Source: Anaerolineaceae bacterium (lineage in GTDB: Bacteria > Chloroflexota > Anaerolineae > Anaerolineales > Anaerolineaceae). From it: 64,000 nt of DNA. Position 1 is the first letter of the stretch. Each line of letters opens with the position of its first letter. Positions 1 through 64,000 of the stretch are shown here, piece by piece. Made by a program: the position numbers and the translations under genes. The stretch spans positions 26,034-90,033 of the forward strand of contig JAFPZX010000021.1 in NCBI GenBank assembly GCA_017417055.1, written 5' to 3'. The notes under the pieces were generated by a model. It saw nothing but the letters and a program-made list of their open reading frames with translations. It made no database searches and was not told where the DNA came from.

Positions 1-121
1 CAACGGGCATGGTTGGATCCGTGATTTGTCCCGGAAATACCATGACTGTTCCGTTGCGCGTAAGTTTTCTCGCAATTCGGACCGGTCCTGAATAAATTAT
101 TTTTGCAGCAGCAGTCTGCAT
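1..121 (-). CDS. Partial unknown protein, N-terminal 40 residues
   Basis: An open frame runs off the left edge on the minus strand. It starts at ATG 121 with a good ribosome-binding site (GGAGAGAG) just upstream, and begins MQTAAAKIIYSGPVRIARKL. It lies about 100 bases downstream of the MutL-like gene on the same strand and is probably the next gene of that operon, separated by a heptamer repeat array. I do not recognise the family from 40 residues; there is no signal peptide or membrane segment in the visible part. Confidence 0.55.
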   Translation of the reverse strand, partial: MQTAAAKIIYSGPVRIARKLTRNGTVMVFPGQITDPTMPV

Positions 122-140
122 CGTCTCTCTCCTTAGTTAG

Positions 141-227
141 CAGCCAGTGGTCAGTAGTCAGTGGTCAGTGGTCAGTGGTCAGTGGTCAGTGGTTACTCCT
201 CACTTCTTACTTCTTACTCCTTACTCC
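141..227. repeat. Two abutting heptamer tandem arrays
   Basis: Positions 144-193 repeat GTCAGTG about seven times. Positions 192-226 continue in the same 7-base phase with TACTCCT/TACTTCT units. On the minus strand the second array reads GAGTAAG and provides the stop codon (223-221) of the MutL-like gene. Confidence 0.9.
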
Positions 228-1972
228 CGCCATTCGCCTAATTCATTTTTCCAGCGTTCCAGCAGGTGAATCTGTGCTGTCCGGTCTTTTGGCATTTCAA
301 GCGTCTCTCCCCGCATATCAAACACCAGACCAAAACAGCCTGCTTTGAACCCGATGGACGTCCATGTCGGAATTCCCGGCAGTGTGACGGATTTGCTGAC
401 ATTGAACCAGTCTAATTCATAATAACGTCCATATTCCAGCGGGATCCGTTTGATCCCTCCCTGGATGATGTCCACCTTTTCGATATTTCCGCCTTCATCC
501 CGCAGCGATACGCTGAACACACGTTTCCCTTCTTTGACAGCAGAATGTGGGGTGATCACGCGTCCCAGGTTCAGGAACATAGCCGGTGAAGTGACCTGCG
601 CTGCCAGTTCGCGGTTGACTCCAGCCAGGCCGCCTACCGCGGAAGCCAGGCCATTCATGTCCAGATAGTAATCATTCAGACCGAATGGATGCAGACTATT
701 CATCCCGATCCGCAGGGCATCGCCGGGGTCTTCTACATTCCGCAAAACGGATCCGCCCAGCAGAACCATACCCAATGTTCCATCGGTGAGTTGGGCTTTC
801 GCCGGATTTTGATCAATGGCGGCACGAATCAGGAACTGCGCTAATATCTGTTCAATTTCCGCCGAATAACTGTTAGCGGGGATCAATTCCGGATGGACGG
901 ATTTGTTCATGATGTAATCCGTCAGTTCACTTTCCTTCAGTTGAAAACTGATCCAGGGTAGAATCTCATTCACGGAGTATTTTTCCAATAATTCGGGTAG
1001 AGTCCGTCCAATCCCCCCGTCAAATTTGCTCATTTCCAGATCAAGATTTGCACCGAAAGCTGAAAGTGTGCGGTTGGCTCCGACTTCAATACCCAATACA
1101 GAATGGTTGGCACGGTTGATGCGGCTCAACAGACGGATGCAGCGTCCATAGGCGAAATCTCCGGAGATAGCGGCACATTTCGTCTCCCGCTGAAGCTGAG
1201 CGATTGCCGGATTTTTCTCTTTTCCAAAATGCAGCATGACCTTTTGGAAGGCTGTTGTCGGAGAAAGCCGGGCTTCTTGTGCCCCCATGATGTTGTCGGA
1301 GAAGGTGATATCCGCCATTTGATGGAAGACCCGTTCAAACTGAGCACGTGCTTCCGAGTTGCCCATGTATAGGATCGAAGGACGATTCTGTTCATCGATA
1401 CTCTTGCAGGCCATCAAAAGGATTTCTCCCAGCCGGTAGAGCGCATGTTCCGCACCTTTTTCTGTCCCGCCGCTGACCAGAACAATATCCGGATCAGAGG
1501 CAATCAGGGTGCCGATGTTGTCGGTTAGTGATTTTCCATCCATTGCGCATATAGAGGCAGAAGCTGTCAGACCATTTTTCCGCAGCAGATTTTCCATTGC
1601 TTTTATTGAGGTATCATTCGTGAGTCCCATCAGAACCACGCGGGGCATTTCACCACCGCTCCAGGTGAGTACGACCTGATCAGCTCCGATCATGCCAAGC
1701 TTTTGAGGAATGACGATTTTACCGGTATCATCCAGAAAATGCCGTTCCAACGCGGATTCCAGTTTTTGAACAGCACCGGAAATGGATTGGTATTCAACTT
1801 CTCCGCTGTCAGAATAAACGGTCCGGTTTGAGGCTGTACCGGTAAACTGGTAACGTCCGTTTTCCCGTTCAAACAGGCTTACACGCGTGTTGACCGTACC
1901 GATATCGATCGTTAACACGATATCGACAGTTTCCTCATTTGTTTGGAGCGGTTTTTCCTGTTTTTTTGCCAT
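221..1972 (-). CDS. MutL-like ASKHA ATPase (glutamate mutase L family)
   Basis: 583-residue protein of the MutL family, whose best-known members accompany adenosylcobalamin-dependent glutamate mutase and are thought to act as ATP-driven reactivation or chaperone factors. Visible motifs fit the ASKHA fold: phosphate-1 loop TIDIGTVNTRVSLFE (residues 21-35), VLVSGGTEKG near 165-173, a second phosphate loop IEVGANRTLSAF near 295-306, and an adenosine-type loop GMVLLGGSVLRN near 401-412. No mutase subunit (mutE/mutS) is nearby; instead it follows zinc-ribbon and multipass membrane proteins in one minus-strand operon, so its partner here is probably different. The last codons and stop lie in a heptamer repeat array. 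Family assignment is fairly secure, function is not. Confidence 0.75.
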   Translation of the reverse strand: MAKKQEKPLQTNEETVDIVLTIDIGTVNTRVSLFERENGRYQFTGTASNRTVYSDSGEVEYQSISGAVQKLESALERHFLDDTGKIVIPQKLGMIGADQVVLTWSGGEMPRVVLMGLTNDTSIKAMENLLRKNGLTASASICAMDGKSLTDNIGTLIASDPDIVLVSGGTEKGAEHALYRLGEILLMACKSIDEQNRPSILYMGNSEARAQFERVFHQMADITFSDNIMGAQEARLSPTTAFQKVMLHFGKEKNPAIAQLQRETKCAAISGDFAYGRCIRLLSRINRANHSVLGIEVGANRTLSAFGANLDLEMSKFDGGIGRTLPELLEKYSVNEILPWISFQLKESELTDYIMNKSVHPELIPANSYSAEIEQILAQFLIRAAIDQNPAKAQLTDGTLGMVLLGGSVLRNVEDPGDALRIGMNSLHPFGLNDYYLDMNGLASAVGGLAGVNRELAAQVTSPAMFLNLGRVITPHSAVKEGKRVFSVSLRDEGGNIEKVDIIQGGIKRIPLEYGRYYELDWFNVSKSVTLPGIPTWTSIGFKAGCFGLVFDMRGETLEMPKDRTAQIHLLERWKNELGEWRE

Positions 1973-1986
1973 TTGATTGATGTCCT

Positions 1987-2667
1987 TTATCTGCCAAGAG
2001 CACGGAACGAGTCTAACAGTTCGGAAATGTGATTTACCAGAATGTTTGCCGCGGTAATGAATACCGCAGCTGCGATAGCACCAAAGGTAAATCCGATGAG
2101 TATATTTCCGAATACTGATTCAGTTTTATTTCCTGCCGTTTTTTTCCGGGAGATATCATAGTGTCGGGTAAACAATAATGCGGTGATTGCGCTGACCAGG
2201 ACGGTGACTGCTTTCACCCAATACCAGACATTTGATTTTTCTTCAGAGGGGATCGCTGCCAGTCGGAACTGTCCGGCGATTGACCGGACAAATGCCGGAA
2301 TTGTGCCGCCAGCGGCTCCAATCACGAGAACAACCGCGCTGATGCTCATCAGAATTATAAAAATGATTTTTCCGCCGCTTTTTGAACCGGTATAAATCTT
2401 CATAAACAGCAGGATGACCCCGATGGTTACGAGAGCCAGCCGCAGGATCTGTGCTGTGGTGAGATTTGCTCTCCCGTTGATGATGTCAAGGATCAGCGGG
2501 TAAAAATAACTTTCAGTAAGTAAAACACAAATATATGCGGAAACGGCGCCGCTCAATATCGCCGTACCGAGACGGAATAGATAATTGTCCCCGAAAATGA
2601 GGCTGAAAGCACTGAGGCTGAGGAAAAGCCCGCCGATAACAAATGCAAGTTCATAGCCTTCAGTCAT
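1987..2667 (-). CDS. Multipass membrane protein, unknown
   Basis: 226 residues from the ATG at 2667, preferred over an upstream start at 2694 because AAGGAG lies about 10 bases before it and because it overlaps the stop of the preceding gene by 8 bases, a usual sign of translational coupling. It has about six hydrophobic segments (for example YELAFVIGGLFLSLSAFSLI, ILRLALVTIGVILLFMKIY, IIFIILMSISAVVLVIGAA and a C-terminal ILIGFTFGAIAAAVFITAA). No known motif is evident. It sits between the zinc-ribbon membrane protein and the MutL-like ATPase, suggesting a membrane component of the same assembly. Function unknown. Confidence 0.75.
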   Translation of the reverse strand: MTEGYELAFVIGGLFLSLSAFSLIFGDNYLFRLGTAILSGAVSAYICVLLTESYFYPLILDIINGRANLTTAQILRLALVTIGVILLFMKIYTGSKSGGKIIFIILMSISAVVLVIGAAGGTIPAFVRSIAGQFRLAAIPSEEKSNVWYWVKAVTVLVSAITALLFTRHYDISRKKTAGNKTESVFGNILIGFTFGAIAAAVFITAANILVNHISELLDSFRALGR

Positions 2668-5044
2668 TATTCTCCGTCTCCTTTTCGGATTCATTTTCAG
2701 AAAATTGCTGTGTTTTTTCAGCGGCGTTCTTTTTATTGTATTTTGGTTCCGTTTTCATGGTCTTGCTGATGATGCCGCCCAGCCATGCAAGCGGAACGAG
2801 TGCGCATAAATACCAGACTGCAGCCTGTGTCCGCCCGGCAAAGTGGACGGTTTCACCGTAATGGTTCAGATCTATGTCCCGGCTGAGGAAGCTGGAGACC
2901 ATCCCTGATTGGAGATATGGTTTCAAAACAGGTTCCAGCTGTCCCGGTCCCATCACGTGCAGCAGACGGTTGCCGCCTGTTACGGAGATCTGTTCGGCCC
3001 AGCTGCGGACGGATGTGATTTCGGATGTAAGCAGCCATACATTTTCCGGGATGGTTCCATTTGCGAGTCTGCTGCGGATGGAAATCACTCCTGAAGGCCA
3101 CCAGCCTGCAAATTCAACTACTCCATCATATTGGCTGAGGATTTGCTGTGTTTCGGGCATGGCGGCAGGATTGAGCACGGAAAGGTAGACATGGTCTGCG
3201 TGTCCTGTCAGCGATTGGATCACCATTTCAGCGGCGGTGTGCATTTCTGAGCTGTAAGCAGGCGTGTAATCCATGACTACCAGCGCGTCTCCTGTATGAT
3301 TATCTGTATGTTGATAAAAATCCAGTGTTTCATCAGCGGCCGGAATCATTGGGATGTTCAGGTTGTCTGCAATATCGCTGACAAGCAGCAGGATGATACC
3401 GCAAAGCGCCAGAGCAAGCCACAAGATTCTTGCACCAAAGCTGATTTCCCGGTTGTTTTTTTCTTTGACCGGCTGAACATAATTCTCAGCCTGAATGATT
3501 TTCCCCAGAATGGATGAGATCATCCGCTGCTGGTAACTTGTACTGCCGGGATCATCCGGGATGCTGCTGCGTGAAAAGGTCCGAAAAGCCGGATCTTCCG
3601 GTGACTGCGGCAATGCCATATCCGCAGCGCCGAAGAGATCCCAGGGAATATCCTGATCATCGGGAAATTCACTGCTGTCGTACATATTCTGCCCGTTCAG
3701 ATCATCGGAATCAACATCCTTGCTGTCCAGTTCATCTTCATCGTCATTTTCAGGAAGAATCAGCGGATTGTCGATCACTTGCGGAATGTAAAAACCGTGA
3801 ACAGGTTTCAGAACCTCGGGAGTGCTGCTTTCCGAATCTGTTTTTTCTGCTTTATCCGGAACATTGCCGGTGGTGTCCGATGACTTTGAGTCATTCTTAT
3901 CCGGTTTTGCTGCCGGGCTTTTTTCAGGCTGCGGAGTACCTTCGACTTCATAGCCGATATTGCGGAGAATGCGGTCAAGCACCTCTGCGTTGGGGCCAGT
4001 ATTGTCTTCCGGTATGGTGATTTCAGAATAATCCGGTTCAGGTATTTCATTATCTTCCGGATGGTTCCCGGAATAAAACATTGTGCCGGAGCGGTTTTCA
4101 GCCTGTTCAGCCGGCGTCAGTGAACCGGAGCTGCTGTTCATGTCGTTCAGTAAATCAGAAATCAAACTGCCGCTTTCCGGTTTGTATTCATCGTAATGGA
4201 TATTTGAAGTTTGTGGATTTTCAGCTTTATCCGGTTCAGCTGTGCTGGATGATGCTGCAGCGAAAATTTCCTGTGCATCTATGACTTTTGTCGGTGATGC
4301 GCTGTTTTCCAATGCAGGGTCATCATATTCAGCGGATTTCAGCTCCTGTGTGTTTTCATCTTCTTCCACCAGCGGAGAATCCTGCTGCCACCAGAGCGGC
4401 AGCTGAGAGATTCCATCATCCTCATTTGCGCTGTTTTCTTCATCCGCGGGGTGGCGGTCATCCCATTTCCGTGCCGGCCGTTCGGTTTTGAAATCGTCAA
4501 GCAGGGAAACACTTGTGCCTTTATATTCGGCCGCAACAGCTTCGGGTTTTTTGTCTTCCCATTTCCGGGCAGGGCGCTGGATGGAAAAATCCGCTATGCC
4601 GGGAATGTTTTCTTCGAGAGTTTTCGGTGTATTTTCGTCCGGCTCAATGAGCGGCGGTTCGATCATACTTTGGAACATCGGCTGGTAAACCTGATCCTGT
4701 TTTTTCTGCTTTGGGGTCCGGAAGGTTTTATTGGGTGAAGAAGACTTGGATGAATCCGGTGTACCGAATAACCAATTGGTGTATGAATCAAAATCCATCG
4801 GTTTCTTTTCCGCGGGTTTCAATTTATCTTTGAGCCATTCGGGTACAGGACTGTCGAGATCGGGTTCATCATTTTGAATTGCTTGCGGAGCAGTTTCCAC
4901 CGGTTTTTCCGGTTCTGCCGGGTTTAGCTCATCCCGGAAGATTTCACTTGGCAGGGTCTTGAGGTTTGCCTTGCAGACCTGGCAGAATTCACTTCCTTCA
5001 GGGTTTTCGCTGCCGCAAATCGGACAAATGATGGTGTGATTCAT
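2660..5044 (-). CDS. Large acidic zinc-ribbon membrane protein
   Basis: 794 residues. An N-terminal zinc ribbon (C7, C10, C21, C24) is followed by about 500 residues of acidic, Ser/Pro/Asp-rich low-complexity sequence that contains a twice-repeated RPARKW(E/D)D(K/R)(K/H)P motif. One transmembrane helix lies near 540-560 (ARILWLALALCGIILLLVSD). An extracytoplasmic domain of about 180 residues follows, then a second helix near 740-760 and a short charged tail. The topology suggests a cytoplasmic zinc ribbon and linker anchored to the membrane with a small outer domain. It overlaps the genes on both sides (ATGA overlap at 5041-5044; 8 bases with the next gene), so the operon is tightly coupled. 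I do not recognise a named family. Confidence 0.75.
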   Translation of the reverse strand: MNHTIICPICGSENPEGSEFCQVCKANLKTLPSEIFRDELNPAEPEKPVETAPQAIQNDEPDLDSPVPEWLKDKLKPAEKKPMDFDSYTNWLFGTPDSSKSSSPNKTFRTPKQKKQDQVYQPMFQSMIEPPLIEPDENTPKTLEENIPGIADFSIQRPARKWEDKKPEAVAAEYKGTSVSLLDDFKTERPARKWDDRHPADEENSANEDDGISQLPLWWQQDSPLVEEDENTQELKSAEYDDPALENSASPTKVIDAQEIFAAASSSTAEPDKAENPQTSNIHYDEYKPESGSLISDLLNDMNSSSGSLTPAEQAENRSGTMFYSGNHPEDNEIPEPDYSEITIPEDNTGPNAEVLDRILRNIGYEVEGTPQPEKSPAAKPDKNDSKSSDTTGNVPDKAEKTDSESSTPEVLKPVHGFYIPQVIDNPLILPENDDEDELDSKDVDSDDLNGQNMYDSSEFPDDQDIPWDLFGAADMALPQSPEDPAFRTFSRSSIPDDPGSTSYQQRMISSILGKIIQAENYVQPVKEKNNREISFGARILWLALALCGIILLLVSDIADNLNIPMIPAADETLDFYQHTDNHTGDALVVMDYTPAYSSEMHTAAEMVIQSLTGHADHVYLSVLNPAAMPETQQILSQYDGVVEFAGWWPSGVISIRSRLANGTIPENVWLLTSEITSVRSWAEQISVTGGNRLLHVMGPGQLEPVLKPYLQSGMVSSFLSRDIDLNHYGETVHFAGRTQAAVWYLCALVPLAWLGGIISKTMKTEPKYNKKNAAEKTQQFSENESEKETENND

Positions 5045-5670
5045 TTATCCTCCTTGGAAGGCAGTTTTCCGGAAAACAGAAAACGCAGACCGGTAATTGC
5101 CCCACCGATAGCGATACCCAGCAGCAGACCCATGATGCAGCCCTGTGGGATGCTTTCGATCCAGCTGATGAGGTTGTTCATTGTATCGGATGTGTTGAAT
5201 ACTTTTGGGAGCCCGCAGTAAATCGCGAGAAAGACGATCATACCGACAAAAAAAGCTGCTTTCATTGCGGAAGGTGTCTGTGATGGCAGACGGTAGACCG
5301 CATAAATCAGACTGAGACATACAAGACCGGCTAAGGCGGATTCGAGCGTCTTCTGAACGAAAAATATTACTCTGTTCAGTTCGGTGGATTCGGGCCCTTT
5401 GATGAGTCCGAGCAGCAGAACTGCAATGAATACACCGAAACCGATGATGCGGATTACACGCATTCCGCCGTCGTCGCCTGCTTTTCTTATCTGTAAAATA
5501 GCGGTATCGGCGATGGTGAAGAAAAGAATCGCCGCGAACAGACGTTCCGCCCACAGGAAGGTTTCTGAACTCACTGTCTGGAGAAATGAATTGTCAACAA
5601 AAAAGGATGCGAAAAGAAATCCTCCGACGAGGATCGAAAGAATCGCAAACAGGGTTCGTGACCTTTTCAT
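5041..5670 (-). CDS. Multipass membrane protein, unknown
   Basis: 209 residues from ATG 5670, chosen over a TTG at 5688 because GGGAGAGAG sits directly before it as a ribosome-binding site. Six or so hydrophobic helices are visible (LFAILSILVGGFLFASFF, ERLFAAILFFTIADTAIL, VIRIIGFGVFIAVLLLGLI, LESALAGLVCLSLIYAVY, MKAAFFVGMIVFLAIYCGL, IMGLLLGIAIGGAITGLRF). Its stop overlaps the start of the zinc-ribbon protein by an ATGA. No catalytic motif is seen; it is likely a structural membrane partner in the operon. Confidence 0.75.
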   Translation of the reverse strand: MKRSRTLFAILSILVGGFLFASFFVDNSFLQTVSSETFLWAERLFAAILFFTIADTAILQIRKAGDDGGMRVIRIIGFGVFIAVLLLGLIKGPESTELNRVIFFVQKTLESALAGLVCLSLIYAVYRLPSQTPSAMKAAFFVGMIVFLAIYCGLPKVFNTSDTMNNLISWIESIPQGCIMGLLLGIAIGGAITGLRFLFSGKLPSKEDK

Positions 5671-5701
5671 TTCTTTTCTCTCTCCCAATTTATATATTAT
5701 A

Positions 5702-6445
5702 TCAAATTCCTGTCAAACCGACACCGGCAAATATAACAATTGCTGCAATAATTAACAGGCGCATGACATCCATCGCCAAAAGGGAAGAATTTGTTTTTTC
5801 TGTATGGTCTAATGAATCTGGAATTTCCGTGTATTGTTCTCCGACAAAAACCGCGTCTGCATTGACCGCTGCAACAGCCTGTGATATCAAATCATCACCA
5901 CCTACACACAGCACTTCACCTTTGCTGCAGAGTGTATCATTGAGCGCGGTGGACGGGCCGAATGAGCCGATGGAAAGATGCAGCGCGCTTGGTTCTTTTT
6001 CCAGTGACGCGGCATTGCCTGCTGTGTGTTCGAATGGTGCGGCGGCGGAAAACACAGCGCAGTTGGGATCGTAAGAATTTCCGTAGTTGGCCGCTTCCAT
6101 GCCTGAACGGACAGCGTCTTTTGCAATATTGACAGGGAATCCGCCCGGAGCGGTGATTGCCCAGGGCTCGTCGGCAAAGGCCATTTGTGCGGAAACGGTT
6201 TCCGCGGTTTTGGCTGCCGCCAGAACCGCGCCGCTGCTGAGCGCGGCTTCTCCGCCGTCATTGATGTCAAGATGGATAGGGGCTGATTCTTCAAGGCTTT
6301 TTGCGATTTGTGAACGGATCAGACGGTCTTTGGAGCGGGTGTATGCCCGGCTTGATAACCTTATCCTGTTCCCAATTAATCTGCTGATTATGTATATGAC
6401 TGCCATAATCAGGATAATAACCGCAGCTAATCTTGAAGTTTGCAT
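5702..6445 (-). CDS. Two-helix membrane protein, possibly DUF6754-like
   Basis: 247 residues with an N-terminal membrane helix (LAAVIILIMAVIYIISRLI), a cytoplasmic central domain rich in Ala and Gly, and a C-terminal helix (LLIIAAIVIFAGVGLTGI). The central domain has stretches such as LHLSIGSFGPSTAL and VLCVGGDDLISQAVAAVNADAVFVGEQYTEI that look like an alpha/beta ligand-binding fold. From memory it resembles DUF6754 proteins of Chloroflexota, but I cannot confirm this. It is the first gene of the six-gene minus-strand operon that runs down to the window edge. Confidence 0.65.
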   Translation of the reverse strand: MQTSRLAAVIILIMAVIYIISRLIGNRIRLSSRAYTRSKDRLIRSQIAKSLEESAPIHLDINDGGEAALSSGAVLAAAKTAETVSAQMAFADEPWAITAPGGFPVNIAKDAVRSGMEAANYGNSYDPNCAVFSAAAPFEHTAGNAASLEKEPSALHLSIGSFGPSTALNDTLCSKGEVLCVGGDDLISQAVAAVNADAVFVGEQYTEIPDSLDHTEKTNSSLLAMDVMRLLIIAAIVIFAGVGLTGI

Positions 6446-6795
6446 TTCAGCCTTCCTTAAAATTTCATATCCTTAAATAAATCTATTAAAGTATAGCATA
6501 CTTTCCGTGATTTGGTATGAAAATTGCATATATTAAATTTTTTTAATTTTACTTCTTTTTTATATTAAAAAATTATGAATACTAAATATACGTATCATTA
6601 ACAAATCGGGCGCTATATTTGTTTTAAGTAAGAAATAAGAATTGATGTGTTAGTGCTTCGATGAAAAATGATATTGGTAACGCAGGCTTGTCTTTGCTCG
6701 GGTGTTCAGTGATATTCCGAAATGTTATTATTAATTAAAAAAGGAGTGGAAGCGCTCGGATCTTATGCAGCTTCTCACTCCTAACGTCTAACGTC
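6446..6795. other. AT-rich intergenic region
   Basis: About 350 bases with no gene. It holds the palindrome at 6488-6504 near the operon start, an AT-rich stretch, and the heptamer array at its left-gene end (6772-6809). I see no RNA gene. Confidence 0.6.
6488..6504. promoter_or_regulatory. Palindrome overlapping a possible -10 box
   Basis: AAAGTAT-AGC-ATACTTT lies about 45 bases upstream of the first gene of the MutL operon. On the minus strand it contains TATACT (6495-6490), which could be the -10 element, so the palindrome may be an operator. No convincing -35 box is visible. Confidence 0.3.
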
Positions 6796-6809
6796 TTACT
6801 TCTTACTTT
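6772..6809. repeat. Heptamer tandem array at a gene 3' end
   Basis: Five to six units of 7 bases (TTCTCAC, TCCTAAC, GTCTAAC, GTCTTAC, TTCTTAC). Read on the minus strand it encodes the final residues SKK and the TAA stop of the PAP2 phosphatase gene. Confidence 0.85.
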
Positions 6810-7461
6810 CTGCTTTCCTGCTTGCGGCGTAGCGGTACCAGGCGATCAGCATGTCGCCGATAATCATGCCGCCGATGATGTCGGTGAGCCAGTGCACACC
6901 GGCGAGCATACGGGTGACGATCACGATAAATAGTACGATGAGGGAACAGGCTGTTGCGGCTGTTTTCAGTTTTTCATTCCTAATATAGATATTCCACTGG
7001 TCAATTGCGGAAACCATCACCACCCAGGCGATGACGGTATGCGTGGAGGGGTAGGATGATTCCAGACCCTTATCACGCAGGATCGGACGGTAATTGATGA
7101 TCAGGACCTTGTCAAACAGGAGATAAAGTGCCGCGGTGAGGATATAGAGCATGATCAATATCGACAGATTGCGGTCTACTTTTGACAGGGATTTCCGGTC
7201 GATCAGCTGTTTCAGGAAAAACAATCCAAACCCCGCGGCAGTCACAAAACATACAATTCCCGCGGCCGAGCTGATCTTGTAAAATGTATCATTTTGTCCG
7301 AATCGGGCAAAAAATTGGGTGTTGATGGTGGCAAAACCTAAATTGGTTCCCTGGACACCCACCGGCTGAACATCAACGGTTGCGACCAGGATCGTCGCAG
7401 CAATTGCAAGCACAGTCATGATGATAACTGTCTTCATGGTTTCTTTTGGAATTTGTTTCAT
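6796..7461 (-). CDS. PAP2-family membrane phosphatase
   Basis: 221-residue integral membrane acid phosphatase of the PAP2 type, which removes phosphate from lipid phosphates such as undecaprenyl or phosphatidyl phosphates at the outer face of the membrane. The three signature motifs are present: K118...R125-P126, P138-S-T-H141 (usually PSGH), and R184...H190...D194 in TRMLAGVHWLTD. Five or six hydrophobic helices surround them. The last three residues and the stop codon come from a heptamer repeat array. It appears monocistronic. Substrate cannot be read from the sequence. Confidence 0.85.
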   Translation of the reverse strand: MKQIPKETMKTVIIMTVLAIAATILVATVDVQPVGVQGTNLGFATINTQFFARFGQNDTFYKISSAAGIVCFVTAAGFGLFFLKQLIDRKSLSKVDRNLSILIMLYILTAALYLLFDKVLIINYRPILRDKGLESSYPSTHTVIAWVVMVSAIDQWNIYIRNEKLKTAATACSLIVLFIVIVTRMLAGVHWLTDIIGGMIIGDMLIAWYRYAASRKAESKK

Positions 7462-7524
7462 TATGATTTACCTCTGTTACAAAAAATATTTCAGCTATGC
7501 TGATCAATGACTTTCAAAGTTTAT

Positions 7525-7854
7525 CTATGCATCAGCCTGGTCAGCATCTTCATCCAATGCTTCAATCAAAAAACTGACCGGGCGGAATCCGTCATTGCAG
7601 GAGATCATGGCGGAGCGGGGATTTTTCATCCATCCGTTATAGATATTGGTGCCGCCGTGAGAAAGCGCCAGCACAAAGGAGGACATGGAATCCCAGGCGC
7701 TTTGACAAAATCTTTCGGGTTTTTCCCATCCGTTGGCAATGAATACTTCTCCTTCTTCATGGCAGCAGGGGTGTTCGATTGGATTTTCATATTTTTCGGA
7801 AAGATCCGGATAATCAGCTTTCCGCATGACGGTTATTCTGCACTTTTTCGCCAT
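7525..7854 (-). CDS. TIGR04076-like small protein
   Basis: 109 residues from ATG 7854, which has AAGAGG six bases upstream; upstream in-frame codons are not typical coding sequence. The protein MAKKCRITVMRKADYPDL continues with a CCHEEGEVF motif, GWEKPERFCQSAWDSM and a C-terminal CNDGFRPVSFLIEAL. This arrangement matches what I remember of the TIGR04076 family, short proteins of unknown function with conserved cysteines, common in anaerobes and possibly metal or cofactor binding. Likely single-gene unit. Confidence 0.75.
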   Translation of the reverse strand: MAKKCRITVMRKADYPDLSEKYENPIEHPCCHEEGEVFIANGWEKPERFCQSAWDSMSSFVLALSHGGTNIYNGWMKNPRSAMISCNDGFRPVSFLIEALDEDADQADA

Positions 7855-8293
7855 CCATTCCTCTTTTTTAGGTGCCAATATACACTTATTATGATTATAC
7901 ACACAATTGAGGAAAAACAATATATAAAGGGGACATGACGGATATTTGAATTTTGCCGAGGTGTTATAATCCACGCGTTTTCCAATATTGCTGAGCCGCA
8001 CATGGTGACTGATACAAGAGGTCATAGTCATGTTATTTTTTGATTCTTATTTTTTTCTTATTTATTTCAGTTATGATAATTAGCGTTAGAAAATGAAATG
8101 TTTTTCAGCAGCTTGTTTTATGCGCTGGATCTTTTTCCTTTCGTTGAAAAGTCATTTTCAAATGAATAGATGTCTGTTTGGAAAAAGCGGAATTATGGAA
8201 TAATTCGCAGAACCGCTGAAAATGTACGGTTTCTGTCCGGTATGTTCTGAACAAATTCGTGTAATATAAAAAACATAATCAAAGGATAAAAAC
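7855..8293. other. Intergenic region with divergent promoters expected
   Basis: About 440 AT-rich bases between divergently transcribed genes. I see no coding sequence, repeat family member, tRNA or clear riboswitch. Promoters for both flanking units must lie here, but no strong -35/-10 pair stands out. Confidence 0.4.
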
Positions 8294-8968
8294 ATGGGCA
8301 GCAATTGGCTTTCTTTGTTTATTGAATCATTCCCGAAAATACTGATCCCCGGACTGACGCGGACGATCCCGCTGGCGGCGATATCTTTTGCGATTGCGAT
8401 GGTCATCGCGATCCTGACCGCCATGGCGCAGTACGCCAAAATTCCTGTGCTGACACAGATCATCCGGTTTTATATCTGGATCTTCCGCGGAACTCCTCCG
8501 CTGGTTCAGCTCTTTGTGGTGTTTTACGGGCTGCCCCGCGCGGGGATCCTGATCGATCCCTTCCCGGCTGCGGTGATCGTTTTCTCTTTGAACGAAGGCG
8601 CTTATTCCTCAGAAATTGTCCGTGCGGCGCTGGAATCGGTGCCGGTGGGACAGATGGAAGCCAGTTACTGTGTGGGAATGACCTATATGCAGACCATGCG
8701 CCGCATCATCCTGCCGCAGGCCATGCGGACGGCCTTCCCTTCGCTTTCCAATTCCCTGATCGCGCTGGTGAAGAACACTTCCCTGGCAGCGAACATCACG
8801 GTGACGGAAATGTTCATGACTACTCAGCGCATCGTGGCGCGGACGTATGAACCGCTGCTCCTTTATCTTGAAGTCGGCCTGATTTATCTTATTTTTTCGA
8901 CGCTTTTGACCTTCCTGCAGAGCTGGGGAGAAAAACGTCTGGGCGCTTATATGGAAAAGGAGGCTTGA
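8294..8968 (+). CDS. Polar amino acid ABC transporter permease
   Basis: 224-residue inner-membrane permease of the His/Glu/Gln/Arg family. It shows the N-terminal GLTRTIPLAAISFAIAMVIA helix, the IFRGTPPLVQLFVVFYGLP segment and the EAA loop (EASYCVGMTYMQTMRRIILPQAMRTAFPS) that docks on the ATPase. The start has AAAGGA nine bases upstream. It is first in a three-gene operon with the ATPase (3-base gap) and the binding protein, forming a complete importer. Substrate is a polar or charged amino acid by family; which one is not readable. Confidence 0.9.
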   Translation: MGSNWLSLFIESFPKILIPGLTRTIPLAAISFAIAMVIAILTAMAQYAKIPVLTQIIRFYIWIFRGTPPLVQLFVVFYGLPRAGILIDPFPAAVIVFSLNEGAYSSEIVRAALESVPVGQMEASYCVGMTYMQTMRRIILPQAMRTAFPSLSNSLIALVKNTSLAANITVTEMFMTTQRIVARTYEPLLLYLEVGLIYLIFSTLLTFLQSWGEKRLGAYMEKEA

Positions 8969-8971
8969 GGT

Positions 8972-9718
8972 ATGCTGCTGGAAGCAAAAAACGTAAACAA
9001 AGGTTTTCGGAACCAGAGTATTCTGAAAGGGATCGATCTTTCCGTTGATACCGGCGAGGCAGCTGTGATCCTGGGTCCCTCCGGCGCCGGAAAGACGACA
9101 CTGCTGCGCTGTCTGAATTTCCTTGAGACGCCGGATGAGGGTGAATTGATCTTTAATGGCAAGACCTACCGGATGAACCGTATGTCACGGAAGGAGATCC
9201 GGGAATATCGTCTGCAGACAGCTTTTGTTTTTCAGAGTTTCAATTTGTTTCTGAACAAAACGTCACTGCAAAATGTCACCGAAGGCTTGATCATCGCCCG
9301 GGGAATGGACAAAACCACTGCCGAAAAAAAAGGCATGGATGCACTGGAACGTGTCGGACTTGCCTCTCATCGGGATTATTATCCCCATCAGCTTTCCGGC
9401 GGACAGCAGCAGCGGGTTGCGATTGCCCGTGCTTTGGCTGCAGATCCGAAAATTATATTCTTTGATGAGCCGACCAGCGCGCTGGATCCGGAACTGACCT
9501 ATGAAGTTCTTTCAGTGATGCGCTCTCTTGCGGACGATGGCATGACGATGCTGATCGTGACGCATGAAATCGAATTCGCCCGGACGGTTTCCAACCGCAT
9601 CATCTTTATGGAAAACGGTGTGGTGGTAGAATCGGGATTGACAAAAGATGTTTTTACCCATCCGCAAAAGGTACGTACTGCGGAATTCCTGAAAATTGAG
9701 TCAGGAGATAGGTTTTAG
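8972..9718 (+). CDS. Polar amino acid ABC transporter ATPase
   Basis: 248-residue nucleotide-binding subunit with Walker A GPSGAGKT (residues ~32-39), Q-loop FQSF, signature LSGGQQQR, Walker B IIFFDEPTSALDPE and the switch histidine in VTHEIEFA. It is of the GlnQ/HisP class and energises the permease encoded just upstream. The start has AAGGAGGC at good spacing, inside the end of the permease gene. The stop codon TAG (9716-9718) lies in the heptamer array AGGTTTTAGGTGTTAGG. Confidence 0.92.
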   Translation: MLLEAKNVNKGFRNQSILKGIDLSVDTGEAAVILGPSGAGKTTLLRCLNFLETPDEGELIFNGKTYRMNRMSRKEIREYRLQTAFVFQSFNLFLNKTSLQNVTEGLIIARGMDKTTAEKKGMDALERVGLASHRDYYPHQLSGGQQQRVAIARALAADPKIIFFDEPTSALDPELTYEVLSVMRSLADDGMTMLIVTHEIEFARTVSNRIIFMENGVVVESGLTKDVFTHPQKVRTAEFLKIESGDRF

Positions 9719-9746
9719 GTGTTAGGTTTCAGGTTTTAGGTTTTAG
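9711..9746. repeat. Heptamer tandem array GGTTTTA
   Basis: Five units of 7 bases (GGTTTTA, GGTGTTA, GGTTTCA, GGTTTTA, GGTTTTA). It starts within the last codons of the transporter ATPase gene and supplies its TAG stop. Confidence 0.9.
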
Positions 9747-9765
9747 AAAAATGCTGATCAATTCA

Positions 9766-9872
9766 TTCTGAGTCAAAAGTGACCTGTTTTCGTTGACTCA
9801 GACTTGAGTCAACAGAACAGGCTGCATTGACTCATTTACTGTGAAATGGACAATAATCAGCGTTTCCATACA
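9766..9872. repeat. GAGTCAA/TTGACTC hairpin repeat plus CTGATTA-type end
   Basis: Two successive GAGTCAA...TTGACTC inverted repeats containing ACCTGTTTTC or GAACAGG are followed by TAATCAGCGTTTCC, the end sequence of the MITE-like family. A near-identical combination occurs at 18553-18625 and a shorter one at 39091-39126. It lies in the leader between the transporter ATPase and binding-protein genes. Confidence 0.75.
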
Positions 9873-9884
9873 GAAGGAGTTTTT

Positions 9885-10676
9885 ATGAAGAAAAATTATT
9901 TGTTATCCGTTTTGATTTGTGTTATTGCCGTGATGGCTGTGACAAGTGTTGTTTCTGCTGCGGATCTGTTGGACCAGATCAAGGAAAAGGGCAGCATCAC
10001 CATTGCGATGGAAGGTACCTGGGCACCGTGGACCTACCATAATGAAGCCGATGAATTGGTCGGTTATGATGTGGAAGTCGGGAAAAATATTGCCGAACGT
10101 CTGGGTGTTGAAGCGGAATTCGTTGAAGGTCCCTGGGACGGTCTGCTTGCCGGTTTGGAAGTTGGACGTTATGACATCATGATCAACGGTGTCGGGATCA
10201 CTCCGGATCGCCAGAAAAAGTATGATTTCTCCACACCCTATGCTTATAATACGCCTGTTGTGATAGTCCGCGGCGACAATGGCAGCATTCAGTCCATGGA
10301 AGACCTGAAGGGCAAACGCACGGCCAATACCATTACATCCACTTTTGCCGAAACCGCTGAAAAATTTGGTGCGGAAGTAATCGGTGTGGATGATCTGAAT
10401 CAGACACTGGAACTGGTGCTGAGCGGCCGTATCGATGCCACCCTGAACACCGAAGTCACCTATTTTGATTACATGAAAGCACATCCGGATTCCGGTCTGA
10501 AGATCGCTGCTTATGGCGACGATGTGACTGAAATCGGTATCCCGGTCCGCAAGGGCGAAGATTCCGCATCCCTGCTGGAAGCCGTGAACGCTGCGCTTGA
10601 GGACATGGCGAAGGAAGGCGTTTTGACCGAGCTTTCTGAAAAGTATTTTGCGACGGATATTTCTGTTTTGAAATAA
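9885..10676 (+). CDS. Amino acid ABC transporter substrate-binding protein
   Basis: 263 residues from ATG 9885, which has AGAAGGAG at ideal distance; a further in-frame ATG at 9846 lies inside a repeat element and is unlikely. The N-terminus MKKNYLLSVLICVIAVMAV is a signal peptide ending in VSAAD. The rest is a type II periplasmic-binding fold of the SBP_bac_3 class (GSITIAMEGTWAPWTYHNEADELVGYDVEVG..., DLKGKRTANTITSTFAETAEKFGAEV). No lipobox cysteine is seen. It delivers the amino acid to the permease/ATPase pair upstream; the repeat-bearing 166-base leader and the terminator after it suggest it may be expressed more strongly than they are. Confidence 0.9.
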   Translation: MKKNYLLSVLICVIAVMAVTSVVSAADLLDQIKEKGSITIAMEGTWAPWTYHNEADELVGYDVEVGKNIAERLGVEAEFVEGPWDGLLAGLEVGRYDIMINGVGITPDRQKKYDFSTPYAYNTPVVIVRGDNGSIQSMEDLKGKRTANTITSTFAETAEKFGAEVIGVDDLNQTLELVLSGRIDATLNTEVTYFDYMKAHPDSGLKIAAYGDDVTEIGIPVRKGEDSASLLEAVNAALEDMAKEGVLTELSEKYFATDISVLK

Positions 10677-10697
10677 AGCCTTTACTTTATTAAAAAT

Positions 10698-10738
10698 AAG
10701 GGTGACTGTTTCACAAATTGGGACAGTCTCCCTTTTTT
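10698..10738 (+). terminator. Rho-independent terminator of the ABC operon
   Basis: AAGGGTGACTGT pairs with ACAGTCTCCCTT (one mismatch) around a 13-base loop and is followed by a T run. It lies 21 bases after the binding-protein stop. The stem contains the GACTGT/ACAGTC motif shared with the GGGACTGTCCC repeat family. Confidence 0.85.
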
Positions 10739-10740
10739 AA

Positions 10741-10877
10741 TTGAAAACGCTGATTAATCCAACATGCTATCACAGACGCTGCGATGAATGAATTTAGGAG
10801 CTTGCACACAAAGTGCAGTCTTTTTGTGTCGGCTGCGCGACAACAAAAAGGCAGACCTCGATGTGCTTTTCTCCCGT
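10741..10877 (+). repeat. MITE-like element, core A copy
   Basis: Begins TTGAAAACGCTGATTAATCC, then has core A: GCAGTCTTTTTGTGTCGG, GCTGCGCGAC, AACAAAAAGGCAGACC, which folds as CTTTTTGT/ACAAAAAG. Its right end (TTTAATCATCCGCTTTTTT) runs into the convergent membrane-protein gene, whose final codons KKADD and stop it appears to encode. Other core A copies are at 16080-16160 (reversed) and 24622-24760. Confidence 0.75.
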
Positions 10878-12257
10878 TTAATCATCCGCTTTTTTGGATG
10901 TGGAAAACAGCGCTGAGATCCCGAGCCAGAGCATCAGCCGCAGCGCCAGCACCCCGCCGAACACATGCCGCCAGATGGAACGGACTTCGCCGAGATAAGC
11001 GATCGACATCATCAATCCGCCGCCAAGGAAGAGGAGCAGGAGTGTCCAAAAAGAACGGATATCCGCAGCTTCTCCGGATTTGACGGCTTTTACCGCCACC
11101 AAAATCAACAGTAGGAAATCAATCAGGATCACCGCAGATGAAAGCGGATGCATCAGGTTGCCGGGTTTTTCCGCCCAGTGCGGACGCTGCTGGTTGGACC
11201 CATAGAAAAACGGCTGGCGGTTTTCCTCAAAAAACGAATCCAGATTGTTATAAACCTGGAGCACGCTCCACAGCGGCATGGATAGCAGAAACCGCTGATA
11301 TGTCTGCAGACCAAAGCGGCGTACCCAGTGAATGAACTTTTCATTTTCGTATATATTGTTATACTCAGCCGACCCGGTGAGGGAAAGTACATCACCTTCT
11401 GTTGGCATTTCCCGGTCTGTGAAAAATTGAACCCGGGTCTCATAGGGGAAGACATTTTCCGTCATGTTGTTCAGCAGCGGCAGCAGCCAGCGTTCACTGA
11501 CGCGGAAGGTTCCCTGGTGAAAGAAAAATATTCCGACAAGCAGGAATCCGCTGAGAATCGCTGAAACCCGCTGCCCTTTGCGCTGGACCCAGTAAATGAT
11601 GCCGGTAACGATCAGAACCAGTGCTTCAACCGCGATGAAATAGGCGTTGGTGTCCCGGGTGAAGATCCAGAAAAACGAGACGACAGACAGACCTGCCGCA
11701 GCAAGCCAGGTGACGAGTCTGTCGCCTTTCCCGTCGGGGATAACCTTGAACAGCAGACCAATCATCAGGATAAAGAGGGATATGCTGAGCGATTCACTGC
11801 TCAGGATGCTGTCCCAGTCCGCGATTTGCGGTACAAATCCGCATCCAAGCACCAAAAACGCGGAAAGCGCTTTGGCAAACCAGCCATTGAATGAAGAGGT
11901 GATCAGTAAAGCCGCAGCTGACCAGCATAGGATGGAGATGACGGTCTGATTGCGGACGAGCGTCTCTGTTCTGGGCTGAACTGCCAGTCTTGATTCCGTG
12001 CCGAAATATGGTTCCGAGAGCTGTGTCAATTCGTGTTCAAGCGTTGGATTGCTGATTTTGATCAAAAGCGGATACGAAGGAGAACGCTGCTGTTCAAAAA
12101 ATTCGAGCGAAAACGGGTTTCCTTTTGCCGCGGCAAAATATGATTCTGTGTCCTGGACCGCGACAGAATCATTCATCGGTCCGTAACAGACGATGCGTCC
12201 GTATATGAAAATCAATACAAACAGGATCGGAAGCAGCCATTCCAAGATTTTTTTCAT
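10878..12257 (-). CDS. Polytopic membrane protein, GT-C-like
   Basis: 459 residues with about ten hydrophobic helices and a short N-terminal outer loop bearing an acidic motif (SVAVQDTESYFAAAKGNP) after helix 1, as in GT-C glycosyltransferases that use polyprenyl-phosphate sugars. A large hydrophilic region near residues 260-360 would lie outside the membrane. No family name is secure. It begins one base inside the stop of the YhfC-like gene (TAATG overlap), so the two are co-transcribed. The C-terminal residues KKADD are encoded by the end of a repeat element. Confidence 0.65.
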   Translation of the reverse strand: MKKILEWLLPILFVLIFIYGRIVCYGPMNDSVAVQDTESYFAAAKGNPFSLEFFEQQRSPSYPLLIKISNPTLEHELTQLSEPYFGTESRLAVQPRTETLVRNQTVISILCWSAAALLITSSFNGWFAKALSAFLVLGCGFVPQIADWDSILSSESLSISLFILMIGLLFKVIPDGKGDRLVTWLAAAGLSVVSFFWIFTRDTNAYFIAVEALVLIVTGIIYWVQRKGQRVSAILSGFLLVGIFFFHQGTFRVSERWLLPLLNNMTENVFPYETRVQFFTDREMPTEGDVLSLTGSAEYNNIYENEKFIHWVRRFGLQTYQRFLLSMPLWSVLQVYNNLDSFFEENRQPFFYGSNQQRPHWAEKPGNLMHPLSSAVILIDFLLLILVAVKAVKSGEAADIRSFWTLLLLFLGGGLMMSIAYLGEVRSIWRHVFGGVLALRLMLWLGISALFSTSKKADD

Positions 12258-13003
12258 TATTTATCCCCCATTTTTTTATAAAGCGTAATGCCCAATGCCA
12301 GAATCCCGGCGCCGCAGATGAAAGCAATGATTTCTACGAGAATGACATTGTTTAGAAGCTTGACCTGGTACATTCCCACAGCGAAATTTGCGAGTGCGTG
12401 CAGCACGATCGCGAGAACGTAAAAACCAATTTTGTTTTTCCGGTTGGCGGCGATAAAAACGATGATTGAGAGTCCAATGTGTATCATCATTGCGGAGACA
12501 CGTTCCAGCATGGCAAGCCCCATTTCTCCGGCAGACGTGTTTTGAATGGATTCCCTGATGGCGGATTGTGCTGCGGGATCACCGAAATTGACGCCCAGAC
12601 TTGCCAATGTCAGCATCCCGTAGGTCAGACCGAGTGTCATGATAGTTTCAATGCCGCCATGTCCGATCCCGTAGGCAACGGAGATCTCCTTTTCTTTGTA
12701 GTTCCGCAGCAGAAATTTAAAACCAAACAAACGTCCGGTTTCTTCAAAAAGCCCGGCAGCCAGACAGCCGTACAGGACGTAGAGCCAGGGATTCGCCTGG
12801 ATCGCGCGGGAAACCGGATTGTCTGTCCCGATGCAGAACATGTGAAGGATCTGCTCCAGTCCCATGGCAAACAAAAGAAAACACAAAGCGCCGGTGACGA
12901 ACGGGAACATGGACAGTTTATGACGGTTTTTCCAGTAAATCAGCAGCCCGATCGGCATCGCGAACGAGAAAATTGTTGTTATGATCATCAATGCAGTCTG
13001 CAT
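12257..13003 (-). CDS. YhfC-family intramembrane metalloprotease-like protein
   Basis: 248 residues, seven or so helices, with motifs of the YhfC/CPBP-related family: LFEETGRLFGFKFLL (EExxR), GIGHGGIETIMTLGL, MIHIGLSIIVF and LHALANF. In this family the glutamates and histidines are thought to form a membrane-embedded metal site for intramembrane proteolysis or protein modification. GGAG lies eight bases before the start. It is the first gene of a two-gene unit with the GT-C-like protein. Family call is good; substrate unknown. Confidence 0.8.
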   Translation of the reverse strand: MQTALMIITTIFSFAMPIGLLIYWKNRHKLSMFPFVTGALCFLLFAMGLEQILHMFCIGTDNPVSRAIQANPWLYVLYGCLAAGLFEETGRLFGFKFLLRNYKEKEISVAYGIGHGGIETIMTLGLTYGMLTLASLGVNFGDPAAQSAIRESIQNTSAGEMGLAMLERVSAMMIHIGLSIIVFIAANRKNKIGFYVLAIVLHALANFAVGMYQVKLLNNVILVEIIAFICGAGILALGITLYKKMGDK

Positions 13004-13102
13004 CAGCGATACTCCGTTTTTATGAGTCTTTAGTCATTATTATATTATAATTTACAGACAGTGTACCGAATGGAGACGGAAGAGTGTTCCCATGTTATCT
13101 AC

Positions 13103-13168
13103 GGGGACTGTCCCCGCCACTGCGGTTTGTTACGAGATGGGGACAGTCCCATAAAGGGACAGTCCCCG
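13103..13168. repeat. GGGAC(A/T)GTCCC palindrome cluster
   Basis: Three copies of the 11-base palindrome GGGACWGTCCC: one in GGGGACTGTCCCC, then two in GGGGACAGTCCC ATAAA GGGACAGTCCCC. The two-copy unit reappears in reverse orientation at 42752-42781. The rest of the 13004-13238 gap holds nothing else that I recognise. Confidence 0.8.
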
Positions 13169-13238
13169 GTAGTTTTCTGTCTAATTCGGCTAAATGAGGA
13201 AAGGATAAGCGGCTGAAACAGCCGATAAAATATAGCAT

Positions 13239-14288
13239 ATGGAACGAATCAGAGTGATGGTGACGGGCGTTGGCGGCGGCGGAAACGGCGAACAGCTGGT
13301 GAAGGCGCTGAAAATGTCCGAAAAGAATTATTATTTGATCGGCGCCGATATCACGCCGGTATCGAAGGGATTGTTTTTAGTTGACAAAAAGCGGATCCTG
13401 CCGCCGGCTTCCGCCCCGGACTACATTGATACGCTGCTCAAAGTCTGCAAAGAAGAAGGCGTGCAGGCGCTTTTCACCGGTTCGGAACCGGAATTGAAAA
13501 AAATCAGCGCGGTTCAGGATGAAGTCCGTGCCGCGGGAATTTTCCTGCCGATGAACCCGAAAGAAGTGATCGATACCTGTATGGACAAATCCCGCACGAT
13601 GGCATGGCTGGATGCGCATGGGTTTGCCCATCCCGCTTCCGTTACGATCCGCGATACGGCAGATTTGGAAAAAATCACGAAATTCCCGGTGGTGCTCAAG
13701 CCTTCCATTGGCGGAGGCGGTTCAGCCAATGCCTATATCGCCCAGGATCGGGAGGAACTTCAACTGTTCGGGACCTGGATGCTGCACGTTTATCCGGAGT
13801 TTATCATTCAGGAATATGTCGGAAACGCGGAATGTGAATACACCGTCGGTGTCCTGAATGATATGGAAGGAAACCTGATCAACTCCATCGCGGTGAAGAA
13901 AAACATTATGACCGCACTTTCCAACCGGCTGAAGATCCGCAGCCGCTATTCGGATGAAATGCTGGTGATCTCCAACGGCATTTCACAAGGCCAGATCGGC
14001 CGCTTCCCGGAGGTGACAAGCCAGTGTGAGCAGATCGCGCTTCAGCTGGGCTGCCGCAGTGCGGTGAATATCCAGCTGCGTTTTGTCGATGGAAAATGCT
14101 TTGTCTTCGAGATCAACCCCCGCTATTCCGGGACTTCTTCTTTCCGGGCGATGGTGGGCTATAATGAACCGGATATCATGATCCGCAAGTATCTGCTTGG
14201 GGAATCCATCGAGCCGCATTTTGCCTATAAAGAGGGCTATATCATGCGCGGTCTGGATGAAACGTTCATGGAAGGTCAGGAGCTTTGA
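13239..14288 (+). CDS. ATP-grasp ligase (CarB-like), surface glycan cluster
   Basis: 349-residue ATP-grasp protein with an N-terminal Rossmann-like pre-ATP-grasp domain (VMVTGVGGGGNGEQLVKAL), the nucleotide-binding loop in VVLKPSIGGGGSANAYI, IIQEYVGNAECEYTVGV and the metal-binding end motif FVFEINPRYSGTSSFRA. Such stand-alone enzymes form amide or peptide-like bonds with acyl-phosphate intermediates. It is followed by a deacetylase-like protein and an LpxD-like acyltransferase, pointing to modification of a surface sugar or sugar acid. The start has no strong ribosome site. The substrate is not known. Confidence 0.8.
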   Translation: MERIRVMVTGVGGGGNGEQLVKALKMSEKNYYLIGADITPVSKGLFLVDKKRILPPASAPDYIDTLLKVCKEEGVQALFTGSEPELKKISAVQDEVRAAGIFLPMNPKEVIDTCMDKSRTMAWLDAHGFAHPASVTIRDTADLEKITKFPVVLKPSIGGGGSANAYIAQDREELQLFGTWMLHVYPEFIIQEYVGNAECEYTVGVLNDMEGNLINSIAVKKNIMTALSNRLKIRSRYSDEMLVISNGISQGQIGRFPEVTSQCEQIALQLGCRSAVNIQLRFVDGKCFVFEINPRYSGTSSFRAMVGYNEPDIMIRKYLLGESIEPHFAYKEGYIMRGLDETFMEGQEL

Positions 14289-14295
14289 CAAACGA

Positions 14296-15012
14296 ATGAA
14301 TAAGACCGTTTATGTCACGATGGATATGGACTGGGCCAATGATGGTGTTCTGACAGATACCATTGCGCTGGTGGAAAAGCTGGAGCTCCCCGTTTGTTTT
14401 TTTGTCACTAATGCTACACCGCTGCTGGAGAAACTGCGCTCTCATCCGCTGTTTACGCTTGGAATTCATCCGAATTTTCTTCCTCAGATGAACGGGCAGA
14501 CAGGGAAAAACTATCGTGAGACCCTGGAAGAAATGACAGCATTGGTTCCTGAGGCGAAAGTGATCCGCTGTCATGCGCTGGTGGACGCCACACCCATTCT
14601 GGTTGCTTCGCGGGAAATGGGTTTTGAGGCGGATATGAATCTGTTCATCCCCTTCTCGTCCGGGATCCATTTAAAACCATTCACCCACTTCAGCGGGCTC
14701 AGGCGTCTGCCGTTTTTCTTTGAAGATGATGCCTGGGCGCAGGAAGCGAATCATCCGTCTGTTGAAGAGCATATGCTGCGTGATGATGATTCTTTGAAAA
14801 TCTTCAATTTCCATCCGATCCATTTGTATCTGAATATGGAGACGATGGAGCGGTATAACCGGGCGAAACCCTATTATCATGAGTTTGACCGGCTCGCGCC
14901 TTTCGTCAACCATGGTCCGGAAACCGGTGCCCGGGATTTTCTGCTCCGTATGAAACAAATCGGGGATGAGCATGGAATCCGCTTTGGAAAGGTCAGTGAG
15001 TTATGGGCCTGA
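14296..15012 (+). CDS. Polysaccharide deacetylase-like protein (WbmS type)
   Basis: 238 residues from ATG 14296, eight bases after the ATP-grasp stop, with AGGAG somewhat far upstream; an earlier in-frame ATG would lie deep inside the previous gene. It shows a divergent NodB-type barrel: MDMDWAND (metal and catalytic Asp), LGIHPNFLPQ, IRCHAL and the late FNFHPIHLYLN histidines. This resembles the WbmS group found in O-antigen loci. It is translationally coupled to the LpxD-like gene (10-base overlap). Activity on an acetylated sugar is inferred only. Confidence 0.75.
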   Translation: MNKTVYVTMDMDWANDGVLTDTIALVEKLELPVCFFVTNATPLLEKLRSHPLFTLGIHPNFLPQMNGQTGKNYRETLEEMTALVPEAKVIRCHALVDATPILVASREMGFEADMNLFIPFSSGIHLKPFTHFSGLRRLPFFFEDDAWAQEANHPSVEEHMLRDDDSLKIFNFHPIHLYLNMETMERYNRAKPYYHEFDRLAPFVNHGPETGARDFLLRMKQIGDEHGIRFGKVSELWA

Positions 15013-15932
15013 TTCGTTTATCGGAAGTCAGTAAAGATGACTGGAAAATTATCCGTGATGGTGAATTTGCCTCGCTTGGGTTATGTACGGCAAAGGCGGG
15101 GCTGCCGCTGCTGACCTTTTGCGGAAATGCAAAATTTTTGCGGATGGCGCTGAAAAATCCGGATGTTTCCTGCCTGATGGTTCCGTTTGACCTGGCTCAG
15201 CAGGCTATGGAAGCGGATCAGACCCGGGGAATCTGCGCAGTGCCAAACCTTCGTATTGATTTCTTTGAGCTGCATAACCGCCTCTGTGCCCCGGATTGGG
15301 CGGAGCGTTATGTCGGAAAAGATGAAGAGACGGTCATTGACCCGTCGGCGCATATTGATCCGCGCGCTGTTATTGCTCCGCAGAATGTTTCCATCGGTCC
15401 CAACACTGTTGTGGAAGCCGGTGCGGTGATTTACGGGCGGACAAAGATCGGTTCAGACTGCATCATCCGTTCCGGATCTGTGCTTGGGGGCAGCGGATTG
15501 GAGTTTATGCGTATAGGCACTGAAGGCATACTGGGTGTTGAACATTGCGGTAACTTGATAATTGACGACCGTGTGGAAATACAATATAATTGTAATGTAT
15601 CCCGTTCTCTGTTCCCATGGCATGAGACCCATATCGGAGATGATACCAAGATCGAAAGTCTTGTTCACATCGCGCACGGTTCACATATCGGAAAACGGGT
15701 TTTGATTGCCGCTTCTGCCTGTGTGTGCGGATCCGCGGAGATCGGTGATGATGTCTGGATCGGTCCGAATGCCACGGTCTCCAGTGAAGTGCGTGTCGGG
15801 AATAATGCCCGGATTACCCTTGGTGCGGTTGCGGCGGCAGATGTACCTGCCGGTGTGACAGTGAGCGGCAACTTCGCGGTGGAGCATGAGCTGTTTATGC
15901 TTGACCATCTGCGGAAAATGCGCGGTGTATAG
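15003..15932 (+). CDS. LpxD-like left-handed beta-helix acyltransferase
   Basis: 309 residues. After an N-terminal ~100-residue alpha/beta domain the protein becomes a left-handed parallel beta-helix of hexapeptide repeats (for example HIDPRAVIAPQNVSIGPNTVVEAGAVI and the later AHGSHIGKRVLIAASACVCGSAEIGDDVWIGPNATV). This is the layout of LpxD and related N-acyltransferases. A histidine in VHIAHGSHIG is in the place of the catalytic base. It overlaps the deacetylase-like gene, so the pair could de-acetylate and re-acylate an amino sugar. No lpxA, lpxB or lpxC is nearby, so lipid A synthesis should not be assumed. Confidence 0.75.
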   Translation: MGLIRLSEVSKDDWKIIRDGEFASLGLCTAKAGLPLLTFCGNAKFLRMALKNPDVSCLMVPFDLAQQAMEADQTRGICAVPNLRIDFFELHNRLCAPDWAERYVGKDEETVIDPSAHIDPRAVIAPQNVSIGPNTVVEAGAVIYGRTKIGSDCIIRSGSVLGGSGLEFMRIGTEGILGVEHCGNLIIDDRVEIQYNCNVSRSLFPWHETHIGDDTKIESLVHIAHGSHIGKRVLIAASACVCGSAEIGDDVWIGPNATVSSEVRVGNNARITLGAVAAADVPAGVTVSGNFAVEHELFMLDHLRKMRGV

Positions 15933-15934
15933 GG

Positions 15935-16087
15935 ATGCTGAAGGAAGTTATTGTCCTGTTTTTATTTCTGATTGTGTTAGCCGCGGCGGTATATGCGGGC
16001 GGTAAAGGTCTGCTTTCCGATGATTTGAAGCGGGAAGATAAATGGGCTGCGTACGAGCACAGAAATGTGAAAAAGAAAAGTAACTGA
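15935..16087 (+). CDS. Small single-helix membrane protein (50 aa)
   Basis: A 50-residue frame starting at ATG 15935, two bases after the LpxD-like stop: MLKEVIVLFLFLIVLAAAVY followed by a charged tail ending KKKSN. The hydrophobic helix and basic C-terminus suggest a small inner-membrane protein. The ribosome site is weak (AGGG very close), consistent with coupling to the gene before it. The stop is at the edge of a reversed MITE-like element. Unrecognised family; could be a chance frame. Confidence 0.5.
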   Translation: MLKEVIVLFLFLIVLAAAVYAGGKGLLSDDLKREDKWAAYEHRNVKKKSN

Positions 16088-16160
16088 TCAGACAGGTCTG
16101 CCTTTTTGCTGCTGCTTCGCCGGCACAAAAAGACTGCACTGTATGTTGTTGAATTATGAA
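16080..16160 (-). repeat. MITE-like element, core A copy reversed
   Basis: Read on the minus strand it gives GTGCAGTCTTTTTGTGCCGG then GCAGCAAAAAGGCAGACC, the same core as at 10741-10877 and 24622-24760. It lies just before the REC-GGDEF-HD-GYP gene. Confidence 0.75.
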
Positions 16161-16179
16161 TTTATAGGAGAACAGGGCG

Positions 16180-18558
16180 ATGGTTGATTGGATCATTATT
16201 GTGGACGACGACGCAGCCATTTTGGAATCAGCGGGCAGTATCCTGACCAAAGCGGGCAAGCGTGTTACCTCGCTGCACTCCGGGAAAGAACTTTTGGAAT
16301 ATGTTCGGGAAAACAGCTTCCCGGATATGATCCTGATGGCTATCAACATGCCTGGGCTGAACGGCTTTGAAACCCTGCACATCCTGAAGAAAGAAATGAC
16401 TCCAGGCAAAGAAGTTCCCGTCATCTTCCTGACTGACGATGAGCGTCAGGCACTCGAAAAAGACGGTCAGGAATCGGGCGCTATGGATTTTATCCAAAAG
16501 CCCTTTGATCCCGAAGTTCTGGTGAACCGTGTCCAAAGAAGTCTTGATATTCAGAACAGACTGCGGGATTATGCACGGGAAGCGGAAACGGACCCGCTCA
16601 CCGGTTTCCTGAACAAGACTGCGGCGGAAGCAAAAATTTCCGATATTTGTCAAAAAGACAGCGGTCTTTTTTGCGCATTAGATCTGGATGCTTTCAAATC
16701 GATCAACGATATTTTCGGCCATGATATCGGAGACCGCATCCTGATCATGTTTGCCCGTGTGTTGAGCGGTAATCTGGAAAAATATGATGCGGTATATGGA
16801 CGTATCGGCGGTGATGAGTTCATCGCTTTTGTGCGGAACATGTCGACGGAAGATGACCTGATCCGTTTCACAAAAAAACTCAATGCGGATTTTGTGACGG
16901 AAGCACAGAAAATCATCGGAGACCATCTCCCGCTGCCCATCGGGATATCGGTCGGTGCGGTGGCTGTTCCGGAATATGGCCGGGATTATGACAAACTTTT
17001 CCACCTTGCTGACCAGGCGCTTTATTTTGTGAAACAAAACGGAAAGCATGGCTGCAAGCTTTATTCTCATGCCGGCACGCGTGTAAAAGATATCCATCAT
17101 TACCTGGATCTTGAAACGATTACGGCCATCCTTGAGGAACGCAACGCTTCTCCAAATGCCATGTGGATGGGGAATGAAGTGTTCGGCAGCATTTACCGCT
17201 ATATGGTCCGTTATATGGACCGCTACCATTCCATCGCCTACCGCGTGCTGTTCACGGTCAGGACGGCTGATGACATCAGCGATATTGAAAATACGGAAAT
17301 TATGGTTCAGTTCCGCAAACTGATGCAGAATTCCCTGCGCAACAGCGATGTGATGATGGAATGCGGCGAAAACCAGTTGTTCCTGTTGCTCCCGGAGATT
17401 CAGGAATATGATATCGATCCTGTCATTTCCCGTCTGCTGCGGAATTGGAATAATTCAGAATATGCCTCTAAGGCAGAAGTGCTCTTTGAAGCCGGTCAGG
17501 TTCATCAGAAAAAGTATCAGGAACCTGAACAGGTGCAGGAGACGATGGTGCAGCAGGTCTTTGTTGCCGATGGTGATGAAGATGTGCTGAAGACTGTCGG
17601 ACAATCTCTTTTGGGACAAAAAACAGAAGTCACCGGACTCAAGTCGGGACAGGAACTGCTGGACCTGATGAAGACAAAAAGGCCGGATCTTATTCTTTTG
17701 GATGTTTCCCTGCCGGAGACTGACGGTTTTGAGACGCTGCTGCGCATGCGGCGGATCTATGACCCGGAACGTGAGATTCCTGTGATTTTCCTGGCGGCAG
17801 ATGAAACCCGTGAAATTGAATCCCGCAGCGTTCAGTTGGGAGCGATGGATCTTATCAGGAAGCCCATCGTCCCGGAAATTCTTTCACTCCGGGTGAAGCA
17901 TACGCTGGAGCTTGTTCAGCTGAAGTGGAATATGTCGGAAGCAGTCCGGCGGAAGGTTCATGAGCAGGAAAAAATGGCGCTGCATGTGGTCCAGACGCTT
18001 GCGGAAACCATTGATGCCAAAGACAAATATGCCGACGGTCACTCTACACGGGTGGCGGATTATGCCCGGGAGATCGGCCGCAGGCATGGGTATACCATAA
18101 AACAGCAGGATGAGATTTATATGATGGGTCTCCTCCATGATATCGGAAGGGTCCAATTGCCGGATGAGATCATCAACAAACCGGGTAAATTGACGGATGC
18201 GGAGTTCGAGACGGTCAAGTCTCATACGGTCATTGGAGCGAATATCCTCGGAAAAATCGAGGAGCAGCCTTCTCTTTATGCCGGCGCACGGTGGCATCAT
18301 GAACGCTTTGACGGCAAAGGATATCCGGACGGACTGATTGGGCTTGAAATTCCCGAAGAATGCCGCATCCTTGCCGTGGCAGATGCCTATGACGCCATGA
18401 CCAGCCGCAGAAGTTATCGGGATGCCCTGCCGCAAAGCGCCGCAAGGGAAGAGATTCGGAAGAACAGCGGAACACAGTTCGATTCGAAATTCGCTGAGAT
18501 CATGCTCGGCATGATCGATGAAGACAGTGAATTCAGTATGCGGGAAATACCGGAATGA
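16180..18558 (+). CDS. REC-GGDEF-REC-HD-GYP dual c-di-GMP regulator
   Basis: 792-residue cytoplasmic protein. Receiver 1 (about 1-120) keeps acidic residues D9-D11 and the KP motif but has Ala54 (ILMAINMPG) where the phosphorylated Asp should be. A GGDEF domain (about 130-295) has intact RIGGDEF at 208-214, so diguanylate cyclase activity is expected; no clear RxxD inhibitory site is seen. A linker leads to receiver 2 (about 450-570) with a normal phospho-Asp (LILLDVSLPE). The C-terminus is HD-GYP (about 600-780) with LLHDIGRVQLP and HHERFDGKGYPDGL, a c-di-GMP phosphodiesterase. The protein may both make and break c-di-GMP, switched through receiver 2. The TGA stop lies in a GAGTCAA repeat. 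Confidence 0.9.
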   Translation: MVDWIIIVDDDAAILESAGSILTKAGKRVTSLHSGKELLEYVRENSFPDMILMAINMPGLNGFETLHILKKEMTPGKEVPVIFLTDDERQALEKDGQESGAMDFIQKPFDPEVLVNRVQRSLDIQNRLRDYAREAETDPLTGFLNKTAAEAKISDICQKDSGLFCALDLDAFKSINDIFGHDIGDRILIMFARVLSGNLEKYDAVYGRIGGDEFIAFVRNMSTEDDLIRFTKKLNADFVTEAQKIIGDHLPLPIGISVGAVAVPEYGRDYDKLFHLADQALYFVKQNGKHGCKLYSHAGTRVKDIHHYLDLETITAILEERNASPNAMWMGNEVFGSIYRYMVRYMDRYHSIAYRVLFTVRTADDISDIENTEIMVQFRKLMQNSLRNSDVMMECGENQLFLLLPEIQEYDIDPVISRLLRNWNNSEYASKAEVLFEAGQVHQKKYQEPEQVQETMVQQVFVADGDEDVLKTVGQSLLGQKTEVTGLKSGQELLDLMKTKRPDLILLDVSLPETDGFETLLRMRRIYDPEREIPVIFLAADETREIESRSVQLGAMDLIRKPIVPEILSLRVKHTLELVQLKWNMSEAVRRKVHEQEKMALHVVQTLAETIDAKDKYADGHSTRVADYAREIGRRHGYTIKQQDEIYMMGLLHDIGRVQLPDEIINKPGKLTDAEFETVKSHTVIGANILGKIEEQPSLYAGARWHHERFDGKGYPDGLIGLEIPEECRILAVADAYDAMTSRRSYRDALPQSAAREEIRKNSGTQFDSKFAEIMLGMIDEDSEFSMREIPE

Positions 18559-18625
18559 GTCAAAGCGACCTGTTTTCATTGACTCATTCAACGGGAAATG
18601 GCCATTAATCAGCGTCTCCTTAAGT
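18553..18625. repeat. GAGTCAA hairpin repeat plus CTGATTA-type end
   Basis: TGAGTCAAAGCGACCTGTTT, then TCATTGACTCA, followed by ATTAATCAGCGTCTCCTTAA. It matches the element at 9766-9872. Its first TGA is the stop codon of the GGDEF/HD-GYP gene. Confidence 0.8.
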
Positions 18626-18678
18626 CTATTACATGCCGCGAAGCCGACACAGACGTGTCACAGGAAAGGAAATTTATC

Positions 18679-19161
18679 ATGGATTCTGAACAAAAGCATG
18701 AGATTTATGATTTACTGGTCCGTCAGGCGGAATCCCTGACGGAAGATGAACGTCTTCCCATTCCAAACTTGGCAAATACCGCTGCACTGCTGGGCGAATC
18801 ATTAGAGGAAATCAACTGGGCGGGGTATTACCTGATGGTTGAGGGTGCCCTGGTGCTCGGTCCGTTTTGGGGACGCCCTGCGTGTATCCGTATACCGGTT
18901 GGGAAAGGTGTCTGCGGAACGGCGGTGGCTGCTGACGCGGTGCAGTGCGTGCAGGATGTCCATGCGTTTCCGGGGCATATTGCCTGCGACAGCCGGTCCC
19001 GCTCAGAAATCGTCATTCCGCTCCATCATGAGGGCAAAGTGGTCGGCGTCCTCGACATTGACAGCCCCATCCCCGCCCGTTTTGATGAGATTGATGTGGC
19101 AGGCCTCACCCGCTTCGCGCAGGTTCTGGAACGAAACTGTGACTGGAAAAGAAGGAGTTAG
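18679..19161 (+). CDS. msrC: Free methionine-(R)-sulfoxide reductase, GAF type
   Basis: 160 residues from ATG 18679 with GGAAAGGAAA upstream; an earlier ATG at 18598 lies within a repeat element. A single GAF domain with the family motifs NWAGYYLM, GPFWGRPACIRIPVGKGVCGTA and HIACDSRSRSEIVIPL. The three redox cysteines C69, C79 and C103 keep the 10 and 24 residue spacing of known fRMsr enzymes, which reduce free methionine-R-sulfoxide with thioredoxin. It serves oxidative-damage repair in the cytoplasm. The last residues and TAG stop fall in a long heptamer array. Confidence 0.88.
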   Translation: MDSEQKHEIYDLLVRQAESLTEDERLPIPNLANTAALLGESLEEINWAGYYLMVEGALVLGPFWGRPACIRIPVGKGVCGTAVAADAVQCVQDVHAFPGHIACDSRSRSEIVIPLHHEGKVVGVLDIDSPIPARFDEIDVAGLTRFAQVLERNCDWKRRS

Positions 19162-19240
19162 GAATTAGGAGTGAGAAATGAGGAATGAAAAGTAAGGAGT
19201 AAGGAGTAAGAAGTGACTCCTAACTCCTAACTCCTAACTT
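19154..19240. repeat. Heptamer tandem array, switches strand midway
   Basis: About nine units of the GGAGTTA/GGAGTAA type, then CTCCTAA units in inverted sense from 19217, so the array can fold back on itself. It begins inside the last codons of the methionine sulfoxide reductase gene and ends shortly before the antitoxin ribosome site. Confidence 0.9.
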
Positions 19241-19257
19241 ATTTACCGGAGGAAGTT

Positions 19258-19542
19258 ATGATCAATACGGAAGTGATGACAAATAATACGGTTTTGAAAG
19301 ATACAATTGATATGCTCTTTGATTTGAGTGTTGATGATTTGCTGGAGATACAGTCATTTATCAAAGGGAATCGTTCCCGAAATATGAAAGATGCCGCGGC
19401 GGATATAGCTGAATTCTATAAACCGCTCACCGAGGCTGAACTGATTGAAAGAATCGATAAAGGTATTGCAGAAGCAGATGCGGGTATGTTTATTGATTCT
19501 GAAACTATGGAAAAGGAGCTTATTGCGGAGTTTGGACTGTGA
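19258..19542 (+). CDS. Type II antitoxin-like protein
   Basis: 94 residues with GGAGGAAG just before the ATG. The sequence is acidic and helical (LSVDDLLEIQSFIKG, LTEAELIERIDKGIAEADAG), with a C-terminal region typical of RelB/Phd-type antitoxins that wrap the toxin. A clear DNA-binding fold is not evident in the N-terminus. Its TGA stop overlaps the GTG start of the RelE/ParE-like gene, the standard arrangement of a toxin-antitoxin operon. It is probably the neutralising partner and autoregulator. Confidence 0.75.
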   Translation: MINTEVMTNNTVLKDTIDMLFDLSVDDLLEIQSFIKGNRSRNMKDAAADIAEFYKPLTEAELIERIDKGIAEADAGMFIDSETMEKELIAEFGL

Positions 19543-19856
19543 AGAAGTATAAAGTTGTCGTTACTCCTGAAGCATATGCAAATTTCAGAAGGATTCTTGC
19601 GTATCTTTCCCGAAATAAGAAGAATAAACAAGCCGCGGGAAATGTTATGAGTGATTATCAGAAAACAAAAAAGATTCTATCTGATATTGCAGGAAGTATT
19701 CGTGAACCGGAGAGCGAAGCGCTGAAATCCAGGAATCTGAAGCGCATGAATTTCGGAAACCATGATTATTTCCTTCTGTTCCGTATCGATGGTGACAAAG
19801 CCATTGTTACGAACATCTTCCACGCATCTGAAGACTTTGAATTAAAATTATTTTGA
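19539..19856 (+). CDS. RelE/ParE-family toxin
   Basis: 105 residues starting at a GTG that overlaps the antitoxin stop. It begins KKYKVVVTPEAYANFRRILA and ends with YFLLFRIDGDKAIVTNIFHASEDF, the beta-strand pattern of the RelE/ParE fold. RelE members cleave mRNA on the ribosome, ParE members poison gyrase; the sequence does not decide which. It lies just upstream of tRNA-Gln and between heptamer arrays. The family call is good, activity is inferred. Confidence 0.8.
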   Translation: MKKYKVVVTPEAYANFRRILAYLSRNKKNKQAAGNVMSDYQKTKKILSDIAGSIREPESEALKSRNLKRMNFGNHDYFLLFRIDGDKAIVTNIFHASEDFELKLF

Positions 19857-19910
19857 ACCACTGACTGCTTAGTCATTAACTCCTGTCCACTGCCCACTGT
19901 CCACTGACAG
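19857..19910. repeat. Heptamer tandem array GTCCACT
   Basis: Degenerate period-7 units, clearest as GTCCACT, GCCCACT, GTCCACT. The array starts directly at the stop codon of the toxin gene. Confidence 0.75.
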
Positions 19911-19936
19911 AAAAATCACAAAATTCACGAATTTCC

Positions 19937-19964
19937 TTTACAAATAACTGAGTGGTGTTACAAT
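19937..19964 (+). promoter_or_regulatory. Sigma-70-like promoter of tRNA-Gln
   Basis: TTTACA (19937-19942) and TACAAT (19959-19964) are separated by 16 bases. Transcription would start about ten bases before the mature tRNA 5' end. Confidence 0.75.
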
Positions 19965-19981
19965 AGTGACTGTTCATGAGA

Positions 19982-20052
19982 TGGGCACTCGTCTAATGGC
20001 AGGACAGCAGACTCTGAATCTGTATGTAGAGGTTCGACTCCTTTGTGCCCAG
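19982..20052 (+). tRNA. tRNA-Gln (anticodon CTG)
   Basis: A complete 71-base cloverleaf: acceptor stem TGGGCAC/GTGCCCA, D arm GTCT...GGAC, anticodon stem GCAGA/TCTGT with loop CTCTGAA giving anticodon CTG (codon CAG), and T arm AGAGG TTCGACT CCTTT. The discriminator is G and CCA is not encoded. A T run follows directly and may help termination. Confidence 0.95.
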
Positions 20053-20149
20053 CTTTTTTTATTTAAGAAACTAATGAATTATTTGAGGCTTGGAGACAAT
20101 TTTCTATTTCGCACAAACAAAAATGTCCCCGTCCAAAAATAATCACTGT

Positions 20150-20197
20150 AATTATAAAAAGGGATTGTTACATCAGCAGCAATCCCTTTTTATAATT
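20150..20197. terminator. Bidirectional terminator, 18-bp perfect inverted repeat
   Basis: The arms 20150-20167 and 20180-20197 are perfect inverted repeats of 18 bases (GGGATTG/CAATCCC plus A/T flanks) around a 12-base loop. A runs on one side and T runs on the other make it work on both strands, between tRNA-Gln and the convergent phosphoesterase gene. Confidence 0.85.
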
Positions 20198-20230
20198 CAT
20201 ACTTCTTTCTATGTCGCAGGTTGTCCGCCA

Positions 20231-20318
20231 CATTCATCATTCATCATTTCTTATCGATCATCCATCATACGTCATCCATCATCCATCATCCATCTTTCTT
20301 CTTACTTCTTCTTCCCTA
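20231..20318. repeat. Heptamer tandem array ATCCATC/TTACTTC
   Basis: About twelve units of 7 bases, first ATTCATC and ATCCATC, then TTACTTC. On the minus strand it begins right at the TAG stop of the metallophosphoesterase gene. Confidence 0.9.
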
Positions 20319-20987
20319 TCGCCGGAGGGCATCCAGCACGCTTTCGTGGACGACTCCGGAAAGTGAAAGCAGCGGGGTGATATCGGCATTGACCCTGTGG
20401 AGCGACACGCTGCCGGAGTCCGTATCAAACAGCGCCCAGGCGGGTTTGCTGCCGCCGCCCTCATCCCGCGGCAGTCCGACAGATCCCACATTCACCATCA
20501 GCGTGTGCGGATTCTGCTTTATCCAGGGACGGTGCGTATGTCCGCAGAAAACGATATCTTCCGCGGGGTTGTCGTAAAGTGCCAGTTCGCTGTCGATGTA
20601 GGCATATCCTTTCAGATGGTTCAGCGGGGATCCATGGACAAAGGTGATACGCTTTCCGTTGAAGGTTTCATGAATAATTTCCGGCCAGGATTTGACAAAG
20701 GCCAGCTCTTCCGGTGAGATTTCTGCCATGGTTTTGCGGAGCTGATAAACCGGTTCATGTTTTTCGGGAATCGGAAATTCGCCGCGCAGCATAGAATCAT
20801 GATTCCCTTCCACGCAAAGCGCTCCGATTTCACGGAGTTTCCGGATCACCTGCACGCCGAACGGATAATAAGAGACGCTGTCGCCCAGGAAGATATATTT
20901 TTCAACATGTTCCGCTTCAGCGTCCCGTAAAAATTCTTCAAAAAAAGAGATATTGCCGTGAATATCGGAAAAAACAGCGATTCTCAT
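20316..20987 (-). CDS. Calcineurin-like metallophosphoesterase (YfcE/MJ0936 type)
   Basis: 223 residues. The five metal-binding motifs of the family are visible: FSDIHGN at the N-terminus, FLGDSVSYYP, VEGNHDSML, TFVHGSPLN and CGHTHRPW. Such two-metal enzymes hydrolyse phosphodiesters, often cyclic nucleotides or nucleotides. It is last in the four-gene minus-strand operon with a kinase-like receptor and an FAD oxidoreductase, and its ATG overlaps the stop of the oxidoreductase gene (ATGA). Natural substrate unknown. Confidence 0.88.
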   Translation of the reverse strand: MRIAVFSDIHGNISFFEEFLRDAEAEHVEKYIFLGDSVSYYPFGVQVIRKLREIGALCVEGNHDSMLRGEFPIPEKHEPVYQLRKTMAEISPEELAFVKSWPEIIHETFNGKRITFVHGSPLNHLKGYAYIDSELALYDNPAEDIVFCGHTHRPWIKQNPHTLMVNVGSVGLPRDEGGGSKPAWALFDTDSGSVSLHRVNADITPLLSLSGVVHESVLDALRR

Positions 20988-22318
20988 GATTCAGCCGCTG
21001 CACTTCCTGATGGAAATTCATTGATGATGTCCCGGGCGAGGTCATTTGCCCAGCGGACGGCGAAGTTCATGCCGCGGTCCCAGGGGTAAATCTGACTCAT
21101 CGAGATAAAATAAAGCCCGGGAAGCGGTGTTTTCATTGCCGGAATAGCTTTGGAATGGTTCAGGAACGGGACCGGCTGGGCATAATCCGCGGCAAATTTG
21201 GTTGCGTTGATGATCCAATCTTCTGAAAACGCCGGGTTGATCTTTTTGAATCCCGGTTTCAGTTTTTCCAGAAGCTCCTCAGCGGATAAATCAAAATATT
21301 CATGCCCGCGCGGCAGGTAGTCGCCGGCATAAATGATCGTTTCATTGTTATAGCGCTCTTTTGGGATAAAGTTGGTGTGTTCAACGAGCGCGAGGAACGG
21401 ATAACCCTCATTTTTCGGCAGGTTGTACCAGTAATATCCCTGTGGGGAGAGCGGCTGTTTGAGCCGGACGCAGAGCACCACTGCTCCGAGGTGTTTCAGC
21501 GCTGCCAATTGGGATCGGTAAGCTTCGGGCAGCTGAGCGCACAAGCCGAGCATGGACTGCGGTGATGTGGTGACAATCACTTTGTCGTAACCTTCAAGCG
21601 TCTCACCGCTGCCGAGAATCAGACGATAATATTTTTTTGACTCATCCTGTTCGATCTGCTTTACATCCGTATTCAGCCGTATGGATACTCCGGCTTTCCG
21701 GAGTTGTTCGGAGAAGAGATCAAAAAGGTCCTGCATTCCGCCATCAAATGTGCCGAGCGAGGTGGTGCGGGAGTAGATGCGTGCCCACAGCCAGGACATT
21801 GGTACCTGATTGGCATATTCTTCCCCGAATTTGCCGATCATCATCGGTTCCCACATGGTTTTGTAGGCAAACTCTCCCGCGTATTTTGTCATCCAGTCCT
21901 TCGCGGTTATTTTTTCCAGCTCCTGCCAGTTTTTTGTCAGCCGCAGATAAACACCTGCAAGCCCGAACCGGATCTTATGGATCCCGAACCCCAGACCTGG
22001 GTAGGCGAGGGCGGCGGGGATGGAATCAAAGGGGTAAAACTTTCCCTTGTGATACATGACTGTTGTCGGCGTGCGGAATTTTACCCGGTCCCGGAATCCG
22101 AGTTCTGCTATTAATCCAAGCAGGTCGTCATCTTTTTGGAACCAGTGATGGTAAAAGAATTCGACGGAATCTTTCCATCCTTCCGCTTTGAATCCGCGGG
22201 CGATGCCGCCAGGTGCGCTTTCCTTTTCGAAGATTTCCACTTCAAAACCGGTGTCCCGCAGCCTTTTGGCAAGTGTCATTCCGCTGATTCCACAGCCAAT
22301 GATCGCGATTTTACTCAT
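20984..22318 (-). CDS. FAD-dependent oxidoreductase (amine oxidase/PPOX-like)
   Basis: 444 residues. The N-terminal dinucleotide loop IAIIGCGISGMTLAKRL with EIFEKESAPGGIARGF marks a flavin amine-oxidase or protoporphyrinogen-oxidase-like fold, and the C-terminal PLPGLYFISMSQIYPWDRGMNFAVRWANDLA closes the FAD site. Related proteins are found in surface glycan and carotenoid loci. Here it lies in an operon with a pseudokinase-like receptor and a phosphoesterase, 16 bases after the repeat-tail gene. Substrate cannot be inferred. Confidence 0.82.
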   Translation of the reverse strand: MSKIAIIGCGISGMTLAKRLRDTGFEVEIFEKESAPGGIARGFKAEGWKDSVEFFYHHWFQKDDDLLGLIAELGFRDRVKFRTPTTVMYHKGKFYPFDSIPAALAYPGLGFGIHKIRFGLAGVYLRLTKNWQELEKITAKDWMTKYAGEFAYKTMWEPMMIGKFGEEYANQVPMSWLWARIYSRTTSLGTFDGGMQDLFDLFSEQLRKAGVSIRLNTDVKQIEQDESKKYYRLILGSGETLEGYDKVIVTTSPQSMLGLCAQLPEAYRSQLAALKHLGAVVLCVRLKQPLSPQGYYWYNLPKNEGYPFLALVEHTNFIPKERYNNETIIYAGDYLPRGHEYFDLSAEELLEKLKPGFKKINPAFSEDWIINATKFAADYAQPVPFLNHSKAIPAMKTPLPGLYFISMSQIYPWDRGMNFAVRWANDLARDIINEFPSGSAAAES

Positions 22319-22334
22319 AGAAAATTTCCGCCGT

Positions 22335-22823
22335 TCAGAAGATGACGATCAAAGCTCCGACAACACCCAAAACACCCAGTGCGAAGGGGAGCAGGCAGCA
22401 GCCGCCGGACTTTTTCGATACTGGATTTGAAACAGGTTGGGATGGTGTCACTCTTGAGCTTGGCTGCGGCGGTATCGGGGCTGACGGTCTTTCGGGAGCA
22501 GCGGCAGGCCTTGAGGGAATTTTCCGTGAGATTTCATCGACCTTACTGGAGGGTTTTACCCGCGCGGGCATGGAGTCTGATGGCCCGGATGACGGGGTGT
22601 TGATTTTCCGTGAAATATCATCCACTTTGCTGGATGGGCGCACACGTGCTGAAGATGCGGGTTTGGATGATGGGGTGTTGATTTTCCGTGAAATATCATC
22701 CACTTTGCTGGACGGTCTGACCCGCGTTGAAGTGGTGGGTCTGGATGCCGAATTGTTGACTTTTCTTGAAACGTCATCCGCCTTGCTGACGCGGTTTCGT
22801 CCTGTTCTTTCTTTCATAGCCAT
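22335..22823 (-). CDS. Fourfold-repeat protein with C-terminal membrane anchor
   Basis: 162 residues with a strong AAGGAGAG site. It contains four copies of a roughly 26-residue unit built on SK(V/A)D(D/E)(I/V)SRK(I/V), separated by Ser/Pro/Thr-rich spacers with R-V-(R/K)-PSS. A Pro-rich stretch follows, then GGCC and one hydrophobic helix (LLPFALGVLGVVGALIVIF) at the very end, as in tail-anchored proteins. The two central units are nearly identical, a sign of recent duplication. It is 18 bases downstream of the kinase-like gene, so the repeated Ser-containing motif could be a docking or phosphorylation site. No known family recognised. Confidence 0.7.
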   Translation of the reverse strand: MAMKERTGRNRVSKADDVSRKVNNSASRPTTSTRVRPSSKVDDISRKINTPSSKPASSARVRPSSKVDDISRKINTPSSGPSDSMPARVKPSSKVDEISRKIPSRPAAAPERPSAPIPPQPSSRVTPSQPVSNPVSKKSGGCCLLPFALGVLGVVGALIVIF

Positions 22824-22841
22824 AAGTCTCTCCTTTTTCTT

Positions 22842-24572
22842 TTACTGTCCGTCTGCGACATAAAAGTTTCCATCATCCGGGATAGATGTCCAGGTTGGTG
22901 TGATGGCTCCTTCCGGGAGCGGGGTGGGTGTCAATACGCCGTCGATTGCATTGATTGTGATGGAAAGGCTGATGTTTGGAATCTCGTTGCCATTTTCGTC
23001 TTCTATATGCCAGACCATTGAGTAAGTCCCGTTCATCTGCGGAGCGATGCAGGGCAGTGTAATTCCGGATGCCCCGTTCGGCCAGATGTATGTGCCGATG
23101 TATTTTTCAGTGATATTGCCGACAGTGAAGTTGGTTCCTCCGTCAAATTTGATTTTGAAGGAATCAGTCCAGTCTGTGGTACCGGTATTTTCAATTGTCC
23201 ACACCACGTTAAAAGCTTCGCCTTTGATGAAGTTTGCTCCGTCAACCGGGGTTTGGCTCTGGAATCGGCCGGTTGACTGTGCGACGGCAGTCGGGATAGA
23301 AGCGGCGGGAATGGTCGGAATCATGAATGGTTCCGGGGTTGGGGTTGCTGCCAATGCAGCAGCGGCAGCGGCATCCTTTTCAGCGATTTGCGTTTGACGT
23401 GCAAATTCCTCTTCCGCGGCTGCTGTTTGCTGGTGCAGTTTTTCAACATTAGCCAGCACGGCGTTTTGTGTTTCTACCTGTTGGATCGCCTGTTGTGTTG
23501 AGGCAGCATTCATCTCCTGGATCTTCCTGTTATTTCCCGCAACAATGGCAATCACGATTCCTGCCAGAACCAGTACGCCGAGCGCAATCGCGATATATTT
23601 CGCGTTTTTGTTTTTCCGGAATGTTCCGACCGCAGCACCGAATTTTTCACGGAAACTTCCATCGTCATCATCCTCATCTTCATTTGGAACGTTCTGGTTG
23701 TAGTAAGATGCTGGAGGATAATAGGCGCCTGCTGCGGAAGGGGTAGAGAGGCTGCGCAGGATCATGGCAGCTTCGCTCATGGAACTGATGCGCTGTGCCG
23801 GGTTCTTGGCGGTTGCCTGGTAGATAAATTGTTCAGCCTGTTGGGATATGTTCGGTGCGAAGTTCCGCGGGGACTGGATCTGGTCGGAAACCTGACGTGC
23901 CATTGTCTCTAACGGGGATATTGCCGCGAAGGGGCGGCGCCCGGTGACCAGTTCGTAAAACATGATGCCGAGGGAATAAACATCCGAGCGGGCATCCATC
24001 ATGCCGCCCTGTGCCTGTTCCGGGGAAAGATATTCCGGTGAACCGATGCCGGCATTCGCCTCGAACTGCCCGTATCCGTGTCCGTTTTCGCTCAGCCACT
24101 GGGTCAGACCGAAGTCAGTCAGGACCGGATTCTGATTATTGTCGATAAGGATATTGGACGGTTTCAGATTCCCATGGAACATGCCGTAATTATGCGCGTA
24201 GGTAAGTGCGTCTGCGACCGGGATCAGCAGGTTGGCAGCCTGTTCAACAGTCATTTGTTTTCCTGTGTACTGCGCATAACTTGCTCCTGAATAGAGATCC
24301 ATCGTCCATGCGGGTACACCGTTCAGAGATGTGAAATCGTATGTCTTGATGATCGATGGGTTATTCAGTTTTGCCAGCATTGTGATGTATTGTGCATAGC
24401 GTGTGGAAAAATACTGAAGAAATTCCGGCGATGCGGTTTCTTTCCGGATCATTTTCAGGGCTACTTCCCGGCGGAAGAAGTTATCCGAAGCCCGGTAGAC
24501 GTCACCCATTCGTCCTTTTCCGATCAGCCCCATGAATTGGTATCGGTTATTGAGATTAAATTGTTCACTCAT
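22842..24572 (-). CDS. Ser/Thr-kinase-like receptor, probable pseudokinase, with NBR1-type Ig domain
   Basis: 576 residues. A kinase fold occupies about 10-275: glycine loop GKGRMGDVY (18-26), VALK with Lys40, DFG at 153-155, SPE at 178-180 and RSDVYSLG. The catalytic loop reads HGNLKPSN, with Asn135 (codon 24170-24168) replacing the proton-accepting Asp, and helix C (about 50-65) lacks a recognisable Glu. A transmembrane helix lies near 330-350 (IAIALGVLVLAGIVIAIVAG), then a coiled Gln/Ala-rich stalk and an outer domain near 450-550 (VVWTIENTGTTDWTD..., YSMVWHIEDENG) typical of NBR1-type Ig domains in Chloroflexota. Catalysis is probably weak or absent; it may act as an ATP-binding scaffold for the next gene's product. 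Confidence 0.85.
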   Translation of the reverse strand: MSEQFNLNNRYQFMGLIGKGRMGDVYRASDNFFRREVALKMIRKETASPEFLQYFSTRYAQYITMLAKLNNPSIIKTYDFTSLNGVPAWTMDLYSGASYAQYTGKQMTVEQAANLLIPVADALTYAHNYGMFHGNLKPSNILIDNNQNPVLTDFGLTQWLSENGHGYGQFEANAGIGSPEYLSPEQAQGGMMDARSDVYSLGIMFYELVTGRRPFAAISPLETMARQVSDQIQSPRNFAPNISQQAEQFIYQATAKNPAQRISSMSEAAMILRSLSTPSAAGAYYPPASYYNQNVPNEDEDDDDGSFREKFGAAVGTFRKNKNAKYIAIALGVLVLAGIVIAIVAGNNRKIQEMNAASTQQAIQQVETQNAVLANVEKLHQQTAAAEEEFARQTQIAEKDAAAAAALAATPTPEPFMIPTIPAASIPTAVAQSTGRFQSQTPVDGANFIKGEAFNVVWTIENTGTTDWTDSFKIKFDGGTNFTVGNITEKYIGTYIWPNGASGITLPCIAPQMNGTYSMVWHIEDENGNEIPNISLSITINAIDGVLTPTPLPEGAITPTWTSIPDDGNFYVADGQ

Positions 24573-24621
24573 ATTATTTCCTGTTTCTTAAATCACGGAC
24601 TGGTTTCCGTTTAGCTTTTTT

Positions 24622-24845
24622 ATAGAAAACACTGATTGATTAACATGCCTTCACAGGCACCATGATAAATGAATTCAGGAGCCGACACACAAAGTTCAGT
24701 CCTTTTGTGCCGGCTGCGCGACAACAAAAAGGCAGACCTCAGTGTGCTTTTAAACTCACAGTAATTCCCGAGAAGACGTGAGGACAGTACTGCGCTTCGC
24801 GCAAAACCGTCCCCGCCCCCCATTTCACCAGTATTTCCTTAGGCT
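24622..24845 (+). repeat. MITE-like element, cores A and B
   Basis: Left end AGAAAACACTGATTGATTAA, right end CACCAGTATTTCCTTAG. Core A (CAGTCCTTTTGTGCCGG ... AACAAAAAGGCAGACC) is followed by core B in reverse (CTGCGCTTCGCGCAAAACCG). It is the largest copy in the window, apparently a composite. It lies upstream of the kinase-like operon. Confidence 0.75.
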
Positions 24846-24882
24846 CTATTATAAAAGCTTTTTTAAGAAACGGATAAATATT

Positions 24883-25056
24883 AGGAGTGAGGAGTTAGAA
24901 GTTAGGAGTGAGAAGTTAGGAGTGAGAAGTGTGGAGTGAGGAGTTAGGAGTGTGGAGTGTGGAGTGTGGAGTGAGAAGTGTGGAGTGAGAAGTGAGGAGT
25001 GTAAAGGCATTGACCACTCCTCACTCCTAATTCCTAATTCCTCACTCCTTACTTCT
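24883..25056. repeat. Longest heptamer tandem array (about 24 units)
   Basis: Seventeen consecutive units of GGAGTGA/GAAGTTA/GGAGTGT, then an inverted block of CTCACTC/CTAATTC units. The right end lies inside the aspA gene, encoding its last residues (RSKE) and TGA stop on the minus strand. The two halves are largely complementary and could fold into a long hairpin. Confidence 0.92.
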
Positions 25057-26475
25057 CCCTTCCAGCAGTTCTTCACCGGAAATGCCGGGTTTGGTCATGT
25101 TCCAGGGGTCGAGGATGATGTCCAGTTCCTTTTCTGTCAGCAGTTTTTCCTGCAGGATCAGCTCGCGGACCGGCTGACCGGTCTTGATGGCTTTCTTGGC
25201 GATATCGGCTGCGTGCTGATACCCAATGTGCGGGACCAGCGTGGTGATAATGCCGACGCTGTTGTGGACCATGTCGTAACAGTGTTCTTTGTTGGCAGTG
25301 ATGCCGTTGATGCAGTTGACGATGAGCGTATGAATGGAGTTCGTCAGCACTTCCATTGAGGAGAAAAGGCAGTAGAACGTGATGGGTTCAAACGCGTTCA
25401 ATTCCATCTGCCCGGCTTCTGCCGCCATGGAAACGGTCACATCGTTGCCGATGCACAGGAACGCAGCCTGGTTAACGACTTCAGGGATAACAGGGTTGAC
25501 CTTTCCGGGCATGATGGAAGAGCCGTTTTGTTTGGCGGGCAGGTTGATTTCGCCGAAGCCGCAGCGGGGACCGGAAGAAAGCAGCCGTAGGTCGTTGCAC
25601 ATCTTGGAAAGGGCGACCGCGCAGGTGCGGACAGCACCGGAAACGGCGGGGAAGCAGTCGATGTGTTGTGTACCGTCAATCGTATCTTCTGCCTGATACA
25701 GCTCCATCCCGGTCACTTTGCTCAGTTCACGGGCGACGATCTGATAGAAATAGGTATCCGCGTTGATGCCGGTTCCGATAGCGGTTCCGCCCATGTTGAT
25801 GTAATGCAGATCGTCCAGGACGTGACCGATATTTACGGTCGTGCGTTTCACGGCGGTGGCATAGGCTTTGAATTCCTGCCCGAGAAGGATCGGCACCGCA
25901 TCCTGCAGCTGCGTGCGGCCCATTTTGATGACATCATTAAATTCATCGGCTTTGCGCATCAGCGCGTCATAAAGTGCGTTCAGTTCTTTGATGAGGTTGT
26001 TGGCAAATTTGATGATGGTGATTTTCCCGGCGGTAGGAATGACGTCATTGGTAGATTGTCCGTAATTGACATGGTCGTTTGGGTGAACAATGCTATAGTC
26101 GCCTTTTTGTCCGCCGAGGATCTCAATGGCGCGGTTCGCGATCACTTCATTAGCGTTCATGTTCATTGAAGTTCCCGCGCTGCCCTGGACCGGGTCGACG
26201 ATGAATTCCTTGTGCAGTTTGCCTTCCAGAATTTCATCGCAGGCCTGTTCGATAGCCATAGCTACATTTTCCGGCAGTTGTCCCGCTTTCAAATTTGCAA
26301 TAGCGCAGGCTTTTTTGACCTGAGCCAGGCTGTTGATCATCTCCGGCCGCATGGTGTAGCCGGTGATCATAAAGTTTTCATGAGCGCGTAAAGATTGCAC
26401 CCCGTAATACGCATCGATCGGAATGTTCATCTCTCCGATTGAGTCTCGTTCGACTCTTGTCTTTTTTTCGGACAT
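25042..26475 (-). CDS. aspA: Aspartate ammonia-lyase
   Basis: 477 residues, the usual aspartase length. It deaminates L-aspartate to fumarate and ammonia in the cytoplasm. Conserved lyase regions are present: GSAGTSMNMNANEVIANRA, HVNYGQSTNDVIPTA, RTQLQDAVP and the signature loop [12 protein letters not shown] with the catalytic Ser. These favour aspartase over fumarase (for example MNANEVIANRAIE and HPNDHVNYGQS). The next gene upstream encodes a fumarase, so the pair can turn aspartate into malate. The 3' end is built from a heptamer array. Confidence 0.9.
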   Translation of the reverse strand: MSEKKTRVERDSIGEMNIPIDAYYGVQSLRAHENFMITGYTMRPEMINSLAQVKKACAIANLKAGQLPENVAMAIEQACDEILEGKLHKEFIVDPVQGSAGTSMNMNANEVIANRAIEILGGQKGDYSIVHPNDHVNYGQSTNDVIPTAGKITIIKFANNLIKELNALYDALMRKADEFNDVIKMGRTQLQDAVPILLGQEFKAYATAVKRTTVNIGHVLDDLHYINMGGTAIGTGINADTYFYQIVARELSKVTGMELYQAEDTIDGTQHIDCFPAVSGAVRTCAVALSKMCNDLRLLSSGPRCGFGEINLPAKQNGSSIMPGKVNPVIPEVVNQAAFLCIGNDVTVSMAAEAGQMELNAFEPITFYCLFSSMEVLTNSIHTLIVNCINGITANKEHCYDMVHNSVGIITTLVPHIGYQHAADIAKKAIKTGQPVRELILQEKLLTEKELDIILDPWNMTKPGISGEELLEGRSKE

Positions 26476-26528
26476 TTTGATTCCCCTTTTCCCTTATTTT
26501 TTTTGAATTTTGCGGCTATACAAAAATT

Positions 26529-26612
26529 TAGCGGCGCACATAGGGACGGGCATGTTTATGTCGACTGCGCGGCACAAGATACCAGTCCCGCATGTGCTCC
26601 GTTCTGAACAGT
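26529..26612. repeat. Long imperfect palindrome (GTCGACTGCGCGGCAC centre)
   Basis: GCGCACATAGGGACGGGCAT ... GTCGACTGCGCGGCAC ... AGTCCCGCATGTGC, ending GTTCTGAACAGTTTC. It forms nested stems across about 80 bases between aspA and fumC. Relatives are at 45160-45232, 47104-47172 and 54610-54716. Confidence 0.65.
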
Positions 26613-26615
26613 TTC

Positions 26616-27980
26616 TTATATCATTTCTTCCGGATGGAAGATCTCATCAAATTTCTCCGCTGTCAGAAAACCCAGTTTTACACAGGCATCTTTGAGCGAA
26701 ATATCTTCCTTGAAAGCCAGTTTGGCGGTTTTTGCCGCGTTCTCATATCCAATATAGGGATTGAGTGCTGTGACGAGCATCAGCGAATGATACAGGTTAT
26801 AGCGCATCTTTTCCTTATTGGCGGTTATGCCGGAGACGCAGTGAATGTTGAAGGATTCGATCCCTTCCGCCAACAGACGAACCGACTGCAGGAAGTTGTA
26901 AATGAGCACGGGCATAAAAACGTTGAGTTCAAAATTACCCTGAGAGGCAGCAAAGGCAACTGCCGTGTCATTGGCGATCACCTGAACGGCGACCATCGTC
27001 ATGGATTCGCACTGTGTCGGGTTCACTTTTCCGGGCATGATGGAGCTGCCGGGTTCATTGGCCGGAATGTTGATCTCGCCCAAGCCATCTCGGGGACCGC
27101 TGGCCAGCCAGCGGATATCATTTGCGATTTTCATAAGGTTGGCGGCAAGCCCTTTCAGCGCTCCGTGCATGAACACCAGTTCATCTTTTGATGTGAGTGC
27201 GTGGAATTTGTTCGGCGCGGTTTGAAAGCTGTACCCCGTGAGCTCGGAGACCGCTTTGGCAGCTTCCTCCGCGAAGCCTTTCGGTGCGTTCAGTCCGGTT
27301 CCTACTGCGGTGCCTCCCAGCGCCAGACGGGAAAGGCCCGGCAGCGCGGTTTTGATTTGTTCCAGGCTGATTTCCAGCATGCTGCGCCATCCGCTGATCT
27401 CCTGTGAAAAGGTGATCGGTGTGGCATCCTGCAGGTGGGTGCGTCCGGATTTGACGATACCCTGGTTTTCTCTTTCCAGCCTTTTGAATGTTTTGATGAG
27501 GGATTCAATAGACGGGATCAGCTTTTGACGGATCTCGAAAACAGCCGCGATGTGCATGGCCGTTGGAAATGTGTCATTGGAACTTTGAGATTTGTTCACA
27601 TCATCATTCGGATGCAGCAGATGCTTTCCGGCAATGGCGTTGCCCCGATTGGCAATCACTTCATTGACGTTCATATTGGATTGGGTACCGGAACCGGTCT
27701 GCCAGACTACCAGCGGAAAGTTGTCGTCTAATTTGCCGGCAAGAATTTCATCCGCGGCTGCGCTGATGGCATTCAGTTTTTCTTCATCCAGCTTGCCGAG
27801 GCGGAAATTGGCGATTGCGGCAGCCTTTTTGAGAAAGGCAAATGCGGTTATGATTTCCTTCGGCATTTTTTCCGTACCGATCCGGAAATTCTGATAACTG
27901 CGCTGGGTTTGCGCTCCCCAGTATTTTTCAGCAGGAACCTGTATTTCTCCCATTGAGTCATGTTCTGTTCTGTATTCCAT
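26616..27980 (-). CDS. fumC: Fumarate hydratase, class II
   Basis: 454 residues from ATG 27980 ([20 protein letters not shown]), preferred over a start 66 bases upstream that lies in a repeat array; GGACGGGG precedes it. It interconverts fumarate and malate without an iron-sulfur cluster. Typical class II motifs: [55 protein letters not shown] and [15 protein letters not shown]. The SQSSND and TQCE variants separate it from aspartase. It lies in tandem with aspA on the minus strand with 140 bases between. Confidence 0.92.
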
Positions 27981-28012
27981 TTTCCCCGTCCTATTTTTCG
28001 TAATGAAACATC

Positions 28013-28070
28013 GGATATTTGGCATGAGGCATATATCATGCGGCATACGTCATGTGTCATATGTCGTAAA
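28013..28070. repeat. Heptamer tandem array CATACGT/CATGTGT
   Basis: About eight degenerate units of 7 bases (CATGAGG, CATATAT, CATGCGG, CATACGT, CATGTGT, CATATGT). It lies in the short gap upstream of fumC. Confidence 0.75.
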
Positions 28071-28108
28071 TTATCTGTCTGATTAATTCCGACACATTCC
28101 ATTATACC

Positions 28109-28888
28109 TTAAGGTTGGTTATTCGGATAGATAATGAAATAAACCCGTCTGACCACATTTCCACTGTAATCTTTGTCGCCGGCATAATTCAGTCCCCAGA
28201 TGCCGTCGAAGGATTCCCAGGACCAGGTGACCGTACTGCCATAAAACGGATCATTGAGTGTGACTGTATCAGTGGCTTCATCGTAGGCTGTCAGGACAAC
28301 AGCGTGATTCATCGTCGTCGGCACCCAATTGGTTTTTACCAGCACACCCACGGGACCATGCGCTTCGAAGGCTTCCAATAATTCCTCTTTTGAGGTGTTC
28401 AGTTCCATTTTATGAGAATATCCGATTTCCATGAGCTCATCAGCCGCACTCATGGAAGACATGCCTCTCCCTGCCACATAAGTTCCCTGTTCCGCATTGC
28501 GGTCGATGATTTGCTGTGCACTGAGTACCGGATAGCGGCTGTCCAGTTGATTCCAGTAGGATGTCATCATTTCAATGCATACCGGAACGCAGCCAACACC
28601 GGTTGGTGCTCCGTTCAACAGCAGTCCGTCCTGGGAAAGCACCGGCACATCATATCCGAGGATGACCGGTGTTTTGGTGGGTTCCATGGGGATAGCTGTC
28701 GGAGTGGGAACAGCTTTTGGCTGTGCTGTTTGGGTGTCAGGCGGAATGGTCTGGGGCGTTTTCGTGACGGTGATGACGGGACCGGGTAATATCTGCGGGT
28801 CGGGGAGCTTTTTTCCGCCGCATCCGCTAAGGATAGCGCAGCTTAGCAGAGTTAATAAAGTATTTTGAAAAAAGCGTAACAGTTTCAT
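28109..28888 (-). CDS. C39-like cysteine peptidase lipoprotein
   Basis: 259 residues with a lipoprotein signal: hydrophobic helix then LSGC, giving lipid attachment at Cys23. A Pro/Thr-rich stalk (30-75) leads to a papain-like domain of the C39_2 type, with Cys100 (GVGCVPVCIEMM), His195 (MNHAVVLTAYD) and Asp213 (LNDPFYG) as the likely catalytic set. It is exported and anchored outside the cytoplasmic membrane; such proteins cleave peptides or act as structural domains in cell-surface assemblies. The start has no strong ribosome site. Confidence 0.82.
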   Translation of the reverse strand: MKLLRFFQNTLLTLLSCAILSGCGGKKLPDPQILPGPVITVTKTPQTIPPDTQTAQPKAVPTPTAIPMEPTKTPVILGYDVPVLSQDGLLLNGAPTGVGCVPVCIEMMTSYWNQLDSRYPVLSAQQIIDRNAEQGTYVAGRGMSSMSAADELMEIGYSHKMELNTSKEELLEAFEAHGPVGVLVKTNWVPTTMNHAVVLTAYDEATDTVTLNDPFYGSTVTWSWESFDGIWGLNYAGDKDYSGNVVRRVYFIIYPNNQP

Positions 28889-28949
28889 TATGATTTTATG
28901 ACACTCAACTTATCTCTAAAAAACATCTCGGACTGTCCCATTACTGAAT

Positions 28950-30806
28950 TTATTGTTTCGGTGTGAAATAATGGAAATAATATAATTCCTTATCCTGCCA
29001 GGAGGGAATCACCCCCTGATGCTCGTAGGTTTCAATTTCCTGCCAGGTGTAGGGAGATGTGGACTGCTCTAAAACATAATCCACGCAGTGTTCTTCCAGG
29101 CATTGCAGCTGCTGTTCCAGCGTTTCTGTCAGATGGTCATTGTTATAATAGCAGAAATATTTCATATTCGGGATCAGCCCAGCGGCGGTATTAACACCCA
29201 TATCAAGAATTCTGAAATGAAGGATGGAAGGATCTTCAATTCCGGATTTTTCAATGATGTCCTTCATCCGGAACGGCAGCAATTCGTTTTTGGGAATCTC
29301 CAGTGAAGGCAGATTTTTTGAAACCAGGCATACCATGATGACAGCGGTGAACAGGAGCGGTGCGGATATTTTCTTTGAATCCACAGCCGGTTTCTTTATA
29401 AAGCCGAACAGATTTGAGAACAAATCCGTGAAGAAACATAAACCGGTTATGGAGAATATGCTGAAAATAAAACAATAATAGAAATGATAATTACCGCTGA
29501 TATAGACAAAATGATAGGTCGGCAGGAAGGTTATTATCAAAAATGCCGCTGTTTTGCATTGATTTTTGATGATCATATAAAAACATCCGATGATGGAAAG
29601 TCCCATAGGAATCAAAGCATTCGTCCGGTAAGACATCATTGAATAACGCAGTTTTTTGGCGTATGACCAGTTCCTGTAGGCCGGATAATACACCAGATTG
29701 TTGTAAAAATACGCCTGATACAGGTCCTTCAGCGCAGAATTGAACAGGAAATACAGGAATACCGGGAGTGTTATGACAAGAATTCCAGCCGCGATCAAAA
29801 GGATCCCGCTCAGCAGGTCTTTCATTTGACGTCTGCTGATGGCATAAAACAAAAAACATGCGATCCAGCCGAAATAAAAGCCAACCATGGAATATTTGAT
29901 CCAGAAAACAGCCCCGGAGGTGAGCCCGATAAAGAAAAATTCCTTTGCGGACAGAAAACTGTCATTTTTGAGTGCCTTGATGCCCACATAAAAAGCGTAT
30001 GCCATTAATGGCAGTGCAAACTCTTCTGCGGAGTCTCCCATACCAAAGGCAGGAGCGCTGTAAATTACCGCAGCAAATAACGGGATGAACGGCAGAGCTC
30101 TGTTGTCAACAAAAATTTCGGTTGTTTTGTATGTTATCAGGAGAAAGAAAAAACAGCAGATGATTTCAAGCAGCCAGATGCCTTCAAAGCCGAAGTAGTT
30201 GCAAGCAGCTCCGAAAGAGTGAATAAAGATCAGCAGCGGTCCCTTTTGTTCGTAAAGGTCTCGATAGGGAACATATCCTTTTAATACCCCTTTCCCGACA
30301 GTAAACATTGTGTTCTGGTCATTCCCATCCTGAAAGGGATATAGAGGAGAACATTTGGAATTAATGAACAGGATCAGAACAGAAATAAAGAACAAGTAGA
30401 ATATGAGAAACAATTTACCGGGTTGTTTTTTATTTGCATCCCGGGGAGGGAGCAGCAGCTGAACAGTTGTGATCATCAGGTCGATCCCGAACAACGAAAA
30501 CAACGCAAGCAGGAATGCGATGAGCATGCAGCACTGTTTTACTGGCATATTCAGAAATTCGGCGAAAGAGTTCATTCGGCCGGAAAATCCCCAGCGGTAA
30601 AAAAATAAAAGTGCCAGGATGGTACTGATCGCAGTATCGATTATCGGATGCTGAATTTCGGGGCGGAACGGGCGGTTCCGGTCTTTTCGTATAACCATCA
30701 CACTGGCGAGAATTGCAAAAAACAAAACGCTGCTTATCAAAAACTGCGTCTTCCCCTTTCCCGCAGTCAGGAGAAATACCGGTATTTCTGCGATTAATAT
30801 GCCCAT
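28950..30806 (-). CDS. GT-C-type glycosyltransferase-like membrane protein
   Basis: 618 residues from ATG 30806, which has GAGG six bases upstream; an ATG 12 bases further up is also possible. About twelve helices, with a conserved-looking loop VLKGYVPYRDLYEQKGPLLIFIHSFG that resembles the acidic first outer loop of PMT/ArnT-type glycosyltransferases. The C-terminus is a soluble domain of about 120 residues. Such enzymes move a sugar from a polyprenyl-phosphate carrier to a glycan, lipid or protein outside the membrane. Placed next to a sugar-phosphate transferase locus. The family name is inferred from topology and the one motif. Confidence 0.7.
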   Translation of the reverse strand: MGILIAEIPVFLLTAGKGKTQFLISSVLFFAILASVMVIRKDRNRPFRPEIQHPIIDTAISTILALLFFYRWGFSGRMNSFAEFLNMPVKQCCMLIAFLLALFSLFGIDLMITTVQLLLPPRDANKKQPGKLFLIFYLFFISVLILFINSKCSPLYPFQDGNDQNTMFTVGKGVLKGYVPYRDLYEQKGPLLIFIHSFGAACNYFGFEGIWLLEIICCFFFLLITYKTTEIFVDNRALPFIPLFAAVIYSAPAFGMGDSAEEFALPLMAYAFYVGIKALKNDSFLSAKEFFFIGLTSGAVFWIKYSMVGFYFGWIACFLFYAISRRQMKDLLSGILLIAAGILVITLPVFLYFLFNSALKDLYQAYFYNNLVYYPAYRNWSYAKKLRYSMMSYRTNALIPMGLSIIGCFYMIIKNQCKTAAFLIITFLPTYHFVYISGNYHFYYCFIFSIFSITGLCFFTDLFSNLFGFIKKPAVDSKKISAPLLFTAVIMVCLVSKNLPSLEIPKNELLPFRMKDIIEKSGIEDPSILHFRILDMGVNTAAGLIPNMKYFCYYNNDHLTETLEQQLQCLEEHCVDYVLEQSTSPYTWQEIETYEHQGVIPSWQDKELYYFHYFTPKQ

Positions 30807-30832
30807 TATTGACCTCATATCGTTATTTTTCT

Positions 30833-30930
30833 AAGGAAGGACTGATTAATTGGGGGTAGGGACGGTTTTGCGCGAATCGCAGAACTGTCATTTCGCCTTC
30901 ACCGGAATTAAACAGCGTTTTCTTAAAATT
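30833..30930. repeat. MITE-like element, core B copy
   Basis: Left end CTAAGGAAGGACTGATTAATT, right end AATTAAACAGCGTTTTCTTA, good inverted repeats. Core B reads GGGACGGTTTTGCGCGAATC then GCAGAACTGTC. The remaining gap to 31203 is AT-rich with no gene. Confidence 0.85.
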
Positions 30931-31203
30931 TGATTATACCTGTTTTCACCGGATTATCATAGGTACTGCGTAAAAGGTACTGTGAGAGGGGCTGTGCGGT
31001 TCTTTTTTTTGAATATGACAATAGAGAAGGCTAATTCTCTTTTGCAGTTATAATTAGTGAAAGAATAATTGTCATTGTAATATGGCAAAAATATTCATCT
31101 TAAAAAATAGAAACCGTTTAGCGATTATCGTGTAATTGTGTTATGATTATCATTTGTTAATTTCCTTTCCGGGAATGGAAATGGAATACCGGTGAAAATA
31201 AAT

Positions 31204-32634
31204 ATGGAATCGTCCAACAACTCATTTCGAACAACGCTCAAACAGCGGCTGACCCCACGGGAACGGAAGTTTATCCTGATATTCGGTCATGTCGTCGCGG
31301 TTCTCTTGGCATTGGCGGTTTCTCTGCTTGCCTGGGCTAATGAGGATGACTGGCTCGGTTTTTCTGTCTCCTTCCTGATGGAACGTCCGGATCCCTGGTT
31401 TTATCTGCTGCCAATTTTGTGGCTGATCCTGATGGTTCCCTTATATAACGTCCGGGAAGTTCATCAGTTCCAAAAAGCACTTCGAATCATTCTGATTTCT
31501 GCTTTTTCCTGTGTGGCGATTTATTTGCTGATATTCTTTTTAGCCCCTGCAAAAACGCTGCCGCGCAGGGGTGTGATTGTATTTTTTATCGCCGCCGCTG
31601 TTTTTACGCTATTGTGGCGGCGTATTTTTGCACATCTGTTCTTTGTAAAAAATGCGTTTATCAATACGGTCATTGTCGGTGCGGGAAAGGCGGGGCGCAA
31701 AATCGCGGAGATCATCAACACCACCGAAGGCGTCCCATATAAGGTGATCGGTTTTATTGATGATGATCCATCCAAGCGTGATACGAAAATTGAAGGTTAT
31801 CCGGTCCTCGGTGGTACGGATCAATATTTTGATATCATATCAGCCCATCAGGTGACGCAGGTGATCATGGCAATCAGCAACCATCTGAATGACCAGCTCC
31901 TGGATGAGCTGACGCAGTCAGAAGAAAAAGGCATAACCGTGACGACCATGCCGATGATTTACGAAGAGCTGCTTGGACGGGTTCCGGTACATTTGCTGAA
32001 CACGGACTGGCTTTTGCGATCGTTTTATGATATGTCGCATACCAGCCTGTTTTTTGAGATCGCCAAGCGGTTTTTTGACCTTATCGGCGGTGTGGTCGGC
32101 TTGGCCGCATTGGGAATCGTGACGCCTATTGCCGCTCTGGCTACGCTCATCGACACGGGCCGTCCGATTTTTTATGTACAGGAACGTCTGGGACTGCGCG
32201 GTTCCACCTTTAATATCATCAAATTCCGTACCATGATCCAGAACGCGGAAATGGACGGGGTTGCCAGGCCGGCATCGGAGCATGATGACAGAATTACGAA
32301 GGTCGGGTCGATCCTGCGCCGTTCTCATCTGGATGAAATGCCGCAGTTTATCAATGTTCTGCGCGGTGAGCTGAGTCTTGTCGGCCCGCGTGCGGAAAGA
32401 CCGGAAATTGTTAAGGATTTACAGCGTGATGTGCCGTTTTACCGGGCACGTCTTCTCGTCCGTCCGGGAATTACCGGATGGGCTCAGGTCAATCAAAATT
32501 ATGCTGCAGGGACGGAAGAAAACACGGTAAAATTGGAATATGACCTTTATTATATTAAACACCGCAGTCTGCTCATGGATCTGTCGATCCTTTTCCATAC
32601 CTTCAAGACTATCTTTGGGCTGAAAGGACGCTGA
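31204..32634 (+). CDS. Polyprenyl-phosphate sugar-1-phosphate transferase (WcaJ/CpsE type)
   Basis: 476 residues from ATG 31204 (GGTGA eight bases upstream; a GTG at 31192 is the alternative). Several N-terminal helices are followed by a CoA_binding_3-like Rossmann domain (VIVGAGKAGRKIAEIIN) and a C-terminal bacterial sugar transferase domain: FFDLIGGVVGL, YVQERLGLRG, IIKFRTM, LRRSHLDEMPQFINVLRGE and LSLVGPRAERPE. It adds the first sugar-phosphate to undecaprenyl phosphate at the start of exopolysaccharide or capsule synthesis. It is followed two bases later by the CapD-like epimerase gene. Confidence 0.9.
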   Translation: MESSNNSFRTTLKQRLTPRERKFILIFGHVVAVLLALAVSLLAWANEDDWLGFSVSFLMERPDPWFYLLPILWLILMVPLYNVREVHQFQKALRIILISAFSCVAIYLLIFFLAPAKTLPRRGVIVFFIAAAVFTLLWRRIFAHLFFVKNAFINTVIVGAGKAGRKIAEIINTTEGVPYKVIGFIDDDPSKRDTKIEGYPVLGGTDQYFDIISAHQVTQVIMAISNHLNDQLLDELTQSEEKGITVTTMPMIYEELLGRVPVHLLNTDWLLRSFYDMSHTSLFFEIAKRFFDLIGGVVGLAALGIVTPIAALATLIDTGRPIFYVQERLGLRGSTFNIIKFRTMIQNAEMDGVARPASEHDDRITKVGSILRRSHLDEMPQFINVLRGELSLVGPRAERPEIVKDLQRDVPFYRARLLVRPGITGWAQVNQNYAAGTEENTVKLEYDLYYIKHRSLLMDLSILFHTFKTIFGLKGR

Positions 32635-32636
32635 TC

Positions 32637-34508
32637 TTGGCACTACGCATCAAACAGGGAATTCGAAACCGATATGTCTTCATCTTTGATATGGTGATGA
32701 TCGTCGTCTGTGTCGTTTTCAGTTATTTGCTTCGTTTTGAGTTTGAGCCGGAACAGATAACGGTGTACCTGCCTTCCGCTTATTGGATGCTGGGGCTGTG
32801 TCTGGTCATCAAGCCGCTGATTTACATCCGCTTTGGATTGTACCGGCACCTTTGGGCTTATGCCAGCGTGGATGAAGTCAGGCTGATCCTGCTGGCTGTG
32901 GTTTCCGGATCTGTGAGCGTAGCGTTGTTGATGATGGTGCTGTACCATCTGAAAGTGTTCAGCGCCTTTCCCCGTTCTGTTCTGATTATTGACTTTATTC
33001 TTTCACTGCTGCTTGTGGGTGGGATACGTTTCGGCATTCGGTTCTTTGCGGCTAATAAAACCAAAAGGACGGCCCGTTCTTCTCATAAAAACATGCGCCG
33101 CGTCTTGATTATCGGCGCCGGTGAAGCAGGCGTGATGGTTTGTAAGGAAATGATCAAAAATCCGCAGCTTCTTCTCCGTCCGATTGGTTTTCTGGATGAT
33201 GATAAAAACAAGCTCAACCAGGAGGTTCAAAACGTCCGTGTGCTGGGTTTGATCTCCAGTGTAGATATCATGATTGACCGGTATTATGTTGATATGGTGA
33301 TGTTTGCGATTCCGAGCGCTCCGGGTCGGGTGCTGCGTCTGGTTTCAGATGTGTGCCGGAAAAAGAATGTTCCCTTCCAGACGATGCCGGGTATTTATGA
33401 GCTCATCGGCGGCGCGGTCAACATCAACAGACTGAGGGAAGTGGAAATTACCGACCTGCTGCGGCGCGACCCGGTCAAGCTGGACCAGGACAACGTTGGA
33501 CCGATCCTGCGCGGCAAGGTAGTTCTCATCACCGGTGCGGGCGGTTCCATCGGTCAGGAGATCGCACGGCAGACTGCGCGATGGAACCCGAAAAAAGTCC
33601 TGCTGCTTGGTCATGGAGAAAACAGTATCTTCGGAACCATGCTGCGCATGAGTTCGGAGTTTCCGGGTCTTGATGTACAGCCTGTGATCGTTGATGTACG
33701 GGACCTGAAGCGTATACGCTGGGTATTTGAGACGTATCATCCGCAGATCGTATTTCATGCTGCCGCGCACAAACATGTTCATCTGATGGAAACCAATATC
33801 TCCGAAGCTGTGACGAATAACATTATCGGGACGCAGAATGTTGTACGTACAGCCAAGGAATTCAACGTGGAACGTTTTGTGATGATTTCAACGGACAAAG
33901 CTGTCCGCCCAATCAACATCATGGGCGCTTCCAAACGTGTGGCTGAAAATATTGTGCTGAATGAGTCCATCGGGACCGATGCGAATTATACGGTGGTCCG
34001 TTTCGGAAATGTACTGGGCAGCCGCGGGAGTGTGGTGCCGATTTTCCAGGAACAGATCCGACGCGGCGGCCCGGTCACGGTTACCGATCCACAGATGGAA
34101 CGTTACTTTATGACCATCCCGGAAGCGGTTTATCTGGTGCTTGAATCCGCGGGTTTGAGCAAAAACCGTGAGACCTTTGTACTGGATATGGGAAAACAGG
34201 TGCGTATTCTTGACCTCGCCGAAGACCTGATTCGCTTATCGGGACTCGAGCCCGGACGGGATATTGAGATCCAGTTTACAGGTGTTCGTCCCGGAGAAAA
34301 GCTCAGTGAAGACCTGTGGAATAAAGGTCAGGTCCTGGAGCCGACCATGCACCCTGATATTTACAAGCTCGAGCGTCACGATTTGATTCCTGCGGAAAAG
34401 CTGGAACCGCTGGTTGAGCGGCTGTATACGCTGGCAATTGAAGAAAAAGAAGACGAGATCCGCAAGCTGCTGAACGGAATCATCCCGGACGCCAAGCTGC
34501 TGGATTGA
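32637..34508 (+). CDS. CapD/WbpM/PglF-type nucleotide-sugar 4,6-dehydratase
   Basis: 623 residues starting at TTG 32637, two bases after the previous stop, with AAAGGA upstream. Four N-terminal helices, a first Rossmann domain (RRVLIIGAGEAGVMVCKEM) and a catalytic short-chain dehydrogenase domain (VVLITGAGGSIGQEIARQ, HAAAHKHVHLMETN, STDKAVRPINIMGASKR). The Tyr-Lys pair of typical members is replaced by Met-Lys (IMGASK), as in WbpM and PglF, which dehydrate UDP-GlcNAc. The product would feed the sugar transferase encoded just upstream. Confidence 0.9.
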   Translation: MALRIKQGIRNRYVFIFDMVMIVVCVVFSYLLRFEFEPEQITVYLPSAYWMLGLCLVIKPLIYIRFGLYRHLWAYASVDEVRLILLAVVSGSVSVALLMMVLYHLKVFSAFPRSVLIIDFILSLLLVGGIRFGIRFFAANKTKRTARSSHKNMRRVLIIGAGEAGVMVCKEMIKNPQLLLRPIGFLDDDKNKLNQEVQNVRVLGLISSVDIMIDRYYVDMVMFAIPSAPGRVLRLVSDVCRKKNVPFQTMPGIYELIGGAVNINRLREVEITDLLRRDPVKLDQDNVGPILRGKVVLITGAGGSIGQEIARQTARWNPKKVLLLGHGENSIFGTMLRMSSEFPGLDVQPVIVDVRDLKRIRWVFETYHPQIVFHAAAHKHVHLMETNISEAVTNNIIGTQNVVRTAKEFNVERFVMISTDKAVRPINIMGASKRVAENIVLNESIGTDANYTVVRFGNVLGSRGSVVPIFQEQIRRGGPVTVTDPQMERYFMTIPEAVYLVLESAGLSKNRETFVLDMGKQVRILDLAEDLIRLSGLEPGRDIEIQFTGVRPGEKLSEDLWNKGQVLEPTMHPDIYKLERHDLIPAEKLEPLVERLYTLAIEEKEDEIRKLLNGIIPDAKLLD

Positions 34509-34523
34509 TTGACTGGAAAAAAT

Positions 34524-35528
34524 ATGGCAATTCTCACGAAAGAACAATGGCAGGAGTTCTGCCGTCAGCATCCGGAACATTCGCTGCTGCAGAATGCGGA
34601 ATGGGGTGAATTGAAGTCCGGATTTGGATGGTCACCCGCTTATGTCGGGAATGGAACAGCCGGTGCGATGGTTTTGTTCCGCTCCCTGCCGGCAGGTCTG
34701 AAGATCGCTTATATTCCCCGCGGGCCGGTTGGAACGGATTTCGCGGGATTGTGGCCTGAGGTTCATTCTCTCTGCCGCAGCCGCCATGCGGTTTTCCTGC
34801 GGGTGGAGCCGGATTTTTGGCAAGGAACTGCGGAAGCCGGTGCTTTGGAATATTCCATGGAAGGGTTTATCCCATCCTTCGCGACGGTCCAGCCCCCGCG
34901 GACGATCCTCGTTTCGCTGGATGGAACACCGGAAGACTGGCTTGCGCGGATGAATCAGAAGACACGTTACAATATCCGTCTTTCGCAAAAAAAAGATCTC
35001 ACAGTAGTAGAGAGTACAGACACTGCGGTGTTTCACGCTCTCATGGAAACTACCGGCAGCCGGGATGCATTTGGGGTTCATGCGGAAGCTTATTACCGGA
35101 AGTGCCTTGACTGCTTCGGGAAAGACAAAAAAGGCCGCATCATTCTGGTGAGCTATCAGGGAAAACCGCTGAGCGCCTTGATGCTTTTTATCGAAGGAAA
35201 GCGCGGCTATTATCTGTATGGCGCCTCATCCAATGAAGAGCGGAACCGGATGCCGAATTATCTGGCACAGTGGACGGCTATGAACATCTGTAAAGAGGCC
35301 GGCTGCACGGAATATGACCTGTGGGGCATCCCTGACGAAGATGAGGAAACGCTTGAGGCTCAGTTTATGGATCGCCATGACGGGTTGTGGCAGGTATATC
35401 GATTTAAACGCGGCTTTGGCGGAACGGTGCTGCGGACGATGGGATCCTTTGATTACGTCTACTCCTCCCTGCTTTACAAGGGTATAAAATTTGCGGATAC
35501 AGAACGCAGAAAGCGTCATGCATCATGA
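34524..35528 (+). CDS. FemAB-family aminoacyltransferase 1
   Basis: 334 residues from ATG 34524 (GGAAA just upstream). It has two GNAT-like halves with WGELKSGFGW near the start, KTRYNIRLSQKKDL (a typical Fem loop) and NYLAQWTAMNICKEAGCTEYDLWGIPDEDE and FKRGFGG near the end. Family members attach amino acids from tRNA to the peptidoglycan stem peptide, building interpeptide bridges. Its stop overlaps the start of a second paralogue (ATGA). Which amino acid is used is not readable. Confidence 0.85.
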   Translation: MAILTKEQWQEFCRQHPEHSLLQNAEWGELKSGFGWSPAYVGNGTAGAMVLFRSLPAGLKIAYIPRGPVGTDFAGLWPEVHSLCRSRHAVFLRVEPDFWQGTAEAGALEYSMEGFIPSFATVQPPRTILVSLDGTPEDWLARMNQKTRYNIRLSQKKDLTVVESTDTAVFHALMETTGSRDAFGVHAEAYYRKCLDCFGKDKKGRIILVSYQGKPLSALMLFIEGKRGYYLYGASSNEERNRMPNYLAQWTAMNICKEAGCTEYDLWGIPDEDEETLEAQFMDRHDGLWQVYRFKRGFGGTVLRTMGSFDYVYSSLLYKGIKFADTERRKRHAS

Positions 35529-36598
35529 TCCCGGAAAACTGGAACGAAATCATCGCTCATCTGCCCGGCGCTTCCCTGCTGCAGACTTCCCAGTGGGCGG
35601 AAGTCAAAGCGCGCATGGGCTGGGAAGCTTTCCCGAAGCTGTGGATAAATGATGCGGGAGAGGTCGAAGCGGCAGCACTTATCCTCAAACGTCCGATCAA
35701 TCTTGGTCCGCTGCCGACCGGGACCTGTTTCCTTTATGTCCCGCGCGGTCCGCTGATGGACTGGTCCGATGAAAAGCTGCGGGATCGGGTGATGGCGGAT
35801 CTGGCTGATTTCGGTGCCCAACAGCACGCGCTTTTTGTGAAGATCGATCCGGATATACCGGAGTCGTTCGGTGAACCGGGCACGGATGAATTTGTGGAAA
35901 ATCCGGCGGGACAGTCCCTGCGGCGTTATTACGAATCCCATGGCTGGCGTTTTTCTCCCCAGCAGATCCAGTTTGCCAATTCGGTCTGGATCAATACGGA
36001 GCCTTCTTTGGATGAGCTGCTTGCAGCCATGAAGCAGCGCACCCGCTACAAAGTCCGTTTGGCGGAAAAAAAGGGTGTTGCTGTCCGCCGGGGCAGCCCG
36101 TCTGATTTTGAAGCAATCGCGGATCTTTATGCGGAGACTTCGGCTCGCGACGGTTTTTTGATCCGCGAAAAAGATTATTATCTGGATGTCTGGACGCGGT
36201 TTTATGCCGCAGGGATGCTCACTCCGCTGATCGCGGAAGTGGAAGGACAGATGGTGGCTGCGGTGATGATTTTTGTCACCGGAGACACAGCCCGTTATGT
36301 TTACGGTATGTCAGGCCCGGAACATAGGGAAAAGATGCCGAATTATCTGCTGCAGTGGGAAGCGGTCAAGCTTGCCAAAGAAAAAGGCTGCAGAACCTAT
36401 GATTTGTGGGGCGCTCCGGATGAATTTGTCGAATCCGACCGCATGTGGGGTGTTTATCAGTTCAAACGCGGGTTGGGCGGATCCGTGGTGATCACTCCCG
36501 GAGCCTGGGACCTGCCGCTGAATAAAGCTGGTTATAATCTTTTTATCCATGCCCTGCCGAAGTTCATCGCTTACCTGAAATCTTTGCGGAAAAAATAA
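35525..36598 (+). CDS. FemAB-family aminoacyltransferase 2
   Basis: 357 residues, overlapping the first paralogue by ATGA. Shared landmarks: SLLQTSQWAEVKARMGW, KQRTRYKVRLAEKKGV, NYLLQWEAVKLAKEKGCRTYDLWGAPDEF and FKRGLGGSVV. The pair probably arose by tandem duplication and may add successive residues to a peptidoglycan cross-bridge, as FemA and FemB do. It is last in the run of envelope genes starting at 31204. Confidence 0.85.
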   Translation: MIPENWNEIIAHLPGASLLQTSQWAEVKARMGWEAFPKLWINDAGEVEAAALILKRPINLGPLPTGTCFLYVPRGPLMDWSDEKLRDRVMADLADFGAQQHALFVKIDPDIPESFGEPGTDEFVENPAGQSLRRYYESHGWRFSPQQIQFANSVWINTEPSLDELLAAMKQRTRYKVRLAEKKGVAVRRGSPSDFEAIADLYAETSARDGFLIREKDYYLDVWTRFYAAGMLTPLIAEVEGQMVAAVMIFVTGDTARYVYGMSGPEHREKMPNYLLQWEAVKLAKEKGCRTYDLWGAPDEFVESDRMWGVYQFKRGLGGSVVITPGAWDLPLNKAGYNLFIHALPKFIAYLKSLRKK

Positions 36599-36774
36599 TT
36601 AGCGTCATTGTAAAGAAAATAATTTTACAAATTCAAGGAAATCCTGAAAATATTATCATTGATTATCTTAAATTTTATTATTTATGATATACTTACACTG
36701 CTGTATGGATCAATGAATTTATAATATCGTTTTATAACAGTAAGAAAAATTTATTATATTCGTTAGAGGCCTTT

Positions 36775-39057
36775 GTGAGAGTTGCGTTCTCATTGATTTT
36801 TATTTCTTTAATTGCGGCGTTAGGCATATGCCGTTTCTTTGCGTGCCGCTCTCACAAGTCGATCGCTCCTGCGGTAGCGATGCTTCTCGGTGCACTGATA
36901 CCTCCTGTAAGCGGGAATTTACTGATTATCGCTTACACAAATCAACATGTAGCCACACTCGGGTATTACATCTATTTCCTGGGTATGAACTATGTAATGT
37001 TCGCCCTTCTGCGGTTTACTTTTGATTATTGTTTGATCAAGTGGCGTGGAAATAAGCTTAAAAATCTGGTATATGGGCTGATGCTGATCGACACCATACA
37101 ATATGCGCTCAATCCATTTTTCAAACAAGCCTTTGAAACAAAAGAGATCATCGTGGATAGCGCTCCTTATTTCAGCCTCCTCGCTCATTGGGGGCAGACT
37201 TTCCACCGGATCGTGGACTATGGTATATTTTTCGCGGTGCTGCTTATTTTCATCGTCAAAGTGATCGACAGCCCGCGTATTTATTCCGAACGCTACTCCA
37301 CGCTTCTCATCGCCATGATTGTGATTGGATTGTGGGAGACTTTTTATATCTTTTCCAACAACCCGATCGACCGTTCGATGATCGGGTTCGGCGTTTTCGG
37401 GCTGCTGGTGTATTACTTTGCGCTGCATTACCGGCCGATGCGCCTTCTTGACCGGATGCTGGCGAATATCGTTTCGGATATGTCAGATGCGTTGTTTTTC
37501 TTTGATGCTGTCGGCCGCTGCATTTGGGTGAATTCCCGCGGGATTGAATTGCTTGACATTGAAAATGAAGATTTTGAGCATGTTACGGACCGTCTCTGCC
37601 AACGTTTTGATCTCAACGGACTGATGAACCTGGACAATACTTTCCATGTAAAGCGGACTGTGCATGGGGATGACGGTGACCGGTACTATGTGATTGAAAA
37701 ACGCAGCACTTCAGATGACCGCGGTCATCTTGCCGGAACTTATATCACTGTCCGTGATAATACTGAAGAGCAGCGTGCCTTTGAGAAAGAAAAATTCATT
37801 GCCCATCACGATGAACTGACCGGTCTGTATACCCGTGAGTATTTATACAAGCGCATCCGGGACAGACTGCTTGCGAATCAAAACGGTGATTACTGCGTCG
37901 TTTTTGTGGATGCGAATAATTTCAAAGTCATCAATGATATTTACGGCAATGAGTTTGGTGATTACGCGCTGAAGGTGCTTGGGAACTGGGTTCGGAATAA
38001 TTTCCCGGAAAGCAGTATTTACGGACGAATCTCGGGAGATATGTTCGGGATATGTCTTCCATTCAAAGACTTCCATCCGGAAAAGTATGAAACCGAGCTG
38101 GAAAATTTCTCTATCAAAGACGGAAAGCTGGAGCATCCGCTGCTGGTTCATCTCGGGGTTTATCGAATCACAGAACCGGGGCTGGATGTTTCTGTGATGT
38201 TTGACCGGGCGCGAATGGCTTTGAACACGATTAAAGACGAATTCTCCAAGCATGTTGCGTTTTATGATGACAATATGCGCGACCGGGTTCTGTGGGATCA
38301 GATGATTTCCTCACAGCTTCATGAAGCGCTGCAGCGTGGCGAAGTCCGTCCCTATTTGCAGCCGGTTGTGGATGCGAATGGTGTAGTGGTCGGTGCGGAA
38401 GCGCTGGTCCGCTGGATACATCCGATCGATGGTCTGCTTTCTCCCGCTTCGTTTATCCCCGTTTTTGAACGCAACGGTATGATTGCGGAAATAGATAAGC
38501 ATATGTGGCGATGCGCCTGTGAGATCCTTGCCCGCTGGAAAAAAGAAGGCCGGGATTTGTTTATTTCGGTCAATATCTCTCCGAAAGATTTCTATTTTAT
38601 GGATGTGGCGGAAGAGATCAAGTCCATTGTTAAAGAATATGGTGTTGATCCGTCAAAGATGCGTGTGGAGATCACCGAATCCGCGATGATGGAAGATATT
38701 GAAAACCGTGTCAAGGTTCTGAATGATTTGGAAAAGCATGGCTTCCTGGTGGAAATGGATGACTTTGGTGCGGGATATTCTTCGCTGAATATGCTCAAGG
38801 ATATGCCGGTTGAGGTCATCAAACTGGATATGGTATTCCTTAAGGAAACAAATAATGACACTAAAGCCAAAAAGATTTTGAATCATATTGTGAAGCTTTC
38901 TGATGACCTTGGCGTGACATCTCTGACTGAAGGTGTTGAGACACGCGACCAGTACAGCATGCTGGTGGATATGGGCTGCAAGTTGTTCCAGGGTTATTAC
39001 TTCGCCAAACCCATGCCTGTTGAGGAATTTGAAATCTTCTGCGAAAAACGCAGCTGA
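36775..39057 (+). CDS. 7TM-PAS-GGDEF(degenerate)-EAL phosphodiesterase
   Basis: 760 residues starting at GTG 36775 with AGAGG at good spacing. Seven or so N-terminal helices form a sensor of the 7TM type (1-215). A PAS-like domain (225-330) follows, then a GGDEF domain whose signature is SGDMF, so it is unlikely to make c-di-GMP but may bind GTP. The EAL domain is complete: AEALVRW, VNISPKDF, EITESAM, DDFGAGYSSL, IKLDMVF, TEGVET and FQGYYFAKPM. It should degrade c-di-GMP under control of a membrane or external signal. Apparently monocistronic. Confidence 0.88.
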   Translation: MRVAFSLIFISLIAALGICRFFACRSHKSIAPAVAMLLGALIPPVSGNLLIIAYTNQHVATLGYYIYFLGMNYVMFALLRFTFDYCLIKWRGNKLKNLVYGLMLIDTIQYALNPFFKQAFETKEIIVDSAPYFSLLAHWGQTFHRIVDYGIFFAVLLIFIVKVIDSPRIYSERYSTLLIAMIVIGLWETFYIFSNNPIDRSMIGFGVFGLLVYYFALHYRPMRLLDRMLANIVSDMSDALFFFDAVGRCIWVNSRGIELLDIENEDFEHVTDRLCQRFDLNGLMNLDNTFHVKRTVHGDDGDRYYVIEKRSTSDDRGHLAGTYITVRDNTEEQRAFEKEKFIAHHDELTGLYTREYLYKRIRDRLLANQNGDYCVVFVDANNFKVINDIYGNEFGDYALKVLGNWVRNNFPESSIYGRISGDMFGICLPFKDFHPEKYETELENFSIKDGKLEHPLLVHLGVYRITEPGLDVSVMFDRARMALNTIKDEFSKHVAFYDDNMRDRVLWDQMISSQLHEALQRGEVRPYLQPVVDANGVVVGAEALVRWIHPIDGLLSPASFIPVFERNGMIAEIDKHMWRCACEILARWKKEGRDLFISVNISPKDFYFMDVAEEIKSIVKEYGVDPSKMRVEITESAMMEDIENRVKVLNDLEKHGFLVEMDDFGAGYSSLNMLKDMPVEVIKLDMVFLKETNNDTKAKKILNHIVKLSDDLGVTSLTEGVETRDQYSMLVDMGCKLFQGYYFAKPMPVEEFEIFCEKRS

Positions 39058-39090
39058 TTTATTTTGAAAACGTACTGAAGAATTGTTTAT

Positions 39091-39126
39091 CACCGAGTCA
39101 ACAGAACAGGTTCCTTTGACTCATTT
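39091..39126. repeat. GAGTCAA/TTGACTC hairpin repeat
   Basis: GAGTCAACAGAACAGG, TTCC, TTTGACTCATTT: a short copy of the elements at 9766 and 18553, 35 bases after the EAL gene. Confidence 0.7.
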
Positions 39127-39172
39127 TCTTTTAAATCAGGAAATAATCGTATTCCAGATTTAAGACCTTATT

Positions 39173-39237
39173 TGTCATCAGCCATCATCAGGAATCTGTC
39201 ATATATCTTACGTCATTCGTCATACGTCTTACGTCAA
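39173..39237. repeat. Heptamer tandem array CGTCATA
   Basis: About eight degenerate 7-base units such as CGTCATT, CGTCATA, CGTCTTA. It lies between the EAL gene and the VanZ-like gene and is not at a stop codon. Confidence 0.75.
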
Positions 39238-39345
39238 TAAATGGCACTTTCTTTCTCCTTCCATCGTATATTTATTCAGAAAGCTTTATAATGGTGAAAA
39301 CAACTCGGATATTCGTACTTATCGAAGAAAAGCTTCAGAATTATT

Positions 39346-39744
39346 ATGAAAAATAAAATTAGAGGATTTATCGCAATAAGTGTCATCGTGGGAATTTTTT
39401 ATCTCACATTTCAATCACCATCTGAGACAATGGGATTAAGTGAAGGATTTCGCGGTTGGCTCAAAGCACACGGAATCGTCCTGGACAGCCACACTACCCG
39501 GAGCGGTGCCCATCTGCCGATGTATTTTTTACTTGGTTTTACGCTCTGCCTGTGGCTGGGCTGGAAGAAATCGCTGATCATCGGACCTGTTATCAGCATG
39601 ATAGACGAAACCTTGAAAATAATCCTGCCGACCCGGCATTTAGATATTGAGGATCTCTTTCTTGATTTTATCGGCGTCGCTGTTGGAGTCCTCGTCGTCT
39701 GTCTGATTCGCAAAATACTTCACCCTAAAAAGCCGCTGTATTAA
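39346..39744 (+). CDS. VanZ-like membrane protein
   Basis: 132 residues with four hydrophobic segments. The pattern HLPMYFLLGFTLCLWLGW, SMIDETLKIILPTRHLDIEDLFLDFIGVAVG, including the Asp/Glu-rich loop and DxxxNxxG-like end, fits the VanZ family, integral membrane proteins of unclear biochemical role that in some bacteria lower teicoplanin sensitivity. The ribosome site is weak. Nothing suggests a glycopeptide resistance cluster here. Confidence 0.8.
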   Translation: MKNKIRGFIAISVIVGIFYLTFQSPSETMGLSEGFRGWLKAHGIVLDSHTTRSGAHLPMYFLLGFTLCLWLGWKKSLIIGPVISMIDETLKIILPTRHLDIEDLFLDFIGVAVGVLVVCLIRKILHPKKPLY

Positions 39745-39847
39745 ATAATATGACGGTGCGGTTTCACCATCGCGGTTTGGTTTCCCGTAATTTACGATTA
39801 ATTACTGTAAAAATAGCGATTCAGAATATCAATTCATCAGTGTTTCT

Positions 39848-40200
39848 TTAATGCCGGTTTATGCTTTGTACAAAGAGATTGTATATCTGTTTCGCAATAT
39901 CTTTTACATCAGCATTGTTACATCATTTTCCGTCTTGTCATCAAGTGCCGCGTTTTTGCACCATTCGCGAACAGTTTTTATCGCTTTGGGTTCAATTTCC
40001 CAGAAAGCCTTTGGAGGTTCGAATCCAACGGTATCGATCAGGTTAAAGTCAATCCCTTCCCCTTCATAGACGGTGATTTCGCTTGACGTTCCCTTGATCC
40101 CGAAACCGACTGCGGCTTTGTTTTCACCGAGAACCGCGTTAATGAGCGTTGATTTCCCGACTCCGGAATTCCCGACAACCAATACATTCCCTTTTGCCAT
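39848..40200 (-). pseudogene. Truncated and frameshifted small GTPase
   Basis: An intact start (MAKGNVLVVGNSGVGKSTLI) gives the P-loop GNSGVGKST and the G3 motif DTVGFE, but the frame stops after 98 residues, before the NKxD motif that a working GTPase needs. A second frame continues with NADVKDIAKQIYNLF, which looks like the C-terminal end of a related protein, and stops at 39848 beside a repeat end (ATCAGTGTTTCTTTA). This points to a decayed copy with a deletion and frameshift. A short functional P-loop protein cannot be fully excluded. Confidence 0.65.
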
Positions 40201-40292
40201 GATCCCCTCCCAATAATCAAGATGTAAATATTATAGCATAGCAGTTTTTTATTCAGGTTTTTTCAATCGTTTGCAAAAACAACAAAAAGAAA

Positions 40293-40396
40293 GGGGCTGT
40301 GGCACATAATCATATAGGAAAGCCATCGGAAGCATATGCTCTTGATGGCAGTTCAAAAAAGACTGTCGTAAACATAAAAAGATGTGCGACAGCCCC
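40293..40396. repeat. 104-bp element with 15-bp terminal inverted repeats
   Basis: Ends GGGGCTGTGGCACAT and ATGTGCGACAGCCCC are inverted repeats with one mismatch. The interior has no coding capacity. It lies alone between the decayed GTPase and the flavodiiron gene. The remainder of the 40201-40620 gap holds only an AT-rich leader where the flavodiiron promoter should be. Confidence 0.75.
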
Positions 40397-40620
40397 GGAA
40401 AATGAGCCTGTTTCCACTGCTTCGTCATTCAGTGAGTTGAGGACAGTTCAGGTGTACATTGAATTGAAAAGTGATGATACAATTAGGATAAGAATATAGC
40501 GAAGGGGATGATTCGGAAACCGGCTGCTCATCGCGGTGCTGTGTTTTGCACCAGAGAAGCGGCAGCAAACAGGAAGACCTTTTATGCAGCGTTTTTGAGT
40601 TGTTCCTATGGAGGTTAATC

Positions 40621-42654
40621 ATGCATTGCACAAAACAAGTTTTGAACGATATGCTCTGGGTGGGGGCTGATGACCGCAGACTTACCTGTTTTGAAGGCGT
40701 TTACGGGGTCCCGAATGGCGTGTCGTATAATTCCTATCTTTTGCTTGACGAAAAAACAGTCCTTTTTGATACCGTTGACAAAGCCGTCGCGCACACATTC
40801 TTTGACAATGTTGCCTACGGACTGAACGGCAGAAAACTTGACTATCTCGTCATTCATCACATGGAACCGGATCATGCGGCCACCATCGAAGACCTGATCT
40901 ACCGCTATCCGGAAGCCACCATCGTCTGCAACGCCAAGATCAAGGACATGCTGGCAAATTACTTTGACTATGATATGAGCGGAAAGCTCCACATCGTCAA
41001 AGAGGGCGACACACTCAGCACGGGAAAACATACACTGACCTTTGTGATGGCTCCGATGGTGCACTGGCCGGAAGTTATGATGTCCTATGACCTGACCGAC
41101 AAGGTCTTGTTCTCCGCGGATGCCTTTGGTGCTTTCGGTGCACTGAATGGACATATCTTCGCGGACGAAGTGGACTTTATGCACGATTGGCTGGATGAGG
41201 CCCGCCGCTATTATACCAATATCGTCGGGAAGTACGGTCCGCAGGTGCAGGCTGTTCTCAAGAAAGCTGCCGCATTGGAAATCAACTATGTGTGCCCGCT
41301 GCACGGCTTTGTTTGGCGCAAGCACTTCGGTGATTTCCTCGAAAAATACAACCTCTGGTCCACATATACACCGGAGGTCAAGGGTGTCTGTCTGGCTTAT
41401 GCCTCGGTTTATGGTCACACCGAGAACATGGCGAATATCCTGGCGGGCAAGCTGGTTGACCGCGGGATCCCGGTGGAGATGTTCGATACATCTGTGATCC
41501 CGGCAAGTTTTATCGTTTCGAGCGCTTTCCGCAATTCCCATCTGGTATTCGCGGCTACAACCTATAATGCCGGTGTTTTCGTCACCATGGAAAACCTGCT
41601 GAACGACATCGTTGCGCATAGTCTGAAGAACCGCAAGGTGGCTTTGCTGGAGAATGGTTCCTGGGGTCCGATGAGCGGCAAGATCATGAAGGAGATGCTC
41701 TCCAAGCTGCCGGGTACCGAGTTCATCGCTGATACCATCACCATCAAGTCTTCCCCGAAGGCGGCCACACTGGATCAGCTGGATGCCATGGCGGATGCCA
41801 TCGCGCTGGATATCAATCCGCATCTGTATGATGTGAAGGAAGCTGTTGCTGAAGGAGCTGCTGCCGCGGAAGCTGCATATGTGACCAAGGCTGTCGCTTC
41901 TGTTGACCCGACCGCGTTCTTCAAATTCACCTACGGTCTGGAGATCGCCACGACCCGGGTGGATGGCAGGGATTACGGCTGCATCATCAACTCCGCCGGA
42001 CAGGCTGCCGACGGGGACCCGAAGACGGTCACCATCTCCGTCATCAACAAGAACCATACAGCCGATATGATCAAAGCTTCCGGAAAGTTCAACGTTTCCG
42101 TGCTGACGGAAGACGCGCCGTTCTCCCTGTTCCAGCACTTCGGTTTCCAGTCCGGACGGGATGTGGACAAGTTCGCCGATGTGCCTTACGATGACCGGCT
42201 GGAGAATGGGATCCGCTATATCCCGACCTATACCAATGCGGTCTTTGGCTGTGAGGTGATCCAGTCTGTAGACCTGGGCAAGTCGACGCTCTTTATCGCG
42301 CACGTCACGGAGTCCAAGGTGCTTTCCGATGCGCCTTCCGCGACCTATGCTTACTATCACGCGCACATCAAGCCGAAGAAGGCTCCTGTGACCGAACAGA
42401 AGGAAGGCTGGCGCTGCACGATCTGCGGTTACTTCTATGAAGGGGCTGAGATGCCGGATGATTATGTATGCCCGCTGTGCAAGCATGGCAAGGATGCCTT
42501 CGAGTATGTCCCGGCGGTGAAGGTGGAAAAGAAGAAGGGCTTTATCTGCAAGATCTGCGGTTACTTTGAAGAATTTGACGGTCCGGAACTCCCCGCGGAT
42601 TATCAGTGCCCCATCTGCAAGCACGGCCGCGATGACATGGAACCGGCGGAACAG
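40621..42654 (+). CDS. Flavodiiron protein with flavin reductase and two rubredoxin domains
   Basis: 677 residues (stop TAG at 42655-42657) from ATG 40621 with GGAGG at good spacing. Order: beta-lactamase-like diiron domain with H80-x-E82-x-D84-H85, H148, D167 and H228; flavodoxin domain from about 258 (ASVYGHTENMANILA); flavin-reductase-like domain about 425-590 (FKFTYGLEIATTRVDGRDYGCIINS); then two tandem rubredoxins, each with CxxCG...CPxCKHG (about 600-677). It should reduce O2 to water, or NO to N2O, drawing electrons through its own rubredoxins, protecting an anaerobe. One polypeptide carries reductase, carrier and oxidase modules. The stop is followed at once by a heptamer array. Confidence 0.92.
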
Positions 42655-42660
42655 TAGTTC

Positions 42661-42730
42661 GTCAGTGGCCAGTGGTCAATAGGCATTAGGCAATTGGCAA
42701 TAGGCAATAGAAAGTGGCCGGTTGTCGATC
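42661..42730. repeat. Heptamer tandem array GTCAGTG/GGCAATA
   Basis: About ten units of 7 bases (GTCAGTG, GCCAGTG, GTCAATA, GGCATTA, GGCAATT, GGCAATA). It begins four bases after the flavodiiron stop codon. The first units match those at 144-193. Confidence 0.88.
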
Positions 42731-42751
42731 AGTAAGATTTATCAAAAGTAT

Positions 42752-42847
42752 CGGGGACTGTCCCTTCATGGGACTGTCCCCACTTTTTACAGACAGTGGC
42801 GAGATGGAGACAGTCCTATAAAGGGGCAGTCACATGAAGGGACAGTG
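42752..42847. repeat. GGGAC(A/T)GTCCC palindrome cluster, reversed
   Basis: GGGGACTGTCCC TTCAT GGGACTGTCCCC is the reverse complement of the unit at 13139-13168 with one difference. Degenerate copies (GAGACAGTCCT, GGGGCAGTCAC, AGGGACAGTGA) follow. Confidence 0.8.
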
Positions 42848-42875
42848 AATTGAAACACCGAGTGATTAGTGTATT

Positions 42876-43094
42876 ATGGAAATTACAGATGATGAATTCA
42901 AAATGAAATCCGGTTATACCCATTCTCTTGTACGGGTACAGGATTTCCTGGACACAAAAATCGTCAAAACTGAAGATAAACCGGTTGATCCAGTTGTTAC
43001 CGCTGTTGATTCAATTTTCGGTATTTTAAAGGGAAAAGTTCCTGATTCAATTGACCGAAATTCATTACGTGAAGAAAGATTATCATGTTAAATC
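42876..43094 (+). CDS. Orphan antitoxin-like small protein
   Basis: 71 residues (MEITDDEFKMKSGYTHSLVR...). The C-terminal half SIFGILKGKVPDSIDRNSLREERL resembles the toxin-binding tail of antitoxins that pair with PIN toxins. Its end overlaps an ATG (43086) in another frame, the usual toxin-antitoxin junction, but that second frame stops after a dozen codons inside a MITE-like element, so the toxin is missing. Ribosome site weak. Could be a relic. Confidence 0.45.
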
Positions 43095-43100
43095 CTATAT

Positions 43101-43282
43101 TTCATAAGGAAAGCCCTGATTAATTGGGCTATGGGGATATTCATCGAGTGCGATGCCGGTTCCGTATGGTGCGAGCTTTGCTCGATTTGAATTCGGAACG
43201 GGAGTTGCACCCCTGAATCGAGACACTCGGAAAACGTCCCCCCTTGTCCCTTGTTTTTCCAAATAATCAGCGTATTCTTAGA
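43101..43282. repeat. MITE-like element interrupting a presumed toxin gene
   Basis: Left end AAGGAAAGCCCTGATTAATT, right end AATAATCAGCGTATTCTTA. The interior contains a hairpin CGAGTGCGATGCCGGTTCCG region and TCGATTTGAATTCGGAAC/GTTGCACCCCTGAATCGA, different from cores A and B. It begins 15 bases after the ATG that overlaps the antitoxin-like stop. Confidence 0.75.
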
Positions 43283-43451
43283 TTCGTTTTTTTAAGATAT
43301 AATAAAACAATAATCATAGTGTTGTTTTACGAAAAGCGAACACATCCGATTGCAGTCTACCGGATAAAGGATCAATTCTGAAAAACCTGAAAAACAGATT
43401 TCTCAGAACCGTTTTATTTTCTATTATCTTTCTTGCTGTTCTGTTAGCGCT

Positions 43452-43832
43452 TCTTCTTACTGGACGCAAACCTCCGCTGCGGAGAGCCTGATGAAATACA
43501 TCAGTCAGGACTATAACGGACTGACGAAGACGATTGCGGAACTGATCGGAGGTGTGGAAGTGGAGGTCGATACGCTTGGTTTTGCCAATGATCTGACCAC
43601 TTTCAGAGGAAAAGATGACGTGCTGACACTCCTGATCCATCTGGGGTATCTTGCTTATAATTCAGATACAAAAACCGTAAGGATCCCTAATGAAGAGATA
43701 CGAATTGAATTTCAGCGGTCGATCCGGGATGTAGAACATCGAGCGACGCTGGAGCGGCTTGAGGAAAGCGAACAGCTTTTCCTGGATACGATCCAAATGA
43801 ATGAGGAAACTGTCGGTGCATTTTTGTCTTAA
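43452..43832 (+). pseudogene. Fragment of an AAA-ATPase/PD-(D/E)XK protein (DUF1703-like)
   Basis: The frame reads SSYWTQTSAAESLMKYISQ, then AELIGGVEVEVDTLGFANDL, TTFRGKDDVLTLLIHLGYLA and VRIPNEEIRIEF. This is the middle-to-C-terminal part of the AAA-ATPase-like proteins that end in a PD-(D/E)XK nuclease-like domain, where a conserved ...DDVLTLLVHLGYLAYD... block precedes the nuclease fold. Both the N-terminal P-loop half and the final nuclease half are absent. It is a remnant; the ATG at 43491 could still start a 113-residue product. Confidence 0.65.
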
Positions 43833-43848
43833 TTCACGCCAACCAGGA

Positions 43849-45111
43849 TCACTTTCCGAATATTTTTCTGCCTTCACTGTAGACGGCCAGAATAGCGCCG
43901 TGTTCGCGGCGGTAGACGCAGCGTTCAAAGCGCTCATTGACGGAAAGCGGGCGAACCATGGGCAGGGTCTCATCTTCCACAACGATGGCGTGCAGGGTGT
44001 TGCCGGGTGCGAAGCCCGGTTTTTCGCCAAAGAAAGGCGCAGCCGCGGAGGTGCCGAGATAGAAGGCCTCCTCTACGGTCAGAAAATCTGTCTGCCAGTT
44101 ATCCATAATGCGGCGGGCTTTGGATGCGCGGATAGCTGCGGTGATGTTCTTGAACATGGAAAGATGATCGCCGCCGGCGATATCGCTGCCCAGCACCACA
44201 TTGAGTCCCTCATTCAGCATCACGCGCACCGGGGCGTAACCGGAGACCAGATTTTCATTGGAAGAGGCGCAGTGCACGGCCCAGACACCGGCATCTTTGA
44301 TGGCCTTCCGTTCCCGCGCGTCAGACCAGACGCAGTGCGCCATGAGCGTTTTTTCATTCCACAATCCGTATTTCGCATAGGTCTCCCAATATTGAGTGCA
44401 GTCCGGGTGAAGTTCCTTTACCAGTGCCAGTTCTCCGGTGTTTTCTGAGAGGTGAGATTGGATGGGAAGGTCCTTTTCTTTTGCGATCCGTCCCAGTTCC
44501 TGCATCAGTTCATCGGTGCAGGCCGGGGTGAAGCGGGGGGTGATCATCGGTTTGATGTGTTCGAAGCTGCAGGACTCAAGCCATTTGACGGTCTCAGAAA
44601 TCGATTCTTCGGTCGTTTCCTGATAATCTTTCCCACCGTTGCGGTCCATGTTGACCTTCCCGACGTATCCGGTGATGCCGGCGTTTTCCAGTTCTTCCAT
44701 CAGGATCAGGGTCGCTTCACGATGGATGGAGGAGAACATACAGATCCGAGTGGTGCCTTTGGCCGCCAGTTCATATGCCAGGCGGTGATAGGCCATGCGG
44801 GCGAATTCATTGTCTTTGAAGCAGGCTTCAGTCGGGAAAGTGTAAGTGTTCAGCCACTCCAGCAGCGGCATGTCCATGCCCATTCCGAGCATGGGATACT
44901 GCGGAGCGTGCAGGTGCATGTCAGCAAAGGACTGCATCACCAAAGCATTTCCGTAATCTTCGATCTCACATTTGGCAAATTCTTCCGGCAGCTTTTGAAA
45001 CGTCCCTATGATTTTGCTGTCAATGGCGATCAAATAACCTTTTTCAGTGATTTCTATTTTTCCAAATTTCGGCGCGGAGATAATATTGCCTTTGATAATG
45101 CGAGTCTCCAT
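43849..45111 (-). CDS. guaD: Guanine deaminase
   Basis: 420 residues from ATG 45111, with TGAGGAA upstream inside an alternative earlier start. It is an amidohydrolase that turns guanine into xanthine and ammonia. Zinc ligands are visible: H66 and H68 in FADMHLHAPQYPM, His in QSHLSENTGE, His in MAHCVW and Asp in LGSDIAGGDHLSM. The PQYPMLGMGMDMPLLEWLNTY segment is typical of guanine deaminases rather than other members. It fits purine salvage or fermentation. Its 3' end faces the DUF1703-like remnant. Confidence 0.9.
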   Translation of the reverse strand: METRIIKGNIISAPKFGKIEITEKGYLIAIDSKIIGTFQKLPEEFAKCEIEDYGNALVMQSFADMHLHAPQYPMLGMGMDMPLLEWLNTYTFPTEACFKDNEFARMAYHRLAYELAAKGTTRICMFSSIHREATLILMEELENAGITGYVGKVNMDRNGGKDYQETTEESISETVKWLESCSFEHIKPMITPRFTPACTDELMQELGRIAKEKDLPIQSHLSENTGELALVKELHPDCTQYWETYAKYGLWNEKTLMAHCVWSDARERKAIKDAGVWAVHCASSNENLVSGYAPVRVMLNEGLNVVLGSDIAGGDHLSMFKNITAAIRASKARRIMDNWQTDFLTVEEAFYLGTSAAAPFFGEKPGFAPGNTLHAIVVEDETLPMVRPLSVNERFERCVYRREHGAILAVYSEGRKIFGK

Positions 45112-45159
45112 AAAATTCCTCATGTTTTGTAATTACATAAGTAACTGTTCCATGTCTGG

Positions 45160-45232
45160 ACGACGCACATGGGAACAGGCACACTTGTGTTGGCTTTGCA
45201 GCACAGGTGCCGGTCCCCGATGTGCTTCATCT
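45160..45232. repeat. Palindromic repeat (GTTGGCTTTGCAGCAC centre)
   Basis: ACGCACATGGGAACAGGCAC ... GTTGGCTTTGCAGCAC ... GTGCCGGTCCCCGATGTGC. It is related to 26529-26612, 47104-47172 and 54610-54716 and lies between the surface-protein 3' end and guaD. Confidence 0.65.
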
Positions 45233-45262
45233 TTAATCGATGCTTACACTATATATAAAAAG

Positions 45263-46813
45263 TTACCGCTCAATATACCAGAGCGTCCCGTTATCATCAG
45301 TGTACTTCACCCAGGAGCCGGGTTGAGTTTCGATGTACCACTGACCGTCGTTATATTCCATCCAACCGGCGTCGCCGTAAAGGGAGGAGAGACCTTCCAC
45401 CCAATATTGCCATTGTGACGCTTCGTTATTGTACCAGATGTAGGTATCCGTTTCCTTATCATAATAGCTTTCGGTCTCCGGATCATAAGGGATCTCTTTA
45501 TCGGCTTTTCCACGGTTTCCTTCAAGCACAATATAGGTACCGTCCGCATTGCGTTTCAGGCGGAGTGTGAACCCCGCAGGAATTGCAGAGGTTGAGGTCG
45601 ATCCCGTGCTGTCAGACTTTTTGTCTGTGATATACCAGAATCCGGACGGATTGCCCGTATATTCCCGCCAATTTCCGTCACTGACTTCAACATACCACTT
45701 GCCGTTGTTGTATTCCATCCAACCATAGTCGCCATAATCTGACGAGACACCCTCAACCCAATATTGCCAGACAGGGTTTTCAAGATCGGTGTTATACCAG
45801 AAATAAGTGTCTGTCTCCGGGTCATAGAAACTGTCAGAATTCGCGTCCCATTGCAAGATCTTGGCTGCGGTGGAACCGTCTGTGATGAGATAATAAGAAC
45901 CGTCTGCGTTTTGACCTAAGCGGATTGTTCCTCCGGCAGGAACTGAAACCGCCGGGGTGGATGTGGGACGAGCGGTCGGCAGGATCATTTGTACGGTATT
46001 CGTCGGTCTGACACTGACCATCTGTGGGGTTCCCGTCTTTCCACAGGAACGAAACAGCGTTAGAAGCAGGATCAAACCCACACCGATCAGCGCCCACTTC
46101 AGGCAGGAAGATTTTTTCTTCGTTTTTGTTTTGGCTTCGGTCTCACTGTTATAGGAACCGGATGAGCTGATATTGTCCTTTTGTGCCTTCTCAATATCAA
46201 GCGGAGCGCCGCACTTGGAACAGTGAGGAACATCACCTTCCTTCCAATCCAGTTTGGTGGTTGTTCCGCAGTATTCGCAGGTGAGGATCAGCGTATTGGA
46301 TCCATCAGCGTTCTTCATCATCAGGTTATCATACCTGGTGCCGTTTTCATCATAATAACCCGGCTGATAGGTTTTCCCATCGACCTCATAAGGTTTGTCG
46401 TAATACACATAGTCATGATTCATACCGCGGAAGAGCATCGCGGTAAGCAAAGCTGATCCAAGATTCGGCTGATTATGGCGCGGACGCATCGGCGGTATCG
46501 GATCGTAGTTGTATGACGGATTCCTTCTGACTTGTTCAACGTTATCACGGCGGGGTGCTGAACTGAATGACGAGGAACTGTGCCGGGAAGGTCCACCGCT
46601 TCGTGAACTGCCAAACCCGGAAAATAATGATCCGCCTGATGAGCTCGAGGATGACCGGCTGTGGGAACTTGGACCGAATGAACTTCTGCTCCCGAAGGAA
46701 CTTGAACTTCGACTGCTGCCAAAGCTGCTCGATGAACTTCGGCTGCTGCTGCGGGGACTGCTCGACGAGCTTCGGCTGCTGCTTGAACTGCTGCTATGAG
46801 TTTTTGGTGGCAT
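45263..46813 (-). CDS. Ser/Arg/Phe-rich zinc-ribbon membrane protein with tandem Trp-rich repeats
   Basis: 516 residues from ATG 46813, chosen for its perfect AGGAGGTGAAA site. The first ~85 residues are almost only Ser, Arg, Gly and Phe (SRSSSSSF, GSRSSFG). Then comes a Tyr-rich segment, a zinc ribbon (CEYCG...CSKCG), and a transmembrane helix (WALIGVGLILLLTLF). Outside are two tandem repeats of about 100 residues, each with RL(G/K)xNADG, YDPET(D/E)xY, WQYWVEG, YGDxGWMEYN(N/D)G and a final FWYI/LWYI. The layout suggests a cell-surface binding protein with a cytoplasmic phase-forming tail. No family recognised. Confidence 0.75.
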   Translation of the reverse strand: MPPKTHSSSSSSSRSSSSSPRSSSRSSSSSFGSSRSSSSFGSRSSFGPSSHSRSSSSSSGGSLFSGFGSSRSGGPSRHSSSSFSSAPRRDNVEQVRRNPSYNYDPIPPMRPRHNQPNLGSALLTAMLFRGMNHDYVYYDKPYEVDGKTYQPGYYDENGTRYDNLMMKNADGSNTLILTCEYCGTTTKLDWKEGDVPHCSKCGAPLDIEKAQKDNISSSGSYNSETEAKTKTKKKSSCLKWALIGVGLILLLTLFRSCGKTGTPQMVSVRPTNTVQMILPTARPTSTPAVSVPAGGTIRLGQNADGSYYLITDGSTAAKILQWDANSDSFYDPETDTYFWYNTDLENPVWQYWVEGVSSDYGDYGWMEYNNGKWYVEVSDGNWREYTGNPSGFWYITDKKSDSTGSTSTSAIPAGFTLRLKRNADGTYIVLEGNRGKADKEIPYDPETESYYDKETDTYIWYNNEASQWQYWVEGLSSLYGDAGWMEYNDGQWYIETQPGSWVKYTDDNGTLWYIER

Positions 46814-46842
46814 TTTCACCTCCTGTAAAGAATTCTCCCGGA

Positions 46843-46938
46843 AAATACTGATCAATTGAGGCTCGGGAACGGTTTTACATGAATGGCAGAACTGTCATCC
46901 CGTATTCTTGTGGAGTAATCAGTGTTTCCCTTGACGAA
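46843..46938. repeat. MITE-like element, core B copy
   Basis: Left end GGAAAATACTGATCAATTGA, right end GTAATCAGTGTTTCCCTTG. Core B reads GGGAACGGTTTTACATGAAT then GGCAGAACTGTCAT. It is closest to the copy at 30833-30930. The rest of the 46814-47324 gap has only the palindromic repeat at 47104. Confidence 0.8.
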
Positions 46939-47035
46939 AACTTCAATGTAATATTTCTCTGTAATAATTATGACATAAATTCGTAATTCGTTGCAACAAA
47001 ATTGCTGTTTTCATACGATTCTTCCGGACATTTAT

Positions 47036-47172
47036 TTATGGAAGCACTGACTCGTGGGACAATGGTGACATTCACCGTGTGTCCCTGACGATATTGTTTA
47101 CGGAGTATATGCGGGACTGGTATCGAGTGCCGCGCAGCCGACACGAACGTGCTTGTCCCCATGTGTGGATCA
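47036..47172. repeat. Palindromic repeat (GTGCCGCGCAGCCGACAC centre)
   Basis: GCGGGACTGGTATCGAGTGC, CGCGCAGCCGACAC, then CTTGTCCCCATGTGTGGATC. This is the reverse complement of the 26529-26612 type (ATACCAGTCCCGC shared). A CACTGACTCGTGGGACAATG segment precedes it. Confidence 0.6.
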
Positions 47173-47324
47173 GCAAAATTGGTGAACGCATAAATTGCAG
47201 CATCCTGACTGGGATGTGAATCGCAGCGGGTAATGAGCCTATGTGTTTTTGTGCATTTTGGCAGTATACTTGATGTGAGGTTTTTATCTCGGCACAGGAA
47301 AAAGTTTAAACAAAGGAGCATCCA

Positions 47325-49070
47325 ATGAAGCTAATATTCCGCTTCATGAAGAAGTACTGGTATATGGCATTACTGGCCTCTGCCTTTATGATCGGGGAGG
47401 TCTTTATTGACCTGCTTCAGCCCCGTATGATGGCGGAGATCGTAAATGAGGGCATTCTTGGGCTTTCCAACGGCGGAAAGTCGGACCTGAATCTTGTTAT
47501 CAACACCGGGATCCGTATGATGCTGGTGGTCATTGGCGGAGGACTGTGTGGATTGCTTTCAGCAGTCTTTACGAATATGACCGGGCAGGGTGCGGGCAAC
47601 GATATCCGCAAGCTGTGTTTTGAGCGGATCATGCACTTTTCCTTTGAGCAGACAGATGATTTTTCTACTGGTTCGCTCATCACTCGCATTACCAATGATG
47701 TAACGCAGGTTCAGTCGCTGATCATGCAGCTCATCCGCGGTCTGGTGCGCTGCCTGATGTTTTTCATCGGCGGATCGGCCGCGCTGCTTTCATTGGATCT
47801 GAGCTTCGGTGTGATCGTGGCCTGTGCCTTCCCGCTGATCATCATTGATATTTCCTTTGTGGTCTGGCGAACCAATCCGCTCTTCACTGTTTTGCAGGAG
47901 AGTCTTGACCGTCTCAACAATATTATTCAGGAAAATGTGACCGGGATCCGTGTCGTCAAAGCTTTTGTGCAGGAAAAGAACGAAATCGGCCGCTTTGATG
48001 AAGCCAATCGGCATCTGGTGGATACACAGTTCAATGTCATGATGCTGCTTTCCTATCTGCGTCCGGTGATGAACATCGTGCTGAATTTCGCGGTGGCCGG
48101 CATTATCTATGTCGGGTCCAATCAGGTACAAAAAGGCGCTGTCGCTCCCGGTTCTGTGATGGCCGCGATCACTTATATTTCTCAGATCCTCAATGGGATG
48201 ATGATGCTGGCAATGATTTTCCAGACACTTTCCCGCGGACTTGCTTCGACAAAACGTTTACAGGAGGTCATTGATACACAATCCGATATAAAACAGGAAG
48301 CTCTGCCCATGGAAAGCGATGGAACCCGGGGCTCGGTCCGTTTTGAAAATGTGAAATTTGTGTATGCGGATAATGGAGCGGAAGTTCTGCATGATATCAA
48401 TCTTTCCATTGCGCCGGGTGAGACACTTGCGATTATCGGGGCTACCGGGTGCGGAAAAACCTCACTGGTGAGCCTGATCCCGCGCTTCTATGACCCGGCG
48501 GAAGGCCACGTTTATGTGGATGGCATCGACGTCCGGGCTTATGATCCGGCTGAATTGCGCGAAAAAGTAACGGTTTGTCTGCAAAAGGCTGAGTTTTTCT
48601 CGACAACGATCCGGGCGAATATTGCCCTGGGGAATCCGGATGCGACCGACGAGGAGATCCGTAAAGCTGCCGCTGCAGCACAGGCGGACGGCTTTATTTC
48701 CCAACAGAAGGATGGTTATGATACCGTTGTTGCGGAACGGGGCATGAGCCTTTCCGGCGGGCAGCGCCAGCGTGTTGCCATTGCCCGGGCTTTACTCAAA
48801 AAGGGTGAGATTCTGATTCTGGATGATGTGACGAGTGCACTGGACTTGAAGACAGAAGCTGCTTTGTATGCAGCGCTGAATCGTGAATATTCTGATGTTA
48901 CAAAAATCATTATCGCGCAGCGTATTGCCTCTGTGCGGAATGCGGACCGTATCGTTGTATTGGACGGCGGTACGATATCTGCCTGTGGTTCACATGATGA
49001 GCTGATGGCTCAAAGCCGTGTTTACCGTGATATTTATGATTCCCAGTTGAAAGAGGAGGAAGCCTTATGA
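47325..49070 (+). CDS. Heterodimeric ABC exporter, subunit 1
   Basis: 581-residue fusion of six transmembrane helices and an ATPase, with AAAGGAG before the ATG. ATPase motifs: Walker A GATGCGKTS, Q-loop CLQKAEF, canonical signature LSGGQRQR, and Walker B ILILDDVTSALD in which the catalytic Glu is Asp. This marks it as the degenerate-site subunit of a two-gene exporter such as TM287/288 or BmrCD. The partner overlaps by ATGA. Substrate unknown; drugs, lipids or peptides are typical. Confidence 0.9.
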   Translation: MKLIFRFMKKYWYMALLASAFMIGEVFIDLLQPRMMAEIVNEGILGLSNGGKSDLNLVINTGIRMMLVVIGGGLCGLLSAVFTNMTGQGAGNDIRKLCFERIMHFSFEQTDDFSTGSLITRITNDVTQVQSLIMQLIRGLVRCLMFFIGGSAALLSLDLSFGVIVACAFPLIIIDISFVVWRTNPLFTVLQESLDRLNNIIQENVTGIRVVKAFVQEKNEIGRFDEANRHLVDTQFNVMMLLSYLRPVMNIVLNFAVAGIIYVGSNQVQKGAVAPGSVMAAITYISQILNGMMMLAMIFQTLSRGLASTKRLQEVIDTQSDIKQEALPMESDGTRGSVRFENVKFVYADNGAEVLHDINLSIAPGETLAIIGATGCGKTSLVSLIPRFYDPAEGHVYVDGIDVRAYDPAELREKVTVCLQKAEFFSTTIRANIALGNPDATDEEIRKAAAAAQADGFISQQKDGYDTVVAERGMSLSGGQRQRVAIARALLKKGEILILDDVTSALDLKTEAALYAALNREYSDVTKIIIAQRIASVRNADRIVVLDGGTISACGSHDELMAQSRVYRDIYDSQLKEEEAL

Positions 49071-50884
49071 ATCGCTCTACACAATCCTCCGCTGCACAGC
49101 GCGGTTTTGCCCGGGGAAACCGGGGCGGTATGGGAAAACCGGTTGAAAAGGCGAAAGACCAGAAAAAAACACTTGTAAGGTTGGCAGCATACTTCCGTCC
49201 GGATTTGAAATATGTCATATTTCTTGGACTGGCTGTTGTCGGTGCAGTAGCAGCCAATGTAATCGCGCCGAGCCTGCAGTCCAATGCGATCGATAACCTG
49301 GTAAAGGGCGCTTTTGGTGACATTCCCCGTGTTTTGGGGATGATGCTGATGATTTATATCCTGAATGGGGCGGCAACTTTGCTTCAGGGGTTCTTTTCCG
49401 CACGTCTTTCCCAGCGGGTGATCTACCGTCTGCGGGGTGAGCTATTTGACAAAGTGATCTCGCTGCCGATTCCTTATCTGGACAATAACTCTCACGGCGA
49501 TATTATGAGCCGGATGACCAATGACGCGGAAAATGTCTCCAATATCATTTCGTCCAGCTTGTCTTCACTGTTTTCCGGCGTACTGACGCTGATCGGGACA
49601 GTTTTTATGATGCTGCGCTACAGTGTCCCGCTGACGCTGCTGACCTGTGTTACGGTGGTGCTTTCTATCGTGACGACGAATGTCGTGTCAAAGCTGATGC
49701 GGAAGTATTATGTCCGCAGGCAGCAGCTTTTGGGAAAGCTCAACGGCATTGTGGAAGAAAAAGTCTCCGCCGGGAAGACTGTCACCGCTTATAATCTGCA
49801 GAATTCTACGATTGTTGAATTCAATGAAGCCAGTGATGAGCTGACGAAAACCGGTATCATCGCGGATGTGATCGGCAATGCCATGGGACCGCTGATGAAC
49901 ATGATCAACAATTTCTCATTTGTTATCGTGGCAGCGTTTGGCGCGTGGTTCGCACTGCGCGGGATGATCTCTGTCGGTGTGATTTCAGCGTTTATTATCT
50001 ATTCCAAACAATTTTCCCGCCCTATCAATGAGCTGGCTCAGTTATACGGTCAGATTCAGACAGCACTGGCCGGTGCGGAGCGGATTTTTGAGATCCTGGA
50101 TACGAAAAATGAGGACAAAAGCGGTGAAATGCGGCTGGAAACCACCAACGGGATCATTGAGTTCAAACATGTCAATTTCAGCTATGTACCGGGAAAACAG
50201 GTGATCCATGATTTCAACCTGAAGGTTGAATCGGGAAAGAAGATTGCGTTGGTTGGGTCTACCGGTTCCGGGAAAACGACCGTTATCAATTTGCTGATGC
50301 GGTTTTATGATATTGACAGCGGTGAAATCACGGTGGATGGAGTCAATATCAGGAATATCAACTGTGATACACTGCGGGATTCTATCGGGATCGTGCTGCA
50401 GGATACAGTGCTGTTCACCGATACGGTCCGCAATAATCTGAAGTATGCGGATAAGAATATTTCAGACAAGAAGATGATCGAAGCGGCTGAGTTGTCGAAC
50501 TGCGATAAGGTTGTTGCGGTGCTGCCGGATGGCTATGATACGGTGCTCACCGGTGCGGGTGCTAATCTTTCTCAGGGACAGCGTCAGCTGCTGACGATCG
50601 GACGGGCTTTTTTGAGTTATCCTCATATCCTGATCCTGGATGAGGCGACTTCCTCTGTAGATACCCGCACAGAGCTGCATATTCAGAATGCCATGGTGGA
50701 ACTGATGAAAAATCGAACCAGCCTGATCATTGCGCATCGCCTTTCCACGATCCGCGATGCCGATCAGATCGTCGTGATGGACCAGGGCCATATCATCGAA
50801 ACCGGTACTCACGAGGAGCTGCTCGCCAAAGGCGGAAATTACTACCAGCTCTACATGACTCAGTTCGCCGGCAGTGCGACATAA
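49067..50884 (+). CDS. Heterodimeric ABC exporter, subunit 2
   Basis: 605 residues, coupled to subunit 1 by ATGA overlap. It has a basic N-terminal extension of about 35 residues, six helices and an ATPase with Walker A GSTGSGKTT, Q-loop VLQDTVLF, non-canonical signature LSQGQRQL and a normal Walker B ILILDEATSSVD with the catalytic Glu, then IAHRLSTI. The deviant motifs are complementary to those of subunit 1, so one composite ATP site is active and one degenerate. The basic extension (GFARGNRGG) is unusual. Confidence 0.9.
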   Translation: MNRSTQSSAAQRGFARGNRGGMGKPVEKAKDQKKTLVRLAAYFRPDLKYVIFLGLAVVGAVAANVIAPSLQSNAIDNLVKGAFGDIPRVLGMMLMIYILNGAATLLQGFFSARLSQRVIYRLRGELFDKVISLPIPYLDNNSHGDIMSRMTNDAENVSNIISSSLSSLFSGVLTLIGTVFMMLRYSVPLTLLTCVTVVLSIVTTNVVSKLMRKYYVRRQQLLGKLNGIVEEKVSAGKTVTAYNLQNSTIVEFNEASDELTKTGIIADVIGNAMGPLMNMINNFSFVIVAAFGAWFALRGMISVGVISAFIIYSKQFSRPINELAQLYGQIQTALAGAERIFEILDTKNEDKSGEMRLETTNGIIEFKHVNFSYVPGKQVIHDFNLKVESGKKIALVGSTGSGKTTVINLLMRFYDIDSGEITVDGVNIRNINCDTLRDSIGIVLQDTVLFTDTVRNNLKYADKNISDKKMIEAAELSNCDKVVAVLPDGYDTVLTGAGANLSQGQRQLLTIGRAFLSYPHILILDEATSSVDTRTELHIQNAMVELMKNRTSLIIAHRLSTIRDADQIVVMDQGHIIETGTHEELLAKGGNYYQLYMTQFAGSAT

Positions 50885-50990
50885 ACGAGATGGGGAGAGT
50901 CCCTATTTGCTGTGGCATAACTCGGGAGACGGGGAGTTATGCGAACGCTGCCGCAGCACCCGGCCCGGTGCTTTGGTAAAAACACAAATA

Positions 50991-51044
50991 GTGCATGACA
51001 ACACTTTTTCCTATGAAATAAATGTGTTGTCATAGCACTTTTTT
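50991..51044 (+). terminator. Terminator-like hairpin downstream of the ABC exporter
   Basis: GTGCATGACAACAC pairs with GTGTTGTCATAGCAC (one bulge) and is followed by a T run. It lies 107 bases after the exporter genes. The rest of the 50885-51200 gap holds one degenerate GGGGAGAGTCCC palindrome and the AbrB promoter. Confidence 0.75.
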
Positions 51045-51139
51045 CATGGGAAAAAGTGTAAAATGGCTGTCCATATTAGAGTGTCAATTCGAGAAGTTGA
51101 AGTTATGCTTTTGATGCTCTTGTCAGTATTTATTTATGT

Positions 51140-51170
51140 TATAATCTGGTAAAGAGTAGGAAATTCCTAC
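51140..51170 (+). promoter_or_regulatory. AbrB-PIN promoter and operator
   Basis: TATAAT (51140-51145) is a good -10 box, with only a weak TTGTCA upstream at 14-base spacing. Just downstream lies the perfect palindrome GTAGGAAATTCCTAC (51156-51170), where the transcript should start. This is where an autoregulating AbrB/MazE protein would bind. A similar palindrome, TAGGAAGTTCCTA, is at 63975-63987. Confidence 0.6.
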
Positions 51171-51200
51171 TTTTTTGCAAGCGTTTATAGAGGTAATATT

Positions 51201-51476
51201 ATGGAGAAAATGTTTTTTATTAATGATGCTCGTGTTATGTCCAAGGGACAAGTCACTATTCCAAAGAAAGTCCGCGCTGCTTTAGGCATTGATGTCGGAG
51301 ATCGCGTAACCTTTGTAGTTGATGGGACGCAGGTACGTGTTGTCAATTCTGCTGTATACGCTCTCGAGAAATTTCAGGATCAAATGAGAGGAGAGGCGGA
51401 AAAAGCAGGTTTTTTGTCTGAAGATGATATTGCGGAGTGGATCACACAATCCAGAAGGGATGAAGCACTCCAATGA
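51201..51476 (+). CDS. AbrB/MazE-type antitoxin
   Basis: 91 residues with AGAGG upstream. The SpoVT-AbrB swapped-hairpin domain is clear: ARVMSKGQVTIPKKVRAALGIDVGDRVTFVVDGTQVRV. The C-terminal helices (SEDDIAEWITQSRRDEAL) would bind and block the toxin. It overlaps the PIN gene by ATGA. It probably represses its own promoter through the palindrome 30 bases upstream. Confidence 0.9.
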   Translation: MEKMFFINDARVMSKGQVTIPKKVRAALGIDVGDRVTFVVDGTQVRVVNSAVYALEKFQDQMRGEAEKAGFLSEDDIAEWITQSRRDEALQ

Positions 51477-51880
51477 AGGTAATGATTGATACAAACATCA
51501 TCATTTCAGCTGCATTATTTCCAAAAGGAAAAGCCGCTCAGGCTTTGTATAAAGCAATGTCTTCTCCTTTTGAGCCAATTCTGTGTGACTATGTAATAGA
51601 TGAACTTCATCGAAAATTTCTCGAAAAGTTTCCAACGAAAAGAATTGAATTGGAAGCGTTCCTCTTTAATCTCGTTTCTGCTTTAACTATTGTTACAACT
51701 CCGATTGAAACAAAAGAAGAGGAAATGAAAATTCGTGATCCGAAGGATCGTCCAATCCTTCGGTCTGCAATTGAGGAGCATGCTGATCTGTTTCTCACCG
51801 GGGATAAAGATTTTTTAGAATCATCTGTTTCAGATCCAAGAATAATATCTGTTCCGGAATTTCTACAATTGAATTTGTAA
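51473..51880 (+). CDS. PIN-domain toxin (COG1569 type)
   Basis: 135 residues, coupled to the AbrB antitoxin. PIN ribonuclease acidic residues are present: D6 in MIDTNIIISA, E44 in VIDELHRKF, D89/D92 in RDPKDRP and D111/D113 in TGDKDFL. Such enzymes cleave RNA with Mg2+. The pairing with an AbrB rather than a VapB of ribbon-helix-helix type is common for this subgroup. Confidence 0.9.
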   Translation: MKVMIDTNIIISAALFPKGKAAQALYKAMSSPFEPILCDYVIDELHRKFLEKFPTKRIELEAFLFNLVSALTIVTTPIETKEEEMKIRDPKDRPILRSAIEEHADLFLTGDKDFLESSVSDPRIISVPEFLQLNL

Positions 51881-51888
51881 GGGTTTGA

Positions 51889-53184
51889 ATGAAAAAAATC
51901 GAGGAATTAATCAATCATTTGCTTTTGTACGCACGGGCGATGGCGAAGTGGATGTTGGTTTCGGTGATTGTCGGGCTGCTTTGCGGGCTGCTGGGATCGG
52001 CCTTCCATTATGGGGTGAGCCGGGCGAATTTGATCCGGGAGACAAATGCCTGGGTGATCTATCTGCTTCCTGCCGCGGGTATATTGGCAGTCGGTCTATA
52101 TCGGCTGTTTCATACGGAAGGACAGGGAACAAATAACATCCTGCAGGAGATCCAGAATGGAAAAGGTGTATCACTTTCACTGATCCCGGCGATCTTCCTG
52201 ACAACCGTGCTGACCCATCTGGCGGGCGGTTCTGCCGGTCGTGAAGGTGCTGCATTGCAGATGGGCGGCGGAATCGGCTATAACACCGGCAAGCTGCTGA
52301 AGCTGGACGACCGGGATCTGCGTACTGCCACAATGACCGGAATGGCGGCGTTTTTCTCGGCTCTGTTCGGTACGCCGCTGGGTGCTGCGGTTTTTTCACT
52401 GGAAGTTATTTCTGTTGGGCTGATCTATCATGCGGCTTTTATTCCCTGTTTTATCGCTTCCCTGACTGCCTACGGCGTTGCGTCGTTTTTGAAAATCAGC
52501 CCGGAACGTTTTGCTGTAACAGTTCCATCTCTTGATCTGTTGATGCTGTTTCGTGTAGCAATACTTGCTGTTTTGGGTGGGACGCTTTCTGCTATATTCT
52601 GCGGTGTTTTGCATGTAACGGAGCATAAATTGGAATCGTGGATCAAAAACCCATGGGTCAGGGCTTTTGCGGGCGGCGTGGTGATTTTGGCTCTGACGCT
52701 GCTGTTGGGCAGGGATTATAACGGCGCCGGGATGGGAATTATCAAACGGGCTATTGAAGACGGTCAGGCAGTCTCGACAGCTTTTCTCTGGAAGATGGTT
52801 TTCACTGCCATCACGCTGGCCGTCGGGTTCAAAGGCGGTGAAGTGGTGCCGAGTTTTTTTGTTGGTGCCACCTTTGGCTGTGTGGCCGGTCCGCTTCTTG
52901 GCTTGCCGGCAGGATTCTCAGCCGCAGTCGGATTGATTACGGTTTTCTGCGGCGCAGTCAATTGCCCGCTGGCTTCCATCTTTCTGGCAATCGAATTATT
53001 TGGTGCGGATGGTATGCTCTATTATGCGCTGGCCTGCGGGCTGAGTTATGTCTTTTCCGGCTATTCCGGACTGTATTCCAGTCAGCGAATCCTTTATGAC
53101 AAACTAAAGGCTCAATTTATCGATGTGCACACCAACGCTCATCATGAAGGTGAAATCACAGAAGCGAAACAACAACATTCCTGA
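51889..53184 (+). CDS. ClC-family chloride channel or antiporter
   Basis: 431 residues with about ten helices and AAGGG before the ATG. ClC signatures: AGGSAGREGAALQMGGGIG (the GREGP-type loop with the gating Glu), TGMAAFFSALFGTPLGAAVFSLEV and GFKGGEVVPSFFVGATFGCVAGPLLG. The first filter motif GSGIP is not evident; HTEGQGTNNILQEI stands at that place, so ion choice may differ from classical chloride members. It ends at a bidirectional terminator. Confidence 0.88.
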   Translation: MKKIEELINHLLLYARAMAKWMLVSVIVGLLCGLLGSAFHYGVSRANLIRETNAWVIYLLPAAGILAVGLYRLFHTEGQGTNNILQEIQNGKGVSLSLIPAIFLTTVLTHLAGGSAGREGAALQMGGGIGYNTGKLLKLDDRDLRTATMTGMAAFFSALFGTPLGAAVFSLEVISVGLIYHAAFIPCFIASLTAYGVASFLKISPERFAVTVPSLDLLMLFRVAILAVLGGTLSAIFCGVLHVTEHKLESWIKNPWVRAFAGGVVILALTLLLGRDYNGAGMGIIKRAIEDGQAVSTAFLWKMVFTAITLAVGFKGGEVVPSFFVGATFGCVAGPLLGLPAGFSAAVGLITVFCGAVNCPLASIFLAIELFGADGMLYYALACGLSYVFSGYSGLYSSQRILYDKLKAQFIDVHTNAHHEGEITEAKQQHS

Positions 53185-53192
53185 CCGGAAAG

Positions 53193-53226
53193 AAAACGGC
53201 GGCCCTAAATCAAGAGCCGCCGTTTT
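53193..53226. terminator. Bidirectional terminator
   Basis: AAAACGGCGGC and GCCGCCGTTTT are a perfect 11-base inverted repeat around a 12-base loop, with A and T runs at the ends. It serves the convergent ClC and amylase-family genes. Confidence 0.92.
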
Positions 53227-53232
53227 GTTATT

Positions 53233-54525
53233 CTATTCAATTGGTGTTGTAAAGATAATTGGTTTTCCGTCAGTCGTGAGTGTTCCGTCAATAATATGAA
53301 TATTGGTTCCGGTAATGAGGTTTTCGTAGGTGCCGTCCGGAACCTCAAGTTTGACTTCAGTTGGCTGCGATTTCAAGCTGAAAATGCCGATTTTCTTTAC
53401 GTCTTTATTGCGTCTGGTCATGACGGCGGTTTTGGATTCGTCGAACGCTGCGGCAAAGAAGGCGTCATCCGCAGACAGATATTCTTTCTTGATTTGTGCG
53501 AGCTTCTGCAGCAGCTTCGTCAGGTCATGACCGGTATTGCGGTCGATGTCCTCTTTCTCAAAAAGGCTGGGACGGTGATCATTTTCCCATTCCTGCCCGG
53601 CATACAACAGCGTAGTGCCCTTGAGAAAATAGAGCATGGCGGTGTAATTGATCAAGTCACTCTCATCATGGATGAAGGAAGCGATCCGGGGCTGGTCATG
53701 GTTTTCCAGGCAGCGCATCTTGTTGTAGTTAGCTGGATAGACTGCTTCCTGGAATTCCAGCAGGTCGGTCCATTGAGAAAGCGGCGCTTCATCCCGCAGG
53801 ATTTTGTCAAAGACAGTGCGGATATCGTATTCATATTCCAGGTCAAAGGCCTCGTATAATTCTGTGTCGCGGGCGGCTTTGATGCCTTCTGCGCGCAGGG
53901 CTGCTCCGAATTCACGATGGACGCTTTCTGCAAGCCAGATAAATCCCGGATGAATCTTTGCCACCGCTTCCCGTGCCTGTTTCCAAAAGTCAAGCGGTAC
54001 CAATGATGCGACGTCGCAGCGGAATCCGTCTACGATTTTTGCCCACATGGTCAGTGATTCCAACTGATAGTCCCAGAGTTCCGGGACTGTATAGTCCAGG
54101 TCGATCACATCACTCCAGTCGCCGACATGATTGCCGGGGGTACCATCCGGACGTTTGTAGAAAAATTCAGGGTGGGTTTCCCAAAGGACGGAATCTGGTG
54201 AAGTGTGATTGTAAACCACATCGATCATCACCTTCATGCCGCGTTTGTGGATTTCGTCGCAGAGATTGCGAAAATCAGTCATCGTTCCGTAAGCGGGATT
54301 GACTGTGCGATAGTCCCGGTTGGCATAGGGACAGCCGAGGCTGCCCTTTTTCCCTTTCACGCCGATGGGGTGAATGGGCATGAACCAGATGATATCAGTA
54401 CCCAGAGCCTTGATGCGGTCAAGGTCGGGGATGATTGAATTAAAAGTTCCCTCGGGTGTGTGTACCCGTACATAGATAGAATAGATTACCTGATTCTGCA
54501 AACCGGGATCTGTTGTTTTTGCCAT
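53233..54525 (-). CDS. GH13 alpha-amylase-family enzyme
   Basis: 430 residues from ATG 54525 (MAKTTDPGLQNQVIYSIYVR) with GAAAGG upstream; there is no signal peptide, so it acts in the cytoplasm. The catalytic triad is in place: nucleophile D171 (GFRCDVAS), acid/base E200 (WLAES) and D277 (LENHDQPR), with IDVVYNHTS as the first conserved region. A short C-terminal beta domain follows. It is smaller than secreted amylases and probably trims maltodextrins or sucrose-like oligosaccharides. Specificity not readable. Confidence 0.88.
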   Translation of the reverse strand: MAKTTDPGLQNQVIYSIYVRVHTPEGTFNSIIPDLDRIKALGTDIIWFMPIHPIGVKGKKGSLGCPYANRDYRTVNPAYGTMTDFRNLCDEIHKRGMKVMIDVVYNHTSPDSVLWETHPEFFYKRPDGTPGNHVGDWSDVIDLDYTVPELWDYQLESLTMWAKIVDGFRCDVASLVPLDFWKQAREAVAKIHPGFIWLAESVHREFGAALRAEGIKAARDTELYEAFDLEYEYDIRTVFDKILRDEAPLSQWTDLLEFQEAVYPANYNKMRCLENHDQPRIASFIHDESDLINYTAMLYFLKGTTLLYAGQEWENDHRPSLFEKEDIDRNTGHDLTKLLQKLAQIKKEYLSADDAFFAAAFDESKTAVMTRRNKDVKKIGIFSLKSQPTEVKLEVPDGTYENLITGTNIHIIDGTLTTDGKPIIFTTPIE

Positions 54526-54609
54526 AATGAACACCTTTCTCAATAAATACAGTTTCAATTCTAATGGATTGATACAAATCCTTAGTATAATTGGCATGAT
54601 TTAAAGTAC

Positions 54610-54716
54610 ATTGTAACTGTTCAGTACCGATAGCGCAACACAGAGGACAAACACCCATGTCGGCTTCGCGACAACAGGCTAATTGTCCCCGTGTGTGTCG
54701 TTCAGAACCGTTATTT
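54610..54716. repeat. Long palindromic repeat (GTCGGCTTCGCGACA centre)
   Basis: AACTGTTCAGTACCGA ... CCATGTCGGCTTCGCGACA ... TGTCCCCGTGTGTGTCGTTC then AGAACCGTTA. The outer arms are loosely complementary. Same family as 26529, 45160 and 47104. It sits between the divergent amylase and TlpA-like genes. Confidence 0.65.
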
Positions 54717-54745
54717 TTTCTAAATCAAAACAGGAGGTTCAGAAA

Positions 54746-55372
54746 ATGAAATATAACGTCTTGATAATCATTCTTATGTTGATTTGTCTATGTGCCTGTA
54801 CCACAAAAATTCAGCCGGAGCCGACAGCGGTTCCAACCGTGACAGTTGTTGAACCGACCACAGAACCAACAGCGGATGCAGCCAATGTGCCAGTTGCTGA
54901 AACTTCACAAAGCGAAGAAGAAAAAACAGCTGCTGTTGATGCAGTCACTGAAGCAATCAGCGGGCTGCATAACGTCAATGGAAACACAGTGAAAAGCCAG
55001 GATATTTTTGGCGGGCATAAGATGACAATGCTGAATATCTGAGCAACTACCTGTACTGCCTGCATTTCCGAAATGCCGGAATTGATTCAGCTGAACAAGG
55101 AATTTGAGAAAAAAGGCGGACAGATCGTCGGACTCGTGTTTGATGCTGTGGAAGATGACCTGATTCTGGAAGCACAGGAGATCGTGAAAGATCTCAATAT
55201 TGATTTCCTGACATTGCTTCCGAATGATACCCTGAGAAAGCAATTTGACGCAATGTCTTATCCAATCACCTATTTTATCAACCAAAAAGGAGAAATAGTC
55301 GGTGAACCATTCATGGGTGCCCGTGTTGCCGGTTATCGGGAAATGATGGAAAAATATCTTTCGGAAAATTAG
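54746..55372 (+). pseudogene. TlpA/thioredoxin-like lipoprotein interrupted by in-frame TGA
   Basis: Starts at ATG 54746 behind CAGGAGG. A lipoprotein signal (MKYNVLIIILMLICLCAC) puts the lipidated Cys at 18, then a Thr/Pro/Glu-rich stalk. The thioredoxin fold begins KSQDIFGGHKMTMLNI, then codon 99 is TGA (55040-55042), then ATTCTACISEMPELIQ and the rest of the fold to residue 208 in the same frame. In relatives the motif is N-(I/F)-W-A-T-x-C-x-x-C, so TGA stands exactly where Trp (TGG) is expected. It is either a one-base nonsense mutation or a decoded stop. The full product would be a membrane-bound thiol-disulfide reductase. Confidence 0.85.
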
Positions 55373-55381
55373 AATTCAACA

Positions 55382-55416
55382 AAAAACAGCGGAGTGTGTT
55401 TTCCTCCGCTGTTTTT
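55382..55416 (+). terminator. Terminator of the TlpA-like gene
   Basis: AAAAACAGCGGAG pairs perfectly with CTCCGCTGTTTTT around a 9-base loop, with a T run. It begins ten bases after the TAG stop. Confidence 0.92.
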
Positions 55417-55417
55417 G

Positions 55418-55506
55418 AAGGGACAATGGGGACGTTTTCCATGTATCCCGGCCAGGGATATCGGTGAATGTCCCCTTTGCCCCATTTAATCAGTGCTTCC
55501 CTGACA
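55418..55506. repeat. MITE-like element, one clear end
   Basis: GAAGGGACAATGGGGACG ... AATGTCCCCTTTGCCCC then ATTTAATCAGTGCTTCCCTGA. The interior arms GGGACAATGGGGAC/GTCCCCTTTGCCCC pair loosely. It lies between the terminator and the fucO 3' end. Confidence 0.65.
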
Positions 55507-55518
55507 GATGACAGCTGC

Positions 55519-56664
55519 TTACATCAGTTTGCGGAACATTGCTTCGAAGTCGGCAAGTGACGCTACCCTCGGGTTGCCGGGCGCGCAGGCATCCACAGCA
55601 GCGGACTGACAGAGGAAAGGAAGATCTTCTTCGCGCAGTTTTTCCAGTTTGGTGGGAATGCCGACGTCCACAGAAAGTTTCTGAACGGCATCAATGGCGG
55701 CCTTGCGGTATTCTTCCGGGCTCATACCGGTGGTATCAATGTCGAAGGCTTCCGCGATTGCTTTGAATTTTTCACCGGTGTAATCCTGGTTGAATTCCAT
55801 AACGATCGGCAGCATCATTGCGCAGGCAACGCCGTGCGGAGTATCATAAACGGCACCGAGCGTGTGAGCCATTGAATGGGCAATGCCGAGACCGACATTG
55901 GAATAAGCCATAGCAGTGACGTACTGGGCAAGGGCCATGCCTTCACGGCCATCAGGATCATTGGCGACTGCTTTGCGCAGGTTCTTAGCGATCAATTTGA
56001 TGGCTTCAAGGTTGAGACAGTCAGCCAGAGTCCAGGCTCCTTTGGTGGTGTAGCCTTCGATTGCGTGGGTCAAGGCGTCCATACCGGTAGAGGCGGTCAG
56101 CCCTTTGGGCATGGAGGACATCATGTCCGGGTCGACAATTGCAACATCAGGAATGTCATTCGGGTCGACGCAGACGAATTTGCGGCGTTTTTCGACATCG
56201 GTGATAACGTAGTTAATGGTGGATTCTGCACCGGTACCGCCGGTTGTCGGGACTGCGATGGTAAAGACGGTTCGGTTCTTCGTCGGAGCGACACCTTCGA
56301 GAGAACGGACATCATAGAATTCCGGATTGTTGACGATGATCCCGATTCCTTTGCCGGTGTCCATGGAGGAACCTCCGCCGATGGTGATCATAAAATCCGC
56401 ACCGGAGGCCTTGTAGGCATCCACGCCATGCTGGACATTTTCGATGGTCGGATTCGGTTTGATGTCAGAATAGGTTTCAAATTTGATGCCGTTGGCGGCC
56501 AGCAGGTCGGTGACTTTCTGTGTTACACCGAACTTTAGCAGATCAGGATCAGATGCGACAAAAGCTTTCTTAAGTCCCTTGGATTTGACAATTTCCGGAA
56601 TCTCTTTGATCGCGCCATGTCCATGGAAAGACATCCCATTCAATACAAAACGATTTACTGCCAT
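55519..56664 (-). CDS. fucO: Iron-containing alcohol dehydrogenase, FucO type
   Basis: 381 residues, with AAGGAG 12 bases before ATG. The metal ligands D196, H200, H263 and H277 fall at the same numbers as in E. coli FucO, and IEGYTTKGAW, YSNVGLGIAHSMAH and YDTPHGVA match that subgroup. The NAD-binding region has IGGGSSMDTGKGIG and PTTGGTGAEST. FucO reduces L-lactaldehyde to 1,2-propanediol; relatives reduce other short aldehydes. It lies alone, so a general fermentative role in regenerating NAD+ is as likely as fucose or rhamnose use. Confidence 0.85.
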   Translation of the reverse strand: MAVNRFVLNGMSFHGHGAIKEIPEIVKSKGLKKAFVASDPDLLKFGVTQKVTDLLAANGIKFETYSDIKPNPTIENVQHGVDAYKASGADFMITIGGGSSMDTGKGIGIIVNNPEFYDVRSLEGVAPTKNRTVFTIAVPTTGGTGAESTINYVITDVEKRRKFVCVDPNDIPDVAIVDPDMMSSMPKGLTASTGMDALTHAIEGYTTKGAWTLADCLNLEAIKLIAKNLRKAVANDPDGREGMALAQYVTAMAYSNVGLGIAHSMAHTLGAVYDTPHGVACAMMLPIVMEFNQDYTGEKFKAIAEAFDIDTTGMSPEEYRKAAIDAVQKLSVDVGIPTKLEKLREEDLPFLCQSAAVDACAPGNPRVASLADFEAMFRKLM

Positions 56665-56712
56665 TGTTTATGATTTCTCCTTTTGATCACTCAGCAGAAA
56701 TTGCTGATTTTT

Positions 56713-56816
56713 ACTTAAAGAAAACGCTGATTTATTCCAGTGCAGGCGGGAGGGCGTTTCTGTTATGCGCGCAAAACCGTCCCCGACCTGCTAATGATCA
56801 GTGCTCCCTGAGAAAA
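56713..56816. repeat. MITE-like element, core B reversed
   Basis: Left end TTAAAGAAAACGCTGATTTA, right end AATGATCAGTGCTCCCTGAG. The interior has GCGCGCAAAACCGTCCCC, core B in reverse. It lies upstream of fucO. Confidence 0.8.
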
Positions 56817-56954
56817 TGCAATCCTCATGCATTATTTTAGCATAATCTTTGTGAGAAAAACGCTCATTTTGTTTGAGAAATGCAAATAACTAAGCGATTT
56901 TGCGGTTTATGTGACGAATGACGCGGAAATTTATGACTAATTCCTGTAATAAGT

Positions 56955-57013
56955 GCATCAAAAGACCGGCACCTTCGTACGGGGTGAGCCGAATAAAGTG
57001 CCGGTTCTGATGC
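56955..57013. terminator. Hairpin downstream of the ParA operon
   Basis: GCATCA-AAAGA-CCGGCAC and GTGCCGG-TTC-TGATGC form a 13-pair stem with an internal bulge; the loop contains a smaller TTCG/CGAA stem. On the minus strand it would follow the low-complexity gene. No T run, so Rho-independent termination is uncertain. Confidence 0.5.
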
Positions 57014-57038
57014 TTCGTTTTGGATTACCATTACAGAA

Positions 57039-57557
57039 TCAGTTTTGTATGGGAACAGGTGGATTTATTATGATGGGTCGAAGTACCATAACCGGCATGC
57101 CAAATGGAAAACCGGGACAGAAGTATATCCATACCGGCAGCATCATTGCAATGGCTTGAGGGAACAGGTTCATAAGAGGGTATCCATTTGTAAAAGGTTC
57201 GGTTTCTTTTCCCTGCTCTTGTTCTTTTTCTTTTTCTTGACTCTTCTCCTTCTCCTGACCCCTATCCATATCCATATCTTGTTCTGTTGGTGCAGTTACA
57301 GTTGTGAATTGTTTTTCAGCGGATTCGGACTCCTGTTCCTGTTTGGCAGGTGTTGATTCAGTGGAGGGGTGTTTTTTAGATGTATTGGTCTTTCTCTTCT
57401 GATTCTGATACAAGGTGTTTCCATCTGCTTCAGTCTCAGCAGAGATTTTTCTTTTTTCTGGTTTTGGCGCGTTATCCCGATTTTGATCCTGATCCGTTTT
57501 TGGTTTCGCCGGTACAATGTCATGGAAAAGATCAAGATTTGCGGTTTTGTTTTTCAT
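57039..57557 (-). CDS. Low-complexity partner of ParA, unknown
   Basis: 172 residues. The start MKNKTANLDLFHDIVPAKP is followed by about 100 residues dominated by Lys, Glu, Gln, Asp, Asn and Thr, including a QEKEKSQEKEKEQEQGKE run, and then an unexpectedly hydrophobic tail (NLFPQAIAMMLPVWIYFCPG, then FPFGMPVMVLRPIII). It overlaps the ParA gene by ATGA, so the two are made together. The position corresponds to ParB-like partners, but there is no helix-turn-helix. The hydrophobic tail could anchor it in the membrane or reflect a late frameshift. Confidence 0.55.
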   Translation of the reverse strand: MKNKTANLDLFHDIVPAKPKTDQDQNRDNAPKPEKRKISAETEADGNTLYQNQKRKTNTSKKHPSTESTPAKQEQESESAEKQFTTVTAPTEQDMDMDRGQEKEKSQEKEKEQEQGKETEPFTNGYPLMNLFPQAIAMMLPVWIYFCPGFPFGMPVMVLRPIIINPPVPIQN

Positions 57558-58285
57558 TCGGATGTCTCCATTTCTGCGATTGTCTTATAAGCGATATTGT
57601 TTTTATTTCCCGGATCATAAATCAGTAATGGCTCATGAGCGCCCCATGCTTCAGCTGTCTTGACGTTACGGGAAATTGTCACGGGATATAGCTCCAGTGA
57701 ATGGCTTTCAGCTGCTTCTTTTGCTGCCTGGTGCAGTTTCAAACGGTCGTTATACGAAGTCAGCAGTATTTTATAAGTCAGTTCCGGTTTGGCTTTCCTG
57801 ATTTGATTTAGCGTACTCATAAATAATTCAAGTCCCCAAATATCGGCGGGATTTGGTTCCATCGGGATAATCACATGGTCGGATGCCATAAGCGCGTTTA
57901 CAGAGAGAAGTCCCAGACCGGGTGCGGTGTCGATGATGCAATAATCATATACACTATCCAAAAATGATAATGCCTTACGCAAAATATCACGGCGGTCTTT
58001 TCTGTCTGAAATTTCGTTTTCGACCTGGGATAACAAAATGTCAGCGGGCGCAACATCCATGCCGTGCCAGTCCCGGACGATCTCCTGAATGGCCGCTGTT
58101 CCCCGATAAACGTCTGTCATTGTCCTTTCTTGAGTGAGATTACTGTAAAGTGTCAATGAGGATTGTGGGTCATTGTCAATTAATAAAACATGCTTTTCCC
58201 GGGCAGTTATTGCTGCGGCAAGATTTGCGGCTGTTGTTGTTTTCCCGCATCCTCCCTTCTGAACTGATATAGCTATGGTTTTCAT
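57554..58285 (-). CDS. ParA/Soj-family ATPase
   Basis: 243 residues from ATG 58285, which has AAGAGG at good spacing; an ATG six bases upstream is too close. Deviant Walker A KGGCGKTT (residues 10-17) with the leading Lys, switch I LIDNDPQSS, and Walker B region YCIIDTAPGLGLLS. Such ATPases position plasmids, chromosomes or protein clusters. There is no parB homologue or replication gene here, so it is an orphan ParA whose cargo may be the low-complexity protein encoded downstream. A perfect 14-base palindrome lies 16 bases upstream of the start. Confidence 0.88.
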   Translation of the reverse strand: MKTIAISVQKGGCGKTTTAANLAAAITAREKHVLLIDNDPQSSLTLYSNLTQERTMTDVYRGTAAIQEIVRDWHGMDVAPADILLSQVENEISDRKDRRDILRKALSFLDSVYDYCIIDTAPGLGLLSVNALMASDHVIIPMEPNPADIWGLELFMSTLNQIRKAKPELTYKILLTSYNDRLKLHQAAKEAAESHSLELYPVTISRNVKTAEAWGAHEPLLIYDPGNKNNIAYKTIAEMETSE

Positions 58286-58300
58286 CGGCATTCCTCTTGT

Positions 58301-58314
58301 AATTGATATCAATT
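58301..58314. promoter_or_regulatory. Perfect palindrome upstream of ParA
   Basis: AATTGATATCAATT is a perfect 14-base palindrome just 5' of the ParA ribosome site. It could be an operator for autoregulation or a centromere-like site. Confidence 0.4.
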
Positions 58315-58369
58315 AAGTATATGCAATTGCTGTACCAGTTTTCTTGCCACTTACAAAGGTTGCGATTCA

Positions 58370-60526
58370 CTATTTTTCCTTTAATTTCTTCTTGTTCTCA
58401 TACATTGCAGCATCGGCGCGTTCAAAGACTTTTGCTACATTTTCATCATGATCGAATTTAGACATTCCGCTGGCAATGATGATCCCGCCGTTTGATGCGT
58501 TATCACGATTGATTTTATTCAGTTTCGCAAGCAAAATTTCAATTTCTTCGTAATCATTTCCGCGGGAAATTACAACGAATTCATCTCCGCCGACACGGAA
58601 TACAGGGCTGTGCGCAAAAATATGGCAAATCGTCCTGCATGCGTCTTTTAATAATTGATCACCGGCCTGGTGACCTTCTGTGTCATTCACGGCCTTTAGA
58701 TTGTTGACATCGAACACGGTGACTGCGAAATTAACCGGCTCTTTATCGGCAATCAGTTTATTCAGGCTTTCTTCCAGTTCCGCGTAAGCATGTTTATTTT
58801 TTACACCGGTCAGTTCATCTCTGTTTGCCTGGATCTTAGCTGCGGTGAGGTTGTTTTCGTATTCCATATCCCGTTTGACTTGAGCGTCTACATTGTTAAC
58901 GCCGACGATCAGCTGAGGACCATCTTTTTCTTCAATCATCGCGGCTTTCATCTCGACATAAATCGGTTCGCCGTTCAGAACCAGACGGTAATTTATTGTA
59001 AAAATTCCGTTTTTCCGGATCGAGTCCATGATGTTTTCTTCAGAAAACATTGAATTGAATTTCGGCAAGTCAGCCGGGTGAATGCTGGACTGTGCGTTTT
59101 GAAGGCTTTGTTCAAAGAAGTCATCGCCTTCTTTGCTTATTCCGAGACTGTCAAATGCGTTTGAACCGCTGTATTCGATGTAATGTTTTGTTTCCGGATT
59201 TACCGTGTATATAACGATAAAATCACCGGAAAGAGCTGAAATACGGGTGTAGGTGGTGCGTTCAGCTTTAATTCGTTCCGCTGCTTCCTGCTGTTTCATT
59301 TGCTCGTCGATGTTGAGAACTCCGATGACGATATGATCCCGGTCCTCGTTCATGCGGCTCGCTCTCATCCTGACGTAGGTCGGAACATTATTGACCATCA
59401 ACCTGTAATTGAGGAAAAACTGGTTAGCGTGGTTCAATGTTTGCAGAATATTTTCTTTGGTGAAAGCTGTAACAAAATCTTCCCGGTCTTTTTCATAGAT
59501 CAAAGATTGTGCGTCATTTTTGGCACGGGTAAAGAAATCATCAGACTGCCGGACAACAGTTAATTCACCGTTGTCCGAATTTGGGATGAATTCAGTAAAC
59601 TCATCGGTATTTATATCGATATAATACAAATAGCTGTAACCGGATGAAAGCGCCTGAGCAATATGCCCATAAGTGACGATTTCAGAACGTGCTTCTTCAT
59701 AAGCGGCTTTGACTTCTTTGTTTTCACGTCTGATATTGACCAGATCGGAAACATCCATGCTCATCCCGAGCAAACACAGCCGGCCGGTCGTATCGGTAAA
59801 TTTTTGCTTTGTCGTCTGAAAATGACGCATGTTTCCGGCACCGTCCAGCACATCTTCGATAAAGACAAACGGCTTTTCCATCAGCAGTGCTTTTCTGTCG
59901 TCTTCCTCAAAATGGAGTGCGGTTTCCAGATCGAAAATTTCGCGGTCAGTCAAACCGACGACCTCATCCGTTGTTTTTTTGTGTGCATATTCGGCAAAAG
60001 ACTGGTTGCAGGCGAGATACTTTCCGGTTTTGATATCTTTGGAAAAAGTCAAAGCCGGCATGTTTGTCAAAAGGGATGTGACAGACTCTGTAAGTTCTGC
60101 GATTCTTTCCGCGGTCTCAGCCTTTTCCGCAAGATATTCATTACTCATGACGAGATATTTGTTGGTTTCAGTCAGTTTTTTGTGTGCTGTATCTCTGTAC
60201 CTTTTCAAAACCGCGACGACGACAAAATTGATGACCATCCCAATGATGATGACTGCAATTTTTTGTGTATTGATTTCGTTATATTGAAAAAAGCTGTGAT
60301 TCGTAGAAAAGAAATACATGGAATACAGCAGCATCAGAAAAGCTGATACTGCACCGGGAATAATACCACCCAAACCGGTGAAAAGGACCATTGCGGAAAT
60401 CAAAATCATATTCGGATTGGGAACGTTAAAATAAGATACAGCGAAAATCAGTATCAGCATCAGTATTGCTGAAAGTATGGTGTAGGTTATCGTATTATTT
60501 TTTGTCGTTGCATTTTCTTTTGTCAT
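58370..60526 (-). CDS. Membrane PAS-GGDEF diguanylate cyclase
   Basis: 718 residues from ATG 60526 (AAGGG upstream; the ATG 18 bases earlier lacks a ribosome site). Four or five helices (about 10-110) and a coiled coil precede three PAS-like domains (about 140-260, 285-400 and 420-540), the last two similar in sequence (FFLNYRLMVNNVPTYVRMRA and FTINYRLVLNGEPIYVEMKA), a likely internal duplication. The C-terminal GGDEF domain is intact (RDELTGVKNKHAY, VFDVNNLKAVND, RVGGDEFVVI). It should make c-di-GMP in response to a ligand sensed by the PAS domains. Confidence 0.88.
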   Translation of the reverse strand: MTKENATTKNNTITYTILSAILMLILIFAVSYFNVPNPNMILISAMVLFTGLGGIIPGAVSAFLMLLYSMYFFSTNHSFFQYNEINTQKIAVIIIGMVINFVVVAVLKRYRDTAHKKLTETNKYLVMSNEYLAEKAETAERIAELTESVTSLLTNMPALTFSKDIKTGKYLACNQSFAEYAHKKTTDEVVGLTDREIFDLETALHFEEDDRKALLMEKPFVFIEDVLDGAGNMRHFQTTKQKFTDTTGRLCLLGMSMDVSDLVNIRRENKEVKAAYEEARSEIVTYGHIAQALSSGYSYLYYIDINTDEFTEFIPNSDNGELTVVRQSDDFFTRAKNDAQSLIYEKDREDFVTAFTKENILQTLNHANQFFLNYRLMVNNVPTYVRMRASRMNEDRDHIVIGVLNIDEQMKQQEAAERIKAERTTYTRISALSGDFIVIYTVNPETKHYIEYSGSNAFDSLGISKEGDDFFEQSLQNAQSSIHPADLPKFNSMFSEENIMDSIRKNGIFTINYRLVLNGEPIYVEMKAAMIEEKDGPQLIVGVNNVDAQVKRDMEYENNLTAAKIQANRDELTGVKNKHAYAELEESLNKLIADKEPVNFAVTVFDVNNLKAVNDTEGHQAGDQLLKDACRTICHIFAHSPVFRVGGDEFVVISRGNDYEEIEILLAKLNKINRDNASNGGIIIASGMSKFDHDENVAKVFERADAAMYENKKKLKEK

Positions 60527-60670
60527 AAAGCCCTTCATATTCATACGGAGGAAGAATAAAACATGTTTGTTTATAAAGGAATCACAAATTGAAAATTATT
60601 GCATGAATAAAGAATTTTCTTTATTTAGGATTAGAATATATCATATTTTGATGAAGTTTGCAAGAGTCTG

Positions 60671-62443
60671 TCATTTTCCATATGTATTTTTCCATTCCTG
60701 TATATATTTTTTTCTTTCTTCCGGTGTTTCACATTCAATAATCGGATTCCCGTTTTGAATTTTGAACGATATGGAACCAAGTGATTCCGGTTTGTAAAAG
60801 TAGTACCCTTGTGCAAAGTTGCATCCGATTTTCTTCAGAAACTCAAGTTTTTCCGCGCTTTCTATCCCTTCGGCTAATGTACGGATACCGAGTTTGTTGC
60901 AAATATCGACCATGCCTCTCAATATATGTCGGTTAGCTCCGTTATTGTCATCCAGATGGCGGAGGAATTCAAGGTCAAATTTGATCAGATCTACGTTATA
61001 TTGGCTGAAGATGTTCAATGAGGAATAGCCGCTGCCAAAATCATCGATCCAGATATGAAAACCGTTATTCCGAAGTGAATCAAGCTGCGACTTGAAAACA
61101 TCGGTAGCCTTTGCCAGATCTTGCTCGGTTATCTCAATAATAATATTTTTTTTGTCTATATTGTATTTTTCAAAGATATCATTGAGTGATTTGACAATGT
61201 CAGCGTGATCGAAATCCTGAGCGGAAAAATTGACAGTAACAGGAATGATTGGCAGTCCGATCTCTTTCCGTTTTGGGATTTCTTTGCAGATTTGTTCAAC
61301 CATGTACAGGTCAAGTTTGTACAGCATGTGGTATTTTTCCAGGACAGGAATAAATGTCCCCGGCATGATGATTCCCCTCACCGGGTCGACCCACCGGGCA
61401 AGGGCTTCCAGTGCGGCGGCTTTTCCGGTTTCAACACGCATGATTGCCTGGTAATAAACTTTGATCCATTCCTCATTCAATGCCTGATTGAATGTCTCGA
61501 GAATATAGCGCTGTTCCCAGTATTTTTCATCATTTTCCTGCGTATGGTAAACATGTGTGATGTTCAGATCATTTCTGATTTCTCTGAGTGAATGTTTGGC
61601 ATGATCCATCGCTGTTGACAGTTCCATGTTTTTTTCGAGAAAGCAGATTCCTGCCTGAACTCCGGCGGTATTGCCGAAGGCGTCGGCTTTGATTTTTTCA
61701 TTAATGGTTTTTAGTTTATCCGAAACCTGTTTGTCATCTGTTATATCTGCGATCATTACAAAATGGTCATCTGCTCCACGGTTCAGAAAAGCTTTGGGAA
61801 ATTCGCTTTTTAAAACATTTGTAATGAGACGCAGCAGTTCGTCACCTTGAGAAAATCCGTACTGATTATTGTAGAAGCGTAAGCCGTTCACATCGAAATA
61901 AAATAATGCCGGTGATTTTGAGTATGCCTTTGCCTTTTCCAAAATATCATTTTTAAACTCAAACAGATAATTCAAGTTTGGCAGTCCGGTAACTGGATCA
62001 GAATAGAAATGATCATTTTGGAACATTTTATAGCTTTCAATCAGCAGATGGCTTTCACTTTCGCTTTCGGAAACATCAGCATACGTGAACAGCGCAGTTT
62101 CCCTGCCGTCTATATCCGGCATGAATTTCCCGATGGAATGAATGTAATGATAATCATCATTTGTTTCATATTTACTTCTGTAGATAACGTCGTAGCCGCA
62201 TAAATGTCTGGAAAATTCGCTGATGTTTCTTGCCAGTCTTGCCATATCATCCGGGTGAACATGCTCCAGCAGGTGATTGTTGAGGATGTCAAGCAATCTG
62301 TCATTGTCTGCATGCATCATGTCGCATAATCCCTGTGTGACCATTACTGCGGTTGTTTTTCCGTCGATTTTCTGGTAAATTGCCATAGGGATTGTCATTG
62401 ATTCGAAAAATGTTCTGATTGGTTTCGTAATTTCCAGTTTCAT
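60671..62443 (-). CDS. PAS-GGDEF(degenerate)-EAL phosphodiesterase
   Basis: 590-residue cytoplasmic protein. An N-terminal PAS-like domain (1-130) precedes a GGDEF domain whose signature is ADDHF in RGADDHFVM, so no cyclase activity is expected. The EAL domain is complete: ALEALARW, VNFSAQDF, IEITEQDL, DDFGSGYSSLNIF, LIKFDLEF, LAEGIES and FAQGYYFYKP. It should hydrolyse c-di-GMP. It stands between two cyclases on the same strand, so the three genes may form a local make-and-break circuit. Confidence 0.9.
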   Translation of the reverse strand: MKLEITKPIRTFFESMTIPMAIYQKIDGKTTAVMVTQGLCDMMHADNDRLLDILNNHLLEHVHPDDMARLARNISEFSRHLCGYDVIYRSKYETNDDYHYIHSIGKFMPDIDGRETALFTYADVSESESESHLLIESYKMFQNDHFYSDPVTGLPNLNYLFEFKNDILEKAKAYSKSPALFYFDVNGLRFYNNQYGFSQGDELLRLITNVLKSEFPKAFLNRGADDHFVMIADITDDKQVSDKLKTINEKIKADAFGNTAGVQAGICFLEKNMELSTAMDHAKHSLREIRNDLNITHVYHTQENDEKYWEQRYILETFNQALNEEWIKVYYQAIMRVETGKAAALEALARWVDPVRGIIMPGTFIPVLEKYHMLYKLDLYMVEQICKEIPKRKEIGLPIIPVTVNFSAQDFDHADIVKSLNDIFEKYNIDKKNIIIEITEQDLAKATDVFKSQLDSLRNNGFHIWIDDFGSGYSSLNIFSQYNVDLIKFDLEFLRHLDDNNGANRHILRGMVDICNKLGIRTLAEGIESAEKLEFLKKIGCNFAQGYYFYKPESLGSISFKIQNGNPIIECETPEERKKYIQEWKNTYGK

Positions 62444-62475
62444 ATTCTGCGTTCCTTCCGTGACATCATTCCCTT

Positions 62476-63768
62476 TTATGCATGTCTGTCGTGCTGCTGC
62501 AGTGTATCATCACCGCTGTACATTTTGCAGGAGCCTTTGCCGTGTTTTTTTACGAAATACAGCGCTTTGTCCGCGGCTGAAAACAGATTATCGAAGTTCT
62601 TTCCATGGTCAGGATACAGCGCAATGCCTATGGAAAGCGAGATTTGTCCATTGAGTATATCGCTTGAAAAAGCTGACTGGACGCCTTTTTGTATGCGTTC
62701 GGCCATCTGGACCGCGTTTTCCTGAGAATTGATGTTCCGCATAAAAATCATGAATTCATCTCCGCCGATTCTGCCGGCTACATCCTGTGTGCGGCAGTTA
62801 TTTGCGATAATTCGTCCGATTTCAGCCAGTACACGGTCTCCTTCCGCATGCCCGTAGGTATCATTGACATGTTTGAATAGATCAAGATCAAGGATCAACA
62901 GGGCACTGAGACCGTTTTCCTTTTTGTATTTAGCAGCCATTATCTGTACCAGTTCCTGTGCGGCGCTTTTGTTCAGAAGACCGGTTAGTGTGTCTGTTTT
63001 GGCTCTTTTTTCCAGTTCCATTTTTAACAGATGGTGGTCAGTCACGTTGTTGATGAGTGCGATAATGCCGCTGATTTTCCCATGCTCGTCATATACAGGC
63101 CGTTTGATAAGCTGCAGAAATTCCTGTGTCCCGGCTGTGTTTTCTTCGATAATGTATTCTGTCCCCTGCCCGGTTTCCAGTATTTTTTTGTCAGCTTCCA
63201 TCGCTTTTATTGCATTCTGTTTGTCTTTGCGGATCTCGAGATCTGTTTTGCCGCGGATGGTCCAGTCCGGATCGTTTTCGGTGTTCAGATGCTTCCAGTA
63301 TTGTGTTGAAAATACATATTTTCCTTCAGTATCTTTCAGAAAGATGCAGGAGGGCAGCACTTTGAGCATTTTTTCAAGTTCAGTCAGGGAAAGGGAATCT
63401 TTTGCCTGGATCGCGTTCCCGATACGCTTGAAGACCAGCTGCTGTGGTGTGGATGTGTTGATCAGGTCAAAAAACCCGTGCTCCATGCAATCCATGTCTT
63501 TGGGAACGGGAAGCTCATCTGAAATTGCGATCATTGGGATCAGGGAAAAACGGGTATTTTCCTGCATACGGTCAGCAATAATGAACCCGCTTTTTCTGGC
63601 TAACTGGATTTGGATCAGCACGGCAGCAATTTTACTGAAATTGTTGTTCAATATTTCCATCCCATCAGTTTCGGATTCCGCGTGAAAAATGCGGTATACC
63701 GGGGATAGCATGGTGGTAAAAATTTCTTTGACATTCGTCCGTGACGTAATGAGTAAAATTCCCTGCAT
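62476..63768 (-). CDS. Pseudo-receiver-PAS-GGDEF diguanylate cyclase
   Basis: 430 residues from ATG 63768 with AGAGGA at good spacing; upstream codons are unlikely to be coding. The first 115 residues have a receiver-like fold (ILLITSRTNVKEIFTTML, AAVLIQIQLARKSGF) but lack the N-terminal acidic pair, and Gln replaces the phospho-Asp. A PAS domain (about 140-255) follows, then an intact GGDEF (TDTLTGLLNKSAAQ, DLDLFKHVNDTYGH, RIGGDEFMIF). The gene ends 32 bases before the EAL gene. Output c-di-GMP synthesis is expected; input is not phosphorylation. Confidence 0.88.
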   Translation of the reverse strand: MQGILLITSRTNVKEIFTTMLSPVYRIFHAESETDGMEILNNNFSKIAAVLIQIQLARKSGFIIADRMQENTRFSLIPMIAISDELPVPKDMDCMEHGFFDLINTSTPQQLVFKRIGNAIQAKDSLSLTELEKMLKVLPSCIFLKDTEGKYVFSTQYWKHLNTENDPDWTIRGKTDLEIRKDKQNAIKAMEADKKILETGQGTEYIIEENTAGTQEFLQLIKRPVYDEHGKISGIIALINNVTDHHLLKMELEKRAKTDTLTGLLNKSAAQELVQIMAAKYKKENGLSALLILDLDLFKHVNDTYGHAEGDRVLAEIGRIIANNCRTQDVAGRIGGDEFMIFMRNINSQENAVQMAERIQKGVQSAFSSDILNGQISLSIGIALYPDHGKNFDNLFSAADKALYFVKKHGKGSCKMYSGDDTLQQHDRHA

Positions 63769-63901
63769 GTATTTATCCTCTTCATTTTTAGAAGATATAA
63801 ACTTCCATGATATTATTTTACCATTGACCTTGCGCATAATCAATAAGCGGATTGTCACTGGTCTGCGTATCAAATTTCCATAGAAAAGAAAAACTGGCAA
63901 A

Positions 63902-63955
63902 TTTGAATATATGATACTTGAGCCTCTGGAGCGGCTCAAGTATCATATATTCAAA
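63902..63955. repeat. Perfect 23-bp inverted repeat with 8-base loop
   Basis: Arms 63902-63924 and 63933-63955 are exactly complementary, closing with GAGCC/GGCTC around TCTGGAGC. It could be a terminator for a gene beyond the right edge on the minus strand or a protein-binding site. The flanks have AAACTGG on one side and GAAACTGG on the other. Confidence 0.85.
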
Positions 63956-63974
63956 GAAACTGGTGAAAAAAAAA

Positions 63975-63987
63975 TAGGAAGTTCCTA
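63975..63987. promoter_or_regulatory. TAGGAAGTTCCTA palindrome at the window edge
   Basis: This 13-base palindrome matches the core of the AbrB-PIN operator at 51156-51170. It lies 13 bases before the right edge, so a second AbrB-type module or regulated gene may start beyond it. Confidence 0.4.
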
Positions 63988-64000
63988 AAATTATATTTGC

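Follow-up and report, generated by a model that had tools for sequence, protein, structure and literature searches.

STRR of heterocystous cyanobacteria are short tandem heptamers, defined by particular words and used in strain typing; polarity is not known to belong to their definition. Heptamers of a further kind, GGGAATC and GGGGA(C/T)T, were described in Xanthomonas and Nostoc, where G-quadruplexes were raised (Rehm et al., 2015; PMC4692102). In that account, the G-rich strand is the coding strand up to 50 nt after stop codons (stop overlap included) and the non-coding strand before starts, convergent close-set pairs are reported for two Xanthomonas genomes, and both length and sequence vary among close species (Rehm et al., 2015). 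Direct repeats of TAACTGA occur in Beggiatoaceae, some cyanobacteria and Bacteroidetes (MacGregor, 2015; PMC4679880). As reported there, they are mostly intergenic, are found together with other heptamers in Microcystis and in certain Bacteroidetes, and show small differences between two Cyanothece strains, mostly in 7-nt steps. In the orange Guaymas 'Maribeggiatoa' they lie mostly upstream of starts and mostly in forward orientation, and translational control was proposed; one Bacteroidetes case lies in reverse after a stop, and orientations in a Microcystis sample are mixed (MacGregor, 2015).

The window considered here, which is the whole 64-kb stretch of Anaerolineaceae DNA that was analysed, carries a series of short, imperfect arrays of this kind (Table 1). 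The original prediction placed at least ten period-7 arrays in it, and Tandem Repeats Finder returned rows at or near all ten listed positions, while a lag-7 match scan at the stricter threshold called nine arrays (those at 9709-9746, 19216-19239 and 42663-42710 among them) and none beyond 45 kb of the window. An array holds the stop codon, as had been proposed, in five genes (MutL-like, PAP2, ABC-ATPase, GAF-domain and aspartase); the GAF-domain gene had earlier been read as a methionine sulfoxide reductase. Three further arrays were said to begin within a few bases of a stop; this holds for the phosphoesterase and flavodiiron-type genes, but the toxin stop lies farther off. Neither the 39211 array nor the one at 28013 lies at a gene 3' end. 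A separate terminator-like palindrome occurs at 20150-20197, near the 20231..20314 array.

Table 1. Heptamer arrays of the 64-kb window, with their detection and neighbouring genes.
Positions	Strand	Array	Detection	Context
145..227	+	CAGTGGT array (145-193) passing into TTACTCC array (193-227)	Tandem Repeats Finder and lag-7 scan	stop (221-223) of minus-strand MutL-like gene within the TTACTCC part
6771..6808	-	AAGTAAG / ACGTTAG (minus-strand sense)	Tandem Repeats Finder; lag-7 scan 6781-6808	encodes last residues and stop of PAP2 gene (6796-7461, -)
9709..9746	+	TAGGTTT		overlaps stop of ABC-transporter ATPase gene (8972-9718, +)
19152..19214	+	AAGGAGT, G-rich arm of convergent pair	lag-7 scan 19191-19214	overlaps stop of GAF-domain gene (18598-19161, +)
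19216..19239	+	ACTCCTA, C-rich arm, partner of 19152..19214		arms 1 nt apart
19883..19906	+	CTGTCCA, short	Tandem Repeats Finder only; not called by lag-7 scan	about 26 nt past stop of ParE/RelE-like toxin gene (19539-19856, +)
20231..20314	+	CATCCAT / TCTTTCT	lag-7 scan 20253-20310	ends a few nt from phosphoesterase stop (20316-20987, -); G-rich on phosphoesterase coding strand
24883..25001	+	AGGAGTG, 17 units, G-rich arm of convergent pair	Tandem Repeats Finder and lag-7 scan	
25015..25057	+	CACTCCT, C-rich arm, partner of 24883..25001	lag-7 scan 25015-25053	minus strand supplies last residues and stop of aspartase gene (25042-26475, -)
28023..28065	+	weak period-14/7 stretch	weak stretch at 28013 not called by lag-7 scan; best lag 14, 48% match at lag 7	near 5' end of fumarase gene (26616-28046, -)
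39198..39236	+	GTCATAC	lag-7 scan 39211-39235, at looser threshold only	between tandem genes; upstream stop about 150 nt away
42663..42710	+	CAGTGGC / CAATAGG		starts 5 nt past stop of flavodiiron-type gene (40546-42657, +)

The tandem unit is exactly 7 nt in the wider genome as well. In 832 kb of chosen long contigs (19% of the genome), 79 arrays were found at lag 7 vs. 0-1 at lags 4-6, 8-11 and 13. The first 464 kb, for which lags 4 to 24 were tried, held 45 arrays at lag 7 and none at lags 4-6, 8-11, 13, 15-17, 19, 20 and 22; the other non-zero lags were 12 (4 arrays), 14 (22), 18 (1), 21 (18), 23 (1) and 24 (3), and one shuffled copy of the 464 kb gave no array at any lag. The additional 368 kb contributed 34 arrays at lag 7. 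Against genes called with a purpose-built dicodon caller (631 in this genome, 527 in relatives), the arrays are intergenic (midpoint in 70 of 79) and close to open reading frames, some overlapping stops. A stop is no more than 15 nt away from 32 of the 79, where 300 rounds of random intergenic placement gave a mean of 9.4 and a maximum of 18; 16 arrays overlap a stop, against a random mean of 5.5 and maximum of 12. Four arrays are found at up to 15 nt from a start, for which random placement gave a mean of 9.9 and a minimum of 3. The predicted excess at gene 3' ends is therefore real when the 832-kb scan is set against random placement. Only three arrays were seen near tRNAs.

The ordered feature of these arrays is their strand polarity: the G-rich strand is directed away from the gene boundary. 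Reading outward from the nearest boundary, 159 of 185 counted arrays over all sets are G-rich and 26 break the rule, the other-phyla part being drawn from among the matches listed. This genome accounts for 50/58 (stops 36/42, starts 14/16), with 21 of its 79 arrays uncounted (17 more than 60 nt away, three inside genes and one with G equal to C), and two relatives, whose genomes were sampled in part, for 17/18, with 13 of 31 arrays excluded as more than 60 nt from a gene, inside a gene or equal in G and C. Within 30 nt of a stop, 34 of the 35 arrays in this genome are G-rich on the coding strand. Loci from other phyla (at least 80, among the matches listed) were found by the single word AGGAGTN, which biases their period spectrum, and rest on simple long-ORF gene calls; phyla were taken from record titles, and 46 of the 80 loci listed are cyanobacterial. 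Among these matches the rule is kept by 92/109 arrays (cyanobacteria 59/67, remaining phyla 33/42) and at gene starts by 27/32, but it is barely visible in Bacillota (4/7). Background composition after stops was rejected as an explanation, as the post-stop G-C bias is 0.04 at array-free boundaries and 0.21 at array-bearing ones. Close to starts (within 20 nt), C predominates on the outward strand whether an array is present or not (-0.10 and -0.11).

Neighbouring arrays are ordered as well. In this genome and the other phyla (mostly cyanobacteria, among the matches listed), 64 pairs run G-C and one C-G, with 14 G-G, 12 C-C and four with an undecided arm. This genome alone has 19 G-C, no C-G, seven G-G and seven C-C pairs, and C-before-G order is absent from 25 multi-array intergenic regions. 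Where both arms lie near the same gene, G-C order again prevails (16 vs. 1 C-G), as would follow from a junction that is not fixed in position.

Many words are cast in this single geometry. This genome carries 37 consensus words, some of them mutual variants, which share the G-strand register T-N-A-G-R-(A/T)-R; words shift along a single array while staying in register, and unit identity drops with distance from 0.82 to 0.72. Neighbouring arrays of the same type are weakly phase-coherent (9 of 28 in register, 4 expected). Change between genomes is seen elsewhere. In Microcystis at 97% identity, all three arrays compared, out of five sites in L127, show a length difference of exactly 14 nt. At one post-stop site in Okeania, three genomes carry an AGGAGTC array, an AATTAAT array and two GGCAACA copies, respectively, and some Okeania arrays lie within larger insertions.

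Compared with the Xanthomonas and Nostoc repeats as published (Rehm et al., 2015), the arrays share period 7, intergenic position, boundary polarity (the coding strand is the G-rich one behind stops, the non-coding strand ahead of starts), convergent pairs, and variable length and sequence. Unlike those repeats, which in that account use one or two fixed quadruplex-capable words, the present set is diverse in sequence, and tandem GGGAATC, GGGGATT and GGGGACT are absent from the 832 kb. Most of the published repeats sit between the same genes in two species, whereas here none of 10 genes shares a called array with a relative. The reported TAACTGA orientations, forward before starts and reverse after a stop, fit the outward rule, but that system is described as a single word (MacGregor, 2015), and in the 832 kb (both strands) TAACTGA occurs 53 times singly and never as a tandem pair. 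Kinship with cyanobacterial heptamer repeats, which had been suggested for the window, is supported. STRR and the present arrays are both short tandem heptamers. The view that a position at gene ends is unusual was not supported, since heptamers that overlap stops on the coding strand are already described for Xanthomonas and Nostoc in the published account (Rehm et al., 2015).

Since 7 is not a multiple of 3, the arrays could be devices that offer stop codons in all three frames. Stops do occur at 0.67-0.75 per 7 nt in arrays, about twice the array-free intergenic background (0.35); near gene stops the G strand carries 0.75 and the other strand 0.35, and 18 of the 32 near-stop arrays have stops in every frame. 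However, the G strand still carries 0.67 stops per unit away from stops, as it does when the seven columns are permuted; all-frame stops are equally common there (26/46), two of the 32 near-stop arrays have a stop-free G strand, two paralogous proteins carry arrays free of in-frame stops within a linker, and polarity at starts matches that at stops. Orthologues speak against the device as well. Among 126 orthologue pairs, 10 genes of this genome have an array at the stop; the 10 matched relatives have no called array there, yet their proteins stop at almost the same codon, only a few residues apart, and in the flavodiiron pair the terminal residues are identical. The original prediction had named such orthologues as grounds for its refutation; its other ground, a lack of excess at stops, was not borne out. 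A heptamer-like stretch is visible by eye at the aspartase gene of relative G306; the scan did not call it and it was left out of the counts. Stop supply as a function, put forward in the original prediction, is accordingly largely refuted by density, orthologues and start-side polarity, and is now very improbable; stops are supplied only by accident of array position. Less credible still is the G-quadruplex role suggested for the repeats of Xanthomonas and Nostoc: the geometry equals that of the published repeats, but only 5/79 arrays have three consecutive G on one strand or the other and none (0/79) can form a canonical quadruplex, which removes this explanation for this genome under canonical rules.

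In formal terms, the outward rule equals a sense strand rich in G behind stops and in C ahead of starts. A possible, though not a favoured, origin is slippage of the ordinary kind in both orientations, followed by selection on the transcript for G-poor sequence before starts (no false ribosome-binding sites) and G-rich sequence after stops. AGGAG resembles a Shine-Dalgarno core, so that AGGAG-type arrays might do harm if placed directly upstream of a start. Nevertheless, the rule also holds for words other than AGGAGTN (42/48 other-phyla arrays, among the matches listed), between divergent genes (3/3 multi-array regions) and in pairs near one boundary, and array-free post-stop DNA is almost without such a bias. 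G-C pairs might alternatively be RNA hairpins whose 5' arm is purine and 3' arm pyrimidine, serving in transcription termination or mRNA 3'-end protection. Whole-unit folds do beat shuffles (mean z -1.9 over 26 units, 11 below -2; -3.0 over 41 units, 22 below -2), an arm pairs somewhat better with its own partner than with one swapped in (p 0.008 and 0.043), and an alignment test agrees at other-phyla loci (p 0.012, among the matches listed). The same test in this genome finds no locus-specific complementarity (p 0.38, 19 pairs), so strictly co-evolving hairpins are rejected here, although the own-arm preference shows a weak effect. In addition, many arrays are partnerless, Rfam has no match at the arrays, and in 18.5-28.5 kb no G+C-rich stem with a T run was found at an array, the 11 terminator-like sites there all lying outside arrays and being no more numerous than in shuffles. 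Absence of Rho was rejected, as Rho is present in 20/20 genomes tested, and a hairpin role is judged unlikely. Somewhat more doubtful is an origin from small mobile elements, with the arrays as their terminal inverted repeats or cargo. Okeania arrays occur in insertions missing from relatives and inside a many-copy dispersed element; on the other hand, several G and C arms are only 1-20 nt apart, leaving no space for a core, words differ from site to site, and one Okeania site has three different words in three genomes.

The best explanation, held tentatively (probability roughly 0.35), is that these are boundary-polarised heptamer arrays, a non-coding filler arising from polarised 7-nt slippage. 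Growth would proceed by slippage in 7-nt steps, with extension probably starting at the 3' ends that flank a gap. During error-prone synthesis, a 3' end would repeatedly slip back 7 nt and copy itself, so that words drift while the step stays constant; the filler would change in length by whole 7-nt units and would be tolerated between a stop codon and the start region of the next gene. The G-rich strand would be the extended strand, from both sides of an intergenic break or gap, and the two extended ends would then be joined, giving G-array, junction and C-array on either strand. Selection would remove arrays running into genes, such that survivors end at the stop codon, and a surviving array may sometimes replace the last few codons and lend a new stop by chance. 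On the G strand, purity has no gradient in this genome (p 0.74) or in the other sets (p 0.38, 0.84 and 0.10) and adjacent-unit changes show no asymmetry, so that directional growth is not supported. Complementarity between the arms of a pair slightly exceeds that with arms of other pairs (mean rank 0.34 and 0.39), which independent growth of two arms does not predict, and the choice of 7 is left unexplained by polarised slippage.

Ku was found in 0/44 genomes, array-bearing or not (a control search found it in 1 of 14 known genomes); Ku-dependent end joining is thus unlikely in this order and was rejected. A reverse-transcriptase domain matched in 7/12 genomes, with none in array-bearing G306 and G253 and one in array-poor G040; its presence does not follow the arrays among the 12 genomes, a link was rejected, and no candidate enzyme emerges. 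It is conceivable, if rather unlikely, that a general bacterial process left the arrays behind as scars, having lengthened both 3' ends of an intergenic break or gap by self-copying, G-strand-favouring 7-nt slippage and joined them without Ku. If true, this would amount to telomere-like end addition inside chromosomes in many phyla.

The known boundary geometry of one G-rich repeat kind holds here for many different seven-base words. In the papers found, heptamers (TAACTGA, GGGAATC, GGGGAYT) have been reported word by word, with separate possible roles. A single geometry for 37 words, also seen in cyanobacteria and, in smaller numbers, in other phyla together, points to a shared, word-independent process. 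Why the unit is 7 and why the arrays are polarised are questions that mutation accumulation could now address in strains that are rich in arrays and can be cultured.

The window belongs to contig C103 of a draft genome of 4.41 Mb in 200 contigs, and Tandem Repeats Finder returned rows at or near all ten places where the original prediction had put period-7 arrays, all within the first 43 kb (no period-7 array was called at 45000-64000). A lag scan, in which every base is compared with the one k positions further on and the matches are scored, was run on the window together with 400 kb of other contigs. It called 45 arrays at lag 7 but not one at lags 4-6, 8-11, 13, 15-17, 19, 20, and 22; one shuffled copy of this DNA gave none at any lag. 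A further 368 kb yielded 34 arrays at lag 7, five at lag 12, and a single array at each of lags 8, 13, and 15. Harmonics at lags 14 and 21 were present, as expected. The gene contexts proposed for the arrays were likewise correct, as Pfam returned PAP2, GAF, ParE toxin, phosphoesterase, flavodiiron-type, MutL, ABC ATPase, and fumarase-type matches in the genes scanned; the aspartase gene was named from its own sequence and matches.

In the combined 832 kb, 631 genes were called with our own dicodon model, and the midpoint of 70 of the 79 arrays lies between two of them (the flanking genes being tandem for 49, convergent for 12, and divergent for 9); the remaining nine overlap genes or sit at the edge of a stretch. 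In 32 of 79 cases the array comes within 15 nt of a stop, compared with a mean of 9.4 and a maximum of 18 when the same lengths were placed at random in intergenic DNA (300 rounds). Sixteen overlap the stop (random mean 5.5, maximum 12), and the median distance to the stop is 43 nt versus 259 nt for random placement. For starts, only four arrays are that near, at 15 nt or less (random mean 9.9, minimum 3). The predicted excess at gene 3′ ends is therefore borne out.

The arrays are also polarized. Of the 35 that lie no more than 30 nt from a stop, 34 are G-rich on the coding strand. When every gene boundary within 60 nt was considered and the strand read away from the nearest one, the array was G-rich in 50 of 58 cases here, in 17 of 18 cases from two congeners, and, among the matches listed from other phyla, in 92 of 109 arrays at 80 loci (cyanobacteria 59/67, the rest 33/42, weakest in Bacillota at 4/7). 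This outward rule holds at starts as well as at stops (14/16 here, 4/5 in the relatives, and 27/32 at the other-phyla loci among the matches listed), and array-free boundaries display no more than a faint strand bias after stops. A C-rich array preceded a G-rich one in none of 25 intergenic regions with two or more arrays. Among neighboring pairs no more than 150 nt apart in all sets, 64 were G-C, 1 C-G, 14 G-G, and 12 C-C, and 4 had an undecided arm; 28 of the 41 other-phyla G-C pairs among the matches listed are cyanobacterial. The order is kept when both arms are nearer the same gene (16 G-C, 1 C-G).

The sequence of the unit varies. The 79 arrays reduce to 37 consensus words, of which some are variants of each other; AGGAGTN is the commonest, and others include AAATCAG, AGGTTTT, AGTAGTT, AGTGGTC, and ACGTATG. 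Best-register alignment on the G strand gives a common T-N-A-G-R-(A/T)-R (log-likelihood -5.94 versus -7.31 for column-permuted arrays). Within a single array the words drift at a constant 7-nt step, and unit-to-unit identity, 0.82 between units one step apart, has dropped to 0.72 for those six steps apart. Among the loci listed, word families other than the search word obeyed the outward rule in 42 of 48 cases. None of the 79 arrays has canonical G-quadruplex potential, and the published words GGGAATC, GGGGATT, GGGGACT, and TAACTGA do not occur in tandem in the 832 kb.

The original prediction further suggested that the arrays may act in supplying stop codons, a role that the data do not bear out. 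On the G-rich strand there are 0.75 stops per unit in arrays near stops, 0.67 in other arrays, and 0.67 when the seven columns are permuted (array-free intergenic DNA, 0.35), and stops in all three frames are equally common near stops (18/32) and away from them (26/46). Orthologues were paired with two same-genus relatives, and among the 126 pairs ten genes of this genome carry an array at the stop. No called array was present at the stop in any of the ten matched relatives; in one reverse case the relative has the array. The unaligned tail at the C-terminus is on average 3.0 residues long where there is an array and 2.6 where there is none. Tails unlike between partners are somewhat commoner with an array (5/10 versus 29% of 116). 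The last few codons of some genes are altered, as in aspartase (EGRSKE here, EK in the relative G305), whereas the flavodiiron C-terminus is untouched. Of 30 genes that have an array no more than 6 nt away, 18 have G as the base after the stop, compared with 127 of 601 others, which is what the TNAG register would give. In addition, the paralogous proteins P0001 and P0002 carry in-frame arrays (KSEIRNQKSEIG and similar) in a linker between similar ends, so arrays lacking an in-frame stop can become protein. That an array provides the stop codon is therefore a matter of where it lies and not of design.

This genome has a load of 95 arrays per Mb, compared with 49 for G306 and 31 for G305, both relatives of the same genus, and a third congener, G040, has none in 80 kb. 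Array-bearing genomes of the genus (G000, the present one, G305, G306, and G253; 4.2-4.8 Mb) are larger than G040 (2.9 Mb), G148, and G259, presence being judged from stretches or, mostly, from AGGAGTN only. Across the order, 20 of 301 genomes and 13 of 112 genera contain AGGAGTN four times in tandem with at most two mismatches. A wider scan for exact matches in 84,980 species, one genome each, returned at least 119 stretches; the 80 loci among the matches listed comprise 46 from cyanobacteria and 34 from other groups, including Bacteroidota, Bacillota, Proteobacteria, Planctomycetes, Verrucomicrobia, Acidobacteria, and Campylobacterota. One post-stop site in three Okeania genomes (genes taken as open frames of at least 343 codons) holds an AGGAGTC array, an AATTAAT array, or two GGCAACA copies. 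In two Microcystis genomes of 97% identity (L127 against L280), all three compared arrays differ by exactly 14 nt, that is, by two units rather than one.

Several other elements were observed (see table). The ~65-bp palindromic repeat has dozens of matches on both strands in G305 and G306. The palindrome in the window is, we presume, of the kind found near REP-associated transposases, and the two Okeania insertions are perhaps a small mobile element.

Coordinates of individual arrays, array-bearing proteins, and other elements
Sequence	Position	Feature	Remark
Window	28013	Period-7 array	Weakest of those listed; lag-7 match only 48%
Window	42740-42795	Palindrome GGGGACTGTCCC...GGGACTGTCCCC	Just past the flavodiiron array; seen by eye
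L013	10382-10446	~65-bp dispersed palindromic repeat	Separate from heptamer arrays
L013	11297-11361	~65-bp dispersed palindromic repeat	Separate from heptamer arrays
L021	13878-13936	~65-bp dispersed palindromic repeat	Separate from heptamer arrays
L018	9757-11034	Protein P0001
L080	8328-9509	Protein P0002
L181 (Okeania)	4324-4549	~200-bp dispersed element	Many copies per genome; heptamer arrays at both ends
L181 (Okeania)	5050-5190; 5715-5880	Insertions that relatives lack	Each with an inverted ATCATGT(C/T)CG-like pair around a GGCAGGA- or GAAGGAA-like repeat

Related repeats have been described. In Rehm et al. (2015; PMC4692102), G-rich heptamers from two Xanthomonas genomes and one Nostoc genome have the same placement as here, some overlapping stops, and both Xanthomonas genomes contain convergent pairs, as here; their function was left open, and a 2007 idea is cited in which the contact size of the polymerase favors 7-nt slippage. 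The usual orientation of TAACTGA repeats in one genome agrees with the outward rule; a Microcystis sample is mixed (MacGregor, 2015; PMC4679880). Among the papers listed on heptamer or heptanucleotide repeats, cyanobacterial STRR, and Chloroflexi, none announces a word-independent rule in its title or in the first lines of its abstract.

As to cause, we infer a two-sided extension of 3′ ends at a gap, in which both ends would be extended by self-copying slippage favoring the G-rich strand. The G-then-C order on either strand, the independent words of the two arms, and the in-register drift would all follow. Against this stand the absence of any purity gradient or directional substitutions along the arrays, the failure to find Ku in any of 44 genomes, an inconsistent link to reverse transcriptase, and the fact that arms tend weakly to match their own partner. 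Selection on transcripts could yield the same outward rule at boundaries, but accounts less well for divergent regions, for same-side pairs, and for non-AGGAGTN words. A role as hairpin or terminator draws some support from the folding of the arrays and none from a terminator scan of one 10-kb stretch. The data do show that the arrays are polarized whatever their word, that they turn over among relatives, and that they change in steps of whole units.
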